Program-made: the position numbers and the translations under genes
Part shown: one piece after another, positions 1 through 64,000 of the stretch
How the letters are laid out: each line of letters begins with the position of its first letter
Numbering within the stretch: position 1 is the first letter of the stretch
Notes under the pieces: generated by a model
What the model saw: the letters and a program-made list of their open reading frames with translations, nothing else
The model's database searches: none
What the model was told of the DNA's origin: nothing
NCBI RefSeq assembly: GCF_900105685.1
Contig: NZ_LT629781.1
Coordinates: 682,001 to 746,000, forward strand
Source of the DNA: Verrucomicrobium sp. GAS474
GTDB lineage: Bacteria; Verrucomicrobiota; Verrucomicrobiia; Methylacidiphilales; GAS474
Length of the DNA: 64,000 nucleotides
Reading direction: 5' to 3'

Positions 1-551
1 ATCTCGATCACGTCGTCGCTGATGTCGAGGAGCTCCTGGGCGTAGAGCAGCTGGGCAAAGGAGCTCTTCAGGCTGTAGCTCGTCGCCGCCTTCTGCGCGT
101 TGAGATTCGCGAAGGCAAGGGCGAGCTGGGCCTTCCCCTGCTCGATGTTTCCCTTCGTCGCGAAGCCGTCGAAGATCGTCTGCGTGAGGGAAAGCTGCTC
201 CTGGTAGGCCGTCGCGTAATTCTGCGTCGAGGAAGGACCGGGACCGACATAACTCCGGTTGTCGCCGAAGGAGATCCGCATCTGCGGGTAGAGCGTCGAG
301 TAGGCCCCGCGCCGCACCGCATCGCTATTGAGCACCGCCTCGCGGGCCGCCTGGAGATCGGTGCTGTTCTGCGCGGCAAGGCGGATGCAATCGGCCCACG
401 TGAGAGAGGAAGACGTCGCGGCAGGCGCGGAGACCGCCGAGGCAGGCGAGGCCGCAGGAGGCGTTTCTTCCGAGAAGAGAGAGGAGGAAAGAGAAAAGAG
501 GACCGCCAACCCCATTGCGAGGAAGAGAGTCTCCTTCCGCATTACATTCAT
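1..551 (-). CDS. TolC-family outer membrane efflux protein, N-terminal part (truncated by window edge)
   Basis: The reading frame is open from an ATG at 551 to the window edge, so only about 183 residues are visible. It begins with a signal peptide (MNVMRKETLFLAMGLAVLFS), then a Ser/Pro/Ala-rich linker, then the helical pattern of TolC-type channels (TWADCIRLAAQNSTDLQAAR, later QEQLSLTQTIFDGFATKGNI). The LTQ-x-IFDG stretch is typical of the first repeat of this family. Such proteins form the outer-membrane exit duct of RND or ABC efflux pumps, or of type I secretion. The partner pump lies outside the window, so the substrate is unknown. A second ATG at 542 is possible. Confidence 0.8.
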   Translation of the reverse strand, partial: MNVMRKETLFLAMGLAVLFSLSSSLFSEETPPAASPASAVSAPAATSSSLTWADCIRLAAQNSTDLQAAREAVLNSDAVRRGAYSTLYPQMRISFGDNRSYVGPGPSSTQNYATAYQEQLSLTQTIFDGFATKGNIEQGKAQLALAFANLNAQKAATSYSLKSSFAQLLYAQELLDISDDVIE

Positions 552-759
552 ACATTCACTCCGGAAAAGAGGTGTTACTCAATTAAACGCCCCATTGGAA
601 GACGAAAGCGCCCTCGGGCAGTTTTTATGGGGGGGAGGAGTTGCGCTATCACGCAGGCCATCACCCCGCCTTGAACCTCTTCCATAAGAGTACGGTAGGG
701 GAAACGGCTACCTCCAGCCCAAGGCTCGGCTCCTTCGGAGAGAGGCACGCTTCCATCGA
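552..759. other. Intergenic stretch without a recognisable gene
   Basis: This region lies upstream of the TolC-type gene and probably holds its leftward promoter, but no clear -35/-10 pair stands out. From about 700 it grades into the dispersed repeat described next. No convincing small coding region was seen. Confidence 0.4.
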
Positions 760-1003
760 TACATCTCCCAATAGGAGTCTGGGCGTCTTGGCCCCGTCTC
801 CCCCTATCGCTCGTACCCTCGGACGCTCAGGGAAGCAGCCGATTTAATCCAGTGAGGAGACGAGGCGCCGCCAAAGCGCGTCCGCCTAGTTCAGGCCCTC
901 CGAAGGGGAGGTTCCAGGAGGGGCAAAGCCCCTCTTGGGCTATAAAGCGGATCGCCTCCAGCTGTACCGGGTCGACCCCGCCAGCCCCAACGGGCCGCCC
1001 CTC
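760..1003 (+). repeat. Dispersed intergenic repeat, copy A (plus orientation)
   Basis: This copy shares long blocks with those near 4.95-5.27 kb and 15.65-16.15 kb. Shared blocks are the stretch around AATAGGAGTCTGGGCG, the block GAGGCGCCGCCAAAGCGCG followed by TCCGCCTAG, a small hairpin GAGGGGC-AAA-GCCCCTC, and the terminal block GCGGATCGCCTCCAGCTGTA. The hairpin loop varies between copies while the arms stay paired. It sits downstream of the chrA pair and shows no coding pattern, so it is probably a non-coding chromosomal repeat family. Confidence 0.75.
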
Positions 1004-1016
1004 CCCGCAAAACCCC

Positions 1017-1544
1017 TCACCGCCCCACCCCAAACCACCCCACCCCCGCCCCGAACGCCAGCAGCACGAGCGGATGAACCTTCGTTTTCACCGCGAGCAA
1101 CGCGCTGACTCCGGTAATGAACGCAAAACCCGGGCTGGTCGCCGCTCCCTTCACGATCAGGACGGCGCTGGCGGCGACGAAGCCGACGGTGACGGGGACG
1201 AGGCCCTCCTGGACCCGCCGCCGCCAGGGGCGGTCGCGGAAGCGGTGCCACAGATGGAGGGTGGCAAGGGCGAGGGCCGCCGTCGGGATGAAGGCGGCGA
1301 GCGCGGCGACGAGAGCCCCGGGGCCTCCCGCGACACTCCAGCCGACCAGGACGACGATCATCATGTTCGGCCCCGGCGCGGTCTGGGCGAGGGCGAAGAG
1401 GGCGCCGAAATCGTGGGCCGTCATCCAGTGATGGACGTCGACGACCTGCCGCTCCATCTCGGGCAGGATCGTATTCCCGCCGCCGAAGGCGAGGAGGCCG
1501 AGGTGGCCGAAGAGGAGCGCGAGAGAACCGAGGAGGGCCGTCAT
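1017..1544 (-). CDS. chrA: Chromate transporter ChrA family, second half-size subunit
   Basis: This is a half-length ChrA (CHR domain) membrane protein of about 175 residues. The pattern LAFGGGNTILPEMERQVV followed by FALAQTAPGPNMMIVVLVGW is the signature of the family, which exports chromate from the cytoplasm. The ATG at 1544 overlaps the stop of the upstream partner as ATGA, so I chose it over the longer frame starting at 1589. Short-chain ChrA proteins normally occur as two adjacent genes whose products work together, as here. The natural substrate could be another oxyanion. Confidence 0.85.
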   Translation of the reverse strand: MTALLGSLALLFGHLGLLAFGGGNTILPEMERQVVDVHHWMTAHDFGALFALAQTAPGPNMMIVVLVGWSVAGGPGALVAALAAFIPTAALALATLHLWHRFRDRPWRRRVQEGLVPVTVGFVAASAVLIVKGAATSPGFAFITGVSALLAVKTKVHPLVLLAFGAGVGWFGVGR

Positions 1545-2149
1545 GGGGTGGGGAGGCCTTTCCCCGTCTCTTTTCTTTCCCGCCACCACGCCGCCGCGAT
1601 GCCGAGGGGGATCAGCGCCGGGAGCGTCGCGGCGAGGGGGAAGCGGAAGACCGCGAGGGCCATGAGGCCGATGAGGGCGACGCCGATCGCCGGCGGCTTC
1701 CCCCGCAGGGGCCGGGCGAGTTTCACCGCCATCGAGACGAGGAGCCCCGCCGCCGCGGCCGCGAGGCCGGCGAAGAGGTGACGGACGCGGGGATCGTCCT
1801 TGTAGTGCGCATAGACCGTCGCGAAGCCGATTGCGATGAGGGAGGGAACGGCCAGCAGCCCCAGGAGGGAGGCCGCCGCCCCGCGTACGCCCCGGAAGCG
1901 GAAGCCGATGGCGGCGGAGAGATTGACGATGTTCCCGCCGGGCAGGAACTGGCAGAGGCCGAGGAGGTCGACGAACTCGGCCCCCGTCAGCCAGCGCCGT
2001 TCCTCGACGAGGACGCGATGGGCGAGGGGCAGCGTCCCGCCGAAGCTCATCAGGCTGAGAAGGAGAAAGCCCCGGAAGAGGGCGGCGCAGGTGGGCGCGG
2101 GCGGGGAGGCAAGAGGAGACGAAGGCGCGGGCGCGACCGGGTCGGCCAT
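1541..2149 (-). CDS. chrA: Chromate transporter ChrA family, first half-size subunit
   Basis: A membrane protein of 202 residues with one CHR domain: SLMSFGGTLPLAHRVLVEER followed by LLGLCQFLPGGNIVNLSAAI, matching the FGG and Q-x-x-PG-x-N family motifs. Several hydrophobic segments follow (residues about 90-190). The N-terminus is Pro/Ala-rich. It is translationally coupled (ATGA) to the second CHR-domain gene, giving the two-subunit short-chain type of chromate/oxyanion transporter. It starts 5 bp downstream of the stop of the RlpA-like gene, so the three may share a transcript. Confidence 0.85.
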   Translation of the reverse strand: MADPVAPAPSSPLASPPAPTCAALFRGFLLLSLMSFGGTLPLAHRVLVEERRWLTGAEFVDLLGLCQFLPGGNIVNLSAAIGFRFRGVRGAAASLLGLLAVPSLIAIGFATVYAHYKDDPRVRHLFAGLAAAAAGLLVSMAVKLARPLRGKPPAIGVALIGLMALAVFRFPLAATLPALIPLGIAAAWWRERKETGKGLPTP

Positions 2150-2153
2150 GGGC

Positions 2154-2984
2154 CTAACGCTGGGCCTCGATCGAGGCGACTTTCTTGCCGGGACGCCAGC
2201 CGTCGGCCAGCTCCCGCTCCTTCTGCTTCAGCGCGGCGTAGATGATCGCCTCCTCGCCGTAGGTCAGCCAGGGGCCGCTCGGCACTTCGGAGTCGTCGAC
2301 GAAGCGCCAATGGGTCTTGTCGAGGCCGGTGAGGCCGAGGTAGGCGGCGACGGCGGGGGAGACATCGAGACCGGCTCCGTTGAATTCCTTCGGGCGGGCA
2401 TCGCCGAAGACGTAGGAGGCCATGTCGGTCCGGATGGGGCCGACGTCCTGCCACTGGGCGTAGGCCGACTTGCCGTTCCGGTTCATGATCTGGATCCACT
2501 TCCCCTTGCACTGCGAGATGTAGCGGTTGTCGGCGCCGGGCGTCTTGTACCAGGGGCAATACTTCTTCGCCAACTCGGGGTAGACGACGTCGTTGAAGGG
2601 GAGGGCGACGTAGAAGGGATTCTGCGTGGCGGCGAATTTCTTCGGGACGAATCCCTCGTGCCGGGTCGGGTCGTCGACGCCGCCGTAGTTCTTCGTCCAC
2701 TTCTCGTCCCAGGCGCTCGCCGAGTTCGTCGTGTCGCTATAGCTGCTCGACCCCTGGCCGATCCAGAAGTTCGTGGTGACGATGTTCTTCTTCCACGGGT
2801 AGGCCGCCTTCGGCTTCGCCTTGGTCAGGCCGGAATCGGGATCGGTCGCCTCGGCCGCCGCAACGGGGCTCGGGGAAAAAACGCAAAGCGCGTAAAAAGC
2901 GGAGAGAAAAAGAGTCGAGATCCCGGCCCGCACGCCCATTGCGCGGGAAAGTGTAAAAACTCGGGTGGCCGGGGAGAATGACAT
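2154..2984 (-). CDS. Secreted protein with RlpA-like double-psi beta-barrel region
   Basis: I start this at the ATG at 2984, because from there the protein opens with a long export signal (hydrophobic stretch GISTLFLSAFYALCVF, then PSPVAAAEA). The middle is Lys/Trp/Tyr-rich and unrecognised. The C-terminal part (NGKSAYAQWQDVGP, then NGAGLDVSPAVAAYLGL) follows the pattern of RlpA/expansin-type double-psi beta barrels, where an Asp-x-Gly-Pro turn precedes a D-(L/V)-S-P-A segment. RlpA proteins act on or bind peptidoglycan in the periplasm. The assignment rests on motif resemblance only, and the enzymatic role is unproven. Confidence 0.5.
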   Translation of the reverse strand: MSFSPATRVFTLSRAMGVRAGISTLFLSAFYALCVFSPSPVAAAEATDPDSGLTKAKPKAAYPWKKNIVTTNFWIGQGSSSYSDTTNSASAWDEKWTKNYGGVDDPTRHEGFVPKKFAATQNPFYVALPFNDVVYPELAKKYCPWYKTPGADNRYISQCKGKWIQIMNRNGKSAYAQWQDVGPIRTDMASYVFGDARPKEFNGAGLDVSPAVAAYLGLTGLDKTHWRFVDDSEVPSGPWLTYGEEAIIYAALKQKERELADGWRPGKKVASIEAQR

Positions 2985-3377
2985 GGGCTCCGTTTGGGGG
3001 GAAAACTTAGATGACGCCCATCGTAACTCTTCGGTAAGCCCTGTCAATACGATATTTACGGGAAAACCTTTACAAGAATGACTGTACGTCCCAGGAAAGG
3101 TACAGGGAGGCGAACCGTACGGAGGGGGCAAAAGTCGCGCGGGGGAAATTTCTGCTTGTCAAAGGAGGGGAGGCCTCTACTGTTGCACTTCCCCTTTGTT
3201 CTGAAGAACCGGGGGGAAAAGAATCCGAAGGCGGGAAGCCGGAGCACGCTTGGACAGCCAGTCTGTCCTCTGAGTCCTGCGCCGACCCCTGAATCAAGGG
3301 ATCACGTTGCAAAGAACACAACGACGTCCCGGCCGCTCGCCTCACGGATCACTCTAACTTAAAAGTTGTGAAGGATT
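2985..3377 (+). promoter_or_regulatory. Divergent intergenic region with probable rpsB promoter and leader
   Basis: TTGTCA at 3156-3161 followed after 16 bp by TACTGT (3178-3183) is a reasonable sigma-70-type promoter reading toward rpsB. It would leave a leader of about 190 nt. rpsB leaders often carry S2-binding autoregulatory structure, but I cannot define one here. AAGGA lies just upstream of the rpsB ATG. The left side should hold the promoter of the leftward secreted-protein gene. Confidence 0.4.
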
Positions 3378-4145
3378 ATGGCCAAAGTAGACATTAAAGA
3401 CTTGTTGGACGCGGGTGTACATTTCGGACACCGCACGCAGCGTTGGAACCCGAAGATGAAGCCCTATATCTTCGAGGCGCGCAACGGCATCTACGTGATC
3501 GACATCACGAAGTCGGCGCAGCAGATCGAGAACGCGGCGAACTTCCTCCGCGGCATCTCCGCGAAGGGCGAGAAGACCCTCTTCGTCGGCTGCAAGAAGC
3601 AGGCCCAGCAGGTCGTCATCGAGCTCGCCACCCGCAGCGGCTCCGGCTACGTCGCGGAGCGCTGGCTCGGCGGCACCCTCACCAATCTCACCACGATCAA
3701 GAAGTCGGTCGCGCGCATGCGCTTCATCGACGACCTCGAGGCCAAGGGCGGCTTCGACAAGATCCCGAAGAAGGAACTCGCCGCCCTCAAGCGCGAGAAC
3801 GCCCGCCTTCACAAGAACCTTGACGGCCTCAAGGACATCGACAAGCCCCCGGGCGCCGTCGTCATCGTCGACCTCGTCCACGAGAACATCGCCGTCGTCG
3901 AGGCCCGCCGCCTGAAGATCCCCGTCATCGCCATCGTCGACACGAACGCCGATCCCGACCTCGCCGATTACCCCATCGCGGGCAACGACGACGCGATCCG
4001 CTCGATCAAGGTCCTCCTCGACGGCCTCAGCGAGGCGATCATCGAGGGCAAGGCCCAGCGCGGCGACTTCTCGCCCAAGGGCGGCAGCGGCGACAAGCAG
4101 GCGGCCTCCGTCACCGACGACACCCTCACGGGCGTCTCGGCCTAG
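3378..4145 (+). CDS. rpsB: 30S ribosomal protein S2
   Basis: A full-length S2 of 255 residues. Diagnostic stretches are LLDAGVHFGHRTQRWNPKMK, FVGCKKQAQQVV, YVAERWLGGTLTN, PGAVVIVDLVHENIAVVEAR and IPVIAIVDTNADPD. S2 joins the 30S subunit late and helps anchor S1. The C-terminus has a short low-complexity tail rich in Gly, Lys and Asp. The gene is followed 93 bp later by tsf, the usual bacterial pairing. Confidence 0.98.
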   Translation: MAKVDIKDLLDAGVHFGHRTQRWNPKMKPYIFEARNGIYVIDITKSAQQIENAANFLRGISAKGEKTLFVGCKKQAQQVVIELATRSGSGYVAERWLGGTLTNLTTIKKSVARMRFIDDLEAKGGFDKIPKKELAALKRENARLHKNLDGLKDIDKPPGAVVIVDLVHENIAVVEARRLKIPVIAIVDTNADPDLADYPIAGNDDAIRSIKVLLDGLSEAIIEGKAQRGDFSPKGGSGDKQAASVTDDTLTGVSA

Positions 4146-4169
4146 TCCTCCGCCGAAGACTTCCAGAAC

Positions 4170-4204
4170 ATCCGCCCCTCCGGCATCGAACCGGTCGGGC
4201 GGAT
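4170..4204 (+). other. Inverted repeat between rpsB and tsf
   Basis: ATCCGCCC (4170-4177) and GGGCGGAT (4197-4204) form a perfect 8-bp stem around a 19-nt loop. There is no following T-run, so it is more likely a processing or attenuation structure than a full terminator. It could set the relative amounts of S2 and EF-Ts. Confidence 0.45.
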
Positions 4205-4238
4205 TTCCGACTTTAAAACCAAGAACCACACTATCACC

Positions 4239-4883
<645 letters not shown>

Positions 4884-4900
4884 GCGACTCTGTCTCCGCG

Positions 4901-4937
4901 AAAAGCCGGGCTCCCGTGAGGGAGGCCGGCTTTTTTG
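4901..4937 (+). terminator. Rho-independent terminator of rpsB-tsf
   Basis: AAAAGCCGG pairs with CCGGCTTTT around an inner GCTCCC/GGGAGG stem and is followed by a T-run. It begins about 17 bp after the tsf stop codon. Confidence 0.85.
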
Positions 4938-4947
4938 TTGCGTTGCG

Positions 4948-5265
4948 GCCCTTCGGGACCTGCGCGGTCGACCCTGTACAGCTGGATGTAACCCGCTTTA
5001 TAGCCACAGAGGGGCTTCGCCCCTCCGTGACCTCCTGTTCTGAGGGCCTTAGCTAGGCGGACGCGTTTCCCCCTGCGCCTCGTCTCTGAACTGGATTAAA
5101 ATCGGATGCTTCCGGTACGCCCGAGGGTACGTACTGAAGGGGGAGCGGTACCAATACGCCCAGACTCCTATCGGGAGAGGGCTCTATGGGAGAGGTGCGT
5201 TTGGAAGACGGCCGCTTTGGTTCCGCTAGCACTCGGACGCCAGTTTTCCAGTTCAGGCCTATCAG
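4948..5265 (-). repeat. Dispersed intergenic repeat, copy B (minus orientation)
   Basis: This is the reverse complement of copies A and C2. It carries GACCCTGTACAGCTGGA, the hairpin GAGGGGC-TTC-GCCCCTC, CTAGGCGGACGCG and GGTACGTACTGAAGGGGGAG. It fills nearly all of the gap between the tsf terminator and the next gene. The reading frames across it differ between copies and look non-coding. Its blocks match copy C2 most closely. Confidence 0.75.
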
Positions 5266-5308
5266 AGGGGGACTGCCGCGCGGTAGCGACCGCCCTCTTC
5301 GCGGCCCC

Positions 5309-6283
5309 CTAGAACTTCGCCCCGACGCTCAGGCTGACGTAGGGAGCGGGCTCGGGTTGGAAGTTGGCGTTGGCGTTGAAGTAATTGAACTCGCGGTAGA
5401 CGAGGTAGCCCGCGTCCGCTTCGAGGGCCCAGCCGGGGAGGAACTTCCACGAGGCGCCGGCCCCGAGGCCGACCTCGGTGTAGCCGACCCGCGCGCCGCC
5501 GAGGCCGGGACGGCCCGTGCTGCTGCCGGTGCCGGGATTGACGCGGAAGGTGCCGCTGTCGATCGCCGCGCCCGCGTAGAGGGTCGTCTTGTTGTTGAGG
5601 GAGTATTCGAGGCGGGGTTTCGGCAGGACGCCGTTCAGGACCCACTTCTCGCTCATCCGCCAGCGGAGGCCCATGGCGGGGAGGACGGGGTATTGCCCGC
5701 GGGGATCGAAGAGGAAGCCGTAGACATACTGGACGTCGTCGCTCTTCAGGTAGACGGCGCCGACGGTGACGGGGACCGACATCGACTCGTAGCCGATGTT
5801 CTCCGAGGTGCCGTAGAAGCCGGGGGCCGCCTCGGCGCGGATGAGCCACTGGTCGCTCGCCTTCCAGTCGACGCCGACGACGACGGCCTCGCTCTCGAGC
5901 GTCGAGGGGATGCCGAAGTTCGGGTGGAGGCCGCCCGTGCCGAAGTCGAACCGGTCCCACTCGAGGCCGAAGCGGAGGAAGAGATCGTCGTTGATCTTCG
6001 GGACCGCCACGTACTTGAAGTGGCTGCTCGTCTCGGAGACGTAGCCGAAGCCGTCGTCCCCGTGCTTCGCCTGCGAGGCGAAGGCGTGGAGGCCGCTGAC
6101 TTCGAGCTCCTGCCCGACGTCGTTGCGGGAGGCCTCCTGGACCCGGGGCGTCCCGTCCTTCGGGGCGTCATGGATCGCATACTTCCCGAACTCGTCGGAC
6201 GAGGCGGTATCGGCGGCGAAGAGCGAGGCCGAAGAAAGGAGGCCGCAGGTCAGCGTGCCGAGGAGGAGGGGAGTGAGGCGCAT
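5309..6283 (-). CDS. Outer-membrane beta-barrel protein (DUF6268-like)
   Basis: A protein of 324 residues with an N-terminal signal peptide (LLLGTLTCGLLSSASLFAAD). A chain of alternating hydrophobic/polar beta strands follows and ends in a terminal aromatic (VSLSVGAKF), the usual signal for outer-membrane assembly. Aromatic girdle residues recur (WDRFDFG, YLVYREFNYF). The pattern resembles barrels annotated as DUF6268, whose function is unknown. The family name is from memory of the pattern, while the barrel call itself is well supported. Confidence 0.6.
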   Translation of the reverse strand: MRLTPLLLGTLTCGLLSSASLFAADTASSDEFGKYAIHDAPKDGTPRVQEASRNDVGQELEVSGLHAFASQAKHGDDGFGYVSETSSHFKYVAVPKINDDLFLRFGLEWDRFDFGTGGLHPNFGIPSTLESEAVVVGVDWKASDQWLIRAEAAPGFYGTSENIGYESMSVPVTVGAVYLKSDDVQYVYGFLFDPRGQYPVLPAMGLRWRMSEKWVLNGVLPKPRLEYSLNNKTTLYAGAAIDSGTFRVNPGTGSSTGRPGLGGARVGYTEVGLGAGASWKFLPGWALEADAGYLVYREFNYFNANANFQPEPAPYVSLSVGAKF

Positions 6284-6395
6284 GGTGAAAAGAAAGATGG
6301 AGAACGAATATTAACCCGATTGAAGCGTACGCAACCTGATTTTTTCAGGAGGCGCAAGGAATTCCGCTCAAGACTTCCCCGCAAGGAGGGGAAGC

Positions 6396-6716
6396 CTAGG
6401 AGTAGGCGACGTCCTTGCCGGGCTCCATCTCATAGTTCCGGGCGTCGACCCACGAGACGTTGGGCTCGATGATCTGGCGCTGGAACTGGATGTAGACGGC
6501 GCTGTCGTGGACCTGCCGGAGCTTCTCCATGTTGTCGACGTCGTAGGAGAAGAAGAGGGTGAACGGGTTGTGGACCTTGTCGATCCGCTTGCCCACGCGG
6601 AGGTTGCTGACCTCGGGGATCTTCAGTAGACGGATACGGGTTTCGACCATGATCGTTTCGATCGCTTCGGGGTTGACCCGGTCGTAGGTTTGAAGCTGGC
6701 AGATGTGATGCACCAT
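6396..6716 (-). CDS. Dabb-family (stress-responsive A/B barrel) protein
   Basis: A small protein of 106 residues with the A/B-barrel layout: an opening strand VHHICQLQ, a helix with conserved hydrophobics (AIETIMVETRIRLLKIPEVS), then a second strand FTLFFSYDVDNMEKLRQVHDS and a closing conserved segment. Dabb proteins form dimeric ferredoxin-like barrels, and their biochemical role is usually unknown. It stands alone between the barrel gene and the divergent bactofilin gene. Confidence 0.65.
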   Translation of the reverse strand: MVHHICQLQTYDRVNPEAIETIMVETRIRLLKIPEVSNLRVGKRIDKVHNPFTLFFSYDVDNMEKLRQVHDSAVYIQFQRQIIEPNVSWVDARNYEMEPGKDVAYS

Positions 6717-6855
6717 AAAAAGCGCGGCGCGCAGTCTTGGCGTACCCCCCCACCCCTGTCAAGGCGATAGGAGGCGGTCTGACGGAACCCCTTCTGCGCC
6801 ACCCTTCCGACGATTGGCAAAAAACGCAATCGCGTCGGGAAAAATGTACTAGACA

Positions 6856-7416
6856 GTGGCCCTCAAGAAGGGGAATGGTACGGCCATCGTGATCTTCACT
6901 TCCAAGAAAACCGAAACGGCCTCGAAGGAACCCGCTCCGTGGGAGACCTCCGTTGTCTCCCCCTACAAGGAAGAATCCCTTTCCAAACCCACCTCCCGCA
7001 CCGCACCCTCCATGAAAACCGAGAAGACCATCCTCACCGCCGAGACTGAATTCAAGGGAACCCTCGGCTTCCACGGGGACCTCGACCTCAACGGCAAGCT
7101 GGAAGGGTCGATCGAGGCCGACAACGGCCTCCTGACCATCGGCGAATCGGCGATGGTGAAGGCCGAAGTCCACGGCCAGGACATCGTCATCTACGGCAAG
7201 GTCCAGGGAAACATCATCGCTTCCGGCCGCCTCGAGCTCCGCGGCAAGGCCCAGGTCTACGGCGACGTCCGCGCCGGGAAGTTCCTCATCGAGGAGGGCG
7301 CCCTCTTCGTCGGTCGTTCCGAGAACCTCGCCACCCGCTCCGACGAGAAGCCCGACTTCTCCCAGATGTTCTCGAAGCTCGGCGCCGACGCCGCCAAGGC
7401 GGCTCCCAAGGCCTAA
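6856..7416 (+). CDS. Bactofilin family cytoskeletal protein
   Basis: The segment from about residue 60 to 165 shows the right-handed beta-helix repeat of bactofilins (FKGTLGFHGDLDLNGKLEGS, VHGQDIVIYGKVQGNIIASG, LELRGKAQVYGDV). Bactofilins polymerise without nucleotide and scaffold envelope or DNA-segregation machinery. The frame opens with GTG at 6856 and has a disordered N-terminal tail of about 52 residues. The ATG at 7012 is a possible later start and would remove that tail. A clean intrinsic terminator follows. Confidence 0.85.
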   Translation: MALKKGNGTAIVIFTSKKTETASKEPAPWETSVVSPYKEESLSKPTSRTAPSMKTEKTILTAETEFKGTLGFHGDLDLNGKLEGSIEADNGLLTIGESAMVKAEVHGQDIVIYGKVQGNIIASGRLELRGKAQVYGDVRAGKFLIEEGALFVGRSENLATRSDEKPDFSQMFSKLGADAAKAAPKA

Positions 7417-7438
7417 GGTCCAAAACCTGCATCACCAC

Positions 7439-7470
7439 AAAAAACCCCGCCTCATGGCGGGGTTTTTTGT
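7439..7470. terminator. Bidirectional rho-independent terminator
   Basis: AAAAAACCCCGCC and GGCGGGGTTTTTT are perfectly paired around a 4-nt loop (TCAT). With A- and T-runs on the two sides it can serve both the rightward bactofilin gene and the convergent clpP gene. Confidence 0.9.
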
Positions 7471-7518
7471 TGGGAGGGGAGAGCGGAACCGGGGCGGGCC
7501 CGCCTCCTCCCGACCGCC

Positions 7519-8130
7519 CTAAATATCGGCGATCGACCGGACGATCCGTCCGACCAGGCCGTAGGCCTTGGCTTCCTCGGCCGACATCCAGAAGTTGCGG
7601 TCGGTGTCGTGCTCGATCTTTTCGAGGGTCTGGCCGGTCTGGCGGGCGAAGCCTTCGTTCAGGCGGAGGCGCATCTTGAGGATTTCCTGCGCCTCGATGC
7701 TGATGTCGGAGGCCTGGCCGCCGACGCCGCCGCTCGGCTGGTGGAGCATGAAGCGGGTGTTCGGCAGGGCGACGCGGTTCTGGACGTCGTCCGGGGCTGA
7801 GAAGATGAGGGCGCCGGCGCTGGCGACCCAGCCGGTGCCGATGACGATGACGCGGGGCTTCACCGCGCGGATCATGTCGTAGATGGTGTCGCCCGACTCG
7901 ACGTGGCCGCCGGGGGAGTTGATGAAGACCTTGATCGGGTCGTCGGAGACGGCGGAGAGGGCGATCAGCTTCTCGGTGACGTCCTGGGCCTTCTTCATGT
8001 CGATCCCGCCGTAGATCATCACGGTGCGGGTGTTGAAGATCTTTTCCTCGATCTTCGAGCGGAAGGAGGCTTCCTTCTCGGACTTCTTCTCCTTGCCTTC
8101 TTCTTCCTCTTCGTCGTGGTCGTAGCGCAT
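7519..8130 (-). CDS. clpP: ATP-dependent Clp protease proteolytic subunit
   Basis: A ClpP-fold serine protease of 203 residues. Catalytic residues are visible as Ser104 (WVASAGA), His130 (FMLHQPSGG) and an Asp in IEHDTDRNFWM (about 175). The usual G-Q-A-A-S-M context of the serine is changed to G-W-V-A-S-A, and a charged N-terminal extension (DHDEEEEEGKEKK) replaces the normal N-terminal loop. These changes suggest a second, specialised ClpP paralogue rather than the housekeeping one. No clpX or clpA gene is adjacent. A GTP/AMP-dependent role is not implied. Confidence 0.88.
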   Translation of the reverse strand: MRYDHDEEEEEGKEKKSEKEASFRSKIEEKIFNTRTVMIYGGIDMKKAQDVTEKLIALSAVSDDPIKVFINSPGGHVESGDTIYDMIRAVKPRVIVIGTGWVASAGALIFSAPDDVQNRVALPNTRFMLHQPSGGVGGQASDISIEAQEILKMRLRLNEGFARQTGQTLEKIEHDTDRNFWMSAEEAKAYGLVGRIVRSIADI

Positions 8131-8232
8131 CGTTATTTGACTTTAGGCGTGTTTTGGCCGGAGACAAGGCGATCTTCTTCGCACCCCTCCCCCCTTGCGC
8201 TTTCCTCTCTTCTGGACGATTCTTCCCGCGCA

Positions 8233-10371
8233 ATGCTCCCCCAGATCCTGGCCGTCTTCTCCCGGCATGAACTCCATGCCGCCGACGGGCTGGCCTTCGT
8301 GAAGCACTTCGACACGCTGGCCGAGGCCGCCTCCCTCGGGGACCGCCTCGACGCCTGGCTCGAGATCGTCGACTGGGTGCGCGACGGCGGGGAGCAGGAA
8401 TGGGATCGGCTCGAGGCCCTCCTCGACCTCCTCGAATCGCTGCCCGAGGTCCGCCTCCGCCTCCAGACGGCGCTGGCCCGGATCTTCGACGAGACCGAGG
8501 GGGCGAATCTCTTCGCCGAATCGGGGATGCCGAGCGCCCGGGGGCTCTTCCCCGAGCTGTGGGACCGCCTCGTCCGCGTGATCCTTCCCGAGCCCCGGGA
8601 CGACCACGACCTGGGCCGCCTCCTGGTCCGGCAGTTCCGGGACAACGCCGCGCCGGAGAGCTTCCGCCGGATGGACCCCGCCCTCTTCCACCGCTTCATC
8701 CTCCTCGTCTTCCCGATCGACCACCCGAGCATCGACCGGGGCCTCCGCGCCGCCTTCGCCGACGGCTTCCGCCTCCTCGCGGCGAAGGCCCAGGCCCACG
8801 GCCTCGCCGCCGACCTCCGTGCCCGGAGCACGGAGGGCCCGCGTCCGGGCGGCGTCGCCGACTCCCCCTTCTACCGCCTCCCCGCCGCCTCGGAGGAACT
8901 GGTCCTCCGGTGGAGCGCCCGGCGGACGGGGGCCGACATCCACCGCTATGCCGAGCTGTGGCGGAAGGAGGCCGCCGCCTGCCGCCAGGCGCTGGCGACG
9001 GTGAACCGGCGGCTGGAGACCTCGGGCGTCAGCGTCGAGATCGTCTTCGGCGTCGCCGTGATCGAGCAGGCGCTCGGGCGGATGGAGATCATGGCCGACA
9101 TCATGACCTCGGCCCCGATGACCGACTCCCCCGACGGGCCGGTCCGCAACCCGGTCCACTCCCACGCGATCCACGTCCTCTTCTGCGACCTCGCCAGCGC
9201 CGCCCGGCACGACGCCAGCGTCACCCTCCTCGTCGCGTCGAGCATGAGCCTCCTCCACCGGAAGATCGTCGAGCGTTCCGGCATCACCGGACGCCATTAC
9301 GTCGCCGAGAACCGGGCCGAGTATTGGTCGATGTGGCGGGCCGCCGCCGGGGGCGGGGCGCTGACGACCTTCACCGCGGCGCTGAAGATGGTGATCACCC
9401 ATCTCTCGCTCCCCCTCTTCGTCATCGGCTTCCTCTCCGGGCTGAACTACGCGGTCAGCTTCGTCCTCCTCCAGACTTTCAACTTCGTCCTCGCCACGAA
9501 GCAGCCCGCGATGACCGCCGCCCACCTCGCCGAGATCCTCCGGGGCCACGGCGAGGATCGCGAGCCCGCGCGGGGGAGGGAACGCGAACGGAAGCGACTG
9601 CAGGAGCGGAACGACGCCATCGCCGCCTTCATCGCCCGGCTGGTGCGGACCCAGATCGCCGCCGCCCTCGGGAACATCCTCGTCGTCACCGTCGGGGCCG
9701 TCGCCTTCAGCTTCCTCTGGCTCTTCTGCACCGGCCACACCTACCTCTCCCAGGAGACCGCCGACCACGTCTTCCACACCCTCAGCCCGCTCAACAGCGG
9801 CACCCTCTTCTACGCCGCCCTCACCGGCGTCATCCTCTGGCTCGCCAGCCTCATCGGGGGCTGGGTCGACAACTTCGCCGTCTACCATCGCCTCCCCCAG
9901 GCGATCCGGGAGCACCGCCTCCGGGACCGGCTGGGCCGGGAGCGCCTCGCCCGGTGGAGCGTCGTCTTTTCCGAGAACATCGGCGGCTGGGGGACGAACA
10001 TCTCGCTCGGATTCCTCCTCGGCATGACGCCCGTCATCGGGAGCTTCCTCGGCCTCCCGCTCGACGTCCGCCACGTCACCCTCTCGACGGGGCAGCTCGC
10101 GCTCGCCTGCTCCTCGCTCCAGCATCACTGGTTCCACCAGGGCTGGTTTCTGCTGGCGCTCTCGGGCATCGCCTCGATGTTCGTCCTCAACCTCGGCGTC
10201 AGCTTCCTCCTCTCGCTCTTCACCGCGGCCCGGGCCTATGGCCTCCGGACCGGCGACATCGTGGCGCTCCTCGTCGAGACGGGGCGGCGCTTCGTCCGGC
10301 ATCCCCGGGAATTCCTCCTCCCGCCGCCGAAGGGGGCGGGCGATTCCCACGGCACCTCCCACGGTCATTAG
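8233..10371 (+). CDS. Gcr/SpecificRecomb-family large membrane protein
   Basis: I start at the ATG at 8233, because the frame upstream of it is only the antisense of clpP. The protein of 712 residues has a soluble helical N-terminal half and a membrane-spanning C-terminal half. It matches the layout of the family named after the Neisseria Gcr 'site-specific recombinase' (PF10136): HYVAENRAEYWSMWRAAAGG, SLNYAVSFVLLQ-like NYAVSFVLLQTFNFVLATKQ, ENIGGWGTNISLGFLLGM and FLGLPLDVRHVTLS. The membrane topology makes a direct DNA-recombinase role doubtful, so function is best left as unknown. It is divergent from clpP. Confidence 0.75.
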   Translation: MLPQILAVFSRHELHAADGLAFVKHFDTLAEAASLGDRLDAWLEIVDWVRDGGEQEWDRLEALLDLLESLPEVRLRLQTALARIFDETEGANLFAESGMPSARGLFPELWDRLVRVILPEPRDDHDLGRLLVRQFRDNAAPESFRRMDPALFHRFILLVFPIDHPSIDRGLRAAFADGFRLLAAKAQAHGLAADLRARSTEGPRPGGVADSPFYRLPAASEELVLRWSARRTGADIHRYAELWRKEAAACRQALATVNRRLETSGVSVEIVFGVAVIEQALGRMEIMADIMTSAPMTDSPDGPVRNPVHSHAIHVLFCDLASAARHDASVTLLVASSMSLLHRKIVERSGITGRHYVAENRAEYWSMWRAAAGGGALTTFTAALKMVITHLSLPLFVIGFLSGLNYAVSFVLLQTFNFVLATKQPAMTAAHLAEILRGHGEDREPARGRERERKRLQERNDAIAAFIARLVRTQIAAALGNILVVTVGAVAFSFLWLFCTGHTYLSQETADHVFHTLSPLNSGTLFYAALTGVILWLASLIGGWVDNFAVYHRLPQAIREHRLRDRLGRERLARWSVVFSENIGGWGTNISLGFLLGMTPVIGSFLGLPLDVRHVTLSTGQLALACSSLQHHWFHQGWFLLALSGIASMFVLNLGVSFLLSLFTAARAYGLRTGDIVALLVETGRRFVRHPREFLLPPPKGAGDSHGTSHGH

Positions 10372-10412
10372 GGCCTCAGAGCCTGGCCCCAGATCCGATT
10401 CCGCTTGCGTGC

Positions 10413-10449
10413 ATGCTGGTTTTCCAGCATGATGCTGAAAAAACAGCAT
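10413..10449 (+). promoter_or_regulatory. Tandem operator dyads at the BlaI-like gene start
   Basis: Two adjacent dyads are seen: ATGCTGGTTTTCCAGCAT (10413-10430) and ATGCTGAAAAAACAGCAT (10432-10449). Both have the outer arms ATGCTG/CAGCAT with 6-nt centres. The second ends one base before the likely ATG of the repressor gene. This placement fits autorepression by the BlaI/MecI-type protein, whose dimers bind such dyads. No Shine-Dalgarno sequence precedes the ATG, so the message may be leaderless. Confidence 0.7.
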
Positions 10450-10860
10450 ATGCCGCCCCGCCCGAAGAAAAGCGCCCCCGCCTGGGAACAACGCCTGAGC
10501 CGCCGCGAGCGGCAGGTGATCGAGATCCTCCTCCCCCTCGGCGGGGCGACGGCAGCCGACATCCGGGAGCGCCTCCCCTCCGCCCCCGGTTACTCCGCCG
10601 TCCGCGCCCTCCTCAGCGTCATGGAAAAGAAGGGACTCCTGACCCACGAGGAAGAGGGCCCGCGCTACCTCTACCGCGCCGCGATGCCGGGCGACGAGGC
10701 GCGCCAATCGATCCTCCGCCGCCTCCTCGACACCCTCTTCCGGGGCTCGCGCGAGGAGCTCGTCGCCGCCCTCCTCAACGAGGACGAACGGCAGCTCGAT
10801 CCCGCCGAACTCGACCGCCTCTCCCGGATGATCGCCGAAGCCAAAAAGAAAGGACGCTGA
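10450..10860 (+). CDS. BlaI/MecI/CopY-family transcriptional repressor
   Basis: A winged-helix repressor of about 136 residues. The N-terminal DNA-binding domain reads LSRRERQVIEILLPLGGATA, then ADIRERLPSAPGYSAVRALL and SVMEKKGLLTHEEEG, followed by a C-terminal dimerisation helix region. ATG codons at 10429 and 10432 are also in frame but lie inside the operator dyads, so 10450 is preferred. It sits 3 bp before a BlaR1-type membrane peptidase gene, the classic sensor-repressor pair in which the protease inactivates the repressor on a signal. No beta-lactamase gene is adjacent, so the regulon is unknown. Confidence 0.88.
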   Translation: MPPRPKKSAPAWEQRLSRRERQVIEILLPLGGATAADIRERLPSAPGYSAVRALLSVMEKKGLLTHEEEGPRYLYRAAMPGDEARQSILRRLLDTLFRGSREELVAALLNEDERQLDPAELDRLSRMIAEAKKKGR

Positions 10861-10863
10861 CCG

Positions 10864-12597
10864 ATGAACCCCCTCCTCCTCTCCCTGCTGCAAAATCCCG
10901 CCGTCGAGATCGCTCTCGGCTCGACCCTGATCCTCGGCATCGCCCTGTTCTTCGTCGCCACGGGCGTCAAGGCCTCGGCGGCGGAACGGCACCGCACCCT
11001 TCTCTGCGCCCTCGCCGTGCTCGTTTTGCTCCCGCCCGTGGTGTTGTGGGCCCCGAAGAAGACGATCCCGGTGAAAGTCGCCGTCGCGGCGGTCCCGGCT
11101 CTTTCGCATTCCGTCTCTCCCGCCGCTCCTCCCTCTGGTTCCTCTGTTGCCTCCACGGCATCGGCCCCCGCCTTCCGCCCGGCTTCCCAAAAGATCTCTC
11201 CCGTCCGTCCTTCCGGCACCGCCCTTCTTTTCGCCGTCTGGGGCGGCGGCGTTCTTTTCTGCCTGGCCCGCCTCGGCCGGGGGATGGCCTCGTTGCGGCG
11301 GATCGGGCGGGCCGCCCGGCCCTTCGCCCTCCATCCCGCCTACGACGGCCTGCCCGTCCTCCTTTCGGACGCGGTTCCCGTCCCGCTCCTCGCGGGGGCG
11401 TTCCCCGCCGTCATCCTCCTCCCCGCCGCGGCCCCGTCGTGGACCGCCGAACGCCTCGCCATCGTCCTCGCCCACGAGGCGGGCCACCATCGCCGGGGCG
11501 ACCACCTCGTCCAGCCGCTCCTCGGCCTCCTGCAGGCCTTCTATTGGTGGCAGCCGCTCCTCTGGATCGCCTCCCTCCGCCTCCGCCGGGAACGGGAACG
11601 GGCCTGCGACGACGCCGTCCTTTCCGCCCATTCCTTTCTCCCCAGCGACTACGCCGCCGTCCTGATCGCCACGGTCCGCCAAACCACGACCGCCGCCGCC
11701 CCGCTCCCCGCCGTGGCGATGGCCTCGTCGGGACCCATCGAAGGCCGCCTCCGGGCGATCCTCGCGCCCAACCTGCGCCGCACCCCGGCGGGCTGGATCG
11801 TCACCCTGGGGGCCTTGTACGGGTTCTTTTCCCTCGGCTTTTTTGTCGCGACCGCCCGGCTTTCGGCCCAGCCCCCTCCAACCGCCCCGCCGCCGCAAGC
11901 CTCGGAAGCGGCCCGGCCCGGGCCTTCGATCTCGATCGAATCGGAGGTCATCGAAATGGACGAGGCGACCTACGACGCGCATCGCGAGGCATGCGCTGCC
12001 GCAGTGCGCCAGGGGGACCCTGCCAACCTCGTTTCGATCAAAGGGGTGAATGTCCTGTCGGCCCCGACTCTCCGGGCGAAGACGGGGACCAAGATGGAAA
12101 TCGCGGTGACACGCCGGATTTACTACCCCACCTACATGAATCCGGCCGAAGAGAAGGCCTGGGACGCCAAGGGAAAAGCGATCGCCGTCGTGCCGCCCAC
12201 GCCGCGGGACTTCGACCACAAGGAAATCGGCGTCACCATCGACCTCACGCCGCTCCTCAACGGGAACGAGATCGTCCTTCAGGGAATGTTTCACCTCTGC
12301 AACTTCATCGGATTCACCCAAAGCCAGGCCGCCAGGCCTCCCTATTTCGAGAAGGGGCCCCTGATGGCCTCCTTCGTCGAGACCAGCGACGCCTTTTACG
12401 AGACAGTGCGGGACGGCGGCAGGATCGCCATCCTCCTTCCGGGTGCCAACACCGCCGGGCAACCCATCTGGACCGGGGCCGAGAAGAAGGACGATGGCGC
12501 GTCCTCCGGGAGTTCCATCGCCGTCTCGGCAAAATATGTCCGCTATCTTTTCCTCTCCGCCCGCCTCGAGAAGACCGCCCTTTCCGCCAACCCCTAG
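10864..12597 (+). CDS. M56-family (BlaR1-type) membrane metallopeptidase
   Basis: A protein of 577 residues with hydrophobic segments near the N-terminus (LGSTLILGIALFFVA, then LLCALAVLVLLPPVVLW). A zinc peptidase motif HEAGH lies at about residue 203 in the context LAIVLAHEAGHHRRGDH. The downstream RERERACDDAVL matches the family's conserved E-x-x-C-D pattern. A further membrane segment lies near residue 320. The C-terminal about 240 residues are not a penicillin-binding domain and look like an unrecognised extracytoplasmic domain. The signal it senses is therefore probably not a beta-lactam. Confidence 0.85.
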   Translation: MNPLLLSLLQNPAVEIALGSTLILGIALFFVATGVKASAAERHRTLLCALAVLVLLPPVVLWAPKKTIPVKVAVAAVPALSHSVSPAAPPSGSSVASTASAPAFRPASQKISPVRPSGTALLFAVWGGGVLFCLARLGRGMASLRRIGRAARPFALHPAYDGLPVLLSDAVPVPLLAGAFPAVILLPAAAPSWTAERLAIVLAHEAGHHRRGDHLVQPLLGLLQAFYWWQPLLWIASLRLRRERERACDDAVLSAHSFLPSDYAAVLIATVRQTTTAAAPLPAVAMASSGPIEGRLRAILAPNLRRTPAGWIVTLGALYGFFSLGFFVATARLSAQPPPTAPPPQASEAARPGPSISIESEVIEMDEATYDAHREACAAAVRQGDPANLVSIKGVNVLSAPTLRAKTGTKMEIAVTRRIYYPTYMNPAEEKAWDAKGKAIAVVPPTPRDFDHKEIGVTIDLTPLLNGNEIVLQGMFHLCNFIGFTQSQAARPPYFEKGPLMASFVETSDAFYETVRDGGRIAILLPGANTAGQPIWTGAEKKDDGASSGSSIAVSAKYVRYLFLSARLEKTALSANP

Positions 12598-12668
12598 ACG
12601 CACCCCTCCTTTTACCTATCCGCTCCATTCCACTTGTTATCCGATATGACACTTGATCGAATGGGGCG

Positions 12669-13742
12669 ATGCCGAATCATCAGGCCATGGAAGACCGCTA
12701 CCTCGACATCGAGCGGCTCATCGAATTCGATTTCATCCGCGCCACCGAGGCGGCGGCGCTGAACGTCCTCCCGTGGCTCGGCCGCGGGCAGAAGGAGCTG
12801 GCCGACGGCGCGGCGAGCGACGCCGTGCGCGGCATGTTCGACCTCATGAACATCTGCGCCGAGGTCGTCATCGGCGAGGGGATCAAGGACAACGCCCCCG
12901 GCCTCTTCAAGGGGGAGCAGCTCGGCAGGTGGCTCCCCGGCACGCCGAAGTTCGACATCGCCATCGACCCGATCGACGGCACGACCAATCTCTCCAAGGG
13001 GATGCCCGGCTCCCTCTCCGTCATCGCCGCCGCCTCGCCCGAGCCGGGGATCGACCAGGCGCTGATGGACATTCCCTCCTTCTACATGAAGAAGCTGGCC
13101 TACGGCCCGCAGGTGAAGCGTTACGCGGAGAAGATGGGCATCGAGACGCTGAACCTCCTGAGCCCGATCGACGAGACCCTCGCCATCGTCGCGAAGGCCC
13201 TGCGGAAGCGGGTCCAGGACGTCGTCGTCTGCGTCCTCGACCGGCCCCGCCACGCCGCCCTCATCGCGGAGATCCGCGAGGTCGGCTGCGCCCTCCGCAT
13301 GATCGGCGACGGCGACATCGGCGGCGCCATCGCCCCCTCCCTCCCGAATCCCGAGATCGATCTCTACGTCGGCACCGGCGGCTCCCCCGAGGCGGTCCTC
13401 GCCGCCGCCGCCCTCCGCTGCCTCGGCGGCGATATCCAGGCGCAGATGTGGCCGAGGGACGCCGAGGAACGGGCCTCGATCGAGGCCTCCGGCTGGAAGG
13501 AACCCCTCGACCGCGTCTACACCTCCGCCGACCTCGCCAAGGGGCGGAACATCATGTTCTGCGCCACCGCGATCAGCGATTGCCCCGGCCTCCCCGGCGT
13601 CCGCCTGACCGGGGAGTATGCCGAGACCCACTCGATCCTCATGCGCGCCCGGAGCCAGACCGTCCGCCGGATCGACACCCGCCACAACCTCGGCTCGAAG
13701 ACGATCCGCCTCCGCAGCTCCCATTCCGAACACCGGCTCTAG
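12669..13742 (+). CDS. glpX: Fructose-1,6-bisphosphatase class II
   Basis: A GlpX-type phosphatase for gluconeogenesis or the Calvin/pentose cycle. Key stretches are LIEFDFIRATEAAALNVLPW, GRGQKELADGAASDAVRGMF, VIGEGIKDNAP, and the metal/phosphate motif DIAIDPIDGTTNLSKG. Substrate-site motifs RPRHAALIAEIREVG and LYVGTGGSPEAVLAAAALRC follow. At 357 residues it is slightly longer than the E. coli enzyme. An ATG at 12687 is an alternative start. It is a separate transcription unit between the BlaR1-like gene and a TPR-like membrane protein gene. Confidence 0.95.
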   Translation: MPNHQAMEDRYLDIERLIEFDFIRATEAAALNVLPWLGRGQKELADGAASDAVRGMFDLMNICAEVVIGEGIKDNAPGLFKGEQLGRWLPGTPKFDIAIDPIDGTTNLSKGMPGSLSVIAAASPEPGIDQALMDIPSFYMKKLAYGPQVKRYAEKMGIETLNLLSPIDETLAIVAKALRKRVQDVVVCVLDRPRHAALIAEIREVGCALRMIGDGDIGGAIAPSLPNPEIDLYVGTGGSPEAVLAAAALRCLGGDIQAQMWPRDAEERASIEASGWKEPLDRVYTSADLAKGRNIMFCATAISDCPGLPGVRLTGEYAETHSILMRARSQTVRRIDTRHNLGSKTIRLRSSHSEHRL

Positions 13743-13802
13743 GAGCCAATCGGCATTCAGGACCAGGCCGGACGGGAGGCCGATCCCCCCTGTAAGGGGT
13801 TC

Positions 13803-15143
13803 ATGCCGAATCGCTCTCCCGCACTTGCCGGGGCGGGACGGGTGTGCGAGGATATCCCCCCTGTGTCCGACCGCCCCCCCCGTCAACCCGATCCCGAAGA
13901 GGGGACCCTTCCCGGCGGAGGGCGCGCCCCCTACGGGCAGACGAAACGGGTGAGGCCGAAGACCTACAAAGTCGCCATCTACCTGGTCCTCGCCGTCTTC
14001 GTCGTCCAGGCCGCCTTCTTCTTCACGATCCCGTGGTTCCGCCACCAGATCGCGATCGACACCCGCTCCCCCGAGGTGCAGCGGGAACGGCAGAAGATCG
14101 AGAATAGTCCCGCCCCGGCCCCGGCGACGCCCCCCCCCGCGACGCCCGCCGTCCCGCTCAACCCCCTCAAGCCGAGCCTCGGCCCCGCCCGGATCGCCGT
14201 CCCCGTCGATCCGGCCCTCCGGGTCGACGAGCTCGTCCGCGAGGGATACAACTACATGCAGCAGGGCGAGACCGATCTCGCCCGCTCCGCCCTCCTGGAG
14301 GCCGAGACGATCTCCCCGAAGGACCTCCGCGTCCTCTGCTACCAGGCCGAGCTCGCCGAATCGGAACGGGACTTCGCCCGGGCCGCGACCTACTGGAAGC
14401 GGATCGCCGACCTCGGGGCCGCCGCCGGTCCCCTCGCCGATCAGGCCAAGGTCCACCTCGCCTCCCTCGCCAACCGTCCCGCGGGCGATACCGCCCCGCC
14501 CGCCGCCTCCCCCGCCTCGACTTCCTCCTCCCTCATCGCCTCGACTCCCGCGCCGACGTCTCCAGCCCCGCCCGCCGCCGAAGCACCTTCGTCCCCCGTC
14601 CCGACGGCCCCGGCTCCCGCGGCCCCTGCCGCAACGGACGCCCCCGCCGCCGATGCCAGTGCCACTTCGGCCCCGGCTCCGACCGCCTCCCAGCCGCTTC
14701 CTCTCCCCGAAGGCGGGAAGTTCTTCACCGTCCTAACGCCGACGAAGGTCGCCGCCGAGGACGGCACCGGCTTCGTCGTCCGCATCCCGATCGTCTGCGC
14801 GATGCGCGCCGGAATCGATCCCGGCAAGGTCGGCATCAAGCTCTTCTTCTACGACCGCCTCCTCGACGGTGCCCTCTCCCCGACCTCGGCGAAGATCGAG
14901 GTCGCCTTCGAGAACAGCCACGCCACCTGGCAGGACGGCCGGACCGAAGTCCTCCGCGCCGTCTATCGGAAGCGTCCCCTCTCCGCCGCCGAGGCGGCCA
15001 ACCCGAAGGGCGTCCCCGCCTACCACGGCTACGTCTTCCGCCTCACCTACGACAACGTCCTCCAGGACGAGCGTTCCGAGCCCGCCGCCCTCCTCCGCAC
15101 CGTCTTCCCCCTGCCGCCCAAAGGCGCGGCCACCGCTCCCTAA
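13803..15143 (+). CDS. Membrane-anchored protein with TPR-like repeats, function unknown
   Basis: A protein of 446 residues. After a cytoplasmic Pro-rich N-terminus there is one membrane segment (VAIYLVLAVFVVQAAFFFTI, about residues 58-77). TPR-like helices follow at about 140-210 (EGYNYMQQGETDLARSALLE, then LRVLCYQAELAESERDFARA). A long Pro/Ala/Ser-rich linker (about 215-300) leads to a C-terminal beta-rich domain (GGKFFTVLTPTKV onward). The start may lie further downstream, because the first 50 residues are compositionally biased. It ends 3 bp before moaC. I do not recognise the C-terminal domain. Confidence 0.6.
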   Translation: MPNRSPALAGAGRVCEDIPPVSDRPPRQPDPEEGTLPGGGRAPYGQTKRVRPKTYKVAIYLVLAVFVVQAAFFFTIPWFRHQIAIDTRSPEVQRERQKIENSPAPAPATPPPATPAVPLNPLKPSLGPARIAVPVDPALRVDELVREGYNYMQQGETDLARSALLEAETISPKDLRVLCYQAELAESERDFARAATYWKRIADLGAAAGPLADQAKVHLASLANRPAGDTAPPAASPASTSSSLIASTPAPTSPAPPAAEAPSSPVPTAPAPAAPAATDAPAADASATSAPAPTASQPLPLPEGGKFFTVLTPTKVAAEDGTGFVVRIPIVCAMRAGIDPGKVGIKLFFYDRLLDGALSPTSAKIEVAFENSHATWQDGRTEVLRAVYRKRPLSAAEAANPKGVPAYHGYVFRLTYDNVLQDERSEPAALLRTVFPLPPKGAATAP

Positions 15144-15146
15144 CTC

Positions 15147-15635
15147 ATGCCCGCCCCGAAGAAATCAAACGCCCCGGCCAAGGCCAAGGGCAAGGCCTTC
15201 TCCCACCTCGACACCCAGGGCCGCGCCCGGATGGTCAACGTCGCCGCGAAGCCCGACCAGCGCCGCCGCGCCGTCGCCGAAGGCTTCATCGCCCTCAGCC
15301 CCGCGACGCTGAAACTGCTGAAGGCCCAAGCCCTGCCGAAGGGCGACGTCCTCACCGTCGCCCAGATCGCGGGCATCCAGGCGGCAAAGCGGACGAGCGA
15401 GTGGATTCCCCTCTGCCATCCGCTCCCCCTCCACGAGGTCGCCGTCGAGTTCGAGGTCACCGCGAAGGGCGTCCGCATCGTCGCCGCCGCCGAGACGACG
15501 GGGAAGACCGGCGTCGAGATGGAAGCCCTCGTCGCCGTCAGCGCCGCCGCCCTCGCCCTCTACGACATGTGCAAGGCCGTCGACCAGACCATGGTGATCG
15601 AGGGGATCTTCGTCGCCGAGAAGACGAAGTGGTAA
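15147..15635 (+). CDS. moaC: Cyclic pyranopterin monophosphate synthase
   Basis: MoaC converts the MoaA product to cyclic pyranopterin monophosphate in molybdenum cofactor synthesis. Family motifs are present: FSHLDTQGRARMVNVAAK, KRTSEWIPLCHPLPL, and the catalytic-site region ALALYDMCKAVDQTMVIEG. The length (162 residues) is normal. No other moa gene is adjacent. A pair of inverted intergenic repeats follows. Confidence 0.96.
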   Translation: MPAPKKSNAPAKAKGKAFSHLDTQGRARMVNVAAKPDQRRRAVAEGFIALSPATLKLLKAQALPKGDVLTVAQIAGIQAAKRTSEWIPLCHPLPLHEVAVEFEVTAKGVRIVAAAETTGKTGVEMEALVAVSAAALALYDMCKAVDQTMVIEGIFVAEKTKW

Positions 15636-15644
15636 GGGGGAAGC

Positions 15645-15800
15645 AGCCCTTCGGGGCCGGGTACATGGCCCTGTACAGCTGGAGGCGATCCGCGCGTTTG
15701 AACGAACGGAGGGGCACGCCCCTCCGGACCCTCCTGTCTGATAGGCCGTGGTGTAGATAGGGCGCAATCCAAGAGGCCTATCTCCCATACGCCCACTCTA
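15645..15800 (-). repeat. Dispersed intergenic repeat, copy C1 (minus orientation, partial)
   Basis: This copy shows CCCTGTACAGCTGGAGGCGAT, abbreviated here as the GTACAGCTGGAGGCGATCCG core, then the hairpin GGAGGGGC-A-C-GCCCCTCC and a GATAGGCC block. It is shorter and more diverged than copies B and C2. It faces copy C2 in inverted orientation inside the same intergenic space, about 100 bp apart. Confidence 0.65.
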
Positions 15801-15884
15801 CTCCGCTGGATCTAACCTCTATGAGGGCCGAGCCATGGGAAGGAGCATCCATGGAGCAGGCCTATCTCCTCGGTGCTGAACCCC

Positions 15885-16145
15885 TGAAGATATCTCTCCC
15901 ATACGCTTCCCTCCCGATAGGAGTCTAGGCGTATTGGTACCGCTACCCCTTCAGTACGTACCCTCGGGCGTACTGGAACCATCCGATTTTAATCCAGTTC
16001 GGAGATGAGGCGCCGCCAAAGCGCGTCCGCCTAGCTAAGGCCCTCAGAACAGGAGGTCACGGAGGGGCGGAGCCCCTCTGTGGCGTTAAAGCGGATCGCC
16101 TCCAGCTGTACAGGGTTGACCGCGCCAGCCCCAACGGGCGCTCCC
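15885..16145 (+). repeat. Dispersed intergenic repeat, copy C2 (plus orientation)
   Basis: Shared blocks with copies A and B are GATAGGAGTCTAGGCG, GGTACCGCTACCCCTTCAGT, the GAGGCGCCGCCAAAGCGCG block, the hairpin GAGGGGC-GGA-GCCCCTC, and GCGGATCGCCTCCAGCTGTA. The GAGGCGCCGCC block is identical to copy A over about 28 bp. Together with C1 it fills most of the roughly 600-bp moaC to YHYH-gene gap, which holds no gene. Confidence 0.75.
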
Positions 16146-16232
16146 CAACCCGCGACCCCTCCCATCCCCATTTCCCCCGACTTCGTCCCAACAAGCTCGC
16201 CCCCCGGCGTCCCATGCGGTTAACTCCCCCCC

Positions 16233-17927
16233 ATGCGCCGGATCTTCCTTCTTGGCATCCTCCTCCTGCCCCTTCCCCTCCTCGCGCGCGAGGCCAACCT
16301 CATCCGGAATCCGGGGTTCGAGAGCGGCTCCGCTCCCTCCGGCCCCGCCGACTATGAGCTGACGGGGGCCGCCGCCTGGGGCAAGACCGGCAACGACCTC
16401 GAGACGGGCACGCGCGGCATCTTCTTCCCCGGCAACGCGCGGGACGGCGGCTCCGTCGCCCAGACCGTCCACGGCCTCGTCCCGGCGAAGGGGAAGTGGC
16501 TCACCTTCTCCTTCCGCGGCTTGGCCGAGGAGGGCTTCGTCCTCGGAAGCGAGGCCCTCGAGATGCGGATCGAGTTCTTCGCGAAGGACGGGACCGAATC
16601 GCGCGACGGCGCCGTGAAGGCGATCTACCGAGAGATCGTCGCCGACCGCCGCGACTTCGCCGCGAACGGCAACCACGGCAAGGGCGGGGCCGCCGTCTGG
16701 CGGACCTACGCCTTCGAGGAGATGATCCCCTTTGCGGAGGTCGACACCGTCCGCCTCTCCGTCGCCTACCGGGACGGCGCGGCCTCCTCCTCCGGGCGGA
16801 ACGCCGCCTTCCAGATCGACCATTTCTCCCTCGTCCAGCGGCCCGAGTCGCGGACCGGGCGGGTCGATCCCGCCGTGGTCCAGGACAAGGCCAAGGCGGG
16901 CCTCCCCTCGGCCTCCCCCGCCGATCCGGCGACGCTCACCCCCCTCGGCGGGCGGTGGTATTACCGGGCCGAGGCCGGGGAGAAAATCGCCCTGCCGCTG
17001 ACGGTCACCGCCGAGAATGCCGACCGCCTCCTCTACCAGAGCGACCGCCTCGTCGCCCCCTTCGCCGGGGCGATGGAATCGTCCCTCCGCGTCGGCTGGA
17101 AGGATCGGGCGGGGAACACCGCCACCGAGGAACGGCCCGTCCCCGACAACGTGACGATCACCTTCAAGGGCGACGGCTTCCTCACCCTCCACTCGAAGAA
17201 CCTGCCGAACCATCCGACGGCGCAATTCCCCGAAATCAGCGGGAACTGGCGCGGCAATCCCAGCTCGATCCAGGAGCAGGATGAGACCTTCCGCCTCCCC
17301 CTCGACCCGAAGCCCGATCCCCAGGCGAAGGCGATGACGGCGAACGACGGGAACATGGCCCTCCCGATGGGGCCGACCGGCGTGGCGGTGAACGGCGTCG
17401 TCTTCTTCAATCCCTTCGACGCCGGGATGACCGACGCCACCTCCTTCATGGACCGCTGCTGCGGCCATCCGAACCAGGACAACCAATACCACTATCACAA
17501 GTATCCGATCTGCGTGAACACCGCCTTCGTCGACAAGGGCGACGGCCACTCCGAGGTGATCGGCTTCGCCTTCGACGGGCTCCCCGTCTACGGCCCCTAC
17601 GAGGCGGCGGGCGTCATGGCGAAGGACCTCTCGGACAATCCCCTCAACGACTTCAACGCCCACTACGACGAGGCGCGCGGCTGGCACTACCACGTCACGC
17701 CGGGGAAATTCCCCTACCTCCTCGGCGGCTACTTCGCGAAGGTGGAGAAGAGCAACGTCATGTCCGGGCCGCCCGGCGGGGGCGGCGGGCAGGGCCGGGG
17801 GCGGGAACCGGGCGCGGGCGGAGGCGGGCCCCCTTCCTTCGGCCCCGGCGGGATGGGGCCGGGCCCAGGCCCGGGTCCGGGCCCGGGCCCGAACGGCGAG
17901 CGTCCCCCGCCTCCCCCGCCGTGGTAG
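16233..17927 (+). CDS. Secreted YHYH-domain protein with Gly/Pro-rich tail
   Basis: A protein of 564 residues with a signal peptide (MRRIFLLGILLLPLPLLARE). Residues about 20-215 look like a carbohydrate-binding, jelly-roll-type module (NLIRNPGFESGS, then FQIDHFSLVQ). The C-terminal half is a YHYH domain: GVAVNGVVFFNPFDAG, CCGHPNQDNQYHYHKYPIC, GFAFDGLPVYGPYE and GWHYHVTPGKFPYLLGGYF. The tail is almost only Gly, Pro, Arg and Met. YHYH proteins are secreted and of unknown function, and the dense His/Cys pattern suggests metal binding. It is a single-gene unit. Confidence 0.8.
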   Translation: MRRIFLLGILLLPLPLLAREANLIRNPGFESGSAPSGPADYELTGAAAWGKTGNDLETGTRGIFFPGNARDGGSVAQTVHGLVPAKGKWLTFSFRGLAEEGFVLGSEALEMRIEFFAKDGTESRDGAVKAIYREIVADRRDFAANGNHGKGGAAVWRTYAFEEMIPFAEVDTVRLSVAYRDGAASSSGRNAAFQIDHFSLVQRPESRTGRVDPAVVQDKAKAGLPSASPADPATLTPLGGRWYYRAEAGEKIALPLTVTAENADRLLYQSDRLVAPFAGAMESSLRVGWKDRAGNTATEERPVPDNVTITFKGDGFLTLHSKNLPNHPTAQFPEISGNWRGNPSSIQEQDETFRLPLDPKPDPQAKAMTANDGNMALPMGPTGVAVNGVVFFNPFDAGMTDATSFMDRCCGHPNQDNQYHYHKYPICVNTAFVDKGDGHSEVIGFAFDGLPVYGPYEAAGVMAKDLSDNPLNDFNAHYDEARGWHYHVTPGKFPYLLGGYFAKVEKSNVMSGPPGGGGGQGRGREPGAGGGGPPSFGPGGMGPGPGPGPGPGPNGERPPPPPPW

Positions 17928-17956
17928 GAGGCGGCGGCTTCCGCCTCCCTCGTCCC

Positions 17957-18685
17957 TCAATACTTCAGCACCTTCTCGAGGAAGGCCCGGCAGACCGGAC
18001 TCTGCGGCGCGTCGAAGAACGGCGCCGCCGGCCCCGCCTCGACGATCCGCCCCTCGGCGAGGAAGGCGACCTCGTCGGCCACCTGCCGGGCGAAGCCCAT
18101 CGCATGGGTCACGACAATCAGGTCGCAACCTTCGGCCCGCAGTTCCCCGATCATGTCGAGGACCTCGACCGTCATCTCGGGATCGAGCGCCGAGGTCGGC
18201 TCGTCGAGGAGGATCGCCTTCGGCTGGGCCGCCACCGCGCGGACGAGGGCGACCCGCTGGCGCTGGCCGCCGGAGAGCGCGGCGGGCCGCTTCCCCGCAT
18301 GGGCCTCGAGCCGGAACCGGGCGAGGAGGCCCAGCGCCCGTTCCCGCGCGTCGGCGGGGGTGAGGCCGTGGACTTTCTCCAGCGGCAGCGTCAGGTTCTC
18401 CAGCGCGGAAAGATGGGGGAAGAGATTCGAGGCCTGGAAGACGACGCCGAGGTGGCGGCGATGCTCCCGGAGCCCCGCCTCGTCCCGCGGGATCGGCGTC
18501 CCGTTCCACCGCACCTCGCCGCCGCTCGGCCGTTCCAGCCCCGCGATGATCCGGAGCAGGGTCGATTTCCCCCCGCCCGAAGGGCCGATCAGCGCGAGGC
18601 ACCGGGCCGAGGACGCCAGCGTCACGTCGCGGAGGACCGGCTCCCCGTGGAACGTCTTCGTGAGACCGCGCAGTTCGAGGTTCAT
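17957..18685 (-). CDS. Polar amino-acid ABC transporter ATP-binding protein
   Basis: A GlnQ/HisP-type ATPase of 242 residues. The Walker A motif is GPSGGGKS (33-40), the ABC signature LSGGQRQRVALVRA (137-150), Walker B ILLDEPTSALDPE, and the switch His is in VVTHAMGFARQVADEV. The start at 18685 was chosen because it gives the standard MNLELRGLTKTF opening. It is the third gene of a tight three-gene operon after the binding protein and the permease. The exact amino acid transported cannot be read from the sequence. Confidence 0.93.
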   Translation of the reverse strand: MNLELRGLTKTFHGEPVLRDVTLASSARCLALIGPSGGGKSTLLRIIAGLERPSGGEVRWNGTPIPRDEAGLREHRRHLGVVFQASNLFPHLSALENLTLPLEKVHGLTPADARERALGLLARFRLEAHAGKRPAALSGGQRQRVALVRAVAAQPKAILLDEPTSALDPEMTVEVLDMIGELRAEGCDLIVVTHAMGFARQVADEVAFLAEGRIVEAGPAAPFFDAPQSPVCRAFLEKVLKY

Positions 18686-18693
18686 GCTTCCGC

Positions 18694-19461
18694 TCAGGTT
18701 TCGTATTGGAACCGCTTCTCCAGGCTCTGCGTCCAGAGCGAGAGCGGGAGCGTGAGGATCAGGTAGCCGACGGCGAGCGGGAGGTACGCCTCCAGCGTGC
18801 TGTAGGTGAAGGCATTCACCTGCCGCGCATTCTGCGTGAACTCGTCGACCGCGATCAGCGACAGCAGCGACGAATCCTTCACCAGGGAGACGAACTGCCC
18901 CGCGAGCGACGGCAGCATGTGGCGCAGCGCCTGGGGCAAGACCACATACCGGTAGGTCTGGGCCGTCGTGAAGCCGAGCGCCCGCGCCGTCTCGAACTGC
19001 GACGCCCCGATCCCCTCGATCCCCGCCCGGACGATCTCCCCCACGTAGGCCCCGCCGAAGAGCGAGAGGATGACCACCCCCGCCAGATACCGGTTCTGCA
19101 GGCCGAGCGCATCGCCGACGATGTAGTAGAGAATCAAAATCTGGACCAGCAGCGGCGTCCCCCGCACCGCCTCCACATAGACCCGCGCCGCCTGCCGCAG
19201 CGGCAAGACCGGCGCGCGCCGCAGCAGCGCCGCCCCCATCCCGAGGACGACACTCCCTGCCAAGGCGCCGAGCGAGAGGGCCACCGTCACCAGCCAGCCC
19301 GAAAGGAACTTCGCCCGATATTCCCACACCGCCTCCCAATGCCATTGATAGCGGAGGCTCCCGAAGGCGAGGGTGAAGCCGAGGCTCAGCACCGCGAAGA
19401 CCAGGAGCCAGCTCAAGGCCCGGCGCAGGCAGGAAGGGGAAGAAGCCGTTTCCGTTTTCAT
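18694..19461 (-). CDS. Polar amino-acid ABC transporter permease
   Basis: A HisMQ/GlnP-type permease of about 255 residues. Several membrane helices are visible, and the EAA-loop region is EIVRAGIEGIGASQFETARA followed by LGFTTAQTYRYVVLPQALRH. The segment EAVRGTPLLVQILILYYIVG is diagnostic for this permease family. The start at 19461 lies 4 bp after the stop of the binding-protein gene, while the longer frame upstream is only its antisense or out-of-frame shadow. A single permease gene implies a homodimeric channel. Confidence 0.92.
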   Translation of the reverse strand: MKTETASSPSCLRRALSWLLVFAVLSLGFTLAFGSLRYQWHWEAVWEYRAKFLSGWLVTVALSLGALAGSVVLGMGAALLRRAPVLPLRQAARVYVEAVRGTPLLVQILILYYIVGDALGLQNRYLAGVVILSLFGGAYVGEIVRAGIEGIGASQFETARALGFTTAQTYRYVVLPQALRHMLPSLAGQFVSLVKDSSLLSLIAVDEFTQNARQVNAFTYSTLEAYLPLAVGYLILTLPLSLWTQSLEKRFQYET

Positions 19462-19465
19462 CGCC

Positions 19466-20272
19466 TCAAAAAACAAAGGGAACGCCGAGGCGCGCGAAAG
19501 CCGCCTTCTGCGCCGCGAGATACCGCTCCCCCAGCGCGTCGAAGCCCCCGCCCACGCGGAAGTCCCGCAGGAAGCCATTCACCTCCTCCCGCAGCGCGTC
19601 GTCGCCCCGGCGGAGCCCGATCGCCCACGCCTCCTCCCGCAGCGGCTGGAGGAAAGGCCGCGTCGTCTCCGGATGGCGCAGCGCATGGGCCAGGATCGAC
19701 ATCTGGTCATAGATGAACGCATCGGCCTTCCCCTGCGTCACCTCGAGCACCGCCGCATCCTCGCTGTCAAAGACCAGGACGCGGACGCCGGGCAGATGAT
19801 CCCGCGCATAAAGCTGCCCCGTCGTCCCGTTCTTCACCGCAATGCGAAGCCCCGGCTTCGCCAGATCGCCCGGCCCGGCCAACGGCCCGTTCCGCCCCGC
19901 CAAAAGCGCGAGCCCCGTGTGCAGATAAGGATCGGAAAACGCAATCGCCCGCGCCCGCTCCGGCGTCGCCGTCATCGACGAAATGATGAGATCGATCTTC
20001 CCCGTCTGGAGCGCCGGGATCAGCCCATCGAACCCGATATTCTCGATCCGCACCGGCCGATGCAGCGCCTCCCCCAACGCCCGCGCCAGATCAACACTCA
20101 CCCCCGAAGGCTTCCCCCCCGCATCGGTCATCTCAAACGGCGGATACCCCAACTCCATCCCCACCACCAGCGGACGGGGACCGTCCTCCCCCTGATGCCG
20201 CCCACACCCCGCCCAGCCCAACCCGAAGAGGAGCAGCACCGGAACCAGAAGAAAACGGGATAGGCAGGTCAC
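19466..20272 (-). CDS. Amino-acid ABC transporter substrate-binding lipoprotein
   Basis: A SBP_bac_3-type periplasmic binding protein. I choose GTG at 20272, because it yields a compact lipoprotein signal ending in GWAGC. Family features are VVGMELGYPPFEMTDAGGKP, VDLARALGEAL, FDGLIPALQTGKIDLIISSM, TATPERARAIAFSDPY and the lobe-two segment AVKNGTTGQLYARD. It is the first gene of the transport operon and precedes the permease by 4 bp. The start is uncertain, since no ATG lies nearby in frame. Confidence 0.85.
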   Translation of the reverse strand: MTCLSRFLLVPVLLLFGLGWAGCGRHQGEDGPRPLVVGMELGYPPFEMTDAGGKPSGVSVDLARALGEALHRPVRIENIGFDGLIPALQTGKIDLIISSMTATPERARAIAFSDPYLHTGLALLAGRNGPLAGPGDLAKPGLRIAVKNGTTGQLYARDHLPGVRVLVFDSEDAAVLEVTQGKADAFIYDQMSILAHALRHPETTRPFLQPLREEAWAIGLRRGDDALREEVNGFLRDFRVGGGFDALGERYLAAQKAAFARLGVPFVF

Positions 20273-20444
20273 AGTTCTAATGCCCTCACGCTGCCCCAAC
20301 CCCCTCCCCCAAGCAAGGCCGTGATTCCATCGAGAAAAAGCAAGCCCGAGCCTTAAAAGCTGGGGCACGAAAAGGTCACGAGAAATATGACCGCAAAAGA
20401 CCGGGAAGGCCCGCCAATACTCAGAGAAGAGCAGGGAAAAATGG

Positions 20445-20690
20445 CTCCGGAGGTAGGGCTCGACCGAAGCGTATCGTTCTACGTCAATACTTTACATCAC
20501 AAGTCGTTGTCAATCAAGCTAAACTTGTTTTAACTCGCCTCCTACTTTCGTGAACTTCCAGGCCCAAATTTGGGCCCAATTCCGACCGCCACCTCCGGAG
20601 GTAGGGCTGAACCTACCGGACAGGTGGGCCCAGTTTTGGGCCCAATTCTTTCGCAGCCCGTGAAAGAATTTGGGCGCTCGATTATGTCCC
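20445..20690. repeat. Cluster of direct repeats and palindromes at the element's left edge
   Basis: CTCCGGAGGTAGGGCT occurs twice (20445-20460 and 20593-20608). A perfect palindrome GGCCCAAATTTGGGCC lies at 20561-20576. TTTGGGCCCAATTC occurs twice (about 20570 and 20636). A hairpin CCCAATTCTTTC / GAAAGAATTTGGG with one bulge lies at about 20640-20674. No gene is visible between 20273 and 20741. Such clusters mark attachment sites, replication origins or recombinase binding sites, and I cannot tell which. Confidence 0.6.
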
Positions 20691-20741
20691 GGCCGCACAC
20701 AAAGAATTGGCGACGCCTTCGGAGGCGGTTAGTACAGAAAG

Positions 20742-21503
20742 ATGGCCGATCCGACTCATGACGTGATGGGGGAATCGCGCTTCATCGCCTTTTTCGATGA
20801 ATGCGGAGATCATTCCCTGACCAAGATCGACAAGGATTTCCCGCTCTTTCTCCTCTCCACCGTGATCGTCGAACGGAGCCACTACGTCGAGGAGCTGATT
20901 CCGGCCTTTGCCCGCCTGAAGCTCCAGTTTTGGGATCACGAGGGCATCAATCTGCACAGCCGGGAGATCCGCAAGGCGACGGGGGCCTATTCCTTCCTTC
21001 AGGTCCCTGCCAAGCGGCAACGATTTTTGCAGGAACTCAGTGCCACCGTGTCGAAGCTCCACTTCACCCTGTTCATTACCTGCATTCGGAAAGATGCCCA
21101 CCTCTCCCGGTACAGCGACAAGGCCCGCAACCCCTACGACATCGCGCTGACCTACACCTTCGAGCGTGTCCTCCACTTCCTCGAAGGCCAGGGGGAAAGC
21201 AACCTTCCAGTGATCGCCGAAGCCCGAGGGAAGCAGGAAGATGACTCCCTCAAGGCGGCCTTTTACCAACTGATGACTGAAGGAACCCAATACAACGCCC
21301 GAGAGCGGTTCCAGAAGATCGCCTCCCCCATTTCCTTTTGCAGCAAATACGAGAACGTGGCGGGCATTCAACTTGCCGACCTGTGCGCCCATCCGGCAGC
21401 ACGCAGCATCCTCAAACCCGATCAATCCAATCAGGCTTTCGATCTGGTAAAGGGGAAGATTTACCAGAGCGGACGAGTCAGCGGCTGGAAAGTGTTCCCG
21501 TAA
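20742..21503 (+). CDS. DUF3800 domain protein
   Basis: A protein of 253 residues with the DUF3800 features: an N-terminal acidic motif FIAFFDECGDHS (standard form F-I-D-E-S-G-D), a mid-protein acidic segment, and the C-terminal NVAGIQLADLCAHPAARSIL. The family has a predicted RNase H-like fold and is common on mobile elements and in defence neighbourhoods, with unknown function. An internal ATG at 20766 is an alternative start. It is a lone rightward gene directly after the repeat-rich edge. Confidence 0.75.
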   Translation: MADPTHDVMGESRFIAFFDECGDHSLTKIDKDFPLFLLSTVIVERSHYVEELIPAFARLKLQFWDHEGINLHSREIRKATGAYSFLQVPAKRQRFLQELSATVSKLHFTLFITCIRKDAHLSRYSDKARNPYDIALTYTFERVLHFLEGQGESNLPVIAEARGKQEDDSLKAAFYQLMTEGTQYNARERFQKIASPISFCSKYENVAGIQLADLCAHPAARSILKPDQSNQAFDLVKGKIYQSGRVSGWKVFP

Positions 21504-21509
21504 AAGAAA

Positions 21510-21869
21510 ATGGGCAACTCCGGATATACCAGACGTTGCCCATCGACCGAGAATTCCCAGTCCGGCAGGAAGGTCGCACATCTTTTCCCACCACGCAAGA
21601 GCTATCGCGGTGCTTCTTTCCTGCTCGGCATCAGCAAACCCCAAAGGACCAAGCCTCGTCAAGACCGGCAGCGCCGGTCTGCTGTCCCTCTCACTCTCTC
21701 TAGCCCGGGCGCGGCAATGAGCGCCAGCCCGCCCGGCGATTGAGGGCCCCCCATCCAACGCCCGACCGACCGACCTCTCCTTACCGATGGGGAGGTCGGG
21801 CGGGCGTTCTAACTGGAACCGGGCCAAGCAACCGCCGTGACGCCCCGCAGCGGGGCGGCGCGGCGGTTG
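21510..21869. other. Non-coding stretch with three strong hairpins
   Basis: Three structures are seen. ATGGGCAAC / GTTGCCCAT (21510-21543) follows the DUF3800 stop. A long GC-rich stem has outer arms AACGCCCG / CGGGCGTT and inner ACCGACCTC / GAGGTCGGG (21757-21808). A nested stem has outer CAACCGCCG / CGGCGGTTG and inner GCCCCGC / CGGGGC (21829-21869). There is no coding sequence between 21504 and 21996. The first may be a terminator, while the others are unusually stable for plain terminators and lack T-runs. Confidence 0.6.
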
Positions 21870-21996
21870 CGGGGGGTGTCTTGGTTTCGACAACACCCCG
21901 TACGTTGCTCACCCGGTTCAGCATTGGCTCATCGGCTCCGTTGAACCTCCACTCCCGAATTGCGTCACCTCGCACGGGAGAATACCCTTTCATCCC

Positions 21997-22821
21997 ATGT
22001 TCAGCCTCCTCATCGCTTACGACCCGACCGCCTGGGAAACCGATCAGGTCATGCGGATGGATGCCGACCGTTTCAAAGAATACACCGACGGCGCAGAGGC
22101 CCAGGCCGTCTCCCTCGAAAAACCGAAGACCCTCAAGCTCCTGGAAGAAGCCCCCGCCCTCCTCATGTATGAAGGTGGTCCCGAAGCCTCCCGCGAAATC
22201 GTCCGTTACGGCACCCTTCGCAACATCCACGTCACCGGCCAGCACGTCACCTTCCGCTTCACCGAAAAGGGTCGTTTCACCCGTGCCGACATCCTTGAAT
22301 TTTCCCGTCACCTTAGCATGGGCCATTGGGAGGAAAACCGGACCCATTGGGCCATCAAAGATGGAGACCTTCCCGCCGCCCTCCTCAAGCGGCTGCAAAG
22401 CCGCTACGACGTCGTCCTCTCCTTCGCGGGCGAGGACCGCGAATATGTCCAAGCCACTGCCGACTACCTTATCGCCGAAGGCATCCACGTCTTCTACGAC
22501 ACCTACGACGAAGCTAATCTGTGGGGCAAAAACCTCGCCGAGCATTTCGAGTGGGTCTACCGCAACAGCAGCGCCTACTGCGTGATGTTCATCTCGAAAT
22601 GGTACGTAAAGAAGATTTGGACTATCCTGGAACGCCGTTCCGCCGTCGCCCGCGCTATCGCCGAAGACAAGGAGTACATCCTCCCCGCCCGTTTCGATAA
22701 CACCGAGGTTCCGAACGTCCTTCCCACCGTCAAATACGTCTCCCTGAAGGACAAGACGCCGCAGGAGTTGGGCGAGTTGATCGTCCGCAAACTGCGTCAT
22801 CCTTCCGTCACCGGGCGGTAG
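21997..22821 (+). CDS. TIR-domain protein with an N-terminal accessory domain
   Basis: A protein of 274 residues. The TIR domain spans about 137-252: YDVVLSFAGEDREYVQ, then FYDTYDEANLWGKNLAEHF, YCVMFISKWYVKKIW and EYILPARFDNTEVPNVLPTV. Glu172 in DEANLWG is the candidate catalytic residue for NAD cleavage. The N-terminal about 130 residues (APALLMYEGG, then ENRTHWAIKDGDL) form a separate module that I have seen paired with such TIR domains but cannot name. Bacterial TIR proteins act as NAD-degrading or cyclic-nucleotide-producing effectors in phage defence. No Thoeris ThsA was recognised beside it. Confidence 0.85.
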   Translation: MFSLLIAYDPTAWETDQVMRMDADRFKEYTDGAEAQAVSLEKPKTLKLLEEAPALLMYEGGPEASREIVRYGTLRNIHVTGQHVTFRFTEKGRFTRADILEFSRHLSMGHWEENRTHWAIKDGDLPAALLKRLQSRYDVVLSFAGEDREYVQATADYLIAEGIHVFYDTYDEANLWGKNLAEHFEWVYRNSSAYCVMFISKWYVKKIWTILERRSAVARAIAEDKEYILPARFDNTEVPNVLPTVKYVSLKDKTPQELGELIVRKLRHPSVTGR

Positions 22822-23539
22822 CCTCGGTGGCCTTCTCCATCGGCTGGCCCTGCCGCAGAAGATAGCTGGAAAAACTCCGAGAATTGGCTTCGCGGTGGAG
22901 AATCAACGCCGGAAGACGGGTTGCCTCCTCCCTCATTCTCCGCTCGATGTCCCTCGCCAGTGCGTCCGTGTCCCAGAAAAGAACAGGCGGAACAATAATG
23001 ACAATATGGGCGTTCTCCTTGCCGCCGGAGGCAGTTGCCTTCCTGACAAACGCGGCCCACATCGCATCGTTCCAGGCGGCGTTCTCACCGCTAACGGCTA
23101 CCCAGCCTCCGGTTTCGTTTCCTGGCGAGGCTGCCGCTCCCAACGCATAATCCTTGATGGCCTCTTTGTCGGAAAAGGCATTGCCCCGCTCATCGGGGAA
23201 ATTCGGTCCAGACAGGCCCGGAACGGTCAGGAACGCATCCCGGCTTCCTGGAATCTTGTCCACCACCGCGAAAAATTTACGGATTCCCTTCGGATAAAGC
23301 TCGGTGATCTCAAATCCCGCATTCCCTGTCGTGAATGTGGCCAGAACGTCGGGTGGGTCGTCGGGGTTGGAAAGGTGATGTTGCGACACCAGCGGTCCCC
23401 ACTCCTTTTCAAAGACGGGGAGCCACGGCTTTACGGCAATGGCAAAGTGGTAACACTCCCATCGGGCCTTTTCGTTTTGCACGCCGAAGAACGCTTCGGC
23501 CAAAAGAGCTTCCTTGAAGGAAAAGGGGGGCTTCGCCAT
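22808..23539 (-). CDS. Unknown protein convergent with the TIR gene
   Basis: A protein of 243 residues without a signal peptide or membrane segment. I do not recognise it. The stretch SNPDDPPDVLATF followed by NAGFEITEL has the spacing of a PD-(D/E)xK nuclease core (Asp64, Glu77), but the third position is Thr instead of Lys, so this is only a weak hint. A later hydrophobic strand NAHIVIIVPPVLFWD suggests an alpha/beta fold. Its 3' end overlaps the TIR gene by 14 bp tail to tail. Its promoter region faces the HEPN-like gene. Confidence 0.6.
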   Translation of the reverse strand: MAKPPFSFKEALLAEAFFGVQNEKARWECYHFAIAVKPWLPVFEKEWGPLVSQHHLSNPDDPPDVLATFTTGNAGFEITELYPKGIRKFFAVVDKIPGSRDAFLTVPGLSGPNFPDERGNAFSDKEAIKDYALGAAASPGNETGGWVAVSGENAAWNDAMWAAFVRKATASGGKENAHIVIIVPPVLFWDTDALARDIERRMREEATRLPALILHREANSRSFSSYLLRQGQPMEKATEATAR

Positions 23540-23639
23540 AGCTTATACCAAAGGCTGGACGGACTTCCGCTGAAACCAAGGCCAAACCGCCTTTCCATTC
23601 CCTTTCGCGGAAATTATAAGGGCACAACCAAGCAACGAC

Positions 23640-24455
23640 ATGAAATTAATAGGATCTGGCCCAAGCGACTATTATGAAGCCCGGGATCTTACCCCGGAAG
23701 AATTACAGTCTCACGAACGTTTCAAGCCCATTTTTATCGAGGCCCGAAACCGTCTTAGGCTATTCCGAATGTTGCAGATCAATTATGATGAATGGCAGGA
23801 GCACATTCAATCGCTCTTGAGCGCAAAGAGGTCAGATGATGATGTCGAATGGCTGCACCTCGATAGGCTGCTGCTTAATTATCTGACGTGTGCCTACACG
23901 GTTCAGAAGCATTTTACCGTTTCATTCCGACAACGATTCAAAAAGGACGAGACTAAGAAGAAGGAATTTTCAGAGTTTGAGGAAAAGCTTCTCAAGGGAA
24001 GTTGGGCATTCGCTTTTTTCCTCGATTTCCGAAACTACGTCCAACACTACGCTTTGGGCATAGGTCAATATAATCGGCAAGTGTCGAAGACCTCTGTCAC
24101 CCTTCGGATCGGGTGTAATGCCAAATCCCTATTGAAAGACCCTGATGGATGGGAAAGATCGAAATTGACCGCCGAAATGGGGGAACTGAACCTTGTTGAA
24201 TTGCTACAAGAATTCCATGTTCGACTTCTTCAGGATTATAGAGCGTTCGTGGTGAAACTATTTTTCCCGGAATTGACTGAAGCGGCACAGTTCTATTCCA
24301 AATTAACGGAGGAAATAACTACAAAACGCCCGACCTTGCGGATGGCGTTCGCCATCGGAGCAAAGATCGAGCAGAAAGGCTCCCCTAGAAAGATCCAAAT
24401 CGAAGGAGTGACACTCGTTCCAAATGACGTTTTTACCGAATTGGGAATGACCTGA
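23640..24455 (+). CDS. Helical protein with HEPN-type R-N-x3-H motif, possible RNase effector
   Basis: A protein of 271 residues that is mostly helical. The segment FFLDFRNYVQHYALG carries Arg131-Asn132-x3-His136, the R-x4-H pattern with a polar residue after Arg that is typical of HEPN ribonucleases. Two hydrophobic helices (LLLNYLTCAYTVQKHF and SWAFAFFLDF) frame it, as in four-helix HEPN bundles. The gene is clearly AT-richer than its neighbours, a sign of separate origin. It is divergent from the unknown gene at 22808-23539. The call rests on one motif and context, and no family name is offered. Confidence 0.6.
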   Translation: MKLIGSGPSDYYEARDLTPEELQSHERFKPIFIEARNRLRLFRMLQINYDEWQEHIQSLLSAKRSDDDVEWLHLDRLLLNYLTCAYTVQKHFTVSFRQRFKKDETKKKEFSEFEEKLLKGSWAFAFFLDFRNYVQHYALGIGQYNRQVSKTSVTLRIGCNAKSLLKDPDGWERSKLTAEMGELNLVELLQEFHVRLLQDYRAFVVKLFFPELTEAAQFYSKLTEEITTKRPTLRMAFAIGAKIEQKGSPRKIQIEGVTLVPNDVFTELGMT

Positions 24456-24465
24456 GCGAGTACGG

Positions 24466-27400
24466 CTAGGAGACCGCCACTCCTATTCCCCTCCTTTCAA
24501 CTATGGCTTCTCCTTCCTCCACCCGCACCGCTTCCTCCACCACCGGCAGCACCTCCGCATCCAACCTGTTCGACGCCTGATTCTTCTCCAAATCGAGTGC
24601 GTCCATGATCTCCTGCTGGCGCTTCACCAGCCCCTGCAATTTCTCTTCATGCTCGAACGGCTTGTCGGCATGGGGCCGTAGTTCCACGATCCGCTTCTGC
24701 GTCGTCTCCAGCTCTTTTCGGTAATCCTGGGCGCGCTCATCCATCGAGCGGACCATGTATTCCAAGGAGCTGATGGTCCCCAAGGGTGACTCTGAGACGG
24801 TCGCCGCATACGCATTCTTCCCCCGAACGATCACTTCCTTCGACCGATCCGGCCAAATCTGGAGTGTGAACCCTGCGAAGGCCCCGATTTCGACCGTCTT
24901 CTCCGAGAGGAGATGCTTCTGCGCCAGCCGGTTCAACGTCTCCCCCGCCATCTCCCGCTGGGTGTAGTTCCGCCCCTCGATCTTCATGACGAAAGCGTCC
25001 CCCTTGGTATTCTGCCGAGCCGCCAAATCGACCACCAAAGACCCGATCTTCTCCTCCAACCGGGGAACATCCTGCTGCGCCTGTCGGATCGCGTTCCGCG
25101 TGACGAACAACCCTTCCCGATGTTGCGCCCGAAGCCGTGTCAGCCGCATCACCTCGGCATCCACCTTCGCCTTCTCCAGCACCAGCGGATTTCCCGAGGC
25201 AATCGCTTTCACCTCCGCGTAGGTCAACGCCGGGGAATCCAAGTCCTCGATTTTCCGCACATGGCTTTGCTTCGTCATGATCTGTCCGATGAACTTGGCC
25301 TTCGTCTCCAGGACGCCCCACATATAGGCATCGAACGATCCCTCGGTGACGTACCGGAAAATCTTCACCTCGGTATTCCGGTTTCCCTGCCGGAGAATAC
25401 GTCCCTCCCGCTGCTCGATATCGGCGGGCCGCCACGGGGCATCCAAGTGATGCAGCGCGATCAGTCGTTCCTGGACGTTCGTTCCCGTCCCCATCTTCTG
25501 CGTGCTGCCCAGTAAGACCCGGACTTGGCCAGAACGCACACGCTTGAACAAGGCGCTCTTCGCCGCATCGGCCTCGTAATCCTGGATGAAAGCGATCTCC
25601 TCGGCGGGAACCCCCATCCGCACCAGCTTGTCCCGCAAGTCCTCGTAGGCCGAAAAGACCCGCAACCCTCCCGGCTGCGGCGTCGAGAGGTCACAAAAGA
25701 CCAGCTGCGCCAACCGCTCCTCCTTCGTTCCCTCCCAGATCGAGAAGATCTCCTTCGCCGCCAGGGAGAGCTTGCTTTCGGGGTGATCCTTCCCGGCCCC
25801 GACCAACCGTAAGTCGAGCGCGGCTTTCCGTCCGTCCCCAGTGATCTTGAGCATATTGTCGATGGAGGGATCGACATTCCCCATCCGCAGCTTCTCAGCC
25901 CGCTTCACCAACGAGGCGACATAGGCCCTCAACGCGGGCGTCGCCGGGGCGCTGACGATTTGCGGTCTCCCCTGGAACAGCTTCGGCACCGGCAACTCCA
26001 GCATTTCCGCCGTCTGGATGTCGGCCATCTGCCGAAACTGCTGCATCAGCTCAGGGACATTCACGAACCGGGCGAACCGGGTATTGAGCCGATACCCCGC
26101 GCCATCCGGCGACAACTCCATTGCCGTCACCGGCTCCCCGAACGTCGCCGCCCACGAATCAAAATGTTGCAACCCCTGCCGGGACAGGTCGAGATGCTGC
26201 AAGTACCGCTGCATCGTGAACATCTCGGCCATCGTGTTCGTCACCGGCGTCCCCGTGGCGAAGACGACACCCCCGCCTCCGTTCAACGCCTGAAGGTGGC
26301 GGACCTTCAGGAACATATCGAACGCCCGTTGCGAGGATGTTTGCGGCAACCCCGCCACGCGGGTCATCTTCGTAACGTAGAAGAGATTCTTGAAATAGTG
26401 CGCCTCGTCCACAAAGAGCCGATCCACCCCCAACTCCTCGAACGTCAGGGTGTTGTCCTTTTTCTCCTCGGCGGCCAGCGTTTCCAAACGGCCCTCCAAC
26501 CTCTTTTTCGCCCGCTCCAATTCCTTCACCATCCGGGCAAAGCTCTTGTCGGCCTTCTGCCGGAGAATCGCCATTTCCAGTTCGTCGATCTGCTCCTTGA
26601 TGAACCGCTCCTGCACCTCCCGCGCCATCGGAATGCGCTCGAAACCGGAATGAGTGACGATCACCGCGTCCCAGTTCCCGGTAGCGATCCGGGAAAAAAG
26701 CTCCTGCCGCTTCGCCGTTTCGAAATCGTCCTTTCCCGCCGCCAAGACATTCGCGCCAGGATAGAGCGTCAGCAATTCGGACGAGAACTGCCCCAACATA
26801 TGGTTCGGCACCACGAACATCGGCTTCTGGGCCAGCCCCAGCCGTTTCGACTCCATTCCCGCCGCGACCATCGTGTAAGTCTTCCCGGCCCCGACGACAT
26901 GGGCCAGGAGACTGTTCGGCGTCTGGAGGATACGCCACACCGCCGCCTTTTGGTGGGACCGCAACTGAATCAACGGACTTACCCCCGGCAACGTGAGGTG
27001 GTTCCCGTCGAACGTCCGAATGCGGACGTTGTTGTACTCGTCATTGTATTGCCGGGCCAACCGTTCCCGCCGGGCATCGTCCTCCCAAATCCATTGGGTG
27101 AACCGTTCCTTAATCCGCTGCTGCATTTCCCGTGCCGCCTCGGTCGCGGCGGGGTTGATGACGCGGGTGTCCTTCTCCGGGCCAGGATCGTAGACCGTGG
27201 GCGTCCGCAGGTTCAGGGCGTCCTCGATTAGATGGAGCGCCGAATACCGTGCCATCCCCCATTCGGTGACGTTCGCCACCGAACTGGTCGCGCTATAGTC
27301 GGCCTGGACTGTCCAGGCTCCCAACTCCGGCGCGTGCCGGATCTTCACCGTGCCGGGATCGAGCTTCAGCAAATCGTGGGCAAACCCCTGGATGTCGTCG

Positions 27401-29610
27401 GAGGGTATCCACGCCGACCCGAGCCGCGCCTCGATCTCGGTCGGCTTCAAGTCCTCTGGCTGGACCGCCTTCAGCGCCACGACGTTCTCAGCATACCTGG
27501 GATCGCTCACCGCCGCCGCCTCAGCGACAGCCAGCTTTTCCCGAATGTTTCCCGACAGGTAAGCATCTTCCGGCTCCCAGGCGTCGGTCTGCGGGTCGAG
27601 AAAGACGACGCCCTTCAATTCGGGCAAGAATTCCTCCACCGGCCGCTTCAGCAACCAGCTCATGTGGGCCAGGTCAACCTTGCCGTTCTCGTTGAGCGAG
27701 ATGAGCAACGCCTCTTTCGCCGTTCCCGCTGCTTCTGCGGGCTTCTGCCGCTGGATCGTCCGTTCTCGGAAGATGGCCGTCTTCTTCGCCGACCGCTTGA
27801 TTTCATCGAACTGCTCCAGGGAGAGAAGAAGGGGCAAATCGGGATCGCCCGAAAAGGCACGGGCATTCATCCGCTCCGACACCGGCCCGAACCGGGAATG
27901 GAACCGATCATACTCCTGGTTGAGCCATTCCCGCGTGCGGACGATCTCCGATTCCGGGGCGTCCTCGACCTGAGCGTGAAGGCAGGCCCGCACCGCGTTC
28001 CGCAACCGGACCATTCCCCGAATACGGCGGGAAGCGTCCGCCGAGAGTCCCTCCAGGATCACCACTTCGGCTCCTTCCCGAATCCCGATCCGCGTGCCCC
28101 GGTCGGTTTCGATCAAGGCGAAGGCGTGCGGTTTGATGTCGCCGGGCGCGGGCACCCGGATCGGCTCGCGGGCGGCTTCCTTCCGCCGCGCCGCCTGATA
28201 GATGCCTTCGGGCAACCGGCCCACCGCCTCGGCCAACGCCGCCTCCAAATCCCGCCCGTCCGAAACCAGGGCCGGTTCATGGGAACCGTACATCGTTCCC
28301 TCCAGTGCCATCGTCCCCAACATCTGCTCGGGCCGAGCGGCGAAATACTCGTTGAGGAGCATTCTCTCCCCCTTGACGTTCTGGTACTCGACGCTCTCCT
28401 GCCACGCCGGGCCCGAGGGGGCCTGACCCGGCAGCCGTTTCCGCAGGATCACGATGTCGGTCGTGACCTCGGTGTTGGCGTTCTCCTTGAAGGCAGTGTT
28501 CGGAAGCCGGATCGCCGCCGCCAAGTCGGCCTGCTTGGCGACGTGCCGCCGCAAGAGGGAATGCTTCTTGTCGAGGGTTCCCTTCGAGGTGATGAAACAG
28601 ATCAATCCTCCGGGCCGAATCCGCTCCACTGTCGCCGCGAAGAAATAGTCATGGATATTGAACTTGTACGCCTTGAAGCGTTTGTCGTAAGGCTGGTAGT
28701 CGCCAAACGGGACGTTAGAAATCGCCAAGTCATAGAACCCGTCGGCGAGCTGGGCTTTCTCGTAGCCGGTGTGCCGGATGTCGGCGTCAGGATAGAGCTT
28801 TTGCGCGAGCCGCGCCGTGATCGAATCCAACTCAATTCCGGTGACGGGTGACTGGGCCGCCATCGTTTCCGGCATCAGGCCAAGGAAGTGGCCCAGACCG
28901 CAGGCCGGTTCCAGGATGCGTCCACCCCCGAAGCCCAGCCGCTCGACAGCGGCGTACATCGCGCGGACGACGCCGGGAGCAGTGTAGTGGGCGTTGAGGG
29001 TCGAGCCCCGCGCCGCGTCGAATTCCTCGTCCGTCAACAGCGAGGAAAGCTGCTCGTTCTCCTTCCGCCATTCGGGGACGGGAGAGAAGACTTGGGGCAA
29101 CCCACCCCAGCCGACATACTTGACGAGAACCGCCTTTTCCTCAGGCGTGGCAGGCCGGTTCTCCACCTCGATCCGCCGCAGCGTCTCAATGGCGGCGACG
29201 TTCTGCTTGAACCGCTGCTTCGGCCCCCCGGTTCCGATCTTGGCGGCGGCGGTGATCCGATGGTTTGCGGCGTTGCGGATTACGTCGCCGCTTCCGGCGG
29301 AAGGAGGATATACCGAATGCGGACGATCTCCCACGCGGCGGCGTGGGCCTGTTCCACCGTCATCCCCTGCTTGCCGATCATGTGCCGCGTCAGGGTGTAC
29401 ATCTCGTCCTTCGTCCTCTCCTCCGCGTCGAGAAGCGCCTCCTCCAGCGTTCCCGCCGTTTCCAGTTCCCGGACCTTGTTCGGCAGGTGCTCCCGCCAGT
29501 GGGCTTCGGCCATCCGGCCGTATTGGGTCAGCGTCGTGGTCATGGCGAGGAATATAATCGAAAAGATCGAGTTGGTCAGCCCCAGAGGGCGATTTTTCCG
29601 GCGTGGGCAT
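24466..29610 (-). CDS. Giant N6-DNA methylase / SNF2-like helicase of conjugative elements
   Basis: A fused protein of 1714 residues. The N-terminal methylase part has the SAM motif ILEPACGLGHFLGL (about 230) and a catalytic NVPFGDYQPY (about 297), a variant of N-P-P-(Y/F). The C-terminal part is a superfamily 2 helicase: Walker A VVGAGKTYTM (about 905), DEAH box FVDEAHYFKNL (about 1068), and motif VI QREGRILRQGN (about 1400). A coiled region follows. Such proteins are widespread on plasmids and ICEs and are suspected to protect or process transferred DNA. The start at 29610 lies 14 bp after the coupling-ATPase stop. Confidence 0.88.
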   Translation of the reverse strand: MPTPEKSPSGADQLDLFDYIPRHDHDADPIRPDGRSPLAGAPAEQGPGTGNGGNAGGGASRRGGEDEGRDVHPDAAHDRQAGDDGGTGPRRRVGDRPHSVYPPSAGSGDVIRNAANHRITAAAKIGTGGPKQRFKQNVAAIETLRRIEVENRPATPEEKAVLVKYVGWGGLPQVFSPVPEWRKENEQLSSLLTDEEFDAARGSTLNAHYTAPGVVRAMYAAVERLGFGGGRILEPACGLGHFLGLMPETMAAQSPVTGIELDSITARLAQKLYPDADIRHTGYEKAQLADGFYDLAISNVPFGDYQPYDKRFKAYKFNIHDYFFAATVERIRPGGLICFITSKGTLDKKHSLLRRHVAKQADLAAAIRLPNTAFKENANTEVTTDIVILRKRLPGQAPSGPAWQESVEYQNVKGERMLLNEYFAARPEQMLGTMALEGTMYGSHEPALVSDGRDLEAALAEAVGRLPEGIYQAARRKEAAREPIRVPAPGDIKPHAFALIETDRGTRIGIREGAEVVILEGLSADASRRIRGMVRLRNAVRACLHAQVEDAPESEIVRTREWLNQEYDRFHSRFGPVSERMNARAFSGDPDLPLLLSLEQFDEIKRSAKKTAIFRERTIQRQKPAEAAGTAKEALLISLNENGKVDLAHMSWLLKRPVEEFLPELKGVVFLDPQTDAWEPEDAYLSGNIREKLAVAEAAAVSDPRYAENVVALKAVQPEDLKPTEIEARLGSAWIPSDDIQGFAHDLLKLDPGTVKIRHAPELGAWTVQADYSATSSVANVTEWGMARYSALHLIEDALNLRTPTVYDPGPEKDTRVINPAATEAAREMQQRIKERFTQWIWEDDARRERLARQYNDEYNNVRIRTFDGNHLTLPGVSPLIQLRSHQKAAVWRILQTPNSLLAHVVGAGKTYTMVAAGMESKRLGLAQKPMFVVPNHMLGQFSSELLTLYPGANVLAAGKDDFETAKRQELFSRIATGNWDAVIVTHSGFERIPMAREVQERFIKEQIDELEMAILRQKADKSFARMVKELERAKKRLEGRLETLAAEEKKDNTLTFEELGVDRLFVDEAHYFKNLFYVTKMTRVAGLPQTSSQRAFDMFLKVRHLQALNGGGGVVFATGTPVTNTMAEMFTMQRYLQHLDLSRQGLQHFDSWAATFGEPVTAMELSPDGAGYRLNTRFARFVNVPELMQQFRQMADIQTAEMLELPVPKLFQGRPQIVSAPATPALRAYVASLVKRAEKLRMGNVDPSIDNMLKITGDGRKAALDLRLVGAGKDHPESKLSLAAKEIFSIWEGTKEERLAQLVFCDLSTPQPGGLRVFSAYEDLRDKLVRMGVPAEEIAFIQDYEADAAKSALFKRVRSGQVRVLLGSTQKMGTGTNVQERLIALHHLDAPWRPADIEQREGRILRQGNRNTEVKIFRYVTEGSFDAYMWGVLETKAKFIGQIMTKQSHVRKIEDLDSPALTYAEVKAIASGNPLVLEKAKVDAEVMRLTRLRAQHREGLFVTRNAIRQAQQDVPRLEEKIGSLVVDLAARQNTKGDAFVMKIEGRNYTQREMAGETLNRLAQKHLLSEKTVEIGAFAGFTLQIWPDRSKEVIVRGKNAYAATVSESPLGTISSLEYMVRSMDERAQDYRKELETTQKRIVELRPHADKPFEHEEKLQGLVKRQQEIMDALDLEKNQASNRLDAEVLPVVEEAVRVEEGEAIVERRGIGVAVS
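29280..29543 (-). CDS. Small TnpV-like ORF nested out of frame in the methylase/helicase gene
   Basis: An ATG-started frame of 87 residues lies wholly inside the 5' part of the giant gene but in another frame. Its composition is protein-like (LTQYGRMAEAHWREHLPNKV, then MTVEQAHAAAWEIVRIRY) and resembles small TnpV-type proteins of mobile elements (Q-Y-G-R-M near the start, charged helices after). By contrast the giant protein's residues 25-105 in the same DNA are low-complexity (Gly/Asp/Arg-rich). Either the two genes truly overlap or the large gene begins later at a non-standard codon. Confidence 0.6.
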   Translation of the reverse strand: MTTTLTQYGRMAEAHWREHLPNKVRELETAGTLEEALLDAEERTKDEMYTLTRHMIGKQGMTVEQAHAAAWEIVRIRYILLPPEAAT

Positions 29611-29624
29611 GGGGTCTCATCTGT

Positions 29625-31097
29625 TCAGTTCCGTGAAACATCAGCCACCTTCGGCTTGGTGAAAGGAGAGGGCGGCAGCCGTACCCAGCGATACCGTTGC
29701 TCGCAATGCTTGATGATGGCAACGTGCTTCGGCAGACGCCGCAGAACGTGGGGCTTGATGAGGTACTGGTCCTCGTCGGTCCAACTGACGCTCCGCTTCC
29801 CCGAGCCGCTGCTCCATGTCCTCTTCTTGATCGTCCGCTTGCCGATGGATTCGGCGATCATCTCCGAGGCGTCCTTGTCGGCGGCGGTGAAGTGGATCTT
29901 GTTCCCCAAATTAAGCCGGAAAACGTCGGCCTTGTCCCGGCCTCCCATCGGCGGGATGTACGAGGTGGGGGATTGCGTCGAGAAGATCGCCGTGGCGCGG
30001 GCGCCCCGGATCTTGTCGACCACGTTGTAATCGGAAATCCCGTCCTCGCTCAGAAGGACCGACTCCTGGGCCTCGTCGAAGACACCGACGATCAGGTTCT
30101 TCCGCGCCCGCTCCCCGCCAGAGAGGTCATACCGCCGCAAAGCGTGCAGGTAGTACAGCGCCTTCAGCATCAAGCTGACGTACCGCTTCTCGGTCTGGTA
30201 CTTCTGCGGGATCTTCACGCTAACCAGCCGCCCCAGGTCGATTTCGGCGAGGTCGAAAGTCGGCTCCGTGGGGCAGAAGACCTCGGCGATGTCGGACACC
30301 GTGTACGGCTGGAGATAGTTGAAGACCGTGGAGCGGACCCCACCCAACTGTTCCTTCGGCTGGGCCTTGAACTCGCGGAAGTAGTCGAGCAGCGGATCGC
30401 GCAACGGACCCGGCATCTTCTCCAGTTCCCCGATCCGCGCTTCCAGCTCGGCCATGTCCATGACGAGGCGGTAGCAGTTCTCAATCGTCACCGGCACGTC
30501 GAGGGCCGCCAGGAGGCTCATCCCGTTCTGAATGGCGACCTGGGCGGCGTTCTTGAAGAAGGTCTGCCCACCTTTCTGTCCCGCCGCCGTGGCGACATCG
30601 ACCAGGAGCTTCGCGTAGGTCGAGGCGGGCAGGGAGGGATCTCCTAGGAAATTGAGGGTGTAGGGCGGCTTCCAACCGGGGGGAGCGTTGTCGGGACGGA
30701 CCTCCAACTGCCGCAGGTCGGCTCGGCATCCCAGATCGTCGGCCACGGCCTCGATGGGTTCGCTCAGGTCGCCCTTCGTGTCGAGGGCGAGGATGCCCAT
30801 GCCGGGACGGTTCCTCTTCAGCGCGTGGAGGATCGGGACCACGCCACTCGCCGTCTTCCCGGAGCCAGTTCGCCCGTCGATTTCCCAACCCCGGCAGAAG
30901 TCGGCCTCGTTCCAGCGGACGCCGCCGAGGGTGAGGACGTACCGGCTCTCCTTCCCAGGACGGAATGCGCCGTAGACGAACCAGCCGACCGGCACCGCGA
31001 AGAGCCAAGAAACGTAATGGAGCGGCCCCGGCTGGAGTTCGATCCCCAACGCCAACGCCGTCGTCGTCAATGCGAAAAGAAATGGGAGTAGGTCCAC
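29625..31097 (-). CDS. VirD4/TraG-type conjugative coupling ATPase
   Basis: This 490-residue protein links the relaxosome to the secretion channel. The N-terminus has membrane segments (FLFALTTTALALGIEL, YVSWLFAVPVGWFVYGAF). Walker A is DGRTGSGKTASG (about residue 75-85), Walker B LIVGVFDEAQES, and ATAIFSTQSPTSYIPP is a TraG/VirD4-type sensor segment. It sits between the small membrane protein (31-bp overlap) and the methylase/helicase gene (14-bp gap) in the leftward operon. It is shorter than many VirD4 proteins and lacks an obvious all-alpha domain. Confidence 0.88.
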   Translation of the reverse strand: MDLLPFLFALTTTALALGIELQPGPLHYVSWLFAVPVGWFVYGAFRPGKESRYVLTLGGVRWNEADFCRGWEIDGRTGSGKTASGVVPILHALKRNRPGMGILALDTKGDLSEPIEAVADDLGCRADLRQLEVRPDNAPPGWKPPYTLNFLGDPSLPASTYAKLLVDVATAAGQKGGQTFFKNAAQVAIQNGMSLLAALDVPVTIENCYRLVMDMAELEARIGELEKMPGPLRDPLLDYFREFKAQPKEQLGGVRSTVFNYLQPYTVSDIAEVFCPTEPTFDLAEIDLGRLVSVKIPQKYQTEKRYVSLMLKALYYLHALRRYDLSGGERARKNLIVGVFDEAQESVLLSEDGISDYNVVDKIRGARATAIFSTQSPTSYIPPMGGRDKADVFRLNLGNKIHFTAADKDASEMIAESIGKRTIKKRTWSSGSGKRSVSWTDEDQYLIKPHVLRRLPKHVAIIKHCEQRYRWVRLPPSPFTKPKVADVSRN

Positions 31098-31567
31098 GGG
31101 ATGAGTAGGGCCCCGCTGGCGAGGCCCGAGAGGAAGGCCGCTGCGAACCGCTCCCGATGGAGGCGGCGGAACGAACCTTCGGTTTTCTGAAAAAGAGAGG
31201 AGAGGACGCCTGCGATGCCTTGTGTGGCCGAGAGAGCGCTCCCGATATGCCGGGTCAACTCAGCCTCGATCTGTTTGCCGAGGACTGAGGGCTTTTCGGA
31301 CAAAAGGCCGTTCATCACGTCCAGGTGACGAGCCACCTCCTCCAACGCTTTGACAGAACCGGCGATTACCTTGATTCGCTCGTCCAAGGCGACTTTCAGC
31401 ACCATGCCGGTTTCCTGGAGGGCATCGTTGCTCTGGTTGATTCGTCCCCAATGCCACGCCAGAACGGCGAGGAGAGGGTCGTCGGACGGCACCTTCTGCG
31501 CCGCCAGGATGACCTTGAGGTCGTCCGGCAGCGTGTCGGGGTAGGCCAACTCACCGGGAGCCTTCAT
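31067..31567 (-). CDS. Small conjugation-operon protein with C-terminal membrane helix
   Basis: A protein of 166 residues beginning MKAPGELAYPDTLPDDLKVI. The body is helical, and a single membrane segment lies near the C-terminus (FLSGLASGALLIPWTY). The ATG at 31567 overlaps the upstream ParA-like stop as ATGA, so this start is preferred over the longer frame. Its stop overlaps the coupling-ATPase start. I do not recognise the family. By position and topology it may act between the ParA-like ATPase and the coupling ATPase at the membrane. Confidence 0.7.
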   Translation of the reverse strand: MKAPGELAYPDTLPDDLKVILAAQKVPSDDPLLAVLAWHWGRINQSNDALQETGMVLKVALDERIKVIAGSVKALEEVARHLDVMNGLLSEKPSVLGKQIEAELTRHIGSALSATQGIAGVLSSLFQKTEGSFRRLHRERFAAAFLSGLASGALLIPWTYSHFFSH

Positions 31568-32289
31568 GCGAGGAGGTGGGATGCCGCCTGGGTGAACTGT
31601 TCCTCCATGAAGGTGTGGAACCGGACGCACCTGGAGCGGTCGAGAAGATGAAGTTTCGTGGCGGTTCTCCCTCGGCCCACGGTGAGATTGAGCATCTGGA
31701 GCCGGTTCTTCGTCATTTCGGCGAGGCACGGCACGTCAATCTCGACCGCTCCCGCCGCCTTCAGCTTCTTCCGGGTCTGCGCCCCGTCCCACATCGTCAG
31801 CTCGACCGAATCGCGGAAGTTCCGGGCGATGAGCCATTTCACCCGCTCCCCGTACGCCTCCAGCACGTCGGCGGCCTGAGAGATGGCGTCCTTGTCGTCG
31901 ATGGCGACGACCACGAAGACCAGCTCGAACGCCAGTTCCTTCTGAAGCTCGGTCAGGCGACTGTCTTCGATGTAGCGGAGTACCTTCGTGCCGCCCGCCG
32001 CCCGGTTATCGACCAGGACAGTATCGACCGTCTCCAAGGCGCTCACCAACCGGTCGAGGACGGCCAGTTTGTCGGCGTCGACGTCGGTGTCGATGAACTC
32101 GGCCTCGGGAACATACCGCTGGAAGGTGCTGTTGGCGTGGTCGAGGTCGAAGGTCTTCACTTTGACGCCGCGCTCGACGAGGAAGTCGTAGAGGAGGGTG
32201 GCGATGAAGCTCTTTCCGATCCCGCCTTTGTCCTGCGGGCAAAGGATCAGGCGTTTGGTGGGCATGAGTGTATCAGGGTGGGTCGTCAT
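31564..32289 (-). CDS. ParA/MinD-like ATPase of the transfer operon
   Basis: A 241-residue P-loop ATPase with a deviant Walker A motif (CPQDKGGIGKSFIATLLYDF), switch region FDLDHANSTFQRY and Walker B-like DTVLVDNRAAGG. ParA relatives in conjugation operons position the relaxosome or T4SS, and similar ATPases occur as TraL or VirC1. It lacks an N-terminal HTH. No ParB gene is adjacent. An internal ATG at 32265 is possible, but 32289 overlaps the upstream stop as ATGA and is preferred. Confidence 0.8.
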   Translation of the reverse strand: MTTHPDTLMPTKRLILCPQDKGGIGKSFIATLLYDFLVERGVKVKTFDLDHANSTFQRYVPEAEFIDTDVDADKLAVLDRLVSALETVDTVLVDNRAAGGTKVLRYIEDSRLTELQKELAFELVFVVVAIDDKDAISQAADVLEAYGERVKWLIARNFRDSVELTMWDGAQTRKKLKAAGAVEIDVPCLAEMTKNRLQMLNLTVGRGRTATKLHLLDRSRCVRFHTFMEEQFTQAASHLLA

Positions 32290-32660
32290 AATTCATCTCG
32301 GGCGATGCGGGGGCCGCGTTTGCCGATCTCGGAAGTCAATGGTGGACGCTCGGGTGACGGCGGAGCGTCGGGAGAAGGTTTCTGCGCTGCGACAGCAGCA
32401 CGGCGCTCGACATCGAGCGCGGTGCGGAGCCGACGCATCTCGGCATGATAACGGCGGCAGAACTTTCGCACTGTCGCGCCGGAGACTTGAACGCCATGCG
32501 CTGTCAACGTCTCGGTGATTTTCTCGTAGCTGGCGTATTTTGCCCGCAGCAGGAGAATGGCCTCCTTATAAGGTTCCAGGACGGCCTGGGGCGTGACGCT
32601 GTGCTGGTATTGTTTCGCCGATTCCAGCAGAACGGCATGAATGTCGGTTGGCGTGCTCAC
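32286..32660 (-). CDS. HTH protein, likely relaxosome accessory (TraK-like)
   Basis: A 124-residue protein. Residues about 30-72 hold a helix-turn-helix of the recombinase/transposase-like type (EAILLLRAKYASYEKITETL, then VSGATVRKFCRRYHAEMRR). A long basic, Pro-rich disordered tail follows. It is the first gene of the leftward operon and directly borders the oriT-like region, as expected for an oriT-binding accessory protein. The second gene is coupled by an ATGA overlap. Confidence 0.65.
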   Translation of the reverse strand: MSTPTDIHAVLLESAKQYQHSVTPQAVLEPYKEAILLLRAKYASYEKITETLTAHGVQVSGATVRKFCRRYHAEMRRLRTALDVERRAAVAAQKPSPDAPPSPERPPLTSEIGKRGPRIARDEL

Positions 32661-32706
32661 GCCACCCTATAAACCACAAACCACGGACTGATTTCCAAGT
32701 CCCGCT

Positions 32707-32725
32707 GGTGTTACTTGGTATTACC
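32707..32725. promoter_or_regulatory. 8-3-8 dyad operator, left of oriT-like region
   Basis: GGTGTTACTTGGTATTACC is the reverse complement, with one mismatch, of the site at 33051-33069. It resembles the perfect dyad GGTATTAC-TTG-GTAATACC at 49646-49664. It lies upstream of the leftward HTH/ParA operon and probably binds an element-encoded regulator. Confidence 0.6.
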
Positions 32726-33050
32726 CATGCGTCCGCCGAGGCATCACGAAAGAGCGATTATGGCACGATGACGATGAGGCGATGAAATAGGAGAAAACGG
32801 GCATTGCCCGACCATGACGCCATGAAACGACAATGAAGGGCGAGGCCAGTTCGAGCTGATGAGCAGCACGGCGCCATACCGGAACCATCACGAACGAAGC
32901 CGTACCATCGCGGAGCTACCATGAAACGATGATGAATCACGAAAGAACGGCCCGCAATGGCCTCTGGCCTAACTTCGTTAGGGGTGGCGTGTCACTTCTC
33001 CTAAACTCCTAGGTCCAGGCGAATGCTCTTTCGGAAAGGCATTTTCAAAA

Positions 33051-33069
33051 GGTAATACCAGGTAACACC
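33051..33069. promoter_or_regulatory. 8-3-8 dyad operator, upstream of the relaxase gene
   Basis: GGTAATACCAGGTAACACC lies 45 bp before the relaxase ATG, where a repressor could block the rightward promoter. It matches the site at 32707-32725 in inverted orientation at 18 of 19 positions. Confidence 0.6.
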
Positions 33070-33114
33070 TTCTCTTTTTGGACAGAGCCTCCCTTCTTGG
33101 ATTAGGAATGAGGC

Positions 33115-35799
33115 ATGGTCCGTTTTGATCGACCCTGCCGCAACAAGCTCGGCGCGCTGAATTACTTCGCCCAGCACATGGCGAAGGGCGACTACCTGAC
33201 CCAGCATGGCCAATCGGAAATGATCTGGTACGGGAAAGGCGCGGTAAGGCTCGGGCTTTCCGGTCAGGTCGATCCAGAACACTTCGCCCGTCTCTGCGAC
33301 GGGAAGCATCCCGTGACGGGTAAACTTCTCGGAGCGCGGAACAAGGGAGCCGACCGGCGCGTCTGCTACTTCGGTCAGATCTCGGCTCCCAAGGACGTTT
33401 CGCTGGCCTACATGGTGGGCGGAGACGACCGGATCGCCGGATGGTGGGAGGAGGCGGTGCGCGATACGCTCCGCGAAATCGAGGCAACGACGGCGACTCG
33501 CCTTCGCAAGCGAGGGCAGGATGAGGATCACGAGACCAGCAACATGGTCGCCGCCGTCGTGACGCACGACGCCAGCCGGAGCCTCGATCCCCAGCTTCAT
33601 ACCCACGTCTGCATCATGAACGTGACATACGATCCGACGGAAGCCCGCTGGAAGAGTGTTCAACCCCTCGGCTACTTCACGCATCAGGGTTATTTCCGGG
33701 AGGTCTGCTACGCCAAGCTGGCCCAGCGAATGCGGGAGGCGGGTTACGAATTGGAGAAAACCCGACCCATCGGCTTCCACGTCCGGGGAATACCCCCGGA
33801 ACTGCGCCAGCAATTCAGCAAGCGCCGCGAGGCCATCGAGGCAATGGCCGAATCCCTCGGTGTCACGAGCCAGGACGGCTTGCAAGGAATCGCCTCGCGG
33901 AGCCGCGCCTCCAAGCAGCACGTCGATTCCACGATTCTGCGCCAACGGTGGCGAGAGGAGGCCGGGGAAACGGTGAGCTTGGTCAAGGCGGCAATTGCCA
34001 GTGCCGATGGCATTCCGAAACGGGCCGTTGCCATCTCACCAGAACAGGCGTTCACCGAAGCCGAGGCTCACCTTTTCGAGCGGGTGTCGGTGACTGACGA
34101 ACGGATATTGCTCCGGGAAGCCCTCGTCCAAGGCCGGGGCTATGTCGAACTCGACGCCTTCAAGATCATTCTGAAGGATCGGATCGCCACCGGCGACCTC
34201 CTCCGGGAAGGAAGCCGCATCACCTCCCGCAATATGCTCCGGCTGGAACGGGAGTGCGTCGGCTGGGCTCGGCGAGGTCGGAACCGTTGCCCTCGGATGG
34301 GCGACGTCTCCGACCTATCCCCTTCGCTCTCGACCGAGCAGCGCAACGCGGTCGCCTTCATCCTGAACTGCCGGGACCGGGTCATGGGATTGGAGGGGGA
34401 CGCCGGAACCGGGAAGACGACCGTCCTCAAGGAAGTGGTCCGAGGGATCGAGCAGGGCGGAGAGCGCCCCTTCGCCTGCGCCCCGTCCTCCGGCGCTGCC
34501 GCAATACTGCGGCAAGAACTCGTTTCCGATGCCGACACCTTGCAACAGCTGCTGGTCAACTCGTCCCTGCAAGAGAAAGTCCGGGGAAGGACGATCCTCG
34601 TGGACGAGGCGGGCTTGATCTCGACCCGGCAGATGCACGCCCTTTGCGCTCTGGCCGAACGAAACGGCAACCGGCTCCTCCTAGTGGGGGACATCAAGCA
34701 ACACGGCTCCGTCGAAGCCGGGGATGCCTTCCGCGCTTTGCAGAAATACGGCGGAATCGACCTCGCCACCTTGACCGAAATTCACCGGCAACGCGATCCC
34801 GGGTACCGCAAGGCGGTCGAACTCTTCGCCCGGCGGAAGCCGTATGACGCCTTCAAGCAGCTCGAATCGCTCGGAGCGGTCCGGCAGATTCGAGAACCGG
34901 CGCTCCTCTTCGCCCAGGCCGCCGAGGATTACGTGAAGACCCTCCAGCGGGGACACTCGTGCTTGGCCGTTTCCCCGGTCTGGTCGGACATCCATCAATT
35001 CAGCCGCGTGGTGCGAACCCGGCTCAGGGAGGAGGGATTCCTGCAAGGCGAGGATCGGACGTTGACCGCATTCGTTCCCTTCCAGTGGACGAAAGCGGAG
35101 AAGAAGGATGCCCGGAATTATCAACCCGGCGACGTGCTTCAGTTCTATCGGAAGGCGGCGGTTTTCGAGAAAGGGGAACTCCTCCGTTTCGTGGAACGCA
35201 TCGACCGACGCATCATCGTATCCCGCCCCAACGGGGAACGCTTCGTCTTCAACCCAGGGCAAATCACCGGATTCGAGCCGGGCCTGGACCGGGAGGTTTC
35301 CGTCGCCTTGGGAGAAAAGCTCCTCATCCGGGCCAACGACAAGCCTTCCGGCTTGAAGAATGGCGACATTGTCGAAGTGGCTGGGTTCGGAGTCGATGGC
35401 TCTCTCCGATTGAAAGATGGACGAACGCTCCCTTTATTTTTCCGTCAGTTTGCCCACGGCTACGCTACGACTTCTCATGCCGCCCAAGGGAAGACCGTCG
35501 ATCGAGGACTTTTGATGATGACCGACGAAGCATTGAAGGCAGCGAACCTGAAGCAGGCTTACGTCAGTAATTCTAGATTCCGGCTGACCCAGATAGTTTA
35601 CACCTCCGACCGGAAGGAAGCGCGCGAAGCGATGGCCACGCCCGCCGAACGGCAATTGGCGTTGGAACTGAAGCAATCGCATTTCCGGCGCTGGAAGATT
35701 TTCGAGAAGATCGTCGAGGCGGCAGAAGCGTTCCAGGCTCTGCGTCAACGGCGAGTTACCCAGCAGACAACGAAACAGAGAATCGGCTATGTCGCTTAA
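33115..35799 (+). CDS. MobF relaxase-helicase (TrwC/TraI type)
   Basis: This 894-residue protein nicks oriT and unwinds the transferred strand. The relaxase domain (about 1-300) has candidate catalytic tyrosines at 17 and 27 (ALNYFAQHMAKGDYLTQ) and the metal-binding His triad in VTHDASR and DPQLHTHVCIMN. The RecD-like helicase follows: Walker A EGDAGTGKTTVL (about 427), TILVDEAGLIS, LVGDIKQHGSVEAGDAFRAL, and a late TTSHAAQGKTVDRGLL motif. It is the first rightward gene after the oriT-like region and overlaps the next gene by 11 bp. Confidence 0.93.
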   Translation: MVRFDRPCRNKLGALNYFAQHMAKGDYLTQHGQSEMIWYGKGAVRLGLSGQVDPEHFARLCDGKHPVTGKLLGARNKGADRRVCYFGQISAPKDVSLAYMVGGDDRIAGWWEEAVRDTLREIEATTATRLRKRGQDEDHETSNMVAAVVTHDASRSLDPQLHTHVCIMNVTYDPTEARWKSVQPLGYFTHQGYFREVCYAKLAQRMREAGYELEKTRPIGFHVRGIPPELRQQFSKRREAIEAMAESLGVTSQDGLQGIASRSRASKQHVDSTILRQRWREEAGETVSLVKAAIASADGIPKRAVAISPEQAFTEAEAHLFERVSVTDERILLREALVQGRGYVELDAFKIILKDRIATGDLLREGSRITSRNMLRLERECVGWARRGRNRCPRMGDVSDLSPSLSTEQRNAVAFILNCRDRVMGLEGDAGTGKTTVLKEVVRGIEQGGERPFACAPSSGAAAILRQELVSDADTLQQLLVNSSLQEKVRGRTILVDEAGLISTRQMHALCALAERNGNRLLLVGDIKQHGSVEAGDAFRALQKYGGIDLATLTEIHRQRDPGYRKAVELFARRKPYDAFKQLESLGAVRQIREPALLFAQAAEDYVKTLQRGHSCLAVSPVWSDIHQFSRVVRTRLREEGFLQGEDRTLTAFVPFQWTKAEKKDARNYQPGDVLQFYRKAAVFEKGELLRFVERIDRRIIVSRPNGERFVFNPGQITGFEPGLDREVSVALGEKLLIRANDKPSGLKNGDIVEVAGFGVDGSLRLKDGRTLPLFFRQFAHGYATTSHAAQGKTVDRGLLMMTDEALKAANLKQAYVSNSRFRLTQIVYTSDRKEAREAMATPAERQLALELKQSHFRRWKIFEKIVEAAEAFQALRQRRVTQQTTKQRIGYVA

Positions 35800-36154
35800 A
35801 GGAAAGACTTCCCAAAAAATCGCCACACCCTCGGAGAATGCCTTGGAGGGGGCGTGGGGCACCATCGTCCCTCCCTCCACTCCCCTCGACGCCCTGCGCT
35901 TCTCACGGGAGCCGGAGGACATCACTTCCTATGCCTATCGCGTCATCGTGAAGTGGCGATGGAAGCCGGGGCCACCCGAGACAATCTTTCTCATCGCGGG
36001 GCCGGATCTCGTGACTATCACCGGCCACGGCTTGAAGCGGCTCATAGACGCACTCGATGAAACACGCCTCCAGACGGTTCGTCAGGAGGGGCCGGAGGCT
36101 TCCGGACAACGCCCCTGCATTCTTTCCATTCAGATCGAGGAGGGAAGCCGCTAG
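35789..36154 (+). CDS. Small unknown protein coupled to the relaxase
   Basis: A protein of 121 residues whose ATG lies 11 bp inside the end of the relaxase gene, implying translational coupling. The C-terminal half (YAYRVIVKWRWKPGPPETIF, then DLVTITGHGLKRLIDALDET) looks like a compact alpha/beta domain. I do not recognise it. By position it may be a relaxosome or transfer accessory protein. Confidence 0.55.
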   Translation: MSLKGKTSQKIATPSENALEGAWGTIVPPSTPLDALRFSREPEDITSYAYRVIVKWRWKPGPPETIFLIAGPDLVTITGHGLKRLIDALDETRLQTVRQEGPEASGQRPCILSIQIEEGSR

Positions 36155-36201
36155 GCCCCTTTCTCATTTACCCCAACCAACCCTACACCTAGATTATCGT
36201 T

Positions 36202-36555
36202 ATGAGATTAACCGACCTCTCATCCCGCGACCTGTCGGCCTTCATCGCCCTTCACCACAAGCGCAATCAATTAAAAGCCGACTTGGAGGCAGTGTTTGCC
36301 AAACTGGAATCGTTCGGCTCCCGGCGCGGAAATAGTGCCGTCACGAAACGAAAGAAGCGGACTCGCCGGAACAAGCGCCGCTCGTTGGGAGAAGGCATCC
36401 TTCCCCTTCTCAAGGCCGCCGACAGCAAGGGCGTCCATATCGACGCCATCGCCAAGAAGCTGAAACGGGACAAAGCCAGCGTCTCCGCTTGGTTTTACGG
36501 GACGGGAAAAAAGCAGGCGAAGAAGGTGGCTCCGGCGACCTACGCCGCAGCCTAG
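36202..36555 (+). CDS. Small basic winged-helix protein
   Basis: A protein of 117 residues. The N-terminal helix is followed by a very basic linker (TKRKKRTRRNKRRSLGEG) and then a winged-helix-type domain (GVHIDAIAKKLKRDKASVSA, then WFYGTGKK). The domain could bind DNA and the linker could contact the backbone. Similar small proteins occur, as I recall, in Verrucomicrobiota genomes. The gene is monocistronic and AT-richer than the surrounding genes. Confidence 0.55.
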   Translation: MRLTDLSSRDLSAFIALHHKRNQLKADLEAVFAKLESFGSRRGNSAVTKRKKRTRRNKRRSLGEGILPLLKAADSKGVHIDAIAKKLKRDKASVSAWFYGTGKKQAKKVAPATYAAA

Positions 36556-36570
36556 CCTTTACGGGGGCTC

Positions 36571-37170
36571 TTAGTCGGAGACGCAGAAATACAAAAGGTG
36601 CATCCCGTTGAGTTGTTCTCCCATAGGCGACTTGTAGGAGTAGGTCACGACCACGGGAACACTGGTTCCCGACGCATGGCGGATCGTGGTATCGCACATC
36701 TCCTCCTGAGTATAGACAGCGCGAAGCGTCGTCGCCGAATAAGCGGGCGGCAGGAATTTGGTGAACTCGCTGAGGAGACAGAGCGGTAGCTCCAAGGTCT
36801 TGCCGGGCCTGAAACTGTACTTCACCCCCTTAAAGGGCGGAAGATCGAAGGGAACCTTTGTTTTTCCATCCCCCGCGATCACGGCCCAGTGGAAGTCATC
36901 GGCAAAGGCGTCGCGGTTGTTGACGAAAACACCCATAAGTGTGGGGCCGGTATTGATCAGGTCTTTGGTTTCCAGACCATGCAGGTCGATGTCGGGCCGC
37001 ACCTGTGCCTCCAGCCCCGCCAGGATCTTCTTGCTGATCTGGTCGTTGCCGAACATTTGGAAATAGCCGATGACCACGGCGGGGAAGCCGATAAGCGCCA
37101 GCAGCAGGCTCAGGCATCCTTGCCGGGCGGGAAGAGTCCATCTCCGATATTGCTTTCGGTTGGGGAACAT
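36571..37170 (-). CDS. Unknown protein with one N-terminal membrane segment
   Basis: I start at the ATG at 37170 because the frame upstream looks like noise. The protein of about 199 residues has a hydrophobic segment SLLLALIGFPAVVIGYFQMF near the N-terminus and a C-terminal soluble domain of strands (HWAVIAGDGKTKVPFDLPPF, GTSVPVVVTYSYKS). I do not recognise the family. It is leftward, downstream of the ClpB-like gene, from which it is 52 bp away, so the two may be co-transcribed. Confidence 0.5.
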   Translation of the reverse strand: MFPNRKQYRRWTLPARQGCLSLLLALIGFPAVVIGYFQMFGNDQISKKILAGLEAQVRPDIDLHGLETKDLINTGPTLMGVFVNNRDAFADDFHWAVIAGDGKTKVPFDLPPFKGVKYSFRPGKTLELPLCLLSEFTKFLPPAYSATTLRAVYTQEEMCDTTIRHASGTSVPVVVTYSYKSPMGEQLNGMHLLYFCVSD

Positions 37171-37222
37171 TCCCGATGGAAGCACACCCTCCCTCACCCG
37201 TCGCGCTCTCTTTGATTCGCTT

Positions 37223-38122
37223 CTATTCAAATTGCAGTCGTCCCCGAGCCCGGTCGGCGACGATGCGCCTGGCGGTATTGCACTCGGCCAATAGAGTCTC
37301 CGTGAGGGCGTCCTGCAAATGGCGTTCCACAGCATTCCGCATCGGTCTCGCCCCCAGCGTCCGGTGATAGCCCTCGCGGACCAGGAACTCCAAGGCCGAC
37401 TCCTCGATGGTGAAATGGAATCCCATCTTCGCCAATCGCTCCACCTCCCGACTCACCATCAATTCGCAGATCTCCCGCTGCACCTGAAACGTCAGTCGCG
37501 TAAAGACCACCTTCTCACTGATGCGAGCCACCAGTTCGGGCCGCAGCGTTTGATCGACGCGGCGCAATACCGTTCGCTCGATAGTCGCCAGTGCCGAATG
37601 CTCCATCCGCATCGCCTCGGCGGCCCCGATGTTCGACGTGAAAACGATGTAGTAGCCGTTGAGGCTCCTCGTCTCGCCTGTTGCCAAGGTGATACGCCCC
37701 GCATCGAGGATTTGCAGGAAGAGATCCAGCACCAAGGGATGTGCCTTTTCCATTTCATCGAAAAGAAGCGTCCCCCGGTCGGCCTTGGCCAACGCCCGCC
37801 CCAGCATCCCGATTTCCGTCTCGCTCTGCCCCAATAAGAGCCCCACGGAGGATTGGTTCTGAAACTCCGACATATCGAAGCGATGGCAATGGCCCGGCCC
37901 AAAGAGGAAATCGGAAAAGCACACGGTAATTTCCGTCTTCCCTACGCCCGTCGGCCCAACGAAGAGGAACGATCCCTTGGGCCGATTCGGATGGGCCAGC
38001 CCCAGTTCCCCTCGTTTGAGAACGGACTGCACGCGGGGAAGAACATGAGCCTGTCCCCGGATGTTGTTCCGCAGGTAAGCGTCGAGATTCCGTAGCTTGT
38101 CGATGTTTGAAGTGGTTTTCAT
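37223..38122 (-). CDS. Single-domain ClpB/ClpA-like AAA+ ATPase
   Basis: A protein of 299 residues from the ATG at 38122. It corresponds to only the second AAA+ module of Clp/Hsp100 proteins: Walker A FVGPTGVGKTEITV, Walker B GTLLFDEMEKAHPLVLDLFL, sensor-1 YIVFTSNIGAAEAM, and the C-terminal small domain with YHRTLGARPMRNAVERHLQD. There is no N-domain, first AAA+ ring or ClpP-binding loop visible. It is divergent from the virB2-like operon. Its role in an element with no VirB11 is open, for instance in pilus or T4SS assembly. Confidence 0.85.
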   Translation of the reverse strand: MKTTSNIDKLRNLDAYLRNNIRGQAHVLPRVQSVLKRGELGLAHPNRPKGSFLFVGPTGVGKTEITVCFSDFLFGPGHCHRFDMSEFQNQSSVGLLLGQSETEIGMLGRALAKADRGTLLFDEMEKAHPLVLDLFLQILDAGRITLATGETRSLNGYYIVFTSNIGAAEAMRMEHSALATIERTVLRRVDQTLRPELVARISEKVVFTRLTFQVQREICELMVSREVERLAKMGFHFTIEESALEFLVREGYHRTLGARPMRNAVERHLQDALTETLLAECNTARRIVADRARGRLQFE

Positions 38123-38177
38123 GGGCCGAAAATAAGGCCGCTTTTCGCGGTTTTTCGGCTCATCGACAGGCATCTCT

Positions 38178-38246
38178 CACTGCTCGTTTCAACCCGCTTC
38201 TATCCGCCCGCTGCTCGCTGAGGGGGAAGCTGCTTTTCGTGATGAA
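38178..38246 (+). promoter_or_regulatory. Conserved leader upstream of the virB2-like operon
   Basis: CACTGCTCG, then 18 bp, then a block containing CGCTGAGGG and CGTGATG directly before the GTG start. The same arrangement occurs before the virB10-like gene at 46811-46886. This indicates a shared promoter or regulator site for the two secretion operons. Confidence 0.6.
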
Positions 38247-38540
38247 GTGGAAAGCGTGACGATCAACCTTCTCACCACTTCGGTTTTCCTGGCCCAGTCG
38301 ACCGGCAGCACCAGCCAGCTCCGCCAGGGCTTCAACATGGCCCTCGGGATCATGTTCATGTTCGGGTTCATCTGGGGCGTCGTGAAGATCTGGGGCGGGG
38401 CCAACGCCATCGGCAAGGGCGATCCCGACGGCAAGGCCGGGATCATCGCCGGAATCATCATCGCCGCCGCCGCCTCCATCATGGGCGCCCTCTTCGCCAT
38501 CTTCGGCCTGAGCGGCGGTGCCCTCACCCCCACGTTCTGA
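38247..38540 (+). CDS. VirB2/TrbC-like pilin subunit
   Basis: A protein of 97 residues with two strongly hydrophobic segments (FNMALGIMFMFGFIWGVVKI and IIAGIIIAAAASIMGALFAI) joined by a short polar loop with Gly/Asp/Lys, the layout of VirB2/TrbC pilins. The GTG start at 38247 is assumed. It is the first gene of the T4SS operon and overlaps the VirB3-like gene as TGATG. Unlike typical VirB2 there is no long cleavable signal peptide. Confidence 0.65.
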   Translation: MESVTINLLTTSVFLAQSTGSTSQLRQGFNMALGIMFMFGFIWGVVKIWGGANAIGKGDPDGKAGIIAGIIIAAAASIMGALFAIFGLSGGALTPTF

Positions 38541-38884
38541 TGAGTGGCACCCATCCCCACCTCCGGCTGACCGATACCAATGCCGCCGACGATTCGGGCG
38601 GCTCGGTCTGGGGCCTCGACGGAAACCTGTTCCTTCCGGTCGTGGCCTCGGCAACGCTCTCGATTGGCGTCCTCCTCGTCCTCTTCGCAGCGTTCCATGT
38701 GAACTGGCTTGCCAGCGCCCTGATCGCCGCCGTTCCGTTTTCGGGAACGCTCGCCTACGTCCTCCTCCTCAAGCAGAGTAAGCCCCCCGGTTACGACCTC
38801 GACTTGTTCGATCTCTGGATCAACGGGCGGGGCTTCTCGCTCGTCCAACGCGGCCAAACCCTCCACCGGAGACCCCTCTCGTGA
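38540..38884 (+). CDS. VirB3/TrbD-like membrane protein
   Basis: A protein of 114 residues with two membrane segments (LFLPVVASATLSIGVLLVLF and LASALIAAVPFSGTLAYVLL) and a polar C-terminal tail. VirB3 proteins are small, sit next to VirB4 and stabilise the inner-membrane complex. The gene overlaps the VirB2-like stop (TGATG) and the VirB4-like start by 4 bp. The assignment comes from size, topology and position. Confidence 0.65.
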   Translation: MSGTHPHLRLTDTNAADDSGGSVWGLDGNLFLPVVASATLSIGVLLVLFAAFHVNWLASALIAAVPFSGTLAYVLLLKQSKPPGYDLDLFDLWINGRGFSLVQRGQTLHRRPLS

Positions 38885-41502
38885 AAGGCCACGACAAAGC
38901 GCCCAATGGGCATTTCGCGGAAGACCTGATCCTTTACGGGAATTTGGAAACCGGCTCGACCGCCAGCAAGGGGTTCGTGCTGGAACCGCCCGACCTCCAC
39001 AACGCCTCGATCTCCCTCCTGAACGAGTTTCAGGATAAGATCCGCATCTTCCTCGCCACGCTTGGGCCGCGCCAGCGGGCGCAGATCCAATGGACGTGTA
39101 ATTCCGACTACCGGGCCGAGTTGACCCGGTATTACGAGGAGACGGCGAAGACCGCCGATCCCTACGTGCGCCGCGTCCGCAACGAGCGGTTCACCCGCTA
39201 CTGGCAGCGGATGCTGAACCGCACCCTGCGTCGGGAACAGTTGGTTCTCTTCATTTCTCAGGACATCGACAGCTATTCCGGCGCGTTGAAGAACCGGGCG
39301 GCCCTGTCCGATTACTACGCCAGCACGCTGAAGCAGCTCCGTAACGATTTCGGAGAACTGGGCTCCACCTTGGGAACAGTCTTCGGGAACGGGACGACGC
39401 TGCGGCCCATGTCCGACCTCGACCATTTCTCCTACACCCTTCGTTTTCTCAACCCGACCTTGGCCGACAGTCTCGATCTCCGTCCCGAGGAATTGTACCA
39501 CCCCGATCTCTCGATTCAGGAACTCTGCTGGAACGGGGATGGCGTCGGCATCAGCGAGAAGACCGGGTTCTATCTCGACGGCCACTACCACAATATCTTC
39601 TCCCTCAAGCGGTGGCCTCAGAAAACCTATCCGGGAATCATTCACCGTCTCACCGGCCTCCCCTTCCTCGATTACCAACTCACGATCAACATCGAACCGA
39701 TCCCTGTCCGGCAGGAAATCGGCAAGGAGGAAAAGGCGATGGATCGCCTCCGGGGCGATTTCGAGTCGGAGCGAAAGCAGTCCATCGCCGTCGCCCTGAA
39801 GAAGAAGGAGCGGAAGATCGACTCCCTGGCGCAGGGGTTCGCGTTCCCGTTCGACGTTCAATACTTGATCCGGGTCTGGGATCGCACGGAGACCGACCTC
39901 CATGCGAAGTGCGCTGCGGTGAGGAACGCCGTTCAGAATATGAATGGGGCCCAGCTTTATGAAACGGCCCTTTCCTCGACCGCGAAACGCCTCTTCTTTG
40001 CCACTTGGCCCGGCTGGACGGGAAGCAGCTATCGGCATCGGAATCTCTACGCCGAGGACCGCTATCTGGCCGATATGTTGCCGCTCTCATCGACCTTCAC
40101 GGCCCATCTGAAGGAAGCCGAGGCACTCTACGACGGCACAAACGGAAATCTCGTCGGTGTCCGCACCTTCCTGGGCGGGACGCCCCAGCACGCCGTCCTC
40201 CTCGGCATGACCGGCGCGGGGAAATCCTACTTCATGGACGACCTTCTGGCGCAGACCCAGCTCTACTTCGATTACAACGTCATCGTCGAAGAAGGGCTTT
40301 CCTACAAGCGATTTACCGAAAGCCTCGACCAGTCGCCGATCATCGTCCACCCGGACGGGGAACTCACTCTCAACTACCTCGACACCCAGGCCCTCCCACT
40401 CACCCAGCTCCATCTGGCAACGGCAGTGGCGCTCGTTTCCCGGATGATCGGAGAATCTTCCGATTCCGAAAAGCAACAGCTTCGGCAGGCCCAGATCGGT
40501 CAATACATCAACCAACTTTACATCGACACCTTTGCGGAATGGACGGGGAAGCATTCCGATCTCTTGCCCCAGATCCAGCGTCAGGCGTGCGCCGTCCACC
40601 GTTGGCGGCGGGAAAAGATGGAGACGGGAAGCACCTTCCTCGAAGCCTTCGCGGAACTCCGCGATCGGACGGCAACCAATGACGACGAAGCGCAGTCTTT
40701 CGTTGCCGGGGTCTCCGAATCGGAGATCACCCGTTTCATCAAGGAGCCCGATACGGAACGCCTCGTCATGGCGGCGGGATACAGCGCGTTCCGTCCCGAG
40801 GACTATCCCACCCATTCGGCGCTGATCGACCTGATGTACTTCTCCCGGTTCCCCGAACACCGGAAGGAGGATATCGACCATCTCGCCACGCTCCTGACCG
40901 CGTGGACCGCCAGCGGCCAATACGGAAAGCTCTTCGACGGGAAGACGAATACCTCCCTCACGGGCAAGGTTGCCCACTTCGAGTTGGGATACATTCCCGA
41001 ACAAGCCGTCGAACTGAAGACAGCGGCGGGACTCCTCATCTCCGGTTTCACCCGCCAGCACATCATCACCCTGCCCCGACATCTCTGGAAGCGGATCATC
41101 TTCGAGGAAGTGGCCCGGTTCCTCGACGTGCCGGGGGGCGAGAAAATCGTCGCCGAAAGCTATGCCCAACTTCGGAAGTTCAACTGCTGGACTATTTCGA
41201 TCGTTCAACAGTACAGCAAGTTCAAGGGAACGCGCATTCGGCCCGTGGTGATGGGAAACAGCAAGCAGTTCTTCCTCATGCGCCAATTTGACCGCTCCGA
41301 CCTGGAGGACATTTCCCAGGACATCCATCTTCCCGAGGTGACGGTCGAATCGATTCAGAACTACCCCCTGCCGGAACAGCAGGCCCCCGGTCAGAAGTTC
41401 TCCTCTGTCTGCTACTACTCCCCGACGACGCAACCCGCGACGTGCGGGACGATCCGGAATATTTCCGCTCCCGAACCTGAACCCCACCTCCTCGCCGTAT
41501 GA
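38881..41502 (+). CDS. VirB4/TraC-type conjugation ATPase
   Basis: An 873-residue ATPase of the T4SS inner-membrane complex. Walker A is LLGMTGAGKSYFMDDLLAQT (about residue 442). A VirB4-type downstream segment is ILPRHLW-like TLPRHLWKRIIFEEVARFLD, followed by CWTISIVQQYSKF. The N-terminal half (about 1-420) is the usual divergent membrane-associated region. It energises pilus biogenesis and substrate transfer. It ends with a 4-bp overlap with the next gene. Confidence 0.88.
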   Translation: MKGHDKAPNGHFAEDLILYGNLETGSTASKGFVLEPPDLHNASISLLNEFQDKIRIFLATLGPRQRAQIQWTCNSDYRAELTRYYEETAKTADPYVRRVRNERFTRYWQRMLNRTLRREQLVLFISQDIDSYSGALKNRAALSDYYASTLKQLRNDFGELGSTLGTVFGNGTTLRPMSDLDHFSYTLRFLNPTLADSLDLRPEELYHPDLSIQELCWNGDGVGISEKTGFYLDGHYHNIFSLKRWPQKTYPGIIHRLTGLPFLDYQLTINIEPIPVRQEIGKEEKAMDRLRGDFESERKQSIAVALKKKERKIDSLAQGFAFPFDVQYLIRVWDRTETDLHAKCAAVRNAVQNMNGAQLYETALSSTAKRLFFATWPGWTGSSYRHRNLYAEDRYLADMLPLSSTFTAHLKEAEALYDGTNGNLVGVRTFLGGTPQHAVLLGMTGAGKSYFMDDLLAQTQLYFDYNVIVEEGLSYKRFTESLDQSPIIVHPDGELTLNYLDTQALPLTQLHLATAVALVSRMIGESSDSEKQQLRQAQIGQYINQLYIDTFAEWTGKHSDLLPQIQRQACAVHRWRREKMETGSTFLEAFAELRDRTATNDDEAQSFVAGVSESEITRFIKEPDTERLVMAAGYSAFRPEDYPTHSALIDLMYFSRFPEHRKEDIDHLATLLTAWTASGQYGKLFDGKTNTSLTGKVAHFELGYIPEQAVELKTAAGLLISGFTRQHIITLPRHLWKRIIFEEVARFLDVPGGEKIVAESYAQLRKFNCWTISIVQQYSKFKGTRIRPVVMGNSKQFFLMRQFDRSDLEDISQDIHLPEVTVESIQNYPLPEQQAPGQKFSSVCYYSPTTQPATCGTIRNISAPEPEPHLLAV

Positions 41503-42320
41503 AATACCTTCTCCGCCTACTCGTCCTTTTGGTTTTGCCCGTCCTCGCCCATGCCGATTCGATGATCACGTTTGCCGGGGGCGACGGGGTGAGCTTCACG
41601 ACGACGGTACCGGGGCTTGCCATCGTTTATGGCATCAAGAACGACGACTCCTCTTCCTGGGGCTTTCAGGTGATCAATGCAGCGAACGGGGCAGGGATGG
41701 GGGGAGCCCAATTTGACATCGGGTCAAACATCACCTCGGGCCGCCCCATCACTGCCGTCGTCTATCTTTCCCAAGCCGGAACTTATTACATCCAAGGGCA
41801 CAGCAGCCAAGGAGGGGACAGCTACAACGGCGTTTTCATTCCCGACGATGCAACGGCCTCCCAGGCGGCGCTCGATCAAATCAACGCCGCCATTTCGAGC
41901 CTTCAGGATCAGACCGCCCAGAACACCTCCGCCATCGCCTCTCTGTCGACCCTCAACACCACGCTTCAGGATCGAATCGCCACGTTGGAGACGAATTTGA
42001 ACGCACTTCAGAACACCGTGCAAACGGGCAGTTCCGATCTCCAGAGCCAGATCGACGCACTGACCTCCCAGCTCACGGTATTGAAGCAGGTTTCCGCGAC
42101 GACGACTCAGACCCTTCAATCGCAGATCAATTCCCTTTCCGATCGGGTGACGACGGTCAGCTCGACGTCGGTCAAGAAATCGACCCTTAACACCTATCTC
42201 CTTTATGGCGCGACGGGGCTCGGAGCGGGAGCCCTTGGCGTCGGCCTCTACACGCTCTTTGACAGTCCCTCCTCGCCCACGACTTCCACCCCGAAACCCT
42301 CTTACACCCATGCGAAATAA
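41499..42320 (+). CDS. Secreted coiled-coil protein of the T4SS operon
   Basis: A protein of 273 residues with a signal peptide (YLLRLLVLLVLPVLAHAD), a beta-rich N-terminal domain (about 25-120), a long coiled coil (about 125-225, with repeated Q-S-Q-I-N-x-L and S-L-x-D patterns) and a C-terminal hydrophobic segment (LLYGATGLGAGALGVGLYTL). It lies between the VirB4-like and lipoprotein genes and has no counterpart in the standard VirB set that I know. It could span the periplasm or decorate the pilus base. Confidence 0.6.
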   Translation: MKYLLRLLVLLVLPVLAHADSMITFAGGDGVSFTTTVPGLAIVYGIKNDDSSSWGFQVINAANGAGMGGAQFDIGSNITSGRPITAVVYLSQAGTYYIQGHSSQGGDSYNGVFIPDDATASQAALDQINAAISSLQDQTAQNTSAIASLSTLNTTLQDRIATLETNLNALQNTVQTGSSDLQSQIDALTSQLTVLKQVSATTTQTLQSQINSLSDRVTTVSSTSVKKSTLNTYLLYGATGLGAGALGVGLYTLFDSPSSPTTSTPKPSYTHAK

Positions 42321-42588
42321 GCTCCTTCTCTTACTCGTCGCCGCCTGCGGCTTGGGCGGTTGCGCCTCCCAACCGACCTATGGTCCCTCCAAGGACGGCG
42401 CAGCCGATTACAACCTGGGCCGTTCCGATGCCGTGAAGCAGCAATATTGGATCATCCAGAATCAGCAGAAGGCCCTCCAGACGAAACCCCAGCCAAGAGT
42501 GTCGTACTACACCTTCACGACCGGGGGAACGACGACCAACGGTGTCACCACCGTTCCGACCACCGAATACCTCCGTATCGAAAACTAA
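42310..42588 (+). CDS. VirB7-like small lipoprotein
   Basis: A protein of 92 residues from the ATG at 42310, which lies 11 bp inside the end of the previous gene. It has a lipoprotein signal (LLLLLVAACGLGGC) and a short soluble part rich in Gln, Tyr and Thr. Small lipoproteins of this kind stabilise the VirB9/VirB10 outer-membrane core complex. The name is by position and type only. Confidence 0.6.
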   Translation: MRNKLLLLLVAACGLGGCASQPTYGPSKDGAADYNLGRSDAVKQQYWIIQNQQKALQTKPQPRVSYYTFTTGGTTTNGVTTVPTTEYLRIEN

Positions 42589-42591
42589 CCC

Positions 42592-43392
42592 ATGAAGTTA
42601 TTCACAATTTTGGCTGTGGGTGCCGTCCTCGCTTTGGAAGGTGTTTCTTCGGCCCGTGCCCAATATTCCGTCTCCATCGTTTCCGATCCTATCGCCCAGC
42701 TCGCCCACTCGGATGACATGGCCCAATGGGCGAAGTCGATCCAGGCCCTCAACACCCAGATCGATCAGTTCAATCAGCAGATCCAACAGATTCAGACGAT
42801 GAAGAACTTCATCGGTGATCCGTTGGCGGCGGCGGGGAGCATGAACCTCAATCTCCTCGGGGACAGCAATCTGACCTCCTCGGTGGGCCAGCTTTCCTCG
42901 ACTCTCAATCAGACGGCCAGTGGCGTCCAGGCGTTGACGAATACCTCGGGTGGCCTCTTCACCAGCACCAGCCTTCAGACCCCCAGCGGGTTCGACTTCC
43001 AGGCCAACGGTGATCTTTTCAAGCCGTTCGCAGCTATCCAGCAGCAGACGCAAAATGTCACGAGCGTCATCGGCGACACCCAGGCCCGAATCACCCAGCT
43101 TCAGCGGGATAAGGCGGCGACCCTCGCCCAGATCCAGTCCTCTACCAACCAGTCCGAAGTCCAGAAATTGCAGGCAAAGGTCGCTGCCATCGACGGGCAG
43201 ATCGCCGATCTCAACAACCAGCAAGGGACGGCCCAGGCCCAGCTCGTCACTCAGGACATTTCCAATCGGAACGACCGGCAGATGAAAGCCGACGCCGCGA
43301 ACCAGTCGGCCGATCAGGAAATGTCGGTGTCGCTCGACAACTATTCCAAATGGCAGGGGAACGTCCACGCCAGCCGGAAGGATTTCAAATAG
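42592..43392 (+). CDS. VirB5/TrbJ-like periplasmic protein
   Basis: A protein of 266 residues with a signal peptide (LFTILAVGAVLALEGVSSAR) followed by a long helical body rich in Gln and Asn (SIQALNTQIDQFNQQIQQIQ). This is the typical TrbJ/VirB5 opening, with coiled helices about 140-240. VirB5 proteins sit at the pilus tip and help recipient recognition. It lies 4 bp after the lipoprotein gene and 9 bp before the VirB6-like gene. Confidence 0.7.
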   Translation: MKLFTILAVGAVLALEGVSSARAQYSVSIVSDPIAQLAHSDDMAQWAKSIQALNTQIDQFNQQIQQIQTMKNFIGDPLAAAGSMNLNLLGDSNLTSSVGQLSSTLNQTASGVQALTNTSGGLFTSTSLQTPSGFDFQANGDLFKPFAAIQQQTQNVTSVIGDTQARITQLQRDKAATLAQIQSSTNQSEVQKLQAKVAAIDGQIADLNNQQGTAQAQLVTQDISNRNDRQMKADAANQSADQEMSVSLDNYSKWQGNVHASRKDFK

Positions 43393-43401
43393 GAGCTTCC
43401 C

Positions 43402-44514
43402 GTGGAAATCAGCGACTTCGTCCCGACGCTCCAGCCGATGGCGGAGCAGATCAGCACCGATCTCCGGTTCGTCTGCTTTTTCGTCCTGACCGCCTCGATC
43501 ATCGTCCGGGCCTCCCGCACCAGCCACGGCAACGTCGTCGGGCTGATGAAGCCGATCATCACGGCGGCGGTCCTCTGCGGTCTTATTGCTACCCTGCCGG
43601 TCTGGTTCAACGCGGCTCGGGACGAGTTTTGGAATATCGCCGTCCTCATCCGCTCGCAGTTTGCCGACGACCCTACTTCGACCAGTTCGGCCCTGATGAA
43701 GCTCATCAAACCGCCCGACAACGGTTTCAACTGGCTCGATATTGGGAATTCGTTGATGAAGGCGGTCCAATTCGCCCTTGGTTGGCTCGTCGTCTGCATC
43801 GGGGGAATGGTGCAGCTCCCCATGATGATCGGGCAGTTCGTCATGGAATGTCTTTGCTATATGTTCCTCCCCATCGCCCTTTCGCTCTTCTCGATGGAAA
43901 GCACGAAGGGGCTGGGGATGCGGTACGTCCAACAGACGCTGGCGATCCTGGCCTGGCCCATCGGGTTCGCCGTGGTCGATCTGGTGGGGTATTCGATTCT
44001 GACGGGCCCAATTTCGGCGGGAAGCGCCCTTGCCCTGGCCTACGGCGCGGCGACGAAGTTCACTCCGGCCACGCTTCTCCTCGGATGCATTACCGCCGTC
44101 TGGCTCATCCTGGGGAGTCTCGCCGTGCCGATTGTGATGCAGTTGCTCTTTTGTTCGGGAACGCCACTTTCGTCGTCGGTCGGAAAGTCGATTGAATTAG
44201 GCATGGCGGCGGGAGGCATCAGTAGACTGTTGTCCGGGAAGCTCGGTGCGGCTCCTTCCTCCTCCGGCCCGTCGTCGCCCGGAACCCCGGGATCGAGCAA
44301 CGGACCGTCCTCCTCGCCACCGACACCGCCTTCCCCAACACCGGCTGGATCTGGGATGCCCCCGCAACTCGGGACAACACAACAGGCGGCCCTCATGCCC
44401 TTATCCGCGCCGGTGAAACCGCAGAAGCCACCACCTTCCTCCGATCCTTCTCTCGACCGTTTCGCCCTCGCCGTCAAACAACTGAACCAGATCCCGCTTG
44501 CGATCTCCTACTGA
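43402..44514 (+). CDS. VirB6/TrbL-like polytopic membrane protein
   Basis: A protein of 370 residues beginning with GTG. Several membrane segments are seen (FVCFFVLTASIIVR, IITAAVLCGLIATLPVW, AVQFALGWLVVCIGGMV, LLLGCITAVWLILGSLAVPI). A Pro/Ser/Gly-rich C-terminal tail of about 90 residues follows. VirB6/TrbL proteins form part of the inner-membrane channel and guide DNA. Position between VirB5-like and VirB8-like genes supports the call. Confidence 0.72.
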   Translation: MEISDFVPTLQPMAEQISTDLRFVCFFVLTASIIVRASRTSHGNVVGLMKPIITAAVLCGLIATLPVWFNAARDEFWNIAVLIRSQFADDPTSTSSALMKLIKPPDNGFNWLDIGNSLMKAVQFALGWLVVCIGGMVQLPMMIGQFVMECLCYMFLPIALSLFSMESTKGLGMRYVQQTLAILAWPIGFAVVDLVGYSILTGPISAGSALALAYGAATKFTPATLLLGCITAVWLILGSLAVPIVMQLLFCSGTPLSSSVGKSIELGMAAGGISRLLSGKLGAAPSSSGPSSPGTPGSSNGPSSSPPTPPSPTPAGSGMPPQLGTTQQAALMPLSAPVKPQKPPPSSDPSLDRFALAVKQLNQIPLAISY

Positions 44515-44515
44515 G

Positions 44516-45169
44516 ATGAATGCCGATACCCTCCGCACCACCCACGTCCCCGCCGGGCTTCCCCCTCGGCAATCTCGTCCCGCTCCTACGGTCGTCCGTC
44601 TCTTTTCCGATCACGGCTGGGCCGCCCGGATGTGGTTCGCCGTGGCCGTCTGCGCTCTTTTTGCCGCATTGGTGGAACCTTATCTAGTGATTGCCGCCTA
44701 CCGGACACGGGAGCGGGTCGTGATCCTCGACGAGGCAGGGACGTTTCACGTCTCGCCGCTCCTCAATTTCGAGGATGCCACCCAGCTTCATACCTCCCAA
44801 GCGATTCTCGCCTGCCTCGCCCTCTTTCAGAAGAACCCGACCGGATACGATTATCCCGACCTGTTGGAGAAGATGTACCTGCCCGATGCCTTGGAAAAAG
44901 CGAAGGCATTACGAAGCGCCCAAGCCGCCGAGTTTTCAGCGAAACAGATCCATCAGAAAGTCGAAATTCAGAAAATCGACATTCTCCAAACACGGAACGA
45001 TCTCGTCCTGGTCGAAGTGACAGGGCAGCTCCCTCGCGTCGGTGTCTTCAACGGCCAGCCGTTTCCCGAGGCCCCGGCATTCAAAGTCCGCTTCACCCTC
45101 GTCCGTAACCCCAACCTGACCGCCAACGGTCGCTTCCCCCTCGCTGTATGGAAATTCGATCTGCTTTGA
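44516..45169 (+). CDS. VirB8/TrbF-like inner-membrane protein
   Basis: A protein of 217 residues from the ATG at 44516. The N-terminal cytoplasmic part is followed by a membrane helix (MWFAVAVCALFAALVEPYLV) and a periplasmic domain of about 150 residues with helix-then-strands order (SQAILACLALFQKNPTGYDY, IDILQTRNDLVLVEVTGQL). This matches VirB8/TrbF architecture. Its end overlaps the following VirB9-like gene by 22 bp. Confidence 0.68.
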   Translation: MNADTLRTTHVPAGLPPRQSRPAPTVVRLFSDHGWAARMWFAVAVCALFAALVEPYLVIAAYRTRERVVILDEAGTFHVSPLLNFEDATQLHTSQAILACLALFQKNPTGYDYPDLLEKMYLPDALEKAKALRSAQAAEFSAKQIHQKVEIQKIDILQTRNDLVLVEVTGQLPRVGVFNGQPFPEAPAFKVRFTLVRNPNLTANGRFPLAVWKFDLL

Positions 45170-46044
45170 TTCTGCTGTGTGTCTTCGTCACCTCAGTCTG
45201 GGCCGATACCCGGCCCGACTTCCGGGCGATCAAGCAATTCCCGCTCGATGACCGGACGGTGTACACCATCCTCATTTCGAGGGACGAGCCGACCACGATC
45301 ATGTTTCCTAGTGCCCTGACGGCATTGGAAGGGGCCGGGATCACGACCGACCCGGAAGCCTCAGCACCGGTCTTCCTCAATTACACGAAGGGACGGTATT
45401 ACTTTTCGGTTCGGGCGTTGCAGGAGGCGGCGACGGGACACCTCAACGTCATCTGGAACAAACACACCTATGTCCTGACGTTCCAGACCGATCCCCATCC
45501 GTTCAATGCAGTGACGTTCTATCAGCTGACCGATCCCCGCCCGGAGTTGGGACAGCGGGAGGGAGTCGGCCCGACGAAGCTGCTGGGACTACTCGACCGA
45601 GCGAAGGCGTATCATCTCATTCAGGGCCAATATCCCGAGGCGTTGCCTCAGATCGACACGGCACAGCCCCATCGCCGGATGTTGTACAAGGATTTCGAGG
45701 TCGAGATCGCGGAGGTGTTCCGGTTTGACCCGGAGGACACACTGATTTTCAAGCTCCTGCTCTACAACACTAGCGATAAGGAAATCTGCTACCTGCCTCA
45801 GACGTTGGCGGTACGGGTGGGAACGAATGTCTATTACACTTCGCTCCCCGACGCTTCAGGCGTGTTGCCTCCGGGGCGGATCGATCCGAAAACGCAGAAG
45901 ATCGAGCCCAGCGTCTCGCTGGCTTATTTTGCGGTGACGGGCTCGCCGGACGGAGGAAGGAACAACCTCGCAGTCGATAATCCGTTCAATGTCATCGTGA
46001 CCCGCGCTCCCTCACCCGTCACGTTGGACGCGGCGACAAAGTAG
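45148..46044 (+). CDS. VirB9/TrbG-like periplasmic protein
   Basis: A protein of 298 residues with a signal peptide (SALILLCVFVTSVWAD). The N-terminal strand-rich domain starts with FRAIKQFPLDDRTVYTILIS, close to the VirB9 opening that binds VirB10. The C-terminal part is also beta-rich (TLIFKLLLYNTSDKEICYLP). VirB9/TrbG helps form the outer-membrane ring. The ATG at 45148 lies within the previous gene, which suggests coupling. Confidence 0.65.
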   Translation: MEIRSALILLCVFVTSVWADTRPDFRAIKQFPLDDRTVYTILISRDEPTTIMFPSALTALEGAGITTDPEASAPVFLNYTKGRYYFSVRALQEAATGHLNVIWNKHTYVLTFQTDPHPFNAVTFYQLTDPRPELGQREGVGPTKLLGLLDRAKAYHLIQGQYPEALPQIDTAQPHRRMLYKDFEVEIAEVFRFDPEDTLIFKLLLYNTSDKEICYLPQTLAVRVGTNVYYTSLPDASGVLPPGRIDPKTQKIEPSVSLAYFAVTGSPDGGRNNLAVDNPFNVIVTRAPSPVTLDAATK

Positions 46045-46048
46045 GCCC

Positions 46049-46336
46049 CTACTCGAATAACTCGGCCACCTTGACCCGCAAGGCGCGGGCCAGGGCAATG
46101 ATTTCGACGTCGTTGACCGTCCGCTGACGCAATTCGATCTTGTTGATCGAGCTGCGGCTGAGAAGGACGCCCTGCGATGCCAGCCGCCCTGCGATGTCTT
46201 CCAGGGACGCCTTGGGAGTCAATTTGAGGCGGATCGCCCGGACTTTCGCCCCGATCACGTTCTGTTTTCCGTCCCGAGCGCGGGTCCGTTCCCGTTTCGG
46301 GCTCTTCCTTGAAATGGATTTGCTCTTCTGAAGCAC
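46049..46336 (-). CDS. Xre-family helix-turn-helix regulator
   Basis: A protein of 95 residues. A basic N-terminal tail precedes a Xre/Cro-type HTH (IGAKVRAIRLKL, SLEDIAGRLASQGVLLSRSS, INKIELRQRTVNDVEIIALA, RALRVKVAELFE). It is convergent with the VirB9-like gene and divergent from the small gene at 46410, across a 19-bp dyad. It probably regulates itself and the second T4SS operon. Confidence 0.8.
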   Translation of the reverse strand: MLQKSKSISRKSPKRERTRARDGKQNVIGAKVRAIRLKLTPKASLEDIAGRLASQGVLLSRSSINKIELRQRTVNDVEIIALARALRVKVAELFE

Positions 46337-46366
46337 ATCTTGACTTAGCCGACTTGACGTCCAAAT

Positions 46367-46385
46367 ATGTTCCTCGGAAGAACAT
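46367..46385. promoter_or_regulatory. 8-3-8 dyad between the Xre gene and its divergent neighbour
   Basis: ATGTTCCTCGGAAGAACAT has arms ATGTTCCT and AAGAACAT (7 of 8 paired) around CGG. It lies between the starts of two divergent genes, the expected place for a Xre operator. The half-site sequence differs from the GGTATTAC dyads, so a different regulator is implied. Confidence 0.55.
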
Positions 46386-46409
46386 CAAAGACCATTTCCC
46401 CTGGACGCC

Positions 46410-46796
46410 ATGAAAACGAGCATCGGTACTGAGTCCTTACCAATCGGAGATCCCTCTACCCGAAAAAAGCCCTTCGTTAAGGCCAAGGCAGGTTTCTGGG
46501 CTCCGGCGGACGTTCAGGAAAGTATCCTGGCCCTCGTAGAAAACGGCACCTACGCCGATCAATCCAAGGCCATCGTCGGTCTGCTGCGGAAGGCGCTCCG
46601 CGACGATACGCTTATACCGCCACCCCTCCGCAAACGTCTCGACCACCTATCCACCGATCTGGATCGGACGCCTGAAGCCATCGTGCGCCTCTGCGTCGAG
46701 GGCATCCTCGAAATGCTCGACGGCCCCGAGGCGACGATTCCCCTGCTGATCGAGGAAGTCCGCTTGCGCCAGCGACGAGGGCAAAACGGCACCTAG
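46410..46796 (+). CDS. Small unknown protein, possibly DNA-binding
   Basis: A protein of 128 residues, highly charged. WAPADVQESILALVENGTYA followed by DQSKAIVGLLRKAL has the spacing of a ribbon-helix-helix-like region. I do not recognise it. It follows the Xre-site dyad and precedes the virB10-like leader. It may act in regulation of the second T4SS operon. Confidence 0.5.
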   Translation: MKTSIGTESLPIGDPSTRKKPFVKAKAGFWAPADVQESILALVENGTYADQSKAIVGLLRKALRDDTLIPPPLRKRLDHLSTDLDRTPEAIVRLCVEGILEMLDGPEATIPLLIEEVRLRQRRGQNGT

Positions 46797-46810
46797 ATTC
46801 CGCGCAAGCC

Positions 46811-46886
46811 CACTGCTCGCCTGAATCCTCTTTTACTCGCCTGCCGCACGCTGAGGGAAAAGTTCGTTCCGTGATGGAATGGAGGC
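46811..46886 (+). promoter_or_regulatory. Conserved leader upstream of the virB10-like operon
   Basis: CACTGCTCG, then 18 bp, then CGCC-type block with CGCTGAGGG and CGTGATGG, ending at the GTG start. It matches the leader at 38178-38246. GGAGG lies only one base before the GTG, an unusually close ribosome-binding site. Confidence 0.6.
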
Positions 46887-47888
46887 GTGATCAGCGCCCG
46901 CCAATTTCTCGACTTCTTCCAGACGAAGACCGGTCAGTTTGTCGCTTTCGCCGCCGTGGTGACGGTGGCCGGGGGACTCTATTACGGGTTGCGAACCTCC
47001 GCGGCTACCTCCGCATCGACTCCGACACTCCCAGCGAAGGAAGCAGCGGCACAGGATCATCCCATCACGGTGAACCGAGAAGGAACGCCCCTGAAGCTTC
47101 CCGACATACTGAGCCTTCCCGGAGTCTCCAAAGCCGCTCCTAAGCCACCTGCCCGCCTCCCGATCACCCTTTACGATGGCGGCCCAGACGGGGCGGAGGT
47201 CTCGGACACCTATGCCCCCTACGGGCGACTCATTCCCTGCGAGACGGTCATTACGATCGACTCGGCCAAGATTGAGACGCCGATCATCGGTTTTGTCACC
47301 GAGGACGTCTATCACAACGGGCGGCTCGTCATCCCGGCAGGGGCCGAAGTCCACGGCAAAGCCCGCACCGATCGTTCCCGCGAGCGGATCGCCAGCGACA
47401 ACCAGTGGTACATCGTCTGGCGGACGACCGATCAGCTCAACGGGGCCGAACTGGTCGTCAGCGGACTCGCTCTCGATATGGAACGGGACTACGCCAACGG
47501 ACGCTGGGCCATCACCGACGGCTCCGCCGGCCTTCGGGGCGATCTCATCAAGAGCGACAACTGGGCGGAGATCAAATTGTTCGCAGCCACCTTCCTGAGT
47601 GCAGCGGCGGGCGGGCTTCAGGACAACCAGAACATCTTCAATCCGATGACGGGCGGATACCAACAAAGCCCTCTCGATTCTCCGAAGAACGCAGCCCTCC
47701 AGGGCACCAGTGCCGTCCTGAACCAATACGCCCAGCAAATCGCCGATTCGATCAAGCAGAACGGCTTTTACGTCCGGGTGCCTGCCGGGAAGCAATTCTA
47801 TCTCTACGTCATGCAGACCCTCGATCAGGAGAAGGCTCACAAGGCCGAGTCCTTGACCCATTCACCCACGAAATCCCCCACCCCATGA
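46887..47888 (+). CDS. VirB10/TrbI-like protein
   Basis: A protein of 333 residues. A short cytoplasmic N-terminus leads to one membrane helix (FVAFAAVVTVAGGLYYGL), then a Pro-rich linker, then the VirB10/TrbI beta-barrel domain (LIPCETVITIDSAKIETPII, HNGRLVIPAGAEVHGKAR, and the late NGFYVRVPAGKQFYLYVMQT). VirB10 bridges the inner and outer membrane core complexes. The GTG start follows a shared leader. It is translationally coupled (ATGA) to the next lipoprotein gene. Confidence 0.8.
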   Translation: MISARQFLDFFQTKTGQFVAFAAVVTVAGGLYYGLRTSAATSASTPTLPAKEAAAQDHPITVNREGTPLKLPDILSLPGVSKAAPKPPARLPITLYDGGPDGAEVSDTYAPYGRLIPCETVITIDSAKIETPIIGFVTEDVYHNGRLVIPAGAEVHGKARTDRSRERIASDNQWYIVWRTTDQLNGAELVVSGLALDMERDYANGRWAITDGSAGLRGDLIKSDNWAEIKLFAATFLSAAAGGLQDNQNIFNPMTGGYQQSPLDSPKNAALQGTSAVLNQYAQQIADSIKQNGFYVRVPAGKQFYLYVMQTLDQEKAHKAESLTHSPTKSPTP

Positions 47889-48463
47889 AATGGCTCTATT
47901 CCCTCCCCCTGGTCGCGCTGGCCGGGTGCAGCACCACCCCCACCGAAACAACGGTCCCCATTCGGGAGAATCAGGTCGCAGGAACCGCGCTCGACCTTCA
48001 GGACACGGAGAATGTCCGGTATAGCGAAGCCCTGAAGGCCTACCCCGTGGGCCGTTATGAAGACCCGAACAATCCCTACGTCCTTCACGAGGCCCACACG
48101 ATCTACCGAGCCGAGCAGCCTCCTCGCTGGAATCTCAATCCCAACGCCCCGACCGCCGTCCCCCTCGGGCCGACCGTAGCGGTCGCCGATCCGGCGAAGC
48201 AGACAGCAGCCCTGAGCGGGGAACTGGAACAGAAGATCCAGCAACAGAACCAGCTTCTTCAGGCAACGGCGGAACAGAACGACCGGCTTTCGCAGGAAAT
48301 CGATCGGATGAAGACCGAGGCCGACAAGGCTCAGGCCGCTGCCGCCGCGAACGAGGCGTTGCGGCGTCAGGTGGCCGACCAGCAAGCCCAGCTCGATGTC
48401 CTGAAAACCCAAGCCGACAAGACTCCGCCCCCCCGGAAGGCGTGGTGGGAGCTGTGGCATTAA
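47885..48463 (+). CDS. Lipoprotein with coiled-coil C-terminus
   Basis: A protein of 192 residues beginning MKWLYSLPLVALAGC, a clear lipobox (LAGC). The C-terminal half is a coiled coil rich in Gln, Ala and Glu (QNQLLQATAEQNDRLSQEID). It overlaps the VirB10-like stop as ATGA. It may be an outer-membrane part of the T4SS, possibly contacting VirB10. Confidence 0.6.
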   Translation: MKWLYSLPLVALAGCSTTPTETTVPIRENQVAGTALDLQDTENVRYSEALKAYPVGRYEDPNNPYVLHEAHTIYRAEQPPRWNLNPNAPTAVPLGPTVAVADPAKQTAALSGELEQKIQQQNQLLQATAEQNDRLSQEIDRMKTEADKAQAAAAANEALRRQVADQQAQLDVLKTQADKTPPPRKAWWELWH

Positions 48464-48483
48464 CTCATCTCAAAGACCCCTCT

Positions 48484-48717
48484 ATGATCATCACCCTGCC
48501 CATACCGGACGACGTGGCCCGCGAATACTTTGTGGCCGCCGAAAAACTGACCACGCATCTCGCCCCGCTGGGGCGCTCCCCGGACGCCCGCACCCTCATG
48601 GTAATGGCGCTTTCCTCGATGACGGCCGAGGAGATGGTCGGCCACTTCGACCTGGCCCTCCGCAGCATCGTGGGAGTTCCGATCCCCAGCGAAGTATCAC
48701 CCGATTTTCAGAACTGA
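48484..48717 (+). CDS. Small unknown protein
   Basis: A 77-residue protein from the ATG at 48484. It reads as a small helical domain (PIPDDVAREYFVAAEKLTTH, then MALSSMTAEEMVGHFDLALR). I do not recognise it. It lies between the coiled-coil lipoprotein and the gene at 48793 and is likely part of the same transcript. Confidence 0.5.
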   Translation: MIITLPIPDDVAREYFVAAEKLTTHLAPLGRSPDARTLMVMALSSMTAEEMVGHFDLALRSIVGVPIPSEVSPDFQN

Positions 48718-48792
48718 ACGATTCGTGTGAGAAAGGCGTCCCGGCCCACACGCTAAAGAAATGGCCAGGCGCATCCAACCCAGGAGGCCGAT

Positions 48793-49218
48793 ATGGCATT
48801 GAAGTTGAAGAATCAGCCCTCTTCCCCGGCGGGAGAGGCTCCCGAGGAGGCGGAAGGCCGCGCTCCCCGGATTAATGAGAAGGTCGATCAGAAGCTGACC
48901 TCGTTCATGGAGGAGAACCAGAAGGCGACGGAATACTATCGCAAACTGGTTCGGGAAGATCCGGAACGGGCCGTGCGGACGATCATGCTCGCCAAGCTGA
49001 ACAAGTACGAGGATCAGATGCGTCTCGTCGAGAAGCAGATGCCCCAGGTGAAGCAGTGGATCGATCAGAACCCCGGTATGCGGGAGAAGATCGAGGCCCG
49101 GATCAAGGACGTGAATCCGATCTACAAGGAGATCGCGTTCGTGAACGAGGCCGTGAAGATGCGCGGTCGCCTCGACTTTTCCCCGTCACAGGGAGTCCAG
49201 GCGAGTCTCGCGGCCTGA
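48793..49218 (+). CDS. Small helical unknown protein at the end of the T4SS operon
   Basis: A 141-residue protein with a good GGAGG ribosome-binding site 7 bp upstream. It is highly charged and helical, with coiled-coil pattern (FMEENQKATEYYRKLVREDP, EDQMRLVEKQMPQVKQWIDQ). I do not recognise it. It is the last gene before a strong terminator, so it closes the second T4SS transcript. Confidence 0.6.
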   Translation: MALKLKNQPSSPAGEAPEEAEGRAPRINEKVDQKLTSFMEENQKATEYYRKLVREDPERAVRTIMLAKLNKYEDQMRLVEKQMPQVKQWIDQNPGMREKIEARIKDVNPIYKEIAFVNEAVKMRGRLDFSPSQGVQASLAA

Positions 49219-49225
49219 AACGAAA

Positions 49226-49260
49226 GAACCGCCCCGGAAGTCCGGGGCGGTTCATATTTC
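49226..49260 (+). terminator. Rho-independent terminator after the T4SS operon
   Basis: GAACCGCCCCGGA pairs with TCCGGGGCGGTTC around a very short loop, followed by ATATTTCC. It lies directly after the last gene of the operon. Confidence 0.8.
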
Positions 49261-49336
49261 CTTGGATGGGAAGCCACTCTCGATTTTTGGCTTCATGGAG
49301 TTTATGAATATGGGATTTTATTTGCATTCCCCCTTT

Positions 49337-49666
49337 TTACCCTCCGTTTGGACTCCTATTAGGAAGTGGGTCATTGTTGGCTGGCGGCCCCTGATCCCGC
49401 ACGTCGCGACTGCGCGCCACTTTGAGGATTTGAACCAACTGCGGCCATTCCAAGATGTCGGATTCGATCATCTTATCGACCATAGCCATACATTCGCGGA
49501 CATATTTTCCGAAAGTATATCCAATAAGGTCAGCATCTCTCTTCGCACGATTCCGCATCTCAGGCGGATATTTAACGGAAGTTGGATTGACTGGGAGCAT
49601 GGAGAACATAATAACATAAACGTTCCCATCGGGAATTATATTTAGGGTATTACTTGGTAATACCAT
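49337..49666 (-). CDS. Small DNA-binding-like protein (RHH-like)
   Basis: A frame of 109 residues, AT-richer than the surroundings. The stretch VNPTSVKYPPEMRNRAKRDA followed by LIGYTFGKYVRECMAMVDKM resembles a ribbon-helix-helix strand and two helices. The first ATG (49664-49666) overlaps the 19-bp dyad, so the ATG at 49609 or 49600 is likelier and the gene may be about 87-90 residues. It could bind the neighbouring dyad and autoregulate. Confidence 0.5.
   Translation of the reverse strand: MVLPSNTLNIIPDGNVYVIMFSMLPVNPTSVKYPPEMRNRAKRDADLIGYTFGKYVRECMAMVDKMIESDILEWPQLVQILKVARSRDVRDQGPPANNDPLPNRSPNGG
49646..49664. promoter_or_regulatory. Perfect 8-3-8 dyad at the right end of the element
   Basis: GGTATTAC-TTG-GTAATACC is a perfect inverted repeat with a 3-bp centre. 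The same core (TTACTTGGTA-T-TACC) occurs at both sides of the oriT-like region (32707-32725 and 33051-33069). It lies between the divergent genes at 49337-49666 and 49712-49999, so one of those may encode its ligand. Confidence 0.65.
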
Positions 49667-49711
49667 AAAGTTATTTATCCCATTAAATAGACAATATTAT
49701 ACTACCCTGCT

Positions 49712-49999
49712 ATGCACCCCGAAAGGCAGCAGTTTTTGAACTTGAGACGGTCCCCTGCCCGTCTGAATGCGGAAGAAACCGCTTGGTTTCTTGGATTTCT
49801 TCCCCATGAGATACCGGTGTTGATGGCGGCCAAGTTACTTAAACCATTGGGTACTCCTGCGGCGAATGGTTGTAAATATTTCTCAGTCTCTGAAATAGAC
49901 GTTCTTCGAGAAAATCCCATTTGGCTTGCAAAGGCTTCCAATGCGATCGTCACTCATTGGAAAACCAAAAATCGCCGAAGAATTCATAAGAACCATTGA
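49712..49999 (+). CDS. Small helix-turn-helix protein, excisionase-like
   Basis: A protein of 95 residues, AT-rich. RRSPARLNAEETAWFLGFLP followed by IPVLMAAKLLKPLGTPAANG and KYFSVSEIDVLRENP is the pattern of MerR/excisionase-like HTH proteins. It lies at the right end of the element, divergent from the RHH-like gene, with the dyad between them. Excisionase-type proteins control integration and excision, but no integrase gene is adjacent in the window. Confidence 0.55.
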   Translation: MHPERQQFLNLRRSPARLNAEETAWFLGFLPHEIPVLMAAKLLKPLGTPAANGCKYFSVSEIDVLRENPIWLAKASNAIVTHWKTKNRRRIHKNH

Positions 50000-50022
50000 A
50001 GTAATTTTTACTTGGTTATTTT

Positions 50023-53000
50023 TTAGGCATGCGGATTTTTTGGTGTGATTTCTCTGCCTTTCCAAAGCACATAAATCACCGGATAAAGCAGCAAATTCAA
50101 AACCGCCGAGGTGATGACGCCGCCAACCATCGGCACAGCGATGCGCTTCATCACGTCGGCTCCGGTCCCGACGCTCCAGAGGATCGGCAACAGGCCGAAG
50201 AGAATCGCGCAGACCGTCATCATCTTCGGGCGGATGCGTTGCACGGCTCCTTCCTTTACGGCGGCAAAGAGATCGGCCATCGAATTCATCTGCCCTCGCG
50301 CCTTCCGCTCGTCATAGGCTTGATCGAGATAGAGGAGCATCACCACACCGGTCTCGGCGTCGATCCCGGCCAGGGCAATGAGGCCGACCCAGACCGCGAC
50401 GCTTAGGTTGTAATCCAGCAGGTAGATCAGCCAGAAGGCCCCAATCAATGAAAAGGGGACCGACAGCAGGACGATGCAGGTCTGCGCTGCCGAACGTGTG
50501 TTCAGATAGATCAGGACGAAGATGATGAGCAGGGTCATCGGGACAACGAAGAGCAGCGTCTGCTTCGCCTGCTGGAGGGACTGGAACGATCCGGCCCATT
50601 CAATGTAATAGCCGGGCGAGAACGACACCCTTTCGCCGATGCGATGCACGGCGGCTTTGACATAGCCGTCGATGTCGGTGGCCGTCGTATCGACAAAGAC
50701 AAAGCCGACAAGCTGGCCGTTTTCACTTCTCACCTCTGGAGGGCCGCTCTCGAAGGTGATCTGCGCCAGCGTCGACAAGGGGACTTGAGCGCCGGAGGGG
50801 GTCGCTACGGGAATCTGCTTGATAGCCTCCACGTTGTCGCGGAAGTCCCGGGCGAACCGGACGCTGATCGGGTATCGTTCCCGTCCCTCGACGGTTTGGG
50901 AAACCGTATTGCCGCCGATGGCCGACTCGACCACGGTGTTCACGTCCTCGATTTTCAAGCCGTAACGGGCGATGGCGTCCCGGTCGGTCGTGATGTCGAG
51001 ATAGCGCCCTCCCGTCGTTCTTTCGGCAAAGACGCTTCTCGTATCGGGAAGATCGCTGAGAGCCTTCTCGATGTCGGTGCTGACGCGGTTGATCCCGTCG
51101 AGATCCTTTCCAAATACCTTGATGCCGAGGTTGGAGCGGAACCCGGTCGTCAGCATCTGGGTCCGGGTCTGGATCGGCATCCAGAAGACGTTCGCCATGC
51201 CGGGGGTCTTGGTCTTCTGGTTGATTTCCTCGACGAGCTTGTCCCAGGTCATTCCCTTGCGCCATTCCTCCTTGGGCTTGAGCTGCACCGTTGTCTCGAA
51301 CATCGAGAGGGGGGCGGGATCGGTCGAGGTTTCGGCCTGCCCCGCCTTCCCGAAGACGGTCTCGACCTCGGGGAAGCTTTTCAGGATGCGGTCCTGCCCC
51401 TGCAACACCTTGATGGCCTCGTCGATAGCGATGCCGGGAATAGCGGTCGGCATGTAAAGAAGATCTCCTTCGTTGAGAGGAGGCATGAACTCGGAACCGA
51501 GCTTCATCACCGGAATGATCGTCAAAGCCAGGGCGATCACCGACAGGAGAATGGTCGTCTTGCGGAAACGGAGAACCCAATCGACCAAAGGCCGGTAGAT
51601 CCAGATCAGGAAGCGGTTCACCGGATTCTCCGCCTCGGGGGTGATCTTGCCACGAATGAACCAGACCATCAGGACCGGCACGAGGGTGATGGAGAGGAGC
51701 GCGGCGAAGAACATGGCGAAGGTCTTCGTATAGGCCAAGGGCTTGAAGAGACGTCCTGCCTGCTCTTCCAACGAAAAGACGGGGACAAACGAGACGGTAA
51801 TCACCAAGAGCGAAAAGAAGAGCGGGCGGCCCACCAATCGGGCAGCCGCCAGAATAGCTTCGACCCGCTGGCTGTTGGTCAGTTCTTTCCCGTGATTCTC
51901 CTCCCTGGCCCGCTCCAGGAACTTGTGGGCGTTCTCGATCATGATGATCGCCGCATCGACCATGGCGCCGATCGCGATGGCGATGCCGCCGAGCGACATG
52001 ATGTTCGCCGTAAGATGGAGATGCTGGAAGGGAACGAACGAAAGGAGGATCGCCAGCGGGAGCATGATGATCGCCACCAGGGCGCTGCGGAAGTGCCAAA
52101 GGAAGACAATGCAGACGAGGCTGACGATGATACTCTCCTCCAGCAGCTTCTCCCGCAGGGTATCGACCGAACGGTGAATGATCTTCGAGCGGTCGTAGAC
52201 CGGGACGATCTTGAGTCCCGGAGGGAAGGAGGGTTCCAGCTGCTTCAGCTTTTCCTTCACTCCGTCGATCACCCGGAGGGCATTTTCTCCGTAACGCATG
52301 ACGATGACGCCGCCGACGGTCTCGCCTTTCCCGTCTAGTTCAGCCGCACCATAACGAAGATCGGGGCCGAGAGTCACCGTACCGAGTTGGCTGACGAGAA
52401 TGGGCGTTCCTCCCGCATCGGTCTTCACCGCGATCTTCTCGATGTCCCGGGTCGATTTCAGGTAGCCCCGGCCTCGGACGTAATATTCGGTCGTCGAGAC
52501 TTCGAGGGTCTTGCCTCCCACGTCCTGGTTGCTCTTGCGGACGGCGTCCATGACGTCGTTGAGGGAGACGTGGTAGGAAAGGAGTTTGTTCGGATCGAGG
52601 TTGACCTGATATTCCTTCACGAAGCCGCCGACCGTGGCGACCTCGGAGACTCCCTTCACGCTCGCGAGCGCGTAACGGAGGGTCCAATCCTGGAAGCTGC
52701 GAAGTTGGGCGAGGTTACTGTGGCCGCTTTCGTCGACCAGGGCGTATTCGTAGACCCAGCCGACACCGGTGGCGTCGGGACCGATCGTCGGATTCACTCC
52801 CTCAGGAAGGGAGCCGCGCACCGAGTTGAGGTATTCGATGACCCGGGAACGGGCCCAGTAGATGTCGGTCCCGTCCTCGAAGATGACGTAGACGAACGAT
52901 TTGCCGAACATCGATTCGCCCCGGACGAACTTGACCTTCGGTGCCGAGATGAAACGGCTGGAGATCGGATAGGTGATCTGGTCCTCGACGAGCGAGGGGC

Positions 53001-53169
53001 TGCGGCCCTCCCAATCGGTGTAGATGATGACCTGGGCGTCGGAGAGGTCGGGAATCGCGTCGAGGGCGGTGTGACGGAGAGCCGTAACGCCCCAAACCGC
53101 TCCCAAGAAGACCAGGATGCAGATGAGGAAGCGGTTCCTACCGCTCCAATCGGTGATTTTTTCGATCAT
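50023..53169 (-). CDS. cusA: CusA/SilA-type RND heavy-metal efflux pump
   Basis: A full-length 1048-residue RND pump (12 membrane helices). The motif GGIAIAIGAMVDAAIIMIEN in the fourth-helix region is the monovalent-cation HME type (CusA/SilA), and the large loop matches CusA over MPPLNEGDLLYMPTAIPGIA and LKPKEEWRKGMTWDKLVEEI. Met residues in the periplasmic porter region (as in NVFWMPIQTRTQMLTTGFRS) fit Cu(I)/Ag(I) transport. It is the last gene of the leftward metal operon, 14 bp after the adaptor gene. Confidence 0.93.
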   Translation of the reverse strand: MIEKITDWSGRNRFLICILVFLGAVWGVTALRHTALDAIPDLSDAQVIIYTDWEGRSPSLVEDQITYPISSRFISAPKVKFVRGESMFGKSFVYVIFEDGTDIYWARSRVIEYLNSVRGSLPEGVNPTIGPDATGVGWVYEYALVDESGHSNLAQLRSFQDWTLRYALASVKGVSEVATVGGFVKEYQVNLDPNKLLSYHVSLNDVMDAVRKSNQDVGGKTLEVSTTEYYVRGRGYLKSTRDIEKIAVKTDAGGTPILVSQLGTVTLGPDLRYGAAELDGKGETVGGVIVMRYGENALRVIDGVKEKLKQLEPSFPPGLKIVPVYDRSKIIHRSVDTLREKLLEESIIVSLVCIVFLWHFRSALVAIIMLPLAILLSFVPFQHLHLTANIMSLGGIAIAIGAMVDAAIIMIENAHKFLERAREENHGKELTNSQRVEAILAAARLVGRPLFFSLLVITVSFVPVFSLEEQAGRLFKPLAYTKTFAMFFAALLSITLVPVLMVWFIRGKITPEAENPVNRFLIWIYRPLVDWVLRFRKTTILLSVIALALTIIPVMKLGSEFMPPLNEGDLLYMPTAIPGIAIDEAIKVLQGQDRILKSFPEVETVFGKAGQAETSTDPAPLSMFETTVQLKPKEEWRKGMTWDKLVEEINQKTKTPGMANVFWMPIQTRTQMLTTGFRSNLGIKVFGKDLDGINRVSTDIEKALSDLPDTRSVFAERTTGGRYLDITTDRDAIARYGLKIEDVNTVVESAIGGNTVSQTVEGRERYPISVRFARDFRDNVEAIKQIPVATPSGAQVPLSTLAQITFESGPPEVRSENGQLVGFVFVDTTATDIDGYVKAAVHRIGERVSFSPGYYIEWAGSFQSLQQAKQTLLFVVPMTLLIIFVLIYLNTRSAAQTCIVLLSVPFSLIGAFWLIYLLDYNLSVAVWVGLIALAGIDAETGVVMLLYLDQAYDERKARGQMNSMADLFAAVKEGAVQRIRPKMMTVCAILFGLLPILWSVGTGADVMKRIAVPMVGGVITSAVLNLLLYPVIYVLWKGREITPKNPHA

Positions 53170-53182
53170 AACGTTCTTTCCG

Positions 53183-54580
53183 TTACGGTTTCATCGCCCC
53201 GGCAGCGTCAGGCATCGCATCGGAAGACTGCCGCTCGCCCCAGGTCTTGAGGGCTCCCTGCACCCGGCTTTCGGCGTCGATCAGGAAGTTTGCGCTGGTG
53301 ACGACCCGGTCGTTCTCGGACAGCCCGGAAAGGACTTCGTAGAAGTCTCCGAACTTTTCCCCGAGATCGGCGAAGCGGGGCTCGAGCTTGCCGCCTCCAT
53401 GGTCGAGGAAGACGACATAGCGTCGGCCCGTCGGGATCACCGCGCTCGCGGGCACCGCGAGCTTCGTGCCGAGCGCCTGGCTCCCCTCGACCGTGGCGTA
53501 CATGCCGGGGCTGAACCGGTGGCCCGGATTCGGAAGGATGAAACGGACCGTTTGCCGCCGGGTCTCTTCCATGAGATGGGGATTGATGAAGTCGACCTTG
53601 GCGGTGATGGCCTCCTCGGGAAAGGCAGGGAACCGAATCCGGAAGTCCTGGCCCGGGCTGACGTAGCGCACCTGATCTTCGGAGAAATCGGCCTGGACCC
53701 ACACCGTGGAAAGATCGACGACCTTCAGGAGGGATTGCCCCGCCTCGAAACGCATCCCTTCGGTCGAGGTCTTTTCCATGACGTGACCGCTGACCGGGGA
53801 AAGGACGTCGAAGGTGCCCTTGAGACCCTTGCCGGAACGCAGGTCGGTTTCCGACATCTGCACGGCGAACTTTTCCAGATCGGAAATCTGAGATTCGGAA
53901 AGATCCCAGACACGCAGTCCCTTCCTCATCCGCTCGATCTGCTCGAAGACAAGGCGGCTGTTCGTGTTGTTCATGCCACCGTCCGAGGTCCGGGCGTAGG
54001 ATCGGTAGGCCTTGATGTAGTCGAGTTGAGCGTCGATCCATCCCTCGACCAACACCGTCATCAAGGGCTGGCCTTCGATGACGGGTTTGCCGACGTAACC
54101 GGCGTAGAGCTTGACGATATAACCGCCGCTCTTGACGTTGACGTCCCGCACCCCGGCCTCATCGATGCCCACTTTGGCCGGAGCGCTCAGGGGACGCTGT
54201 ATTTCCTGCTTCGCCACGACCCCGGAACTCACGCCGATGGCCTGGAGCCGTTCCGGCGGAATATCGAAGGCGTTGGTTTCCGGTGCGGCGGCTGCCGCTG
54301 TCCCTGCGACGGCGCTGGCTCCGCTCTTCAGGACCGGCACCAAATCCATGCCACAGATCGGGCACTTCCCCTTCGGGTCCTGCGAACGGACGCTGGGGTG
54401 CATTGTGCAGGTGTAGTAGTCGACGTTCGGATCTTTCTTGGCCGATCCTTCTCCGGCCTTCGTGCAGCCGAAGAAAAGAAGAGTGCCGACGGCACCGGCG
54501 GCACCGGCAAGGAATCGGCGCCTCGGTAAGGGAGGTGCGGGCTGGCTATCGGATTGATTCATGGAAAATGGGGGGTTCAT
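53183..54580 (-). CDS. cusB: CusB-like periplasmic adaptor with heavy-metal-binding domain
   Basis: A 465-residue membrane-fusion protein. It starts with a Tat-like or lipoprotein signal (RRRFLAGAAGAVGTLLFFGC), which the cell could process at the Cys. A heavy-metal-binding domain follows (YTCTMHPSVRSQDPKGKCPI, then CGMDLVPV). The adaptor core has the CusB/HlyD strands and hairpin (SAPAKVGIDEAGVRDVNVKS, FDVLSPVSGHVMEKTSTEGM). It links CusA to an outer-membrane channel. The ATG at 54562 is an alternative start. Confidence 0.9.
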   Translation of the reverse strand: MNPPFSMNQSDSQPAPPLPRRRFLAGAAGAVGTLLFFGCTKAGEGSAKKDPNVDYYTCTMHPSVRSQDPKGKCPICGMDLVPVLKSGASAVAGTAAAAAPETNAFDIPPERLQAIGVSSGVVAKQEIQRPLSAPAKVGIDEAGVRDVNVKSGGYIVKLYAGYVGKPVIEGQPLMTVLVEGWIDAQLDYIKAYRSYARTSDGGMNNTNSRLVFEQIERMRKGLRVWDLSESQISDLEKFAVQMSETDLRSGKGLKGTFDVLSPVSGHVMEKTSTEGMRFEAGQSLLKVVDLSTVWVQADFSEDQVRYVSPGQDFRIRFPAFPEEAITAKVDFINPHLMEETRRQTVRFILPNPGHRFSPGMYATVEGSQALGTKLAVPASAVIPTGRRYVVFLDHGGGKLEPRFADLGEKFGDFYEVLSGLSENDRVVTSANFLIDAESRVQGALKTWGERQSSDAMPDAAGAMKP

Positions 54581-54734
54581 AACGTGATCGACGGTTGAAG
54601 TGGAAGGGAGACCGAGTGGATCTCCTTGGAGAGGGAAGGCGCAGAACCGTTTTGACCCGCAGCGGACCCGCCACCATGACGGCGTCCTGCAAAGGAGATA
54701 AACGGAAGGCCTTCCTATCGGGAGGCGGGGGGAA

Positions 54735-55148
54735 TCAAATGAGCCAGACGCTCAATTGCGGGCGCGAAGGGCCGCTTGGGAATCGACCGGGATCGGCCAG
54801 AAGACCCACCTCATACCGATGCGGCAAGCTAACGGTCAGAGCCGGAGCATGCCAGGGCACCGCCGCAAAGAGAGAAAGGAAGTCCACCCGGAGCGAAGGC
54901 ACCATGCCCGGCTCGATCACGACCTGATGTTCCGTCGTATCGGCGATGCACATACCCTGCGAGCAGGGACAGCATTCCCCGTGGCAAGCCTTGGCCATGG
55001 AACACATGCCCAGGGAATAGCCCGATGTCAGGATCGTCAGCAACAGAAGGGCCGACGCGGAGAGCATCAGTCCCTTGATCCAGACGGAGGAAAGTGAGGT
55101 GCGCCAAGGCATCAAGGGGTTCATAGCAGCTTTCGGACCAGTGTTCAA
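54735..55148 (-). CDS. Small Cys-rich membrane-associated protein
   Basis: A 137-residue frame with a TTG start at 55148 overlapping the sigma-factor stop as a 4-bp unit, or an ATG at 55124. A hydrophobic segment SASALLLLTILTSGYSLGMC is followed by a cluster of Cys/Met (MCSMAKACHGECCPCSQGMC), suggesting metal binding on the outside. I do not recognise the family. Position between sigma and cusB suggests a metal-resistance role. Confidence 0.5.
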   Translation of the reverse strand: MNTGPKAAMNPLMPWRTSLSSVWIKGLMLSASALLLLTILTSGYSLGMCSMAKACHGECCPCSQGMCIADTTEHQVVIEPGMVPSLRVDFLSLFAAVPWHAPALTVSLPHRYEVGLLADPGRFPSGPSRPQLSVWLI

Positions 55149-55756
55149 ATGCCCTTGTTGCCCGATTTTTCATCCGGCCCGAAAAATGCCCTTAGCCGGT
55201 CCCGCAAAAGCTGCCGGGCCCGATACAGGCGCATCTCCACGGCCTTGGCGCTACATTCCTGAACCCGTGCGATTTCCTCGTGGCCGAGATTTTCGTATTC
55301 GAACAGGAGAACGGCAGTCCGTAGGTCTTCAGGCAGTAAGGTGATCGCGGTTTGGACAGCCGCTGCCTTTTCGCGGGCAAGGACCGTCTCGGAGGGGGTC
55401 GCCCCCGGATCGACCGGCTCCTGCCGTGGCGAGTCTTCCCCGTCGGCCTCGACCCCCAGGGGAACCGTCGGGTGCCGGACCTGCCAGCGGACATGGTTGC
55501 GGCAGAGATTGGTCGCGATAGTGAAGAGCCAAGTAGCAAATTTTCCCGTGGGCTTGTAGCGCCCGCGCTGTTCGTAGACCCGCACGAAGGTCTCTTGGGC
55601 CAGGGAGACAGCGTCATGCTCCCGCCCGAGATGCCGGAAAAGATAATGGGTCATCGGTCGCTGCCAGCGGTCCATGATCTCCTTCAACGCCAAGTCGTCG
55701 CCTTCGCTCAGGCGCCGCATGGCCGCGTTGTCTGCGTCTTCGAGTTCCGGCACCAT
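55145..55756 (-). CDS. ECF-family sigma factor (CnrH-like)
   Basis: A 203-residue ECF sigma factor. Region 2 reads HYLFRHLGREHDAVSLAQET and FVRVYEQRGRYKPTGKFATW, then LFTIATNLCRNHVRW. Region 4 reads ITLLPEDLRTAVLLFEYENL followed by GHEEIARVQECSAKAVEMRL. It follows a CnrX-like sensor and a short membrane anti-sigma-like gene, the order of cnrYXH. It probably drives transcription of the metal pump operon when metal is sensed. Confidence 0.9.
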   Translation of the reverse strand: MVPELEDADNAAMRRLSEGDDLALKEIMDRWQRPMTHYLFRHLGREHDAVSLAQETFVRVYEQRGRYKPTGKFATWLFTIATNLCRNHVRWQVRHPTVPLGVEADGEDSPRQEPVDPGATPSETVLAREKAAAVQTAITLLPEDLRTAVLLFEYENLGHEEIARVQECSAKAVEMRLYRARQLLRDRLRAFFGPDEKSGNKGI

Positions 55757-55759
55757 GGC

Positions 55760-56230
55760 TCAGGGGAGAAGAGGCGTTTCGGAATTCCGCGACTCAGGCC
55801 GCAAGACATGGGGTTCCATGACTTTCAAGTAGCGTTGCCGCTGGTCGGGATTCATGACCTGGCCTTCGCGGTAAATCTCTTGCAGCATGGCCGTTTGGCA
55901 CGCCTCTCGCACTTGAGCGACTTCCCTGAGAGCTTGGGCAAGTTCCGGCGTGAGGGATTGGTTCTTGCCGACAAGCTCCTCAAAATTCGTTTGGGCCTTG
56001 ATCATCCGCTGGCATAAGGCGTCACACTCGGGGTCGTAGGCCCCGTGAAGACGCTTGATCTCGGCGAACTGTCGGTCGTCCAGCTTGAACTCGTGGCGCA
56101 GCCATTCCAGCTCCGCATCCCGGGACTCGACCAGGGAGCGGGTAGGATGCATGCCCAGCCGATAACTGATCGACCAGACCACCATGACGGCCATCCCCAG
56201 GAGCAGGGCTAATACGAAGAGCCGCTTCAT
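55760..56230 (-). CDS. CnrX-like periplasmic heavy-metal sensor
   Basis: A 156-residue protein from the ATG at 56230. One N-terminal membrane anchor (RLFVLALLLGMAVMVVWSIS) is followed by a helical periplasmic domain of the CnrX/CpxP metal-resistance type (ELEWLRHEFKLDDRQFAEIK, YDPECDALCQRMIKAQTNFE, REACQTAMLQEIY). His, Met, Glu and Cys residues could bind metal. It lies between the anti-sigma-like gene (2 bp) and the sigma gene (3 bp), so it likely relieves anti-sigma inhibition on metal binding. Confidence 0.8.
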   Translation of the reverse strand: MKRLFVLALLLGMAVMVVWSISYRLGMHPTRSLVESRDAELEWLRHEFKLDDRQFAEIKRLHGAYDPECDALCQRMIKAQTNFEELVGKNQSLTPELAQALREVAQVREACQTAMLQEIYREGQVMNPDQRQRYLKVMEPHVLRPESRNSETPLLP

Positions 56231-56232
56231 CG

Positions 56233-56568
56233 TCAGGGCCTCAGCTTCATCTGCGCCTTGGCGTAAGGATCGATGGAGAGGGCGTAGCTCGTCCCCAGCC
56301 GGTCCCACTCGCGGGAACTCGCGACCTGGGACTGGATCTGCCCCGCCAATAGGGCGGTCACCAGCACCACTCCCGCCACGGAAACCGCAAAGCGCGGCTG
56401 CCGCCACCCCTCGGCCAGCCAGAGGGCGGCACGATTCCACCATTGGGCCTGACGGTTTTCCTCCCGCACCGCGATGCGATCCCAGACTTCCGCCTGAAAG
56501 TCCCGGGGCAATTCGGTGGAGGGTTGCCAGGTCTTCAAGAGATCGCTCAGAGGTTGGTTTTTTTTCAT
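56233..56568 (-). CDS. CnrY-like membrane anti-sigma factor
   Basis: A 111-residue protein with a cytoplasmic N-terminus (LSDLLKTWQPSTELPRDFQA, then EVWDRIAVREENRQAQ) that could bind a sigma factor, one membrane helix (FAVSVAGVVLVTALLAGQIQ), and a short periplasmic tail. The size and order before the CnrX-like and sigma genes match CnrY. GGAG lies just upstream of the ATG. It is the first gene of the leftward metal operon. Confidence 0.72.
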   Translation of the reverse strand: MKKNQPLSDLLKTWQPSTELPRDFQAEVWDRIAVREENRQAQWWNRAALWLAEGWRQPRFAVSVAGVVLVTALLAGQIQSQVASSREWDRLGTSYALSIDPYAKAQMKLRP

Positions 56569-56669
56569 GATTTAAGTCTCCGTGTGGATGGATGCCTCAT
56601 TTCTTTGGGCACCCTGCTTGTCTTTAGCCCAAGACGCGCCGCCAAGCGAGGGTACCCTTCAACGATTCC

Positions 56670-57068
56670 CTACATGGAACAGCCGCTCCCCATCGCGCAG
56701 CCCGAAGATTGGGAAGTCTTCACGCCGGGAGCCGGAGCGGGGTTCTTCTTCATCGCGGCGTCGATAATCGGCAAATACTTTTCGGGAGCGGCGGCAAACT
56801 TGGCCGGACAAGCCGGGCAACAGAAGCGGACCAACCGGACGGAGTCCTTCCCGTCCACCTTCGTCTTGTAGAGATAATCGACCGGCGGCCCCATCTGCCC
56901 CAGCTTGCTCCCGGAAACGGGGCAGGTGTCCAGGGGATAGGTTTTGACAAGCTGATCGATCGTCTTCTGGTCTTCGGCGCTGGTGGCCGCCGTGGCGCTC
57001 AAGGGCGAAAAGCCGATCGCGCCTAAAGCCAGAATCCACAGTGTCATTACAGTCCAGTTCTTCATCAT
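56670..57068 (-). CDS. Secreted Cys-rich metal-binding protein, YHS-like
   Basis: A 132-residue protein with a signal peptide (VMTLWILALGAIGFSPLSAT). The core has LDTCPVSGSKLGQMG and VRFCCPACPAKFAAAPEKYL, a pattern like YHS-type metal-binding domains. The C-terminus adds GCAMGSGCSM. It probably binds copper or silver in the periplasm. It lies upstream of the regulatory trio and is transcribed in the same direction. Two adjacent ATGs (57068, 57065) are possible. Confidence 0.68.
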   Translation of the reverse strand: MMKNWTVMTLWILALGAIGFSPLSATAATSAEDQKTIDQLVKTYPLDTCPVSGSKLGQMGPPVDYLYKTKVDGKDSVRLVRFCCPACPAKFAAAPEKYLPIIDAAMKKNPAPAPGVKTSQSSGCAMGSGCSM

Positions 57069-57172
57069 TTTATCCTTTCGGTAGGGGCACGGGGTTAAAA
57101 ACGTGCCGGTTCAGAACGAAAAACACCGGCCACAGCTTAAACCCTCGAACTTTTTCAAAGTTTTTTCAAAAA

Positions 57173-57216
57173 AACAAAGCCGCCCGTGTTTTTCACCTCC
57201 GGGCGGCTCGTTTTTA
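57173..57216 (-). terminator. Rho-independent terminator of the leftward secreted-protein gene
   Basis: AGCCGCCCG / CGGGCGGCT form a perfect 9-bp stem. On the minus strand it is followed by TTG and a long T-run. It lies after the stop of the gene at 57250-57603. Confidence 0.8.
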
Positions 57217-57249
57217 AGTTTCAAGCTTTAGGTCTCAAGCTTGGACGAA

Positions 57250-57603
57250 CTAGCGGACGTTGCAGTTCGCCAGGGCCATACTGGGGCAACTGGTCGTGGT
57301 CGAGACCTGCTTGCCACTATCGCGATGGAGCCCCGTCTTGCAGTCCTTGCTCGCGAAGGCCGCGCCCGATTCCGTGATCGTCGTGTGGCCCTTGCTGTCG
57401 AGGCTCCGAGTCCGGTTTTCGGATGTCAGCGCCATAGCGGCGCAGCGGGGGGAGACCGTCTGGGGCTGCACGGAGGTCGGGATATTCAGGTCGCTTCCGA
57501 GCCGGGTGCCCTTGGTCGTCTCCGCCGCTGACGCCTGCACTTGGGACAGGGCGATGATTCCGAAAGCCACCGCCGCCAAAGTCCACTGATTGATCTTCTT
57601 CAT
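57250..57603 (-). CDS. Small secreted protein, unknown
   Basis: A 117-residue protein with a signal peptide (QWTLAAVAFGIIALSQVQAS, cleaved after SAAE). The mature part is short, polar, and carries four Cys (PRCAAMAL, SKDCKTG, TSCPSMAL, ANCNVR). I do not recognise it. By its place in the metal cluster and its Cys content it may bind metal or be stabilised by disulfides. It ends at a strong terminator. Confidence 0.55.
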   Translation of the reverse strand: MKKINQWTLAAVAFGIIALSQVQASAAETTKGTRLGSDLNIPTSVQPQTVSPRCAAMALTSENRTRSLDSKGHTTITESGAAFASKDCKTGLHRDSGKQVSTTTSCPSMALANCNVR

Positions 57604-57771
57604 TTTTACTCCTAGTGGAGGCGGGGGTTAAGGAAACCGCCTCACATTAGGATAAACACCGGGGAAGAGGAAAACCCTCGCCTAAAACTCGTAACACTTG
57701 AGCGATTGACGGCAGAGCCTTCTTCTCCAAAGTCTTTCAGGCCTTCTGTGGCACCCAAGCACACTCCATCC

Positions 57772-59121
57772 GTGAAAAACATTCTTGGTGCATCAGCTAT
57801 TTTTTGGAGCCTTCTTTGCGGCTCAGAATGCACTCTTTTTGCGAGTGAAAATTCGCCAACCGATTCTTCCCCGCCTGTTACGGCGACCCGATCTTCTGAC
57901 TCGATCCCCAAATCGATCTGGGAAGGGAACACTCTTACCGGGAATTGGGGCAGCCTGCGTCCGAAGCTTGCCGACCGGGGCGTCACCGTTGCGCCTTCTC
58001 TGGTAGGTGAGGACTTCGGAAACATCCATGGCGGAATCCGGAAAGGGAACGTGGGCAATGGACTCTTCTCCCTTCTTCTCGATGTAGATACGGCGAAGCT
58101 GACCGGCTGGCATGGCGGAGGCATCTTCCATACGAACTTCCTCTACGCCTTCGGGCCAAATCTTGACCGGACCGATGTTGGCGACATCGCCACCCTCAGC
58201 AACATCAGCGCCTACAATACGCCTCACATTCAGGAGCTTTGGTACCAACAGCCGTTTTGCAGGCAGAACGCAACGATAAAGGTCGGATGGATCGCGGCCG
58301 ACTCTGAATTTTTCACTTCCTCCTCCTCGTCCGTTTTCATCGATAGCGACTTTGGCACTCTTCCCCTTCTTTCGGCAAACGATCCCTACGGCCTCCCGAT
58401 CTATCCAATCGCTGCTCCCGGCGTCAGGCTTCGCGTCCAACCCAATCCGAGTCTTTATTATCAAGGAGCCGTTTTCAGCGGTAATCCTGGTTCAGCCACC
58501 CAGAACGTGAACGGTCTCGATTTCCGGATCAGCGGCAAGACGGGAGTCTTCATCATAAATGAAGTGGGCTATCTCCTCAATCAGGGTCAGGATGACAAGG
58601 GTCTTGCCGGAGCCTACAAGATCGGTTCTTTTGTCCATACCGGTCAGTTCCACACTTGGAGTTCTCAGGCCGACAGCGCCCTCAACGGGGGGCTGCTCGA
58701 CGAACAGGGACCCGATTTTGGTATCTATGCCGTCATTGATCAGCAGGTTTGGAAGGAGGAGAGCAAGATTCTTTCCGTGTTCGCCCGAGGCGGCTATGCG
58801 CCCTCGGACATCAACGTCGTGAATCCCTACATTGATATGGGATTAAATCTGATCGGCTTCGTGCCGCGGCGGGACAATGATGTGGCCGGGATAGGGTTGG
58901 CGCGCTCATTCATCAGCGGCCCTTATTCGGCCTTCAATCAGGCGGCAAACGGGGCCGCCTCGACAATGACAGCCGAAACCGTCATCGAGGCGACTTACAA
59001 GTTTCAGATTGCGCCGTGGTGGACGATCCAGCCTGATTTTCAGTACATCTTCACACCGAGCGCGGTCAACGGGTCGCGCGATGCGGCGATTCTCGGCCTT
59101 CGAACCTCGGTGGTGTTTTAG
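57772..59121 (+). CDS. OprB-family carbohydrate porin
   Basis: An outer-membrane barrel of about 450 residues from GTG 57772 (a TTG at 57706 also opens the frame). A signal region [20 protein letters not shown] is followed by family motifs [40 protein letters not shown] and the C-terminal [20 protein letters not shown]. OprB porins let sugars through the outer membrane. Its link to copper genes is unclear. Its end overlaps the convergent ATPase gene by 4 bp. Confidence 0.8.
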
Positions 59122-61454
59122 GAAATCCCGGCGTTTTCCGGGGCAGAGCTTTGCAGCCGCAAGGCATTGCCGATTACCGAGACCGAACTCAGGCTCATGG
59201 CGACGCTGGCGATCATGGGACTCAGCAATAGCCCGAATGCAGGGTAAAGCACCCCGGCAGCTATCGGGATTCCGAGTCCGTTGTAGAGGAACGCGAAGAG
59301 AAGATTCTGTCGGATATTGCGCATGGTAGCGCGACTCAGCGCAATGGCTTTCACGATGCCTCGGAGGTCGCCCTTGACCAGCGTGATTCCGGCACTGTGC
59401 ATGGCAACGTCGGTGCCGGTTCCCATGGCGATTCCGACGTGCGCCGCCGCCAAGGCAGGGGCGTCGTTGATGCCGTCCCCGGCCATAACCACCGTCTTCC
59501 CTGCTTTCTTCAATTCCACGATCCGGTCATATTTTGCCTGGGGAACGGCTCCACCGATTACCTCGTCGATTCCAAGCGTTTTGCCGATCCGTTCGGCGGT
59601 TTGCTGGTTGTCTCCCGTCAGCATCACGATCCGCAGACCCATTCGATGGAGCGCCTTGATTGCCTCGGGGGTGGTTTGCTTGATCGGATCGCTCAAGGCG
59701 ATAAGTCCAGCCACCTTTCCGTCGATGCCGACGGCGATGACGGTGTTTCCCGATTCGGCGAGTTTCTTTACGTCGGAGGCCACGTAGGAAATGGCAATGC
59801 CCTTCTCTTCGAGCAGGGCGGGCTTGCCCACCAAGATTTCCTTCCCCTCCCACCGTCCGCGCACACCGCCCCCAGTAATCGAGTCAAAGCTCTCCGGTTG
59901 TGCCCAAGAGAGGAATCTCTCCTGCGCCGCCTTCACGATGGCAGAGGCCAAGGGGTGTTCGCTGCGGTTCTCCAGCGCAGCGGAGGAGCGCAACACAGTC
60001 GCCTCGTCAAAACCGGAAGCGGGATGTATTGCTGTCACGGTCGGTTTGCCTTCAGTGAGAGTGCCAGTCTTATCGATTACCAGCGTATCGACCTTCTCCA
60101 GCATTTCCAGAGCCTCCGCGTTTTTGATCAAAATACCGGCATGCGCCCCCCGTCCTACGGCCACCATGATCGACATGGGGGTGGCAAGGCCGAGCGCACA
60201 GGGACATGCAATGATCAAAACTGCGACAGCATTCACCAGAGCATAACCCAGAGCTGGGATCGGCCCCCAAACCATCCAAACGACAAACGTAACCACCGCG
60301 AGCAAGATCACGGCTGGCACGAACCAGCTCGACACCATATCGGCGAGCCGTTGAATGGGTGCTCGGCTACGCTGCGCCTGGGAAACCATCTGAACGATCT
60401 GGGCGAGAAGAGTTTCCCCGCCCACTTTCTCGGCGTGCATGACAATGCTGCCGTTGCCGTTGATCGTTCCCGCGACGACCGATTCTCCGACCTCTTTTGC
60501 CACGGGCATCGGCTCTCCGGTGATCATCGATTCGTCAATCGAGGTCTTTCCTTCAGTGATCCGGCCGTCGACCGGGATCTTTTCGCCGGGCTTCACGCAC
60601 AAAAGGTCGCCGATGACGATCTGGTCGAGAGGGACATCCTGCTGGACACCGTTCTGAAGGCGATGCGCGGTCTTCGGAGCCAATCCGAGGAGTGCTTGGA
60701 TTGCCTTGCCTGTGCCTGAGCGAGCCCGCAATTCGAGAACCTGTCCCAGGAGAACCAGCGCGGTGATCACTGCCGCCGCCTCGAAATAGACAGGAAGCAT
60801 ATCGCCGTGCCGGAAGGATTCGGGAAGGAGATGTGGAAAGAGCGTCACAAAAACACTGAACCCATAAGCTGTCCCTATTCCGAGGGAGATCAACGTGAAC
60901 ATATTCATGCTACGATGGAGCAAGGAACGCCAAGCTCGCGCAAAGAAGGGAGCGCCCGCCCACAAAACGACGGGCGTGCTGAGAGTTCCTTGAATCCAAA
61001 TCGAAAGGGAGGCGGAAATATCGCGAATCAAAGGTAATCCTTGTCCCATCGATAGGACGAGGATGGGAAGACTCAGGGCAGCGGCGATCCAGAACCGGTG
61101 GGTCATGTCGTCCAGTTCGGCGTTTTCTTCCTCTTTGTCACCGGAATGAGCGGCTTCGGGCTCCAAGGCCATGCCGCAAATTGGACATTCTCCTGGATGA
61201 TCTTGCCGTATCTGCGGATGCATGGGACAGGTGTAGGTCGATCCCGATGTGGGGTGGAAAGCCGGGTTTCTTTCCAGGGCCATGCCACACTTCGGACAGG
61301 CTCCAGGCTGATCCGATTCGACGCCCTCGCACATTGGGCAAAAATATCTTTTTCCAATGGCGGAGGCATGCGTGGTCGGCGAGTCCTGTTCTTTGTGGGA
61401 ACAACAGGAATGTTTATGGACTGTTCCGTTGTCGTGATGGTGGCCTTCGTTCAT
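59118..61454 (-). CDS. copA: Copper/silver-transporting P1B-type ATPase
   Basis: A 778-residue pump. The N-terminus is His-rich, followed by two heavy-metal-binding domains ([20 protein letters not shown], then [20 protein letters not shown]). Catalytic motifs are [10 protein letters not shown] (about 418), [13 protein letters not shown] (about 458), [12 protein letters not shown] and [16 protein letters not shown]. This is the CopA/SilP type that exports Cu(I)/Ag(I) from the cytoplasm. It replaces the classic N-terminal HMA domains with two YHS-like domains. Confidence 0.93.
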
Positions 61455-61503
61455 ATTGATTTTTTACACAGCCTCGCTTTGCCGAGGCCTGATAACGCCA
61501 ACG

Positions 61504-62064
61504 CTAGATAAGCTTTAAGTATAGCACTCTCTCCGCCGCAACGCCTCCCATGCTGCCGAAATGCTTTCCAAACCCGACAAAGCCGACCTTTTTCAGCAAG
61601 CCGTTCACCTCGGGGACGTCTGCCCTTGCGCGGGCGACGATGCAGTTGTATCCCGATGCCTTGGCTTTCTGTCCGTCGGAAATCAGGAGGCTGGAAGCGC
61701 ACCCTCGGTTTCTCGATTTAATAGCTGTCGCTATCGTTGACAAATAAAGGATTGGAGCCGTTGCCGACTCAACATCAATAGCCCCGACAATCAGCCGCCA
61801 ATTCTCCCAAGGCACTTGCAGGCTGAAGGCCAAAACTTCCTTCTTTGCCCCGAGAATGCATGAACACCAGCCTCCAACCAAAAAATGTCGCAGAATAAAA
61901 TCGCTCGCTTGCTGGCCTGTCCAAGCCTCGTTCCTTGGAGGAGTGCTGAAGGTCGCGATAAACAGCGCGGAAAGCTCGACGATTCGCGCATCAAGCTCTT
62001 CCGCTGACGAATAAGTGATCGGTATGTGTTTTGTGCCCAGCTCTAGAAAGCCCTTATTATTCAT
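61504..62064 (-). CDS. GNAT-family N-acetyltransferase
   Basis: A 186-residue protein with the GNAT pattern: a first strand (LGAKKEVLAFSLQVPWENWR), the acetyl-CoA-binding region (LYLSTIATAIKSRNRGCASS, then LLISDGQKAKASGYNCIVAR), where R-N-R-G-x-A is the pyrophosphate loop, and a late helix-strand (NGLLKKVGFVGFGKHFGSMG). The substrate is unknown. It is AT-richer than the copper genes flanking it and lies between the ATPase and the oxidase. Confidence 0.72.
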   Translation of the reverse strand: MNNKGFLELGTKHIPITYSSAEELDARIVELSALFIATFSTPPRNEAWTGQQASDFILRHFLVGGWCSCILGAKKEVLAFSLQVPWENWRLIVGAIDVESATAPILYLSTIATAIKSRNRGCASSLLISDGQKAKASGYNCIVARARADVPEVNGLLKKVGFVGFGKHFGSMGGVAAERVLYLKLI

Positions 62065-62121
62065 AAAAACAAGAACTCTCGATTCGACTGAGCTGAAGAG
62101 CGTTGAAAATGAGGAAGAGAA

Positions 62122-63393
62122 CTAAGAATTGTTTTCGATTCTTTTGGCCATGGTCCCGGCGGGATTCTTGTACCAGCCGGGATCGTCATAGCTCGCAAGG
62201 TTTTCACGAATCTTGACGACAGTGAACATTCCTCCCATCTCGACAGGCCCGAAAGGACCGGTGCCGGTCATCATAGCTAGGGTATTCTTGGGGCCTTTCA
62301 TCTGCATCTCACCCATTTCGCCCATCCCGTCCGTTCCCATTTCCATGTAGCCGGGAACGAGCTTCTTGATCTTCTTCGTTACCGAATCCTGTTCGACGCC
62401 GAGGAGATTCGGGATGTCGTGAGCCATCGCGTTCATCGTGTGGTGGCTCTTGTGGCAATGGAACGCCCAATCGCCCGGATTATCGGCGACGAACTCCATG
62501 GTCCGTGTCGTGCCGGGCGGAACGTTGACGCTTGTCTCGGGCCACCACGCTGTCTTCGGGATCTGGCCGCCATCGGTCTGGGTCACCCAGTAACGGTGGC
62601 CATGGATGTGGATGGGGTGACTGTCCATGCTGAGGTTGGCGACCCGGATGCGCACCCGCTGTCCCAGCTTCACGATCAGGGGATCAGTGCCGGGGTAAGC
62701 GCGGCTGTTGAAAGTGAAGGTGTTGAAATCGGTCATCACGCTCGCCCTCGGTGTAGCGGTGCCGGGATCGACTGCCCACTCCATGAGGAAGAGGGCGAAG
62801 TCGCGGTCAATCTTGGTCTCCTCGCCGCCCTTCGGGTGAATGATGAAGAAGCCCATCATACCGACGGCCATCTGCACCATCTCGTCCGAGTGGGGGTGGT
62901 ACATGTAGGTGCCATGTTGTCGTAGGGTGAACTCGTAAACGTAGGTCTCGTCCGGCTCGATGGACTTTTGAGTCAAACCGGAGACGCCATCCATCCCATT
63001 CGGCAGAAAGATGCCATGCCAGTGGACGGAAGTCGGCTCGTTGAGTTTGTTCGTGACGAAGATGCGGATACGATCGCCCTCGACAGCCTCGATGGTCGGC
63101 CCCGGCGTCTGGCCGTTGTAACCCCAGCAGTTGACAATCATGCCGGGGGCGAATTCCCGCTTCACCGGCTCGGCGACGAGGCGAAATTCCTTCACCCCAT
63201 CCTTCATCGTCCACGGCAGGGTCGTGCCGTTCGGCGTCACGACGGGAGTGTAGGAGCCGTTGCCGGACGGCGGGGGCGGCGTCGGCTCCGTTCCCGAGAT
63301 CGCGGCGAGAGCCGATTGGGCTTTTCCAAAGAAGGTCGTCGTGAGGGCGGTTAGGCCCGTGGCGGCGAGGAGCTGGCGGCGGGAAAGGTTCAT
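62122..63393 (-). CDS. Two-domain multicopper oxidase
   Basis: A 423-residue secreted oxidase with a Tat signal (NLSRRQLLAATGLTALTTTF). Copper ligands are HWHG (124-127), HPHSDE (166-171), HPIHIHGH (259-266) and FHCHKSHHTMNAM (about 311-323), with Cys313 as type-1 ligand. Only two cupredoxin domains fit into its length, fewer than the three of CueO. A Met-rich stretch near the C-terminus (MGTDGMGEMGEMQMKG) may bind Cu(I). It may oxidise Cu(I) in the periplasm. Confidence 0.9.
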   Translation of the reverse strand: MNLSRRQLLAATGLTALTTTFFGKAQSALAAISGTEPTPPPPSGNGSYTPVVTPNGTTLPWTMKDGVKEFRLVAEPVKREFAPGMIVNCWGYNGQTPGPTIEAVEGDRIRIFVTNKLNEPTSVHWHGIFLPNGMDGVSGLTQKSIEPDETYVYEFTLRQHGTYMYHPHSDEMVQMAVGMMGFFIIHPKGGEETKIDRDFALFLMEWAVDPGTATPRASVMTDFNTFTFNSRAYPGTDPLIVKLGQRVRIRVANLSMDSHPIHIHGHRYWVTQTDGGQIPKTAWWPETSVNVPPGTTRTMEFVADNPGDWAFHCHKSHHTMNAMAHDIPNLLGVEQDSVTKKIKKLVPGYMEMGTDGMGEMGEMQMKGPKNTLAMMTGTGPFGPVEMGGMFTVVKIRENLASYDDPGWYKNPAGTMAKRIENNS

Positions 63394-63402
63394 AGGCGTT
63401 TG

Positions 63403-64000
63403 CTAGTGGTTCATCTCCATGGGAGCCATGGAGGGAGCGGACTCATCGGATTTGGGAGAGGTCATCGGCATCGGCTTTGCTTCGGAGGTATCGACGGGCA
63501 GGAAGCCGCCCACGGCCTTTTCCAAGGCGGCCCGCGAAGTCCAATAATCGCGCCATGTTCGGATATACCCCCGCTCCGCTTCGACTTCGTGCTGTTTGGC
63601 CAGTAGGAGATCGTAGCTTCCCTTGAGCATGAAATTGTACTCCTGCTGGGAGAGCTTGAGAATGTTCACCCGCTGTGGGAGGAGCGTGCCGCGATAGTGT
63701 TCCGCGAGATTACGCCGGGCCTCGACGGTGGAGCGGGCCTCCCGGATCTCCGAGCGGACATTGACGATCAATGCCCCGAGCTGAGCCTGGGCCTGACGCA
63801 ACTGGGCCTGCAATTTCGCCACGTCGGCCTGTCCTTGATCGAAGATCGGCAGTTCGATGTCGATGGAAGGACCGGTATAGCGAGAGCGGTCGGGATTCTT
63901 TTCGGTATCGACGCCGAGGGTGATGCCACCGGGGAAGAAGCGGGTGTCTTCCTTTACCCCGAGAGCCTTTTGCAATATCTCGACCCGCTTCCGGGCGGCA
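63403..64000 (-). CDS. TolC/CusC-family outer-membrane channel, C-terminal part (truncated by window edge)
   Basis: The frame is open to the window end, giving the last about 198 residues. It has the helical TolC second half (AKLQAQLRQAQAQLGALIVN, EARRNLAEHYRGTLLPQRVN, KGSYDLLLAKQHEVEAERGY) and IELPIFDQGQADVAKLQAQ, the family's D-Q/G-x-G pattern. The last part is Met/Pro-rich (KPMPMTSPKSDESAPSMAPM), which may bind copper. It could supply the outer-membrane channel for CusBA. It lies 9 bp upstream of the oxidase gene. Confidence 0.8.
   Translation of the reverse strand, partial: AARKRVEILQKALGVKEDTRFFPGGITLGVDTEKNPDRSRYTGPSIDIELPIFDQGQADVAKLQAQLRQAQAQLGALIVNVRSEIREARSTVEARRNLAEHYRGTLLPQRVNILKLSQQEYNFMLKGSYDLLLAKQHEVEAERGYIRTWRDYWTSRAALEKAVGGFLPVDTSEAKPMPMTSPKSDESAPSMAPMEMNH

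Follow-up and report, generated by a model that had tools for sequence, protein, structure and literature searches.

A candidate operator at the transfer genes of an integrative and conjugative element of Verrucomicrobium sp. GAS474, with a ribbon-helix-helix protein as its probable binder

The window analyzed here is a 64,000-nucleotide stretch of the Verrucomicrobium sp. GAS474 genome (contig NZ_LT629781.1, positions 682,001 to 746,000), and coordinates are given relative to its first nucleotide (Table 1). An integrative and conjugative element (ICE) of approximately 62.7 kb lies in a tRNA-Asn gene and extends from position 20439 to approximately 83.1 kb, in window coordinates extended rightwards. 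The element has the features by which an ICE is recognized: an integrase gene at the tRNA gene, a direct repeat at both ends, and genes for a relaxase, a coupling protein, and VirB4. GGGCCCAA repeats are present near both att ends and are likely the arm sites of the integrase. A tRNA-Arg gene at 7548 was also considered as the attachment site; no repeat was found there, and the match to tRNA-Asn was found instead. Comparison with the empty site in two congeners was uninformative, as the left flank is not conserved.

Table 1. Positions of the genes, repeats, and putative operators discussed in the text (window coordinates, extended rightwards where necessary)
Feature	Coordinates	Strand	Evidence or remarks
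Left attachment repeat AAATGGCTCCGGAGGTAGGGCTCGA, 25 bp	20439..20463	+	Second copy in the tRNA-Asn 3' end (83072), adjacent to the integrase
TraG/TraD-type coupling protein, StbA-like operon	29625..31097	-	PF12696, E 1.9e-08
ParA/MipZ-like ATPase, related to TraL(RP4)/StbB	31564..32289	-	PF09140, E 2.8e-07; NCBIfam TraL NF010461, E 3.6e-10 (under the cut-off of that family)
Small HTH-like protein in the position of StbA, opening the divergent operon	32286..32660	-	
Putative operator 1	32707..32725	-	GGTAATACCAAGTAACACC in the orientation of the StbA-like gene; GTG 56 bp downstream of the centre
ATGA/ACGATGA repeats, strand-biased	32765..32936	+	Candidate sites for the StbA-like protein
oriT nic-region candidate	32968..32992	+	Hairpin CCTAAC-TTC-GTTAGG, then GGTGGCGTGT
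Putative operator 2	33051..33069	+	GGTAATACCAGGTAACACC in the orientation of the relaxase gene; ATG 55 bp downstream of the centre
MOBF (TrwC/TraI-type) relaxase-helicase	33115..35799	+	PF08751, E 1.3e-74
Small ribbon-helix-helix (RHH) protein, presumed binder and autoregulator	49337..49600	-	Alignment, profiles, AlphaFold2 model
Putative operator 3	49646..49664	.	Perfect 8-3-8 palindrome; from its centre, 55 bp to the RHH start codon (49600), 57 bp to that of the winged-helix gene (49712)
MerR/Xis-like winged-helix protein, divergent RHH partner	49712..49999	+	AlphaFold2 pLDDT 85; homologues in most related elements
Tyrosine integrase	81795-82961		

The relaxase gene and a leftward operon are separated by a gap of 454 bp, which contains putative operators 1 and 2 on either side of a hairpin. 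The arrangement resembles that of the StbAB/TraKL operons of R388 and RP4 in that the ParA-like ATPase is encoded by the second gene of an operon that diverges from the relaxase gene across oriT, and this synteny is found in most relatives. The first gene of the operon matched no family in Pfam or NCBIfam, and ATGA repeats are present beside oriT; in the intergenic region, against an expectation of 1.8, ATGA occurs 11 times on the plus strand and 0 times on the minus strand. Placement of oriT between operators 1 and 2 is supported by comparison of sequences, because in most of the relatives compared, changes in the hairpin stem are compensatory and GGTGGCGTGT is almost invariant. A second MOBF relaxase, 34% identical to that of the ICE, is encoded elsewhere in the genome (2561950-2564691, at 2.56 Mb), and no TAC-N3-GTA dyad was found within 600 bp upstream of its gene.

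The RHH gene and its divergent winged-helix neighbor lie in the middle of the element. We place the start of the RHH gene at the ATG at 49600 and not at 49666, as the homologues all begin with M-x-P-x-x-P-x-S-V-K or a close variant; the third dyad therefore lies upstream of this gene and not within it. A ribbon-helix-helix (MetJ/Arc) fold, consisting of an N-terminal DNA-contacting strand and two helices, is supported for the product by an AlphaFold2 model in which residues 3-12 are extended and residues 13-25 and 30-46 are helical. The model matched the RHH domain of PutA with a Z score of 5.7 over 47 residues and Arc with a Z score of 5.2, and CopASO was also matched. Profile matches were to CopG, VapB, and PutA chains (E 0.0045 to 0.76); among the named RHH families of Pfam and NCBIfam, none scored above the cut-off, and one weak NikA-like match was found among the homologues. 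As for the winged-helix protein, Foldseek matched its model to RacA, BldC, Pukovnik Xis, and RdfS, with a probability of 0.99 for Pukovnik Xis and BldC and 0.89-0.91 for RdfS, at E values above 0.05. The modeled fold is thus of the Xis type, but it matches the transcription regulators BldC and RacA equally well. Two further observations concern the surroundings of this gene pair. In the tra region, the C-terminal half of a small protein (46410-46796) weakly matches an RHH profile (E of about 6e-4). After the third dyad, the ICE carries metal-resistance-type cargo (50023-63393), including an RND pump, a P-type ATPase with a heavy-metal-binding domain, and a multicopper oxidase.

A first-pass annotation of this DNA had noted the same 8-3-8 dyad on both sides of oriT and again at what it took to be the right end of the element. 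All three copies are indeed present, and in 100 dinucleotide-shuffled versions of the window the consensus was matched in none (0/100; the expectation for a loose form is 0.01). The copy at 49646-49664 is a perfect dyad, GGTATTAC-TTG-GTAATACC, which reads GGTATTACCAAGTAATACC in the orientation of the RHH gene; the 8-3-8 description fits the copies at 32707 and 33051 less strictly, since 2 of the 8 arm positions are mismatched in these imperfect palindromes. The latter two share one sequence except for a single base and face in opposite directions, with GGTGTTACTTGGTATTACC on the forward strand at 32707-32725. The supposed terminal position of the third copy was mistaken: the ICE spans 20439 to the repeat at 83072, and this dyad, along with the RHH/winged-helix pair, is found mid-element, 32 kb from the integrase gene. 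Many unrelated copies in the genome would have spoken against the annotation's proposal, but the whole genome (3.76 Mb) has no other match with fewer than three mismatches, all three dyads lie inside the ICE, and just two matches with three mismatches, unrelated to the ICE dyads, occur elsewhere. A pattern scan of public genomes (257 billion bases) returned 21 exact matches, near the chance estimate of about 15.

Relaxases that are 50-61% identical to that of the ICE are encoded in other genomes of the same order, which are draft genomes with some elements split over contigs; named plasmid relatives of the relaxase are only about 30% identical and were left out of the operator comparison. In about 10 related elements, a TAC-N3-GTA dyad precedes relaxase and StbA-like genes. 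Nearly all related relaxase genes are preceded by this dyad or by a direct-repeat variant, the arms being specific to the element and the same sequence standing before the StbA-like gene. Between elements, the arms change in concert and their complementarity is kept. A divergent RHH/winged-helix pair with a dyad in between was identified in six elements (two in G015, one in G051, two in G010, and the element described here). When whole genomes were scanned with the exact core of one element's operator, matches were found at relaxase, StbA-like, RHH, and winged-helix genes. The element on G010:C15 has no RHH gene visible on its own contig, and the operator search led to a previously undetected RHH/winged-helix pair on G010:C10 with an identical core, which completes the G010:C15 set. 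Between the two genes of this pair (approximately 158960-159000) is a 39-bp perfect palindrome, GGTGTTACTTAGGACTACTAAGTAGTCCTAAGTAACACC, which contains both half-site types in one array.

The arrangement is not the same in all groups of elements. On G042:C164, on G024:C56, and in the second element of G010:C4, the RHH gene ends the tra operon and is without an operator of its own, and the oriT-flanking operators are kept. On G045:C146, G042:C145, and G042:C79, oriT is flanked by direct repeats (ACTACC, approximately 10 bp apart) in place of 8-3-8 dyads, and the RHH gene again lies within the tra operon and lacks an operator. Across element groups, the RHH proteins are only 20-35% identical. 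On G015:C108 (75430-77730), a single open reading frame combines a relaxase N terminus (59% identical) with a VirB4-like match, a possible misassembly or fusion.

In the ICE, the dyad centres lie 55, 56, 55, and 57 bp upstream of the start codons of, respectively, the MOBF relaxase gene, the divergent StbA-like/ParA-like/coupling-protein operon, the RHH gene, and its divergent winged-helix neighbor. At the relaxase and StbA-like promoters, the arms are asymmetric and share one orientation relative to the respective gene. In the related elements, the centre of the TAC-N3-GTA dyad is located at -42 to -46 relative to the relaxase start, at -43 to -47 relative to the StbA-like start, and at -44, -45, -55, or -56 relative to the RHH start, the longer distances corresponding to one additional helical turn. 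Across elements, relaxase, StbA-like, and RHH starts thus lie in nearly all cases 42-47 bp from the centre or, as in the ICE described here, 55-56 bp from it, although certain start codons were set by homology and single values may be off. It is the RHH start with which the operator keeps its phase (-44 to -56), not the winged-helix start (-57 to -104). A dyad in the interval -70 to -35 precedes 23 of the 574 open reading frames on the element contigs; a relaxase, StbA-like, RHH, or winged-helix protein is encoded by 21 of the 23. Some related elements display dyad arrays stepped by 10 bp. Scans for sigma-70 promoters at the dyad sites identified no canonical promoter. Because the spacing to the start codons is constant and the dyad-bearing reading frames are almost all the genes named above, the dyads are predicted to be transcriptional promoter operators, with fixed spacing to starts as their signature.

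The presence of a site at a gene does not by itself reveal the binding protein, because all three candidate genes, those for the RHH, StbA-like, and winged-helix proteins, carry the site and autoregulation cannot single one out. We therefore compared divergence. Distances between operators correlated with distances between RHH proteins in Mantel tests that are post hoc and based on small samples (r 0.55, p 0.005, n = 8; r 0.62, exact p 0.003, n = 7), and they did not correlate with distances between StbA-like proteins (p 0.18 and 0.19) or between winged-helix proteins (p 0.38). As operator divergence follows that of the RHH protein and not that of the winged-helix protein, the former is the better candidate of the two. 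Judging from these comparisons, the RHH protein is probably the binder of the dyads.

One alternative is that the StbA-like protein binds the dyads, as StbA of plasmid R388 binds repeats at its own promoter and represses this and several other plasmid promoters (PMC3937220, PMC3098194). The StbA-like gene has a site in nearly every element in which both are found, and the oriT-flanking sites are kept in a group whose RHH gene has no operator of its own. Against this stands the lack of tracking between StbA-like and operator divergence. Moreover, the nearest StbA-like proteins (54% identical; G045 and G042) go with direct-repeat sites, while operators of our type accompany other StbA-like proteins, and the ATGA repeats, which are common to our element and the relatives with the nearest StbA-like protein, are better candidates for direct repeats of the StbA type. 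We consider binding by the StbA-like protein unlikely. We give less credence still to a role of the flanking dyads as accessory sites of the oriT relaxosome (TraY/TrwA/MobC-like) with a secondary effect on promoters. Two dyads do flank the oriT hairpin, and RHH accessory proteins such as MobC of RA3 fulfill both functions (PMC4175270), but the distance from the dyad to the hairpin varies between elements while that to the start codon is conserved, and the third dyad is 17 kb from oriT. Finally, that the winged-helix protein is an excisionase which binds the three dyads and links transfer to excision is very improbable: it has an Xis-like fold, a dyad precedes its gene (and sites are found just 5' of a second copy in G015 and G051), and the excisionase RdfS governs excision and transfer functions of another ICE (PMC11963761), but a whole-genome dyad search found no copy at either att end, the integrase gene, or its promoter, the gene is mid-element, its divergence and its start show neither the tracking nor the phasing seen for RHH, one element with another type of operator has a 57%-identical copy, and RdfS sites have no consensus motif. 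The initial proposal that one product of the gene pair binds all three sites is probably correct, with the RHH protein favored by its divergence, and the direct coupling of transfer to excision that accompanied it is not supported.

Our preferred reading, to which we assign a probability of roughly 0.75, is that the ICE has an autoregulated transfer-control regulon with the dyad as its operator and, most likely, the RHH protein as the binder. Counting against this reading are the group of elements whose RHH gene has no operator although the dyads around oriT are kept, the group with direct repeats around oriT, the low identity of the RHH proteins across groups, and the lack of a canonical sigma-70 promoter at the sites. 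Arc and PutA each occupy palindromic operators as pairs of dimers. The RHH protein would bind the dyad as a dimer of dimers, with one dimer on each 8-bp arm, and would do so in or against the core promoters of the RHH gene and the divergent winged-helix gene, of the relaxase gene, and of the StbA-like/ParA-like/coupling-protein operon across oriT. It would most likely repress all of these promoters; repression seems likelier than activation by analogy and from the promoter-proximal position of the sites. DNA processing would thus be held off in the integrated state, and entry into a naive cell would result in a burst of expression, by analogy with R388. It is also conceivable, though doubtful, that a single class of operator places the winged-helix protein, acting as an excisionase, under the same control as the relaxase and coupling protein, in which case the RHH protein would gate both DNA processing and excision through transcription and not through binding at att.

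Conjugation control in this bacterial order seems to be little studied, and no description turned up in a narrow literature search. Sequence alone here provides a candidate operator and a probable repressor that would set the transfer state of the family, and the exact DNA sites and a small protein are now directly testable. The arms and the RHH protein covary between elements, including several within one genome, which also makes them a natural set for the study of how cross-regulation between related elements is avoided.

In R388, a network of StbA, KorA, ArdK, and TrwA establishes a repressed steady state with an overshoot on entering a new cell (PMC3937220). The circuit predicted here resembles that of R388 (PMC3937220, PMC3098194) in that DNA-binding proteins encoded by the element would negatively autoregulate and control further promoters of the element, and also in that an stbAB-like operon diverges from the MOBF transfer genes across oriT. 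The two differ in the distribution of tasks: in R388, StbA, KorA, and ArdK act on multiple promoters and the RHH-type TrwA only on its own, whereas here one operator marks the relaxase gene, the StbA-like/coupling-protein operon, and an RHH gene 17 kb away. MobC of RA3 (IncU) is an RHH autorepressor whose target, close beside oriT, is an imperfect palindrome within the core of its promoter (PMC4175270), and our candidate is similar in being a predicted RHH protein with a palindrome near its own promoter. However, RA3 is a MOBP system in which mobC shares one operon with the relaxase gene, while our element has a MOBF relaxase and a remotely encoded candidate regulator. RdfS of ICEMlSymR7A binds attP without a consensus site, autoregulates, and affects transfer (PMC11963761); our element likewise encodes a winged-helix protein with an Xis-like fold, but its dyad follows a clear consensus and is not found at the att ends. 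The known kind to which the predicted circuit belongs is that of the plasmid repressor circuits of R388 and RA3, and within that kind the dyad circuit of this ICE is new.

Follow-up and report, generated by a model that had tools for sequence, protein, structure and literature searches.

We propose that two related sites in an integrated conjugative element are duplicated, jointly activated promoters of a class II-like kind, and that each such pair co-evolves with a putative activator encoded by its own element; we put the probability of this reading at about 0.62. The sites were found in a 64,000-nucleotide stretch of the Verrucomicrobium sp. GAS474 genome (the window). Promoter A (38178-38255) would drive the VirB2-like to VirB9-like half of a type IV secretion operon, and promoter B (46811-46886) the TrbI/VirB10 half, which is cut off from the first half by cargo. 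In the proposed mechanism, the housekeeping RNA polymerase would use a weak -35 element and an extended -10 element, the putative activator would bind the block just upstream of the -35, transcription would start at the start codon or within a few nucleotides of it to give a leaderless mRNA, and both halves would be activated jointly when the ICE prepares for transfer.

Both sites lie within a 62.6-kb ICE inserted in tRNA-Asn. The assignment to ICEs is based on the presence of an integrase, a relaxase, a type IV secretion system and flanking attachment repeats, transfer itself being predicted. The element resembles tRNA-integrated type IV secretion ICEs in its TrwC-type relaxase, coupling protein, VirB4, TrbI, tyrosine integrase and 25-nt tRNA-Asn repeat, and differs from them in that cargo opens the virB9-virB10 junction and a promoter stands before virB10. 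The ICE also encodes a ParA/MipZ-like protein at 31564-32289. The features surrounding the two sites are as follows.

20439-20463, no strand: left attachment repeat of the ICE, a 25-nt exact match to the tRNA-Asn 3' end, which lies outside the window (genome 765072-765096)
37223-38122, minus strand: ClpB-D2-like AAA ATPase, divergent from promoter A (PF07724, 4.8e-28, on the longer frame 37223-38173)
38256-38540, plus strand: small membrane protein, first gene of operon A, conserved in relatives, no Pfam match
38540-38884, plus strand: small membrane protein, conserved in relatives, no Pfam match
38881-41502, plus strand: VirB4/TraC-like ATPase (NCBIfam VirB4_CagE 2.3e-21 and TraC-F-type 3e-22, both below curated cut-offs)
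41499-42320, 42592-43392, 43402-44514 and 44498-45169, plus strand: four more operon A genes, conserved in relatives, though only weakly in the case of the first
45148-46044, plus strand: VirB9/CagX-like gene, last of operon A (CagX E 0.093 only; assigned also by gene order in relatives, see below)
46049-46336, minus strand: cargo slot, HTH (Cro/C1-type) ORF (HTH_3 1.8e-4, just below the curated cut-off)
46410-46796, plus strand: cargo slot, 128-aa protein, ribbon-helix-helix-like by eye, no family above its cut-off
46887-47888, plus strand: TrbI/VirB10-like gene, first of operon B (PF03743, 5.8e-21)
47885-48463, plus strand: operon B lipoprotein-like gene, conserved in relatives
48484-48717, plus strand: operon B small protein, conserved in relatives
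48793-49218, plus strand: operon B helical protein, conserved in relatives

The products of the first two genes of operon A we take to be VirB2-like (by position and make-up) and VirB3-like (by position), respectively.

The preliminary description had reported a shared leader at these two places, and the shared sequence is confirmed there, with its boxes, its CGTGATG and its GTG starts. A repeat search aligns 38178-38258 with 46811-46889 over 52 nt without gaps at 75% identity, and the -10 regions match in addition. The elements that we recognise in the two copies, all on the plus strand, are listed below; the function of the -35 and -10 elements is assigned tentatively.

38178-38186, plus strand: promoter A first box, CACTGCTCG, repeated in B
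38211-38217, plus strand: promoter A second box, CTGCTCG, adjacent to the -35, with the first box's CTGCTCG 31 nt away
38218-38223, plus strand: promoter A putative weak -35, CTGAGG, at a fixed place in 16 aligned promoters
38240-38248, plus strand: promoter A putative extended -10, TGA-TGAAGT, with GTG 7 nt later at 38256
46811-46819, plus strand: promoter B first box, CACTGCTCG, repeated from A
46844-46850, plus strand: promoter B second box, CCGCACG, with 2 differences from that of A
46851-46856, plus strand: promoter B putative weak -35, CTGAGG, placed by the same aligned promoters
46872-46880, plus strand: promoter B putative extended -10, TGA-TGGAAT, with GTG 6 nt later at 46887

The word CGCTGAGGG is likewise present in both copies (38216-38224 and 46849-46857), as is CGTGATG (38238-38244 and 46870-46876). 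From the first box through the -35 the copies are identical in register at 36 of 47 positions, and the likeness reaches the GTG only if a spacer shorter by 1 nt is allowed in copy B. In copy A a further GTG in the same frame, at 38247, lies partly within the -10. A composite pattern of the two sites, allowing up to 3 mismatches, matches twice in the window and never in 100 shuffles, and in the whole 3.76 Mb genome it matches only A and B (0 matches for a reversed control pattern); being derived from A and B themselves, the pattern tests their uniqueness and is not an independent discovery of them. A DNA similarity search of the same genome for further copies recovered only A itself. The 14-mer CTGCTCGCTGAGGG occurs in at least 120 stretches of viral contigs, which we take as chance.

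Alignment of 16 promoters from this and related elements gives a common layout, in which an upstream box touches a weak -35 and is followed by an extended -10 (TGN-NNNANT) and, 6-7 nt on in A and B, by the start codon. Conserved upstream columns are A(-46) (15/16), C(-34) (15/16) and T(-29) (16/16); conservation of the -10 is partly circular, as it served as the alignment anchor. The start codon follows the -10 by 6-7 nt in 11 of the 16 promoters and by 6-10 nt in 14 of them. L010 would require ATT as its start codon, and in L009 the ATG lies 14 nt after the -10. Among distant relatives, only L225 and L227 show by eye a TTGACA with a -10 and an ATG 6 nt after it, and these two are left out of every count. 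A strict sigma-70 scan of 45900-46950 found no promoter, and the TANNNT form of the -10 is absent from both copies: TGAAGT in A and TGGAAT in B lack the A at position 2 and have the extended TG instead.

Since the start codon stands 6-7 nt after the -10, the mRNAs are predicted to be leaderless, and A and B are probably promoters from which little or nothing is transcribed before the gene. The word "leader" in the preliminary description is therefore probably wrong, real as the shared sequence is. That word, together with short inverted repeats seen by eye around the -10 in several elements, would fit a structured RNA leader (a riboswitch or attenuator) common to both transcripts. We consider this very improbable: there are 0 Rfam matches at the gathering threshold within the window, the distance from the -35 block to the TGN-10 is fixed at 17-18 nt in the aligned promoters while the sequence between them varies, which is typical of promoters, and if the -10 is right no transcribed leader remains.

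The host genome shows a corresponding spacing signal, with 94 occurrences of TANNNT at 6-12 nt before ATG where 37.9 were expected, and a peak at 6. The host shows no Shine-Dalgarno signal. Spacing profiles were used because a survey of host start codons based on longest ORFs yielded no usable signal. Leaderless genes of Deinococcus-Thermus and Actinobacteria are described, in the sections of the sources consulted, as having a -10 that precedes the start codon by a few bp and no ribosome-binding site (PMC12340547, PMC3160421). The sites in question are similar in the position of the -10, in having no ribosome-binding site and in the host-wide spacing signal but differ in belonging to Verrucomicrobia, in the extended form of the -10 (TGN-NNNANT), where the A of TANNNT is often missing, and in the upstream box. 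For Verrucomicrobia, the portions of the literature returned by our search report a scarcity of Shine-Dalgarno sequences and describe no leaderless promoter.

Comparison with close elements relates the second promoter to the splitting of the operon. In 7 of 11 such elements trbI/virB10 directly follows virB9; in the other 4, the window ICE included, cargo lies between the two genes and trbI is preceded by a promoter. Both an A and a B site are present in 4/4 complete split elements, and the unsplit ones have no room for a promoter before trbI, which supports both joint control and promoter duplication, the two proposals of the preliminary description. In each of the four, an element-specific sequence word is common to both operon promoters and, in the element DNA scanned, is found only before these two operons. 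Such matching pairs suggest that each element has a regulator of its own, which turns on both halves together. Identity between A and B within an element is 39, 41, 29 and 23 of 58 nt in the four split elements, compared, between elements, with 20-32 (A-A) and 21-26 (B-B), and the true pairing gives the highest total of the 24 possible (132, the next being 123); the sample is n=4, with two of the four from one genome (G010). In 3 of 4 the within-element likeness exceeds that to the corresponding promoters of other elements; C15 is modest at 29/58, and C4b fails the test, its A site matching that of the window at 32 positions and its own B site at 23. Conservation of the sites in related elements is thereby upheld for architecture and pairing, and not for the sequence itself, which varies from element to element. 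The 21 plasmid records with VirB4 relatives were all below 60% identity to VirB4 and too distant for promoter work, and viral contigs contained no VirB4 relative.

Recent duplication or gene conversion, by which B would be a passive copy of A in each lineage, reflecting ancestry and no common regulator, would also produce A and B sites that are alike within elements while orthologous promoters differ, and the trbI tree, in which the split elements are not grouped together, would allow several separate events. We regard it as unlikely. Likeness ends at the functional edges: the block retains 36, 38, 23 and 22 of 47 identities in the four A-B pairs, but the near flank (4-12 of 40) and the coding start (8-11 of 40) are at chance level, and a copied tract is not expected to stop at promoter edges in all four. 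In G051, moreover, the upstream block keeps 38/47 although the spacer (6/15) and the -10 (4/9) have diverged.

The position of the block is reminiscent of SXT/R391 ICEs, where, according to the part of the source consulted, the box of the SetCD activator adjoins a -35 without recognisable motif before several transfer operons (PMC4344509). As with SetCD and with AcaCD of IncA/C plasmids, one box precedes more than one transfer operon of the element, and the box at 38211-38217 abuts the weak -35 at 38218 in a register fixed across the aligned promoters. It differs in that its sequence is another one and varies between related ICEs, and in that the transcripts are predicted to be leaderless. A site for a repressor, or for a partition or transfer accessory protein, is improbable in our view, although sequence alone does not distinguish activator from repressor and the ICE has its ParA/MipZ-like protein; the block immediately precedes a weak -35 with constant spacing, the place at which SetCD-type activators bind (PMC4344509), and its words stand before these two operons only in the element DNA scanned.

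Pfam scans of a subset of ICE ORFs named no SetCD/AcaCD (FlhCD-like) activator. The best regulator candidate tested, the 48484-48717 protein, is conserved in 12/12 aligned elements and ribbon-helix-helix-like by eye; it was rejected, its structure model (pLDDT 76.8) having three helices and no strand and giving no fold match with E <3.

Several related ICEs can reside in one genome (4 in G010, 3 in G042). We tentatively raise the possibility that the promoter pairs act as private switches, each ICE having its own putative activator and box so that co-resident relatives are not cross-activated. If so, the paired boxes would be a matching key shared by the two halves of a single machine, and an operon half severed by cargo would carry the element's own box in its promoter. 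The findings offer an explanation, at the sequence level, for how a conjugation operon may survive a split by cargo, the severed half bearing a promoter that matches that of the first half. The fast-diverging promoter pairs form a natural set for testing regulatory specificity between co-resident elements, and the A and B promoters point to leaderless expression in the phylum Verrucomicrobia.

The preliminary description claimed that two similar stretches precede two T4SS operons, and both were found where described: promoter A (winA, 38178-38255) lies before operon A (VirB2-like to VirB9-like) and promoter B (winB, 46811-46886) before the trbI/virB10 operon B. Compared in register from the first box through the predicted -35 (the block), they are identical at 36 of 47 positions, and their ungapped repeat spans 52 nt at 75% identity. 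A composite pattern matched twice in the window and never in 100 shuffles, with no match beyond sites A and B anywhere in the 3,763,444-base genome.

The window (G000:C1:682001-746000) belongs to a Verrucomicrobia genome, whose named relatives fall within Verrucomicrobia, Candidatus Methylacidiphilales and Lentisphaerae. The T4SS is located in an integrative element (ICE) of about 62.6 kb, because a G+C content of about 69% gives way near 20.2 kb of the window to about 55-60%, a 25-nt repeat at 20439-20463 is identical to the tRNA-Asn 3' end (genome 765072-765096), and genome positions 763906-764373 give a tyrosine-integrase match (32 bits; cut-off 27.1). The element encodes a TrwC-type relaxase, a coupling protein, a VirB4-like ATPase and TrbI. 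It also carries the following features.

24466-29610 (-), 1714-aa helicase/methylase-like protein, adjoining the coupling protein
49712-49999 (+), 95-aa protein, by eye excisionase-like or winged-helix
50023-63975, heavy-metal cargo: RND efflux pump, membrane-fusion protein, metal-resistance protein, P-type ATPase, multicopper oxidase, outer-membrane efflux protein
55145-55756, ECF sigma factor, alongside the metal-resistance protein in the cargo

The helicase/methylase-like protein has 70-77% identity over matched stretches in four related loci and may be a core component of these ICEs. The 95-aa protein, a candidate regulator, is conserved in relatives G051, L067, L006 and L009 and had no match in a Pfam search.

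Eleven close elements, the window counted, have a full-length VirB4 of >70% identity. In seven (L006, L007, L008, L009, L010, L011 and L015) the VirB9-like gene and trbI are separated by 11-26 nt, measured between their aligned ends, and in the remaining four these genes lie far apart.

Gap between the VirB9-like gene and trbI in the four split elements, with its contents
Window: 0.84 kb; HTH ORF and a small protein without assigned family
G051:C20: about 8.6 kb (L064 11942-20000); AAA ATPase, Dam-type methylase, SNF2 helicase, NOV_C-domain protein
G010:C15: about 5.0 kb (L066 9979-14545); CapH/CapP-like pair, E2-E1 fusion, JAB protease
G010:C4b: about 1.4 kb; Xre/MbcA-type antitoxin plus neighbours

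By its predicted gene content, the VirB9-VirB10 slot holds defence-like and toxin-antitoxin-like cargo, differing from element to element. On another short contig (G015:C45), trbI has no VirB9 gene upstream. More distantly related elements that carry both genes show no split or a gap below about 0.1 kb in L014, L016, L018, L019, L098, L099 and L100, and a gap of about 1 kb in L017. Since most close and more distant elements are unsplit or nearly so, the unsplit arrangement is probably ancestral. A single split event is weakly supported: the VirB4 tree (69/89, and 75% of 200 bootstrap trees) and the VirB9-like tree (55/79, and 78% of 200) are compatible with one split, and the TrbI tree requires two changes.

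All four split elements have an A site before the first operon and a B site before trbI, each pair with its own word. The G051 word ACTACTCAGTRAGG had two matches, both exact (35.5 kb scanned, at most 2 mismatches), as did the C4b word CTGACTGCTCGCTA (17 kb scanned); the C15 word TACTACSGSGTAASGG matched B exactly and A with 1 mismatch, with one further unrelated match at 3 mismatches, and the window word CTGCTCGCTGAGGG matched A exactly and B with 2 mismatches, every other match having 3. Over 58 nt, A and B of the same element share 39, 41, 29 and 23 positions, compared with 20-32 for A against A, 21-26 for B against B and 14-29 for mismatched A against B between elements. Of the 24 possible A-B pairings the true one has the top total (132; next 123), which is the strongest outcome possible with four pairs; the exception is C4b, whose A site is nearer winA (32) than its own B site (23).

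Such likeness could reflect either a copied tract or selection on a protein-binding site. Within the four pairs the block is identical at 36, 38, 23 and 22 of 47 positions, the near upstream flanks (-120 to -81) at 4, 12, 11 and 10 of 40, and the coding starts at 8, 11, 11 and 9 of 40; in the G051 pair the likeness ends at the -35 (spacer 6/15, -10 4/9). Because similarity ends sharply at the block edges, selection on a protein-binding site is the favoured explanation.

Sixteen promoters (11 A, 5 B) were aligned on the -10, with a spacer 1 nt shorter permitted in winB and C15B; as the -10 served as anchor, only the upstream columns are independent evidence. Conserved across the alignment are A(-46) and C(-34), each in 15/16, and T(-29) in 16/16, followed mostly by A-A-S-G-G and then TG-NNN-ANT. 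A core regular expression built from these sites was run over both strands of 18 partly overlapping sequences (417,873 bases). Its matches fell at 9 distinct positions, each of them an A or B site, and 7 of the 16 promoters escaped it. A strict sigma-70 promoter scan of window 45900-46950 gave no match, so the predicted -35 of the A/B promoters is weak. In this they resemble SetCD-dependent promoters, where the activator box overlaps, or sits just upstream of, a -35 without recognisable TTGACA (PMC4344509). By eye, short inverted repeats overlap the -10 in several promoters (e.g. L008 9290-9320, L067 13300-13330), with sequences that differ among elements.

The start codon lies 6 or 7 nt past the -10 in 11 of the 16 promoters and 6-10 nt past it in 14; L010 has the codon ATT at 6 nt, and L009 has its ATG at 14 nt. 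For winB, no further in-frame start was found upstream of the predicted one. Across 20 host chromosome stretches totalling 400 kb (L076-L095), TANNNT precedes ATGs that open at least 100 codons by 6-12 nt in 94 cases, against 37.9 expected from distances 20-60, with a peak at 6 nt (18 vs 5.4). Among four control patterns, AANNNT rose less than TANNNT (124 vs 92.5) and the other three rose little if at all. Shine-Dalgarno words in these stretches did not peak at the usual distance and varied only with codon periodicity. Many genes of this Verrucomicrobia genome may thus have leaderless mRNAs or very short leaders. A leaderless layout with the -10 close to the start codon is described for Deinococcus-Thermus and Actinobacteria (PMC12340547, PMC3160421), and scarce Shine-Dalgarno sequences for some Verrucomicrobia (PMC10783764).

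Activator boxes common to several transfer operons, leaderless genes and ICE cargo slots are each already known alone. Their combination, a matching promoter pair with element-specific sequence, had no counterpart in the surveyed part of one open-licence library. Activator binding, activation and transcription starts are what we infer from these sequences: on the best reading, a putative ICE-encoded activator would bind the block adjoining the weak -35 of A and B alike, thereby coupling production of the two secretion-machine halves, whose mRNAs would start at the start codon. After cargo entry into the VirB9-VirB10 junction, promoter B would keep the VirB10 half regulated in common with operon A.
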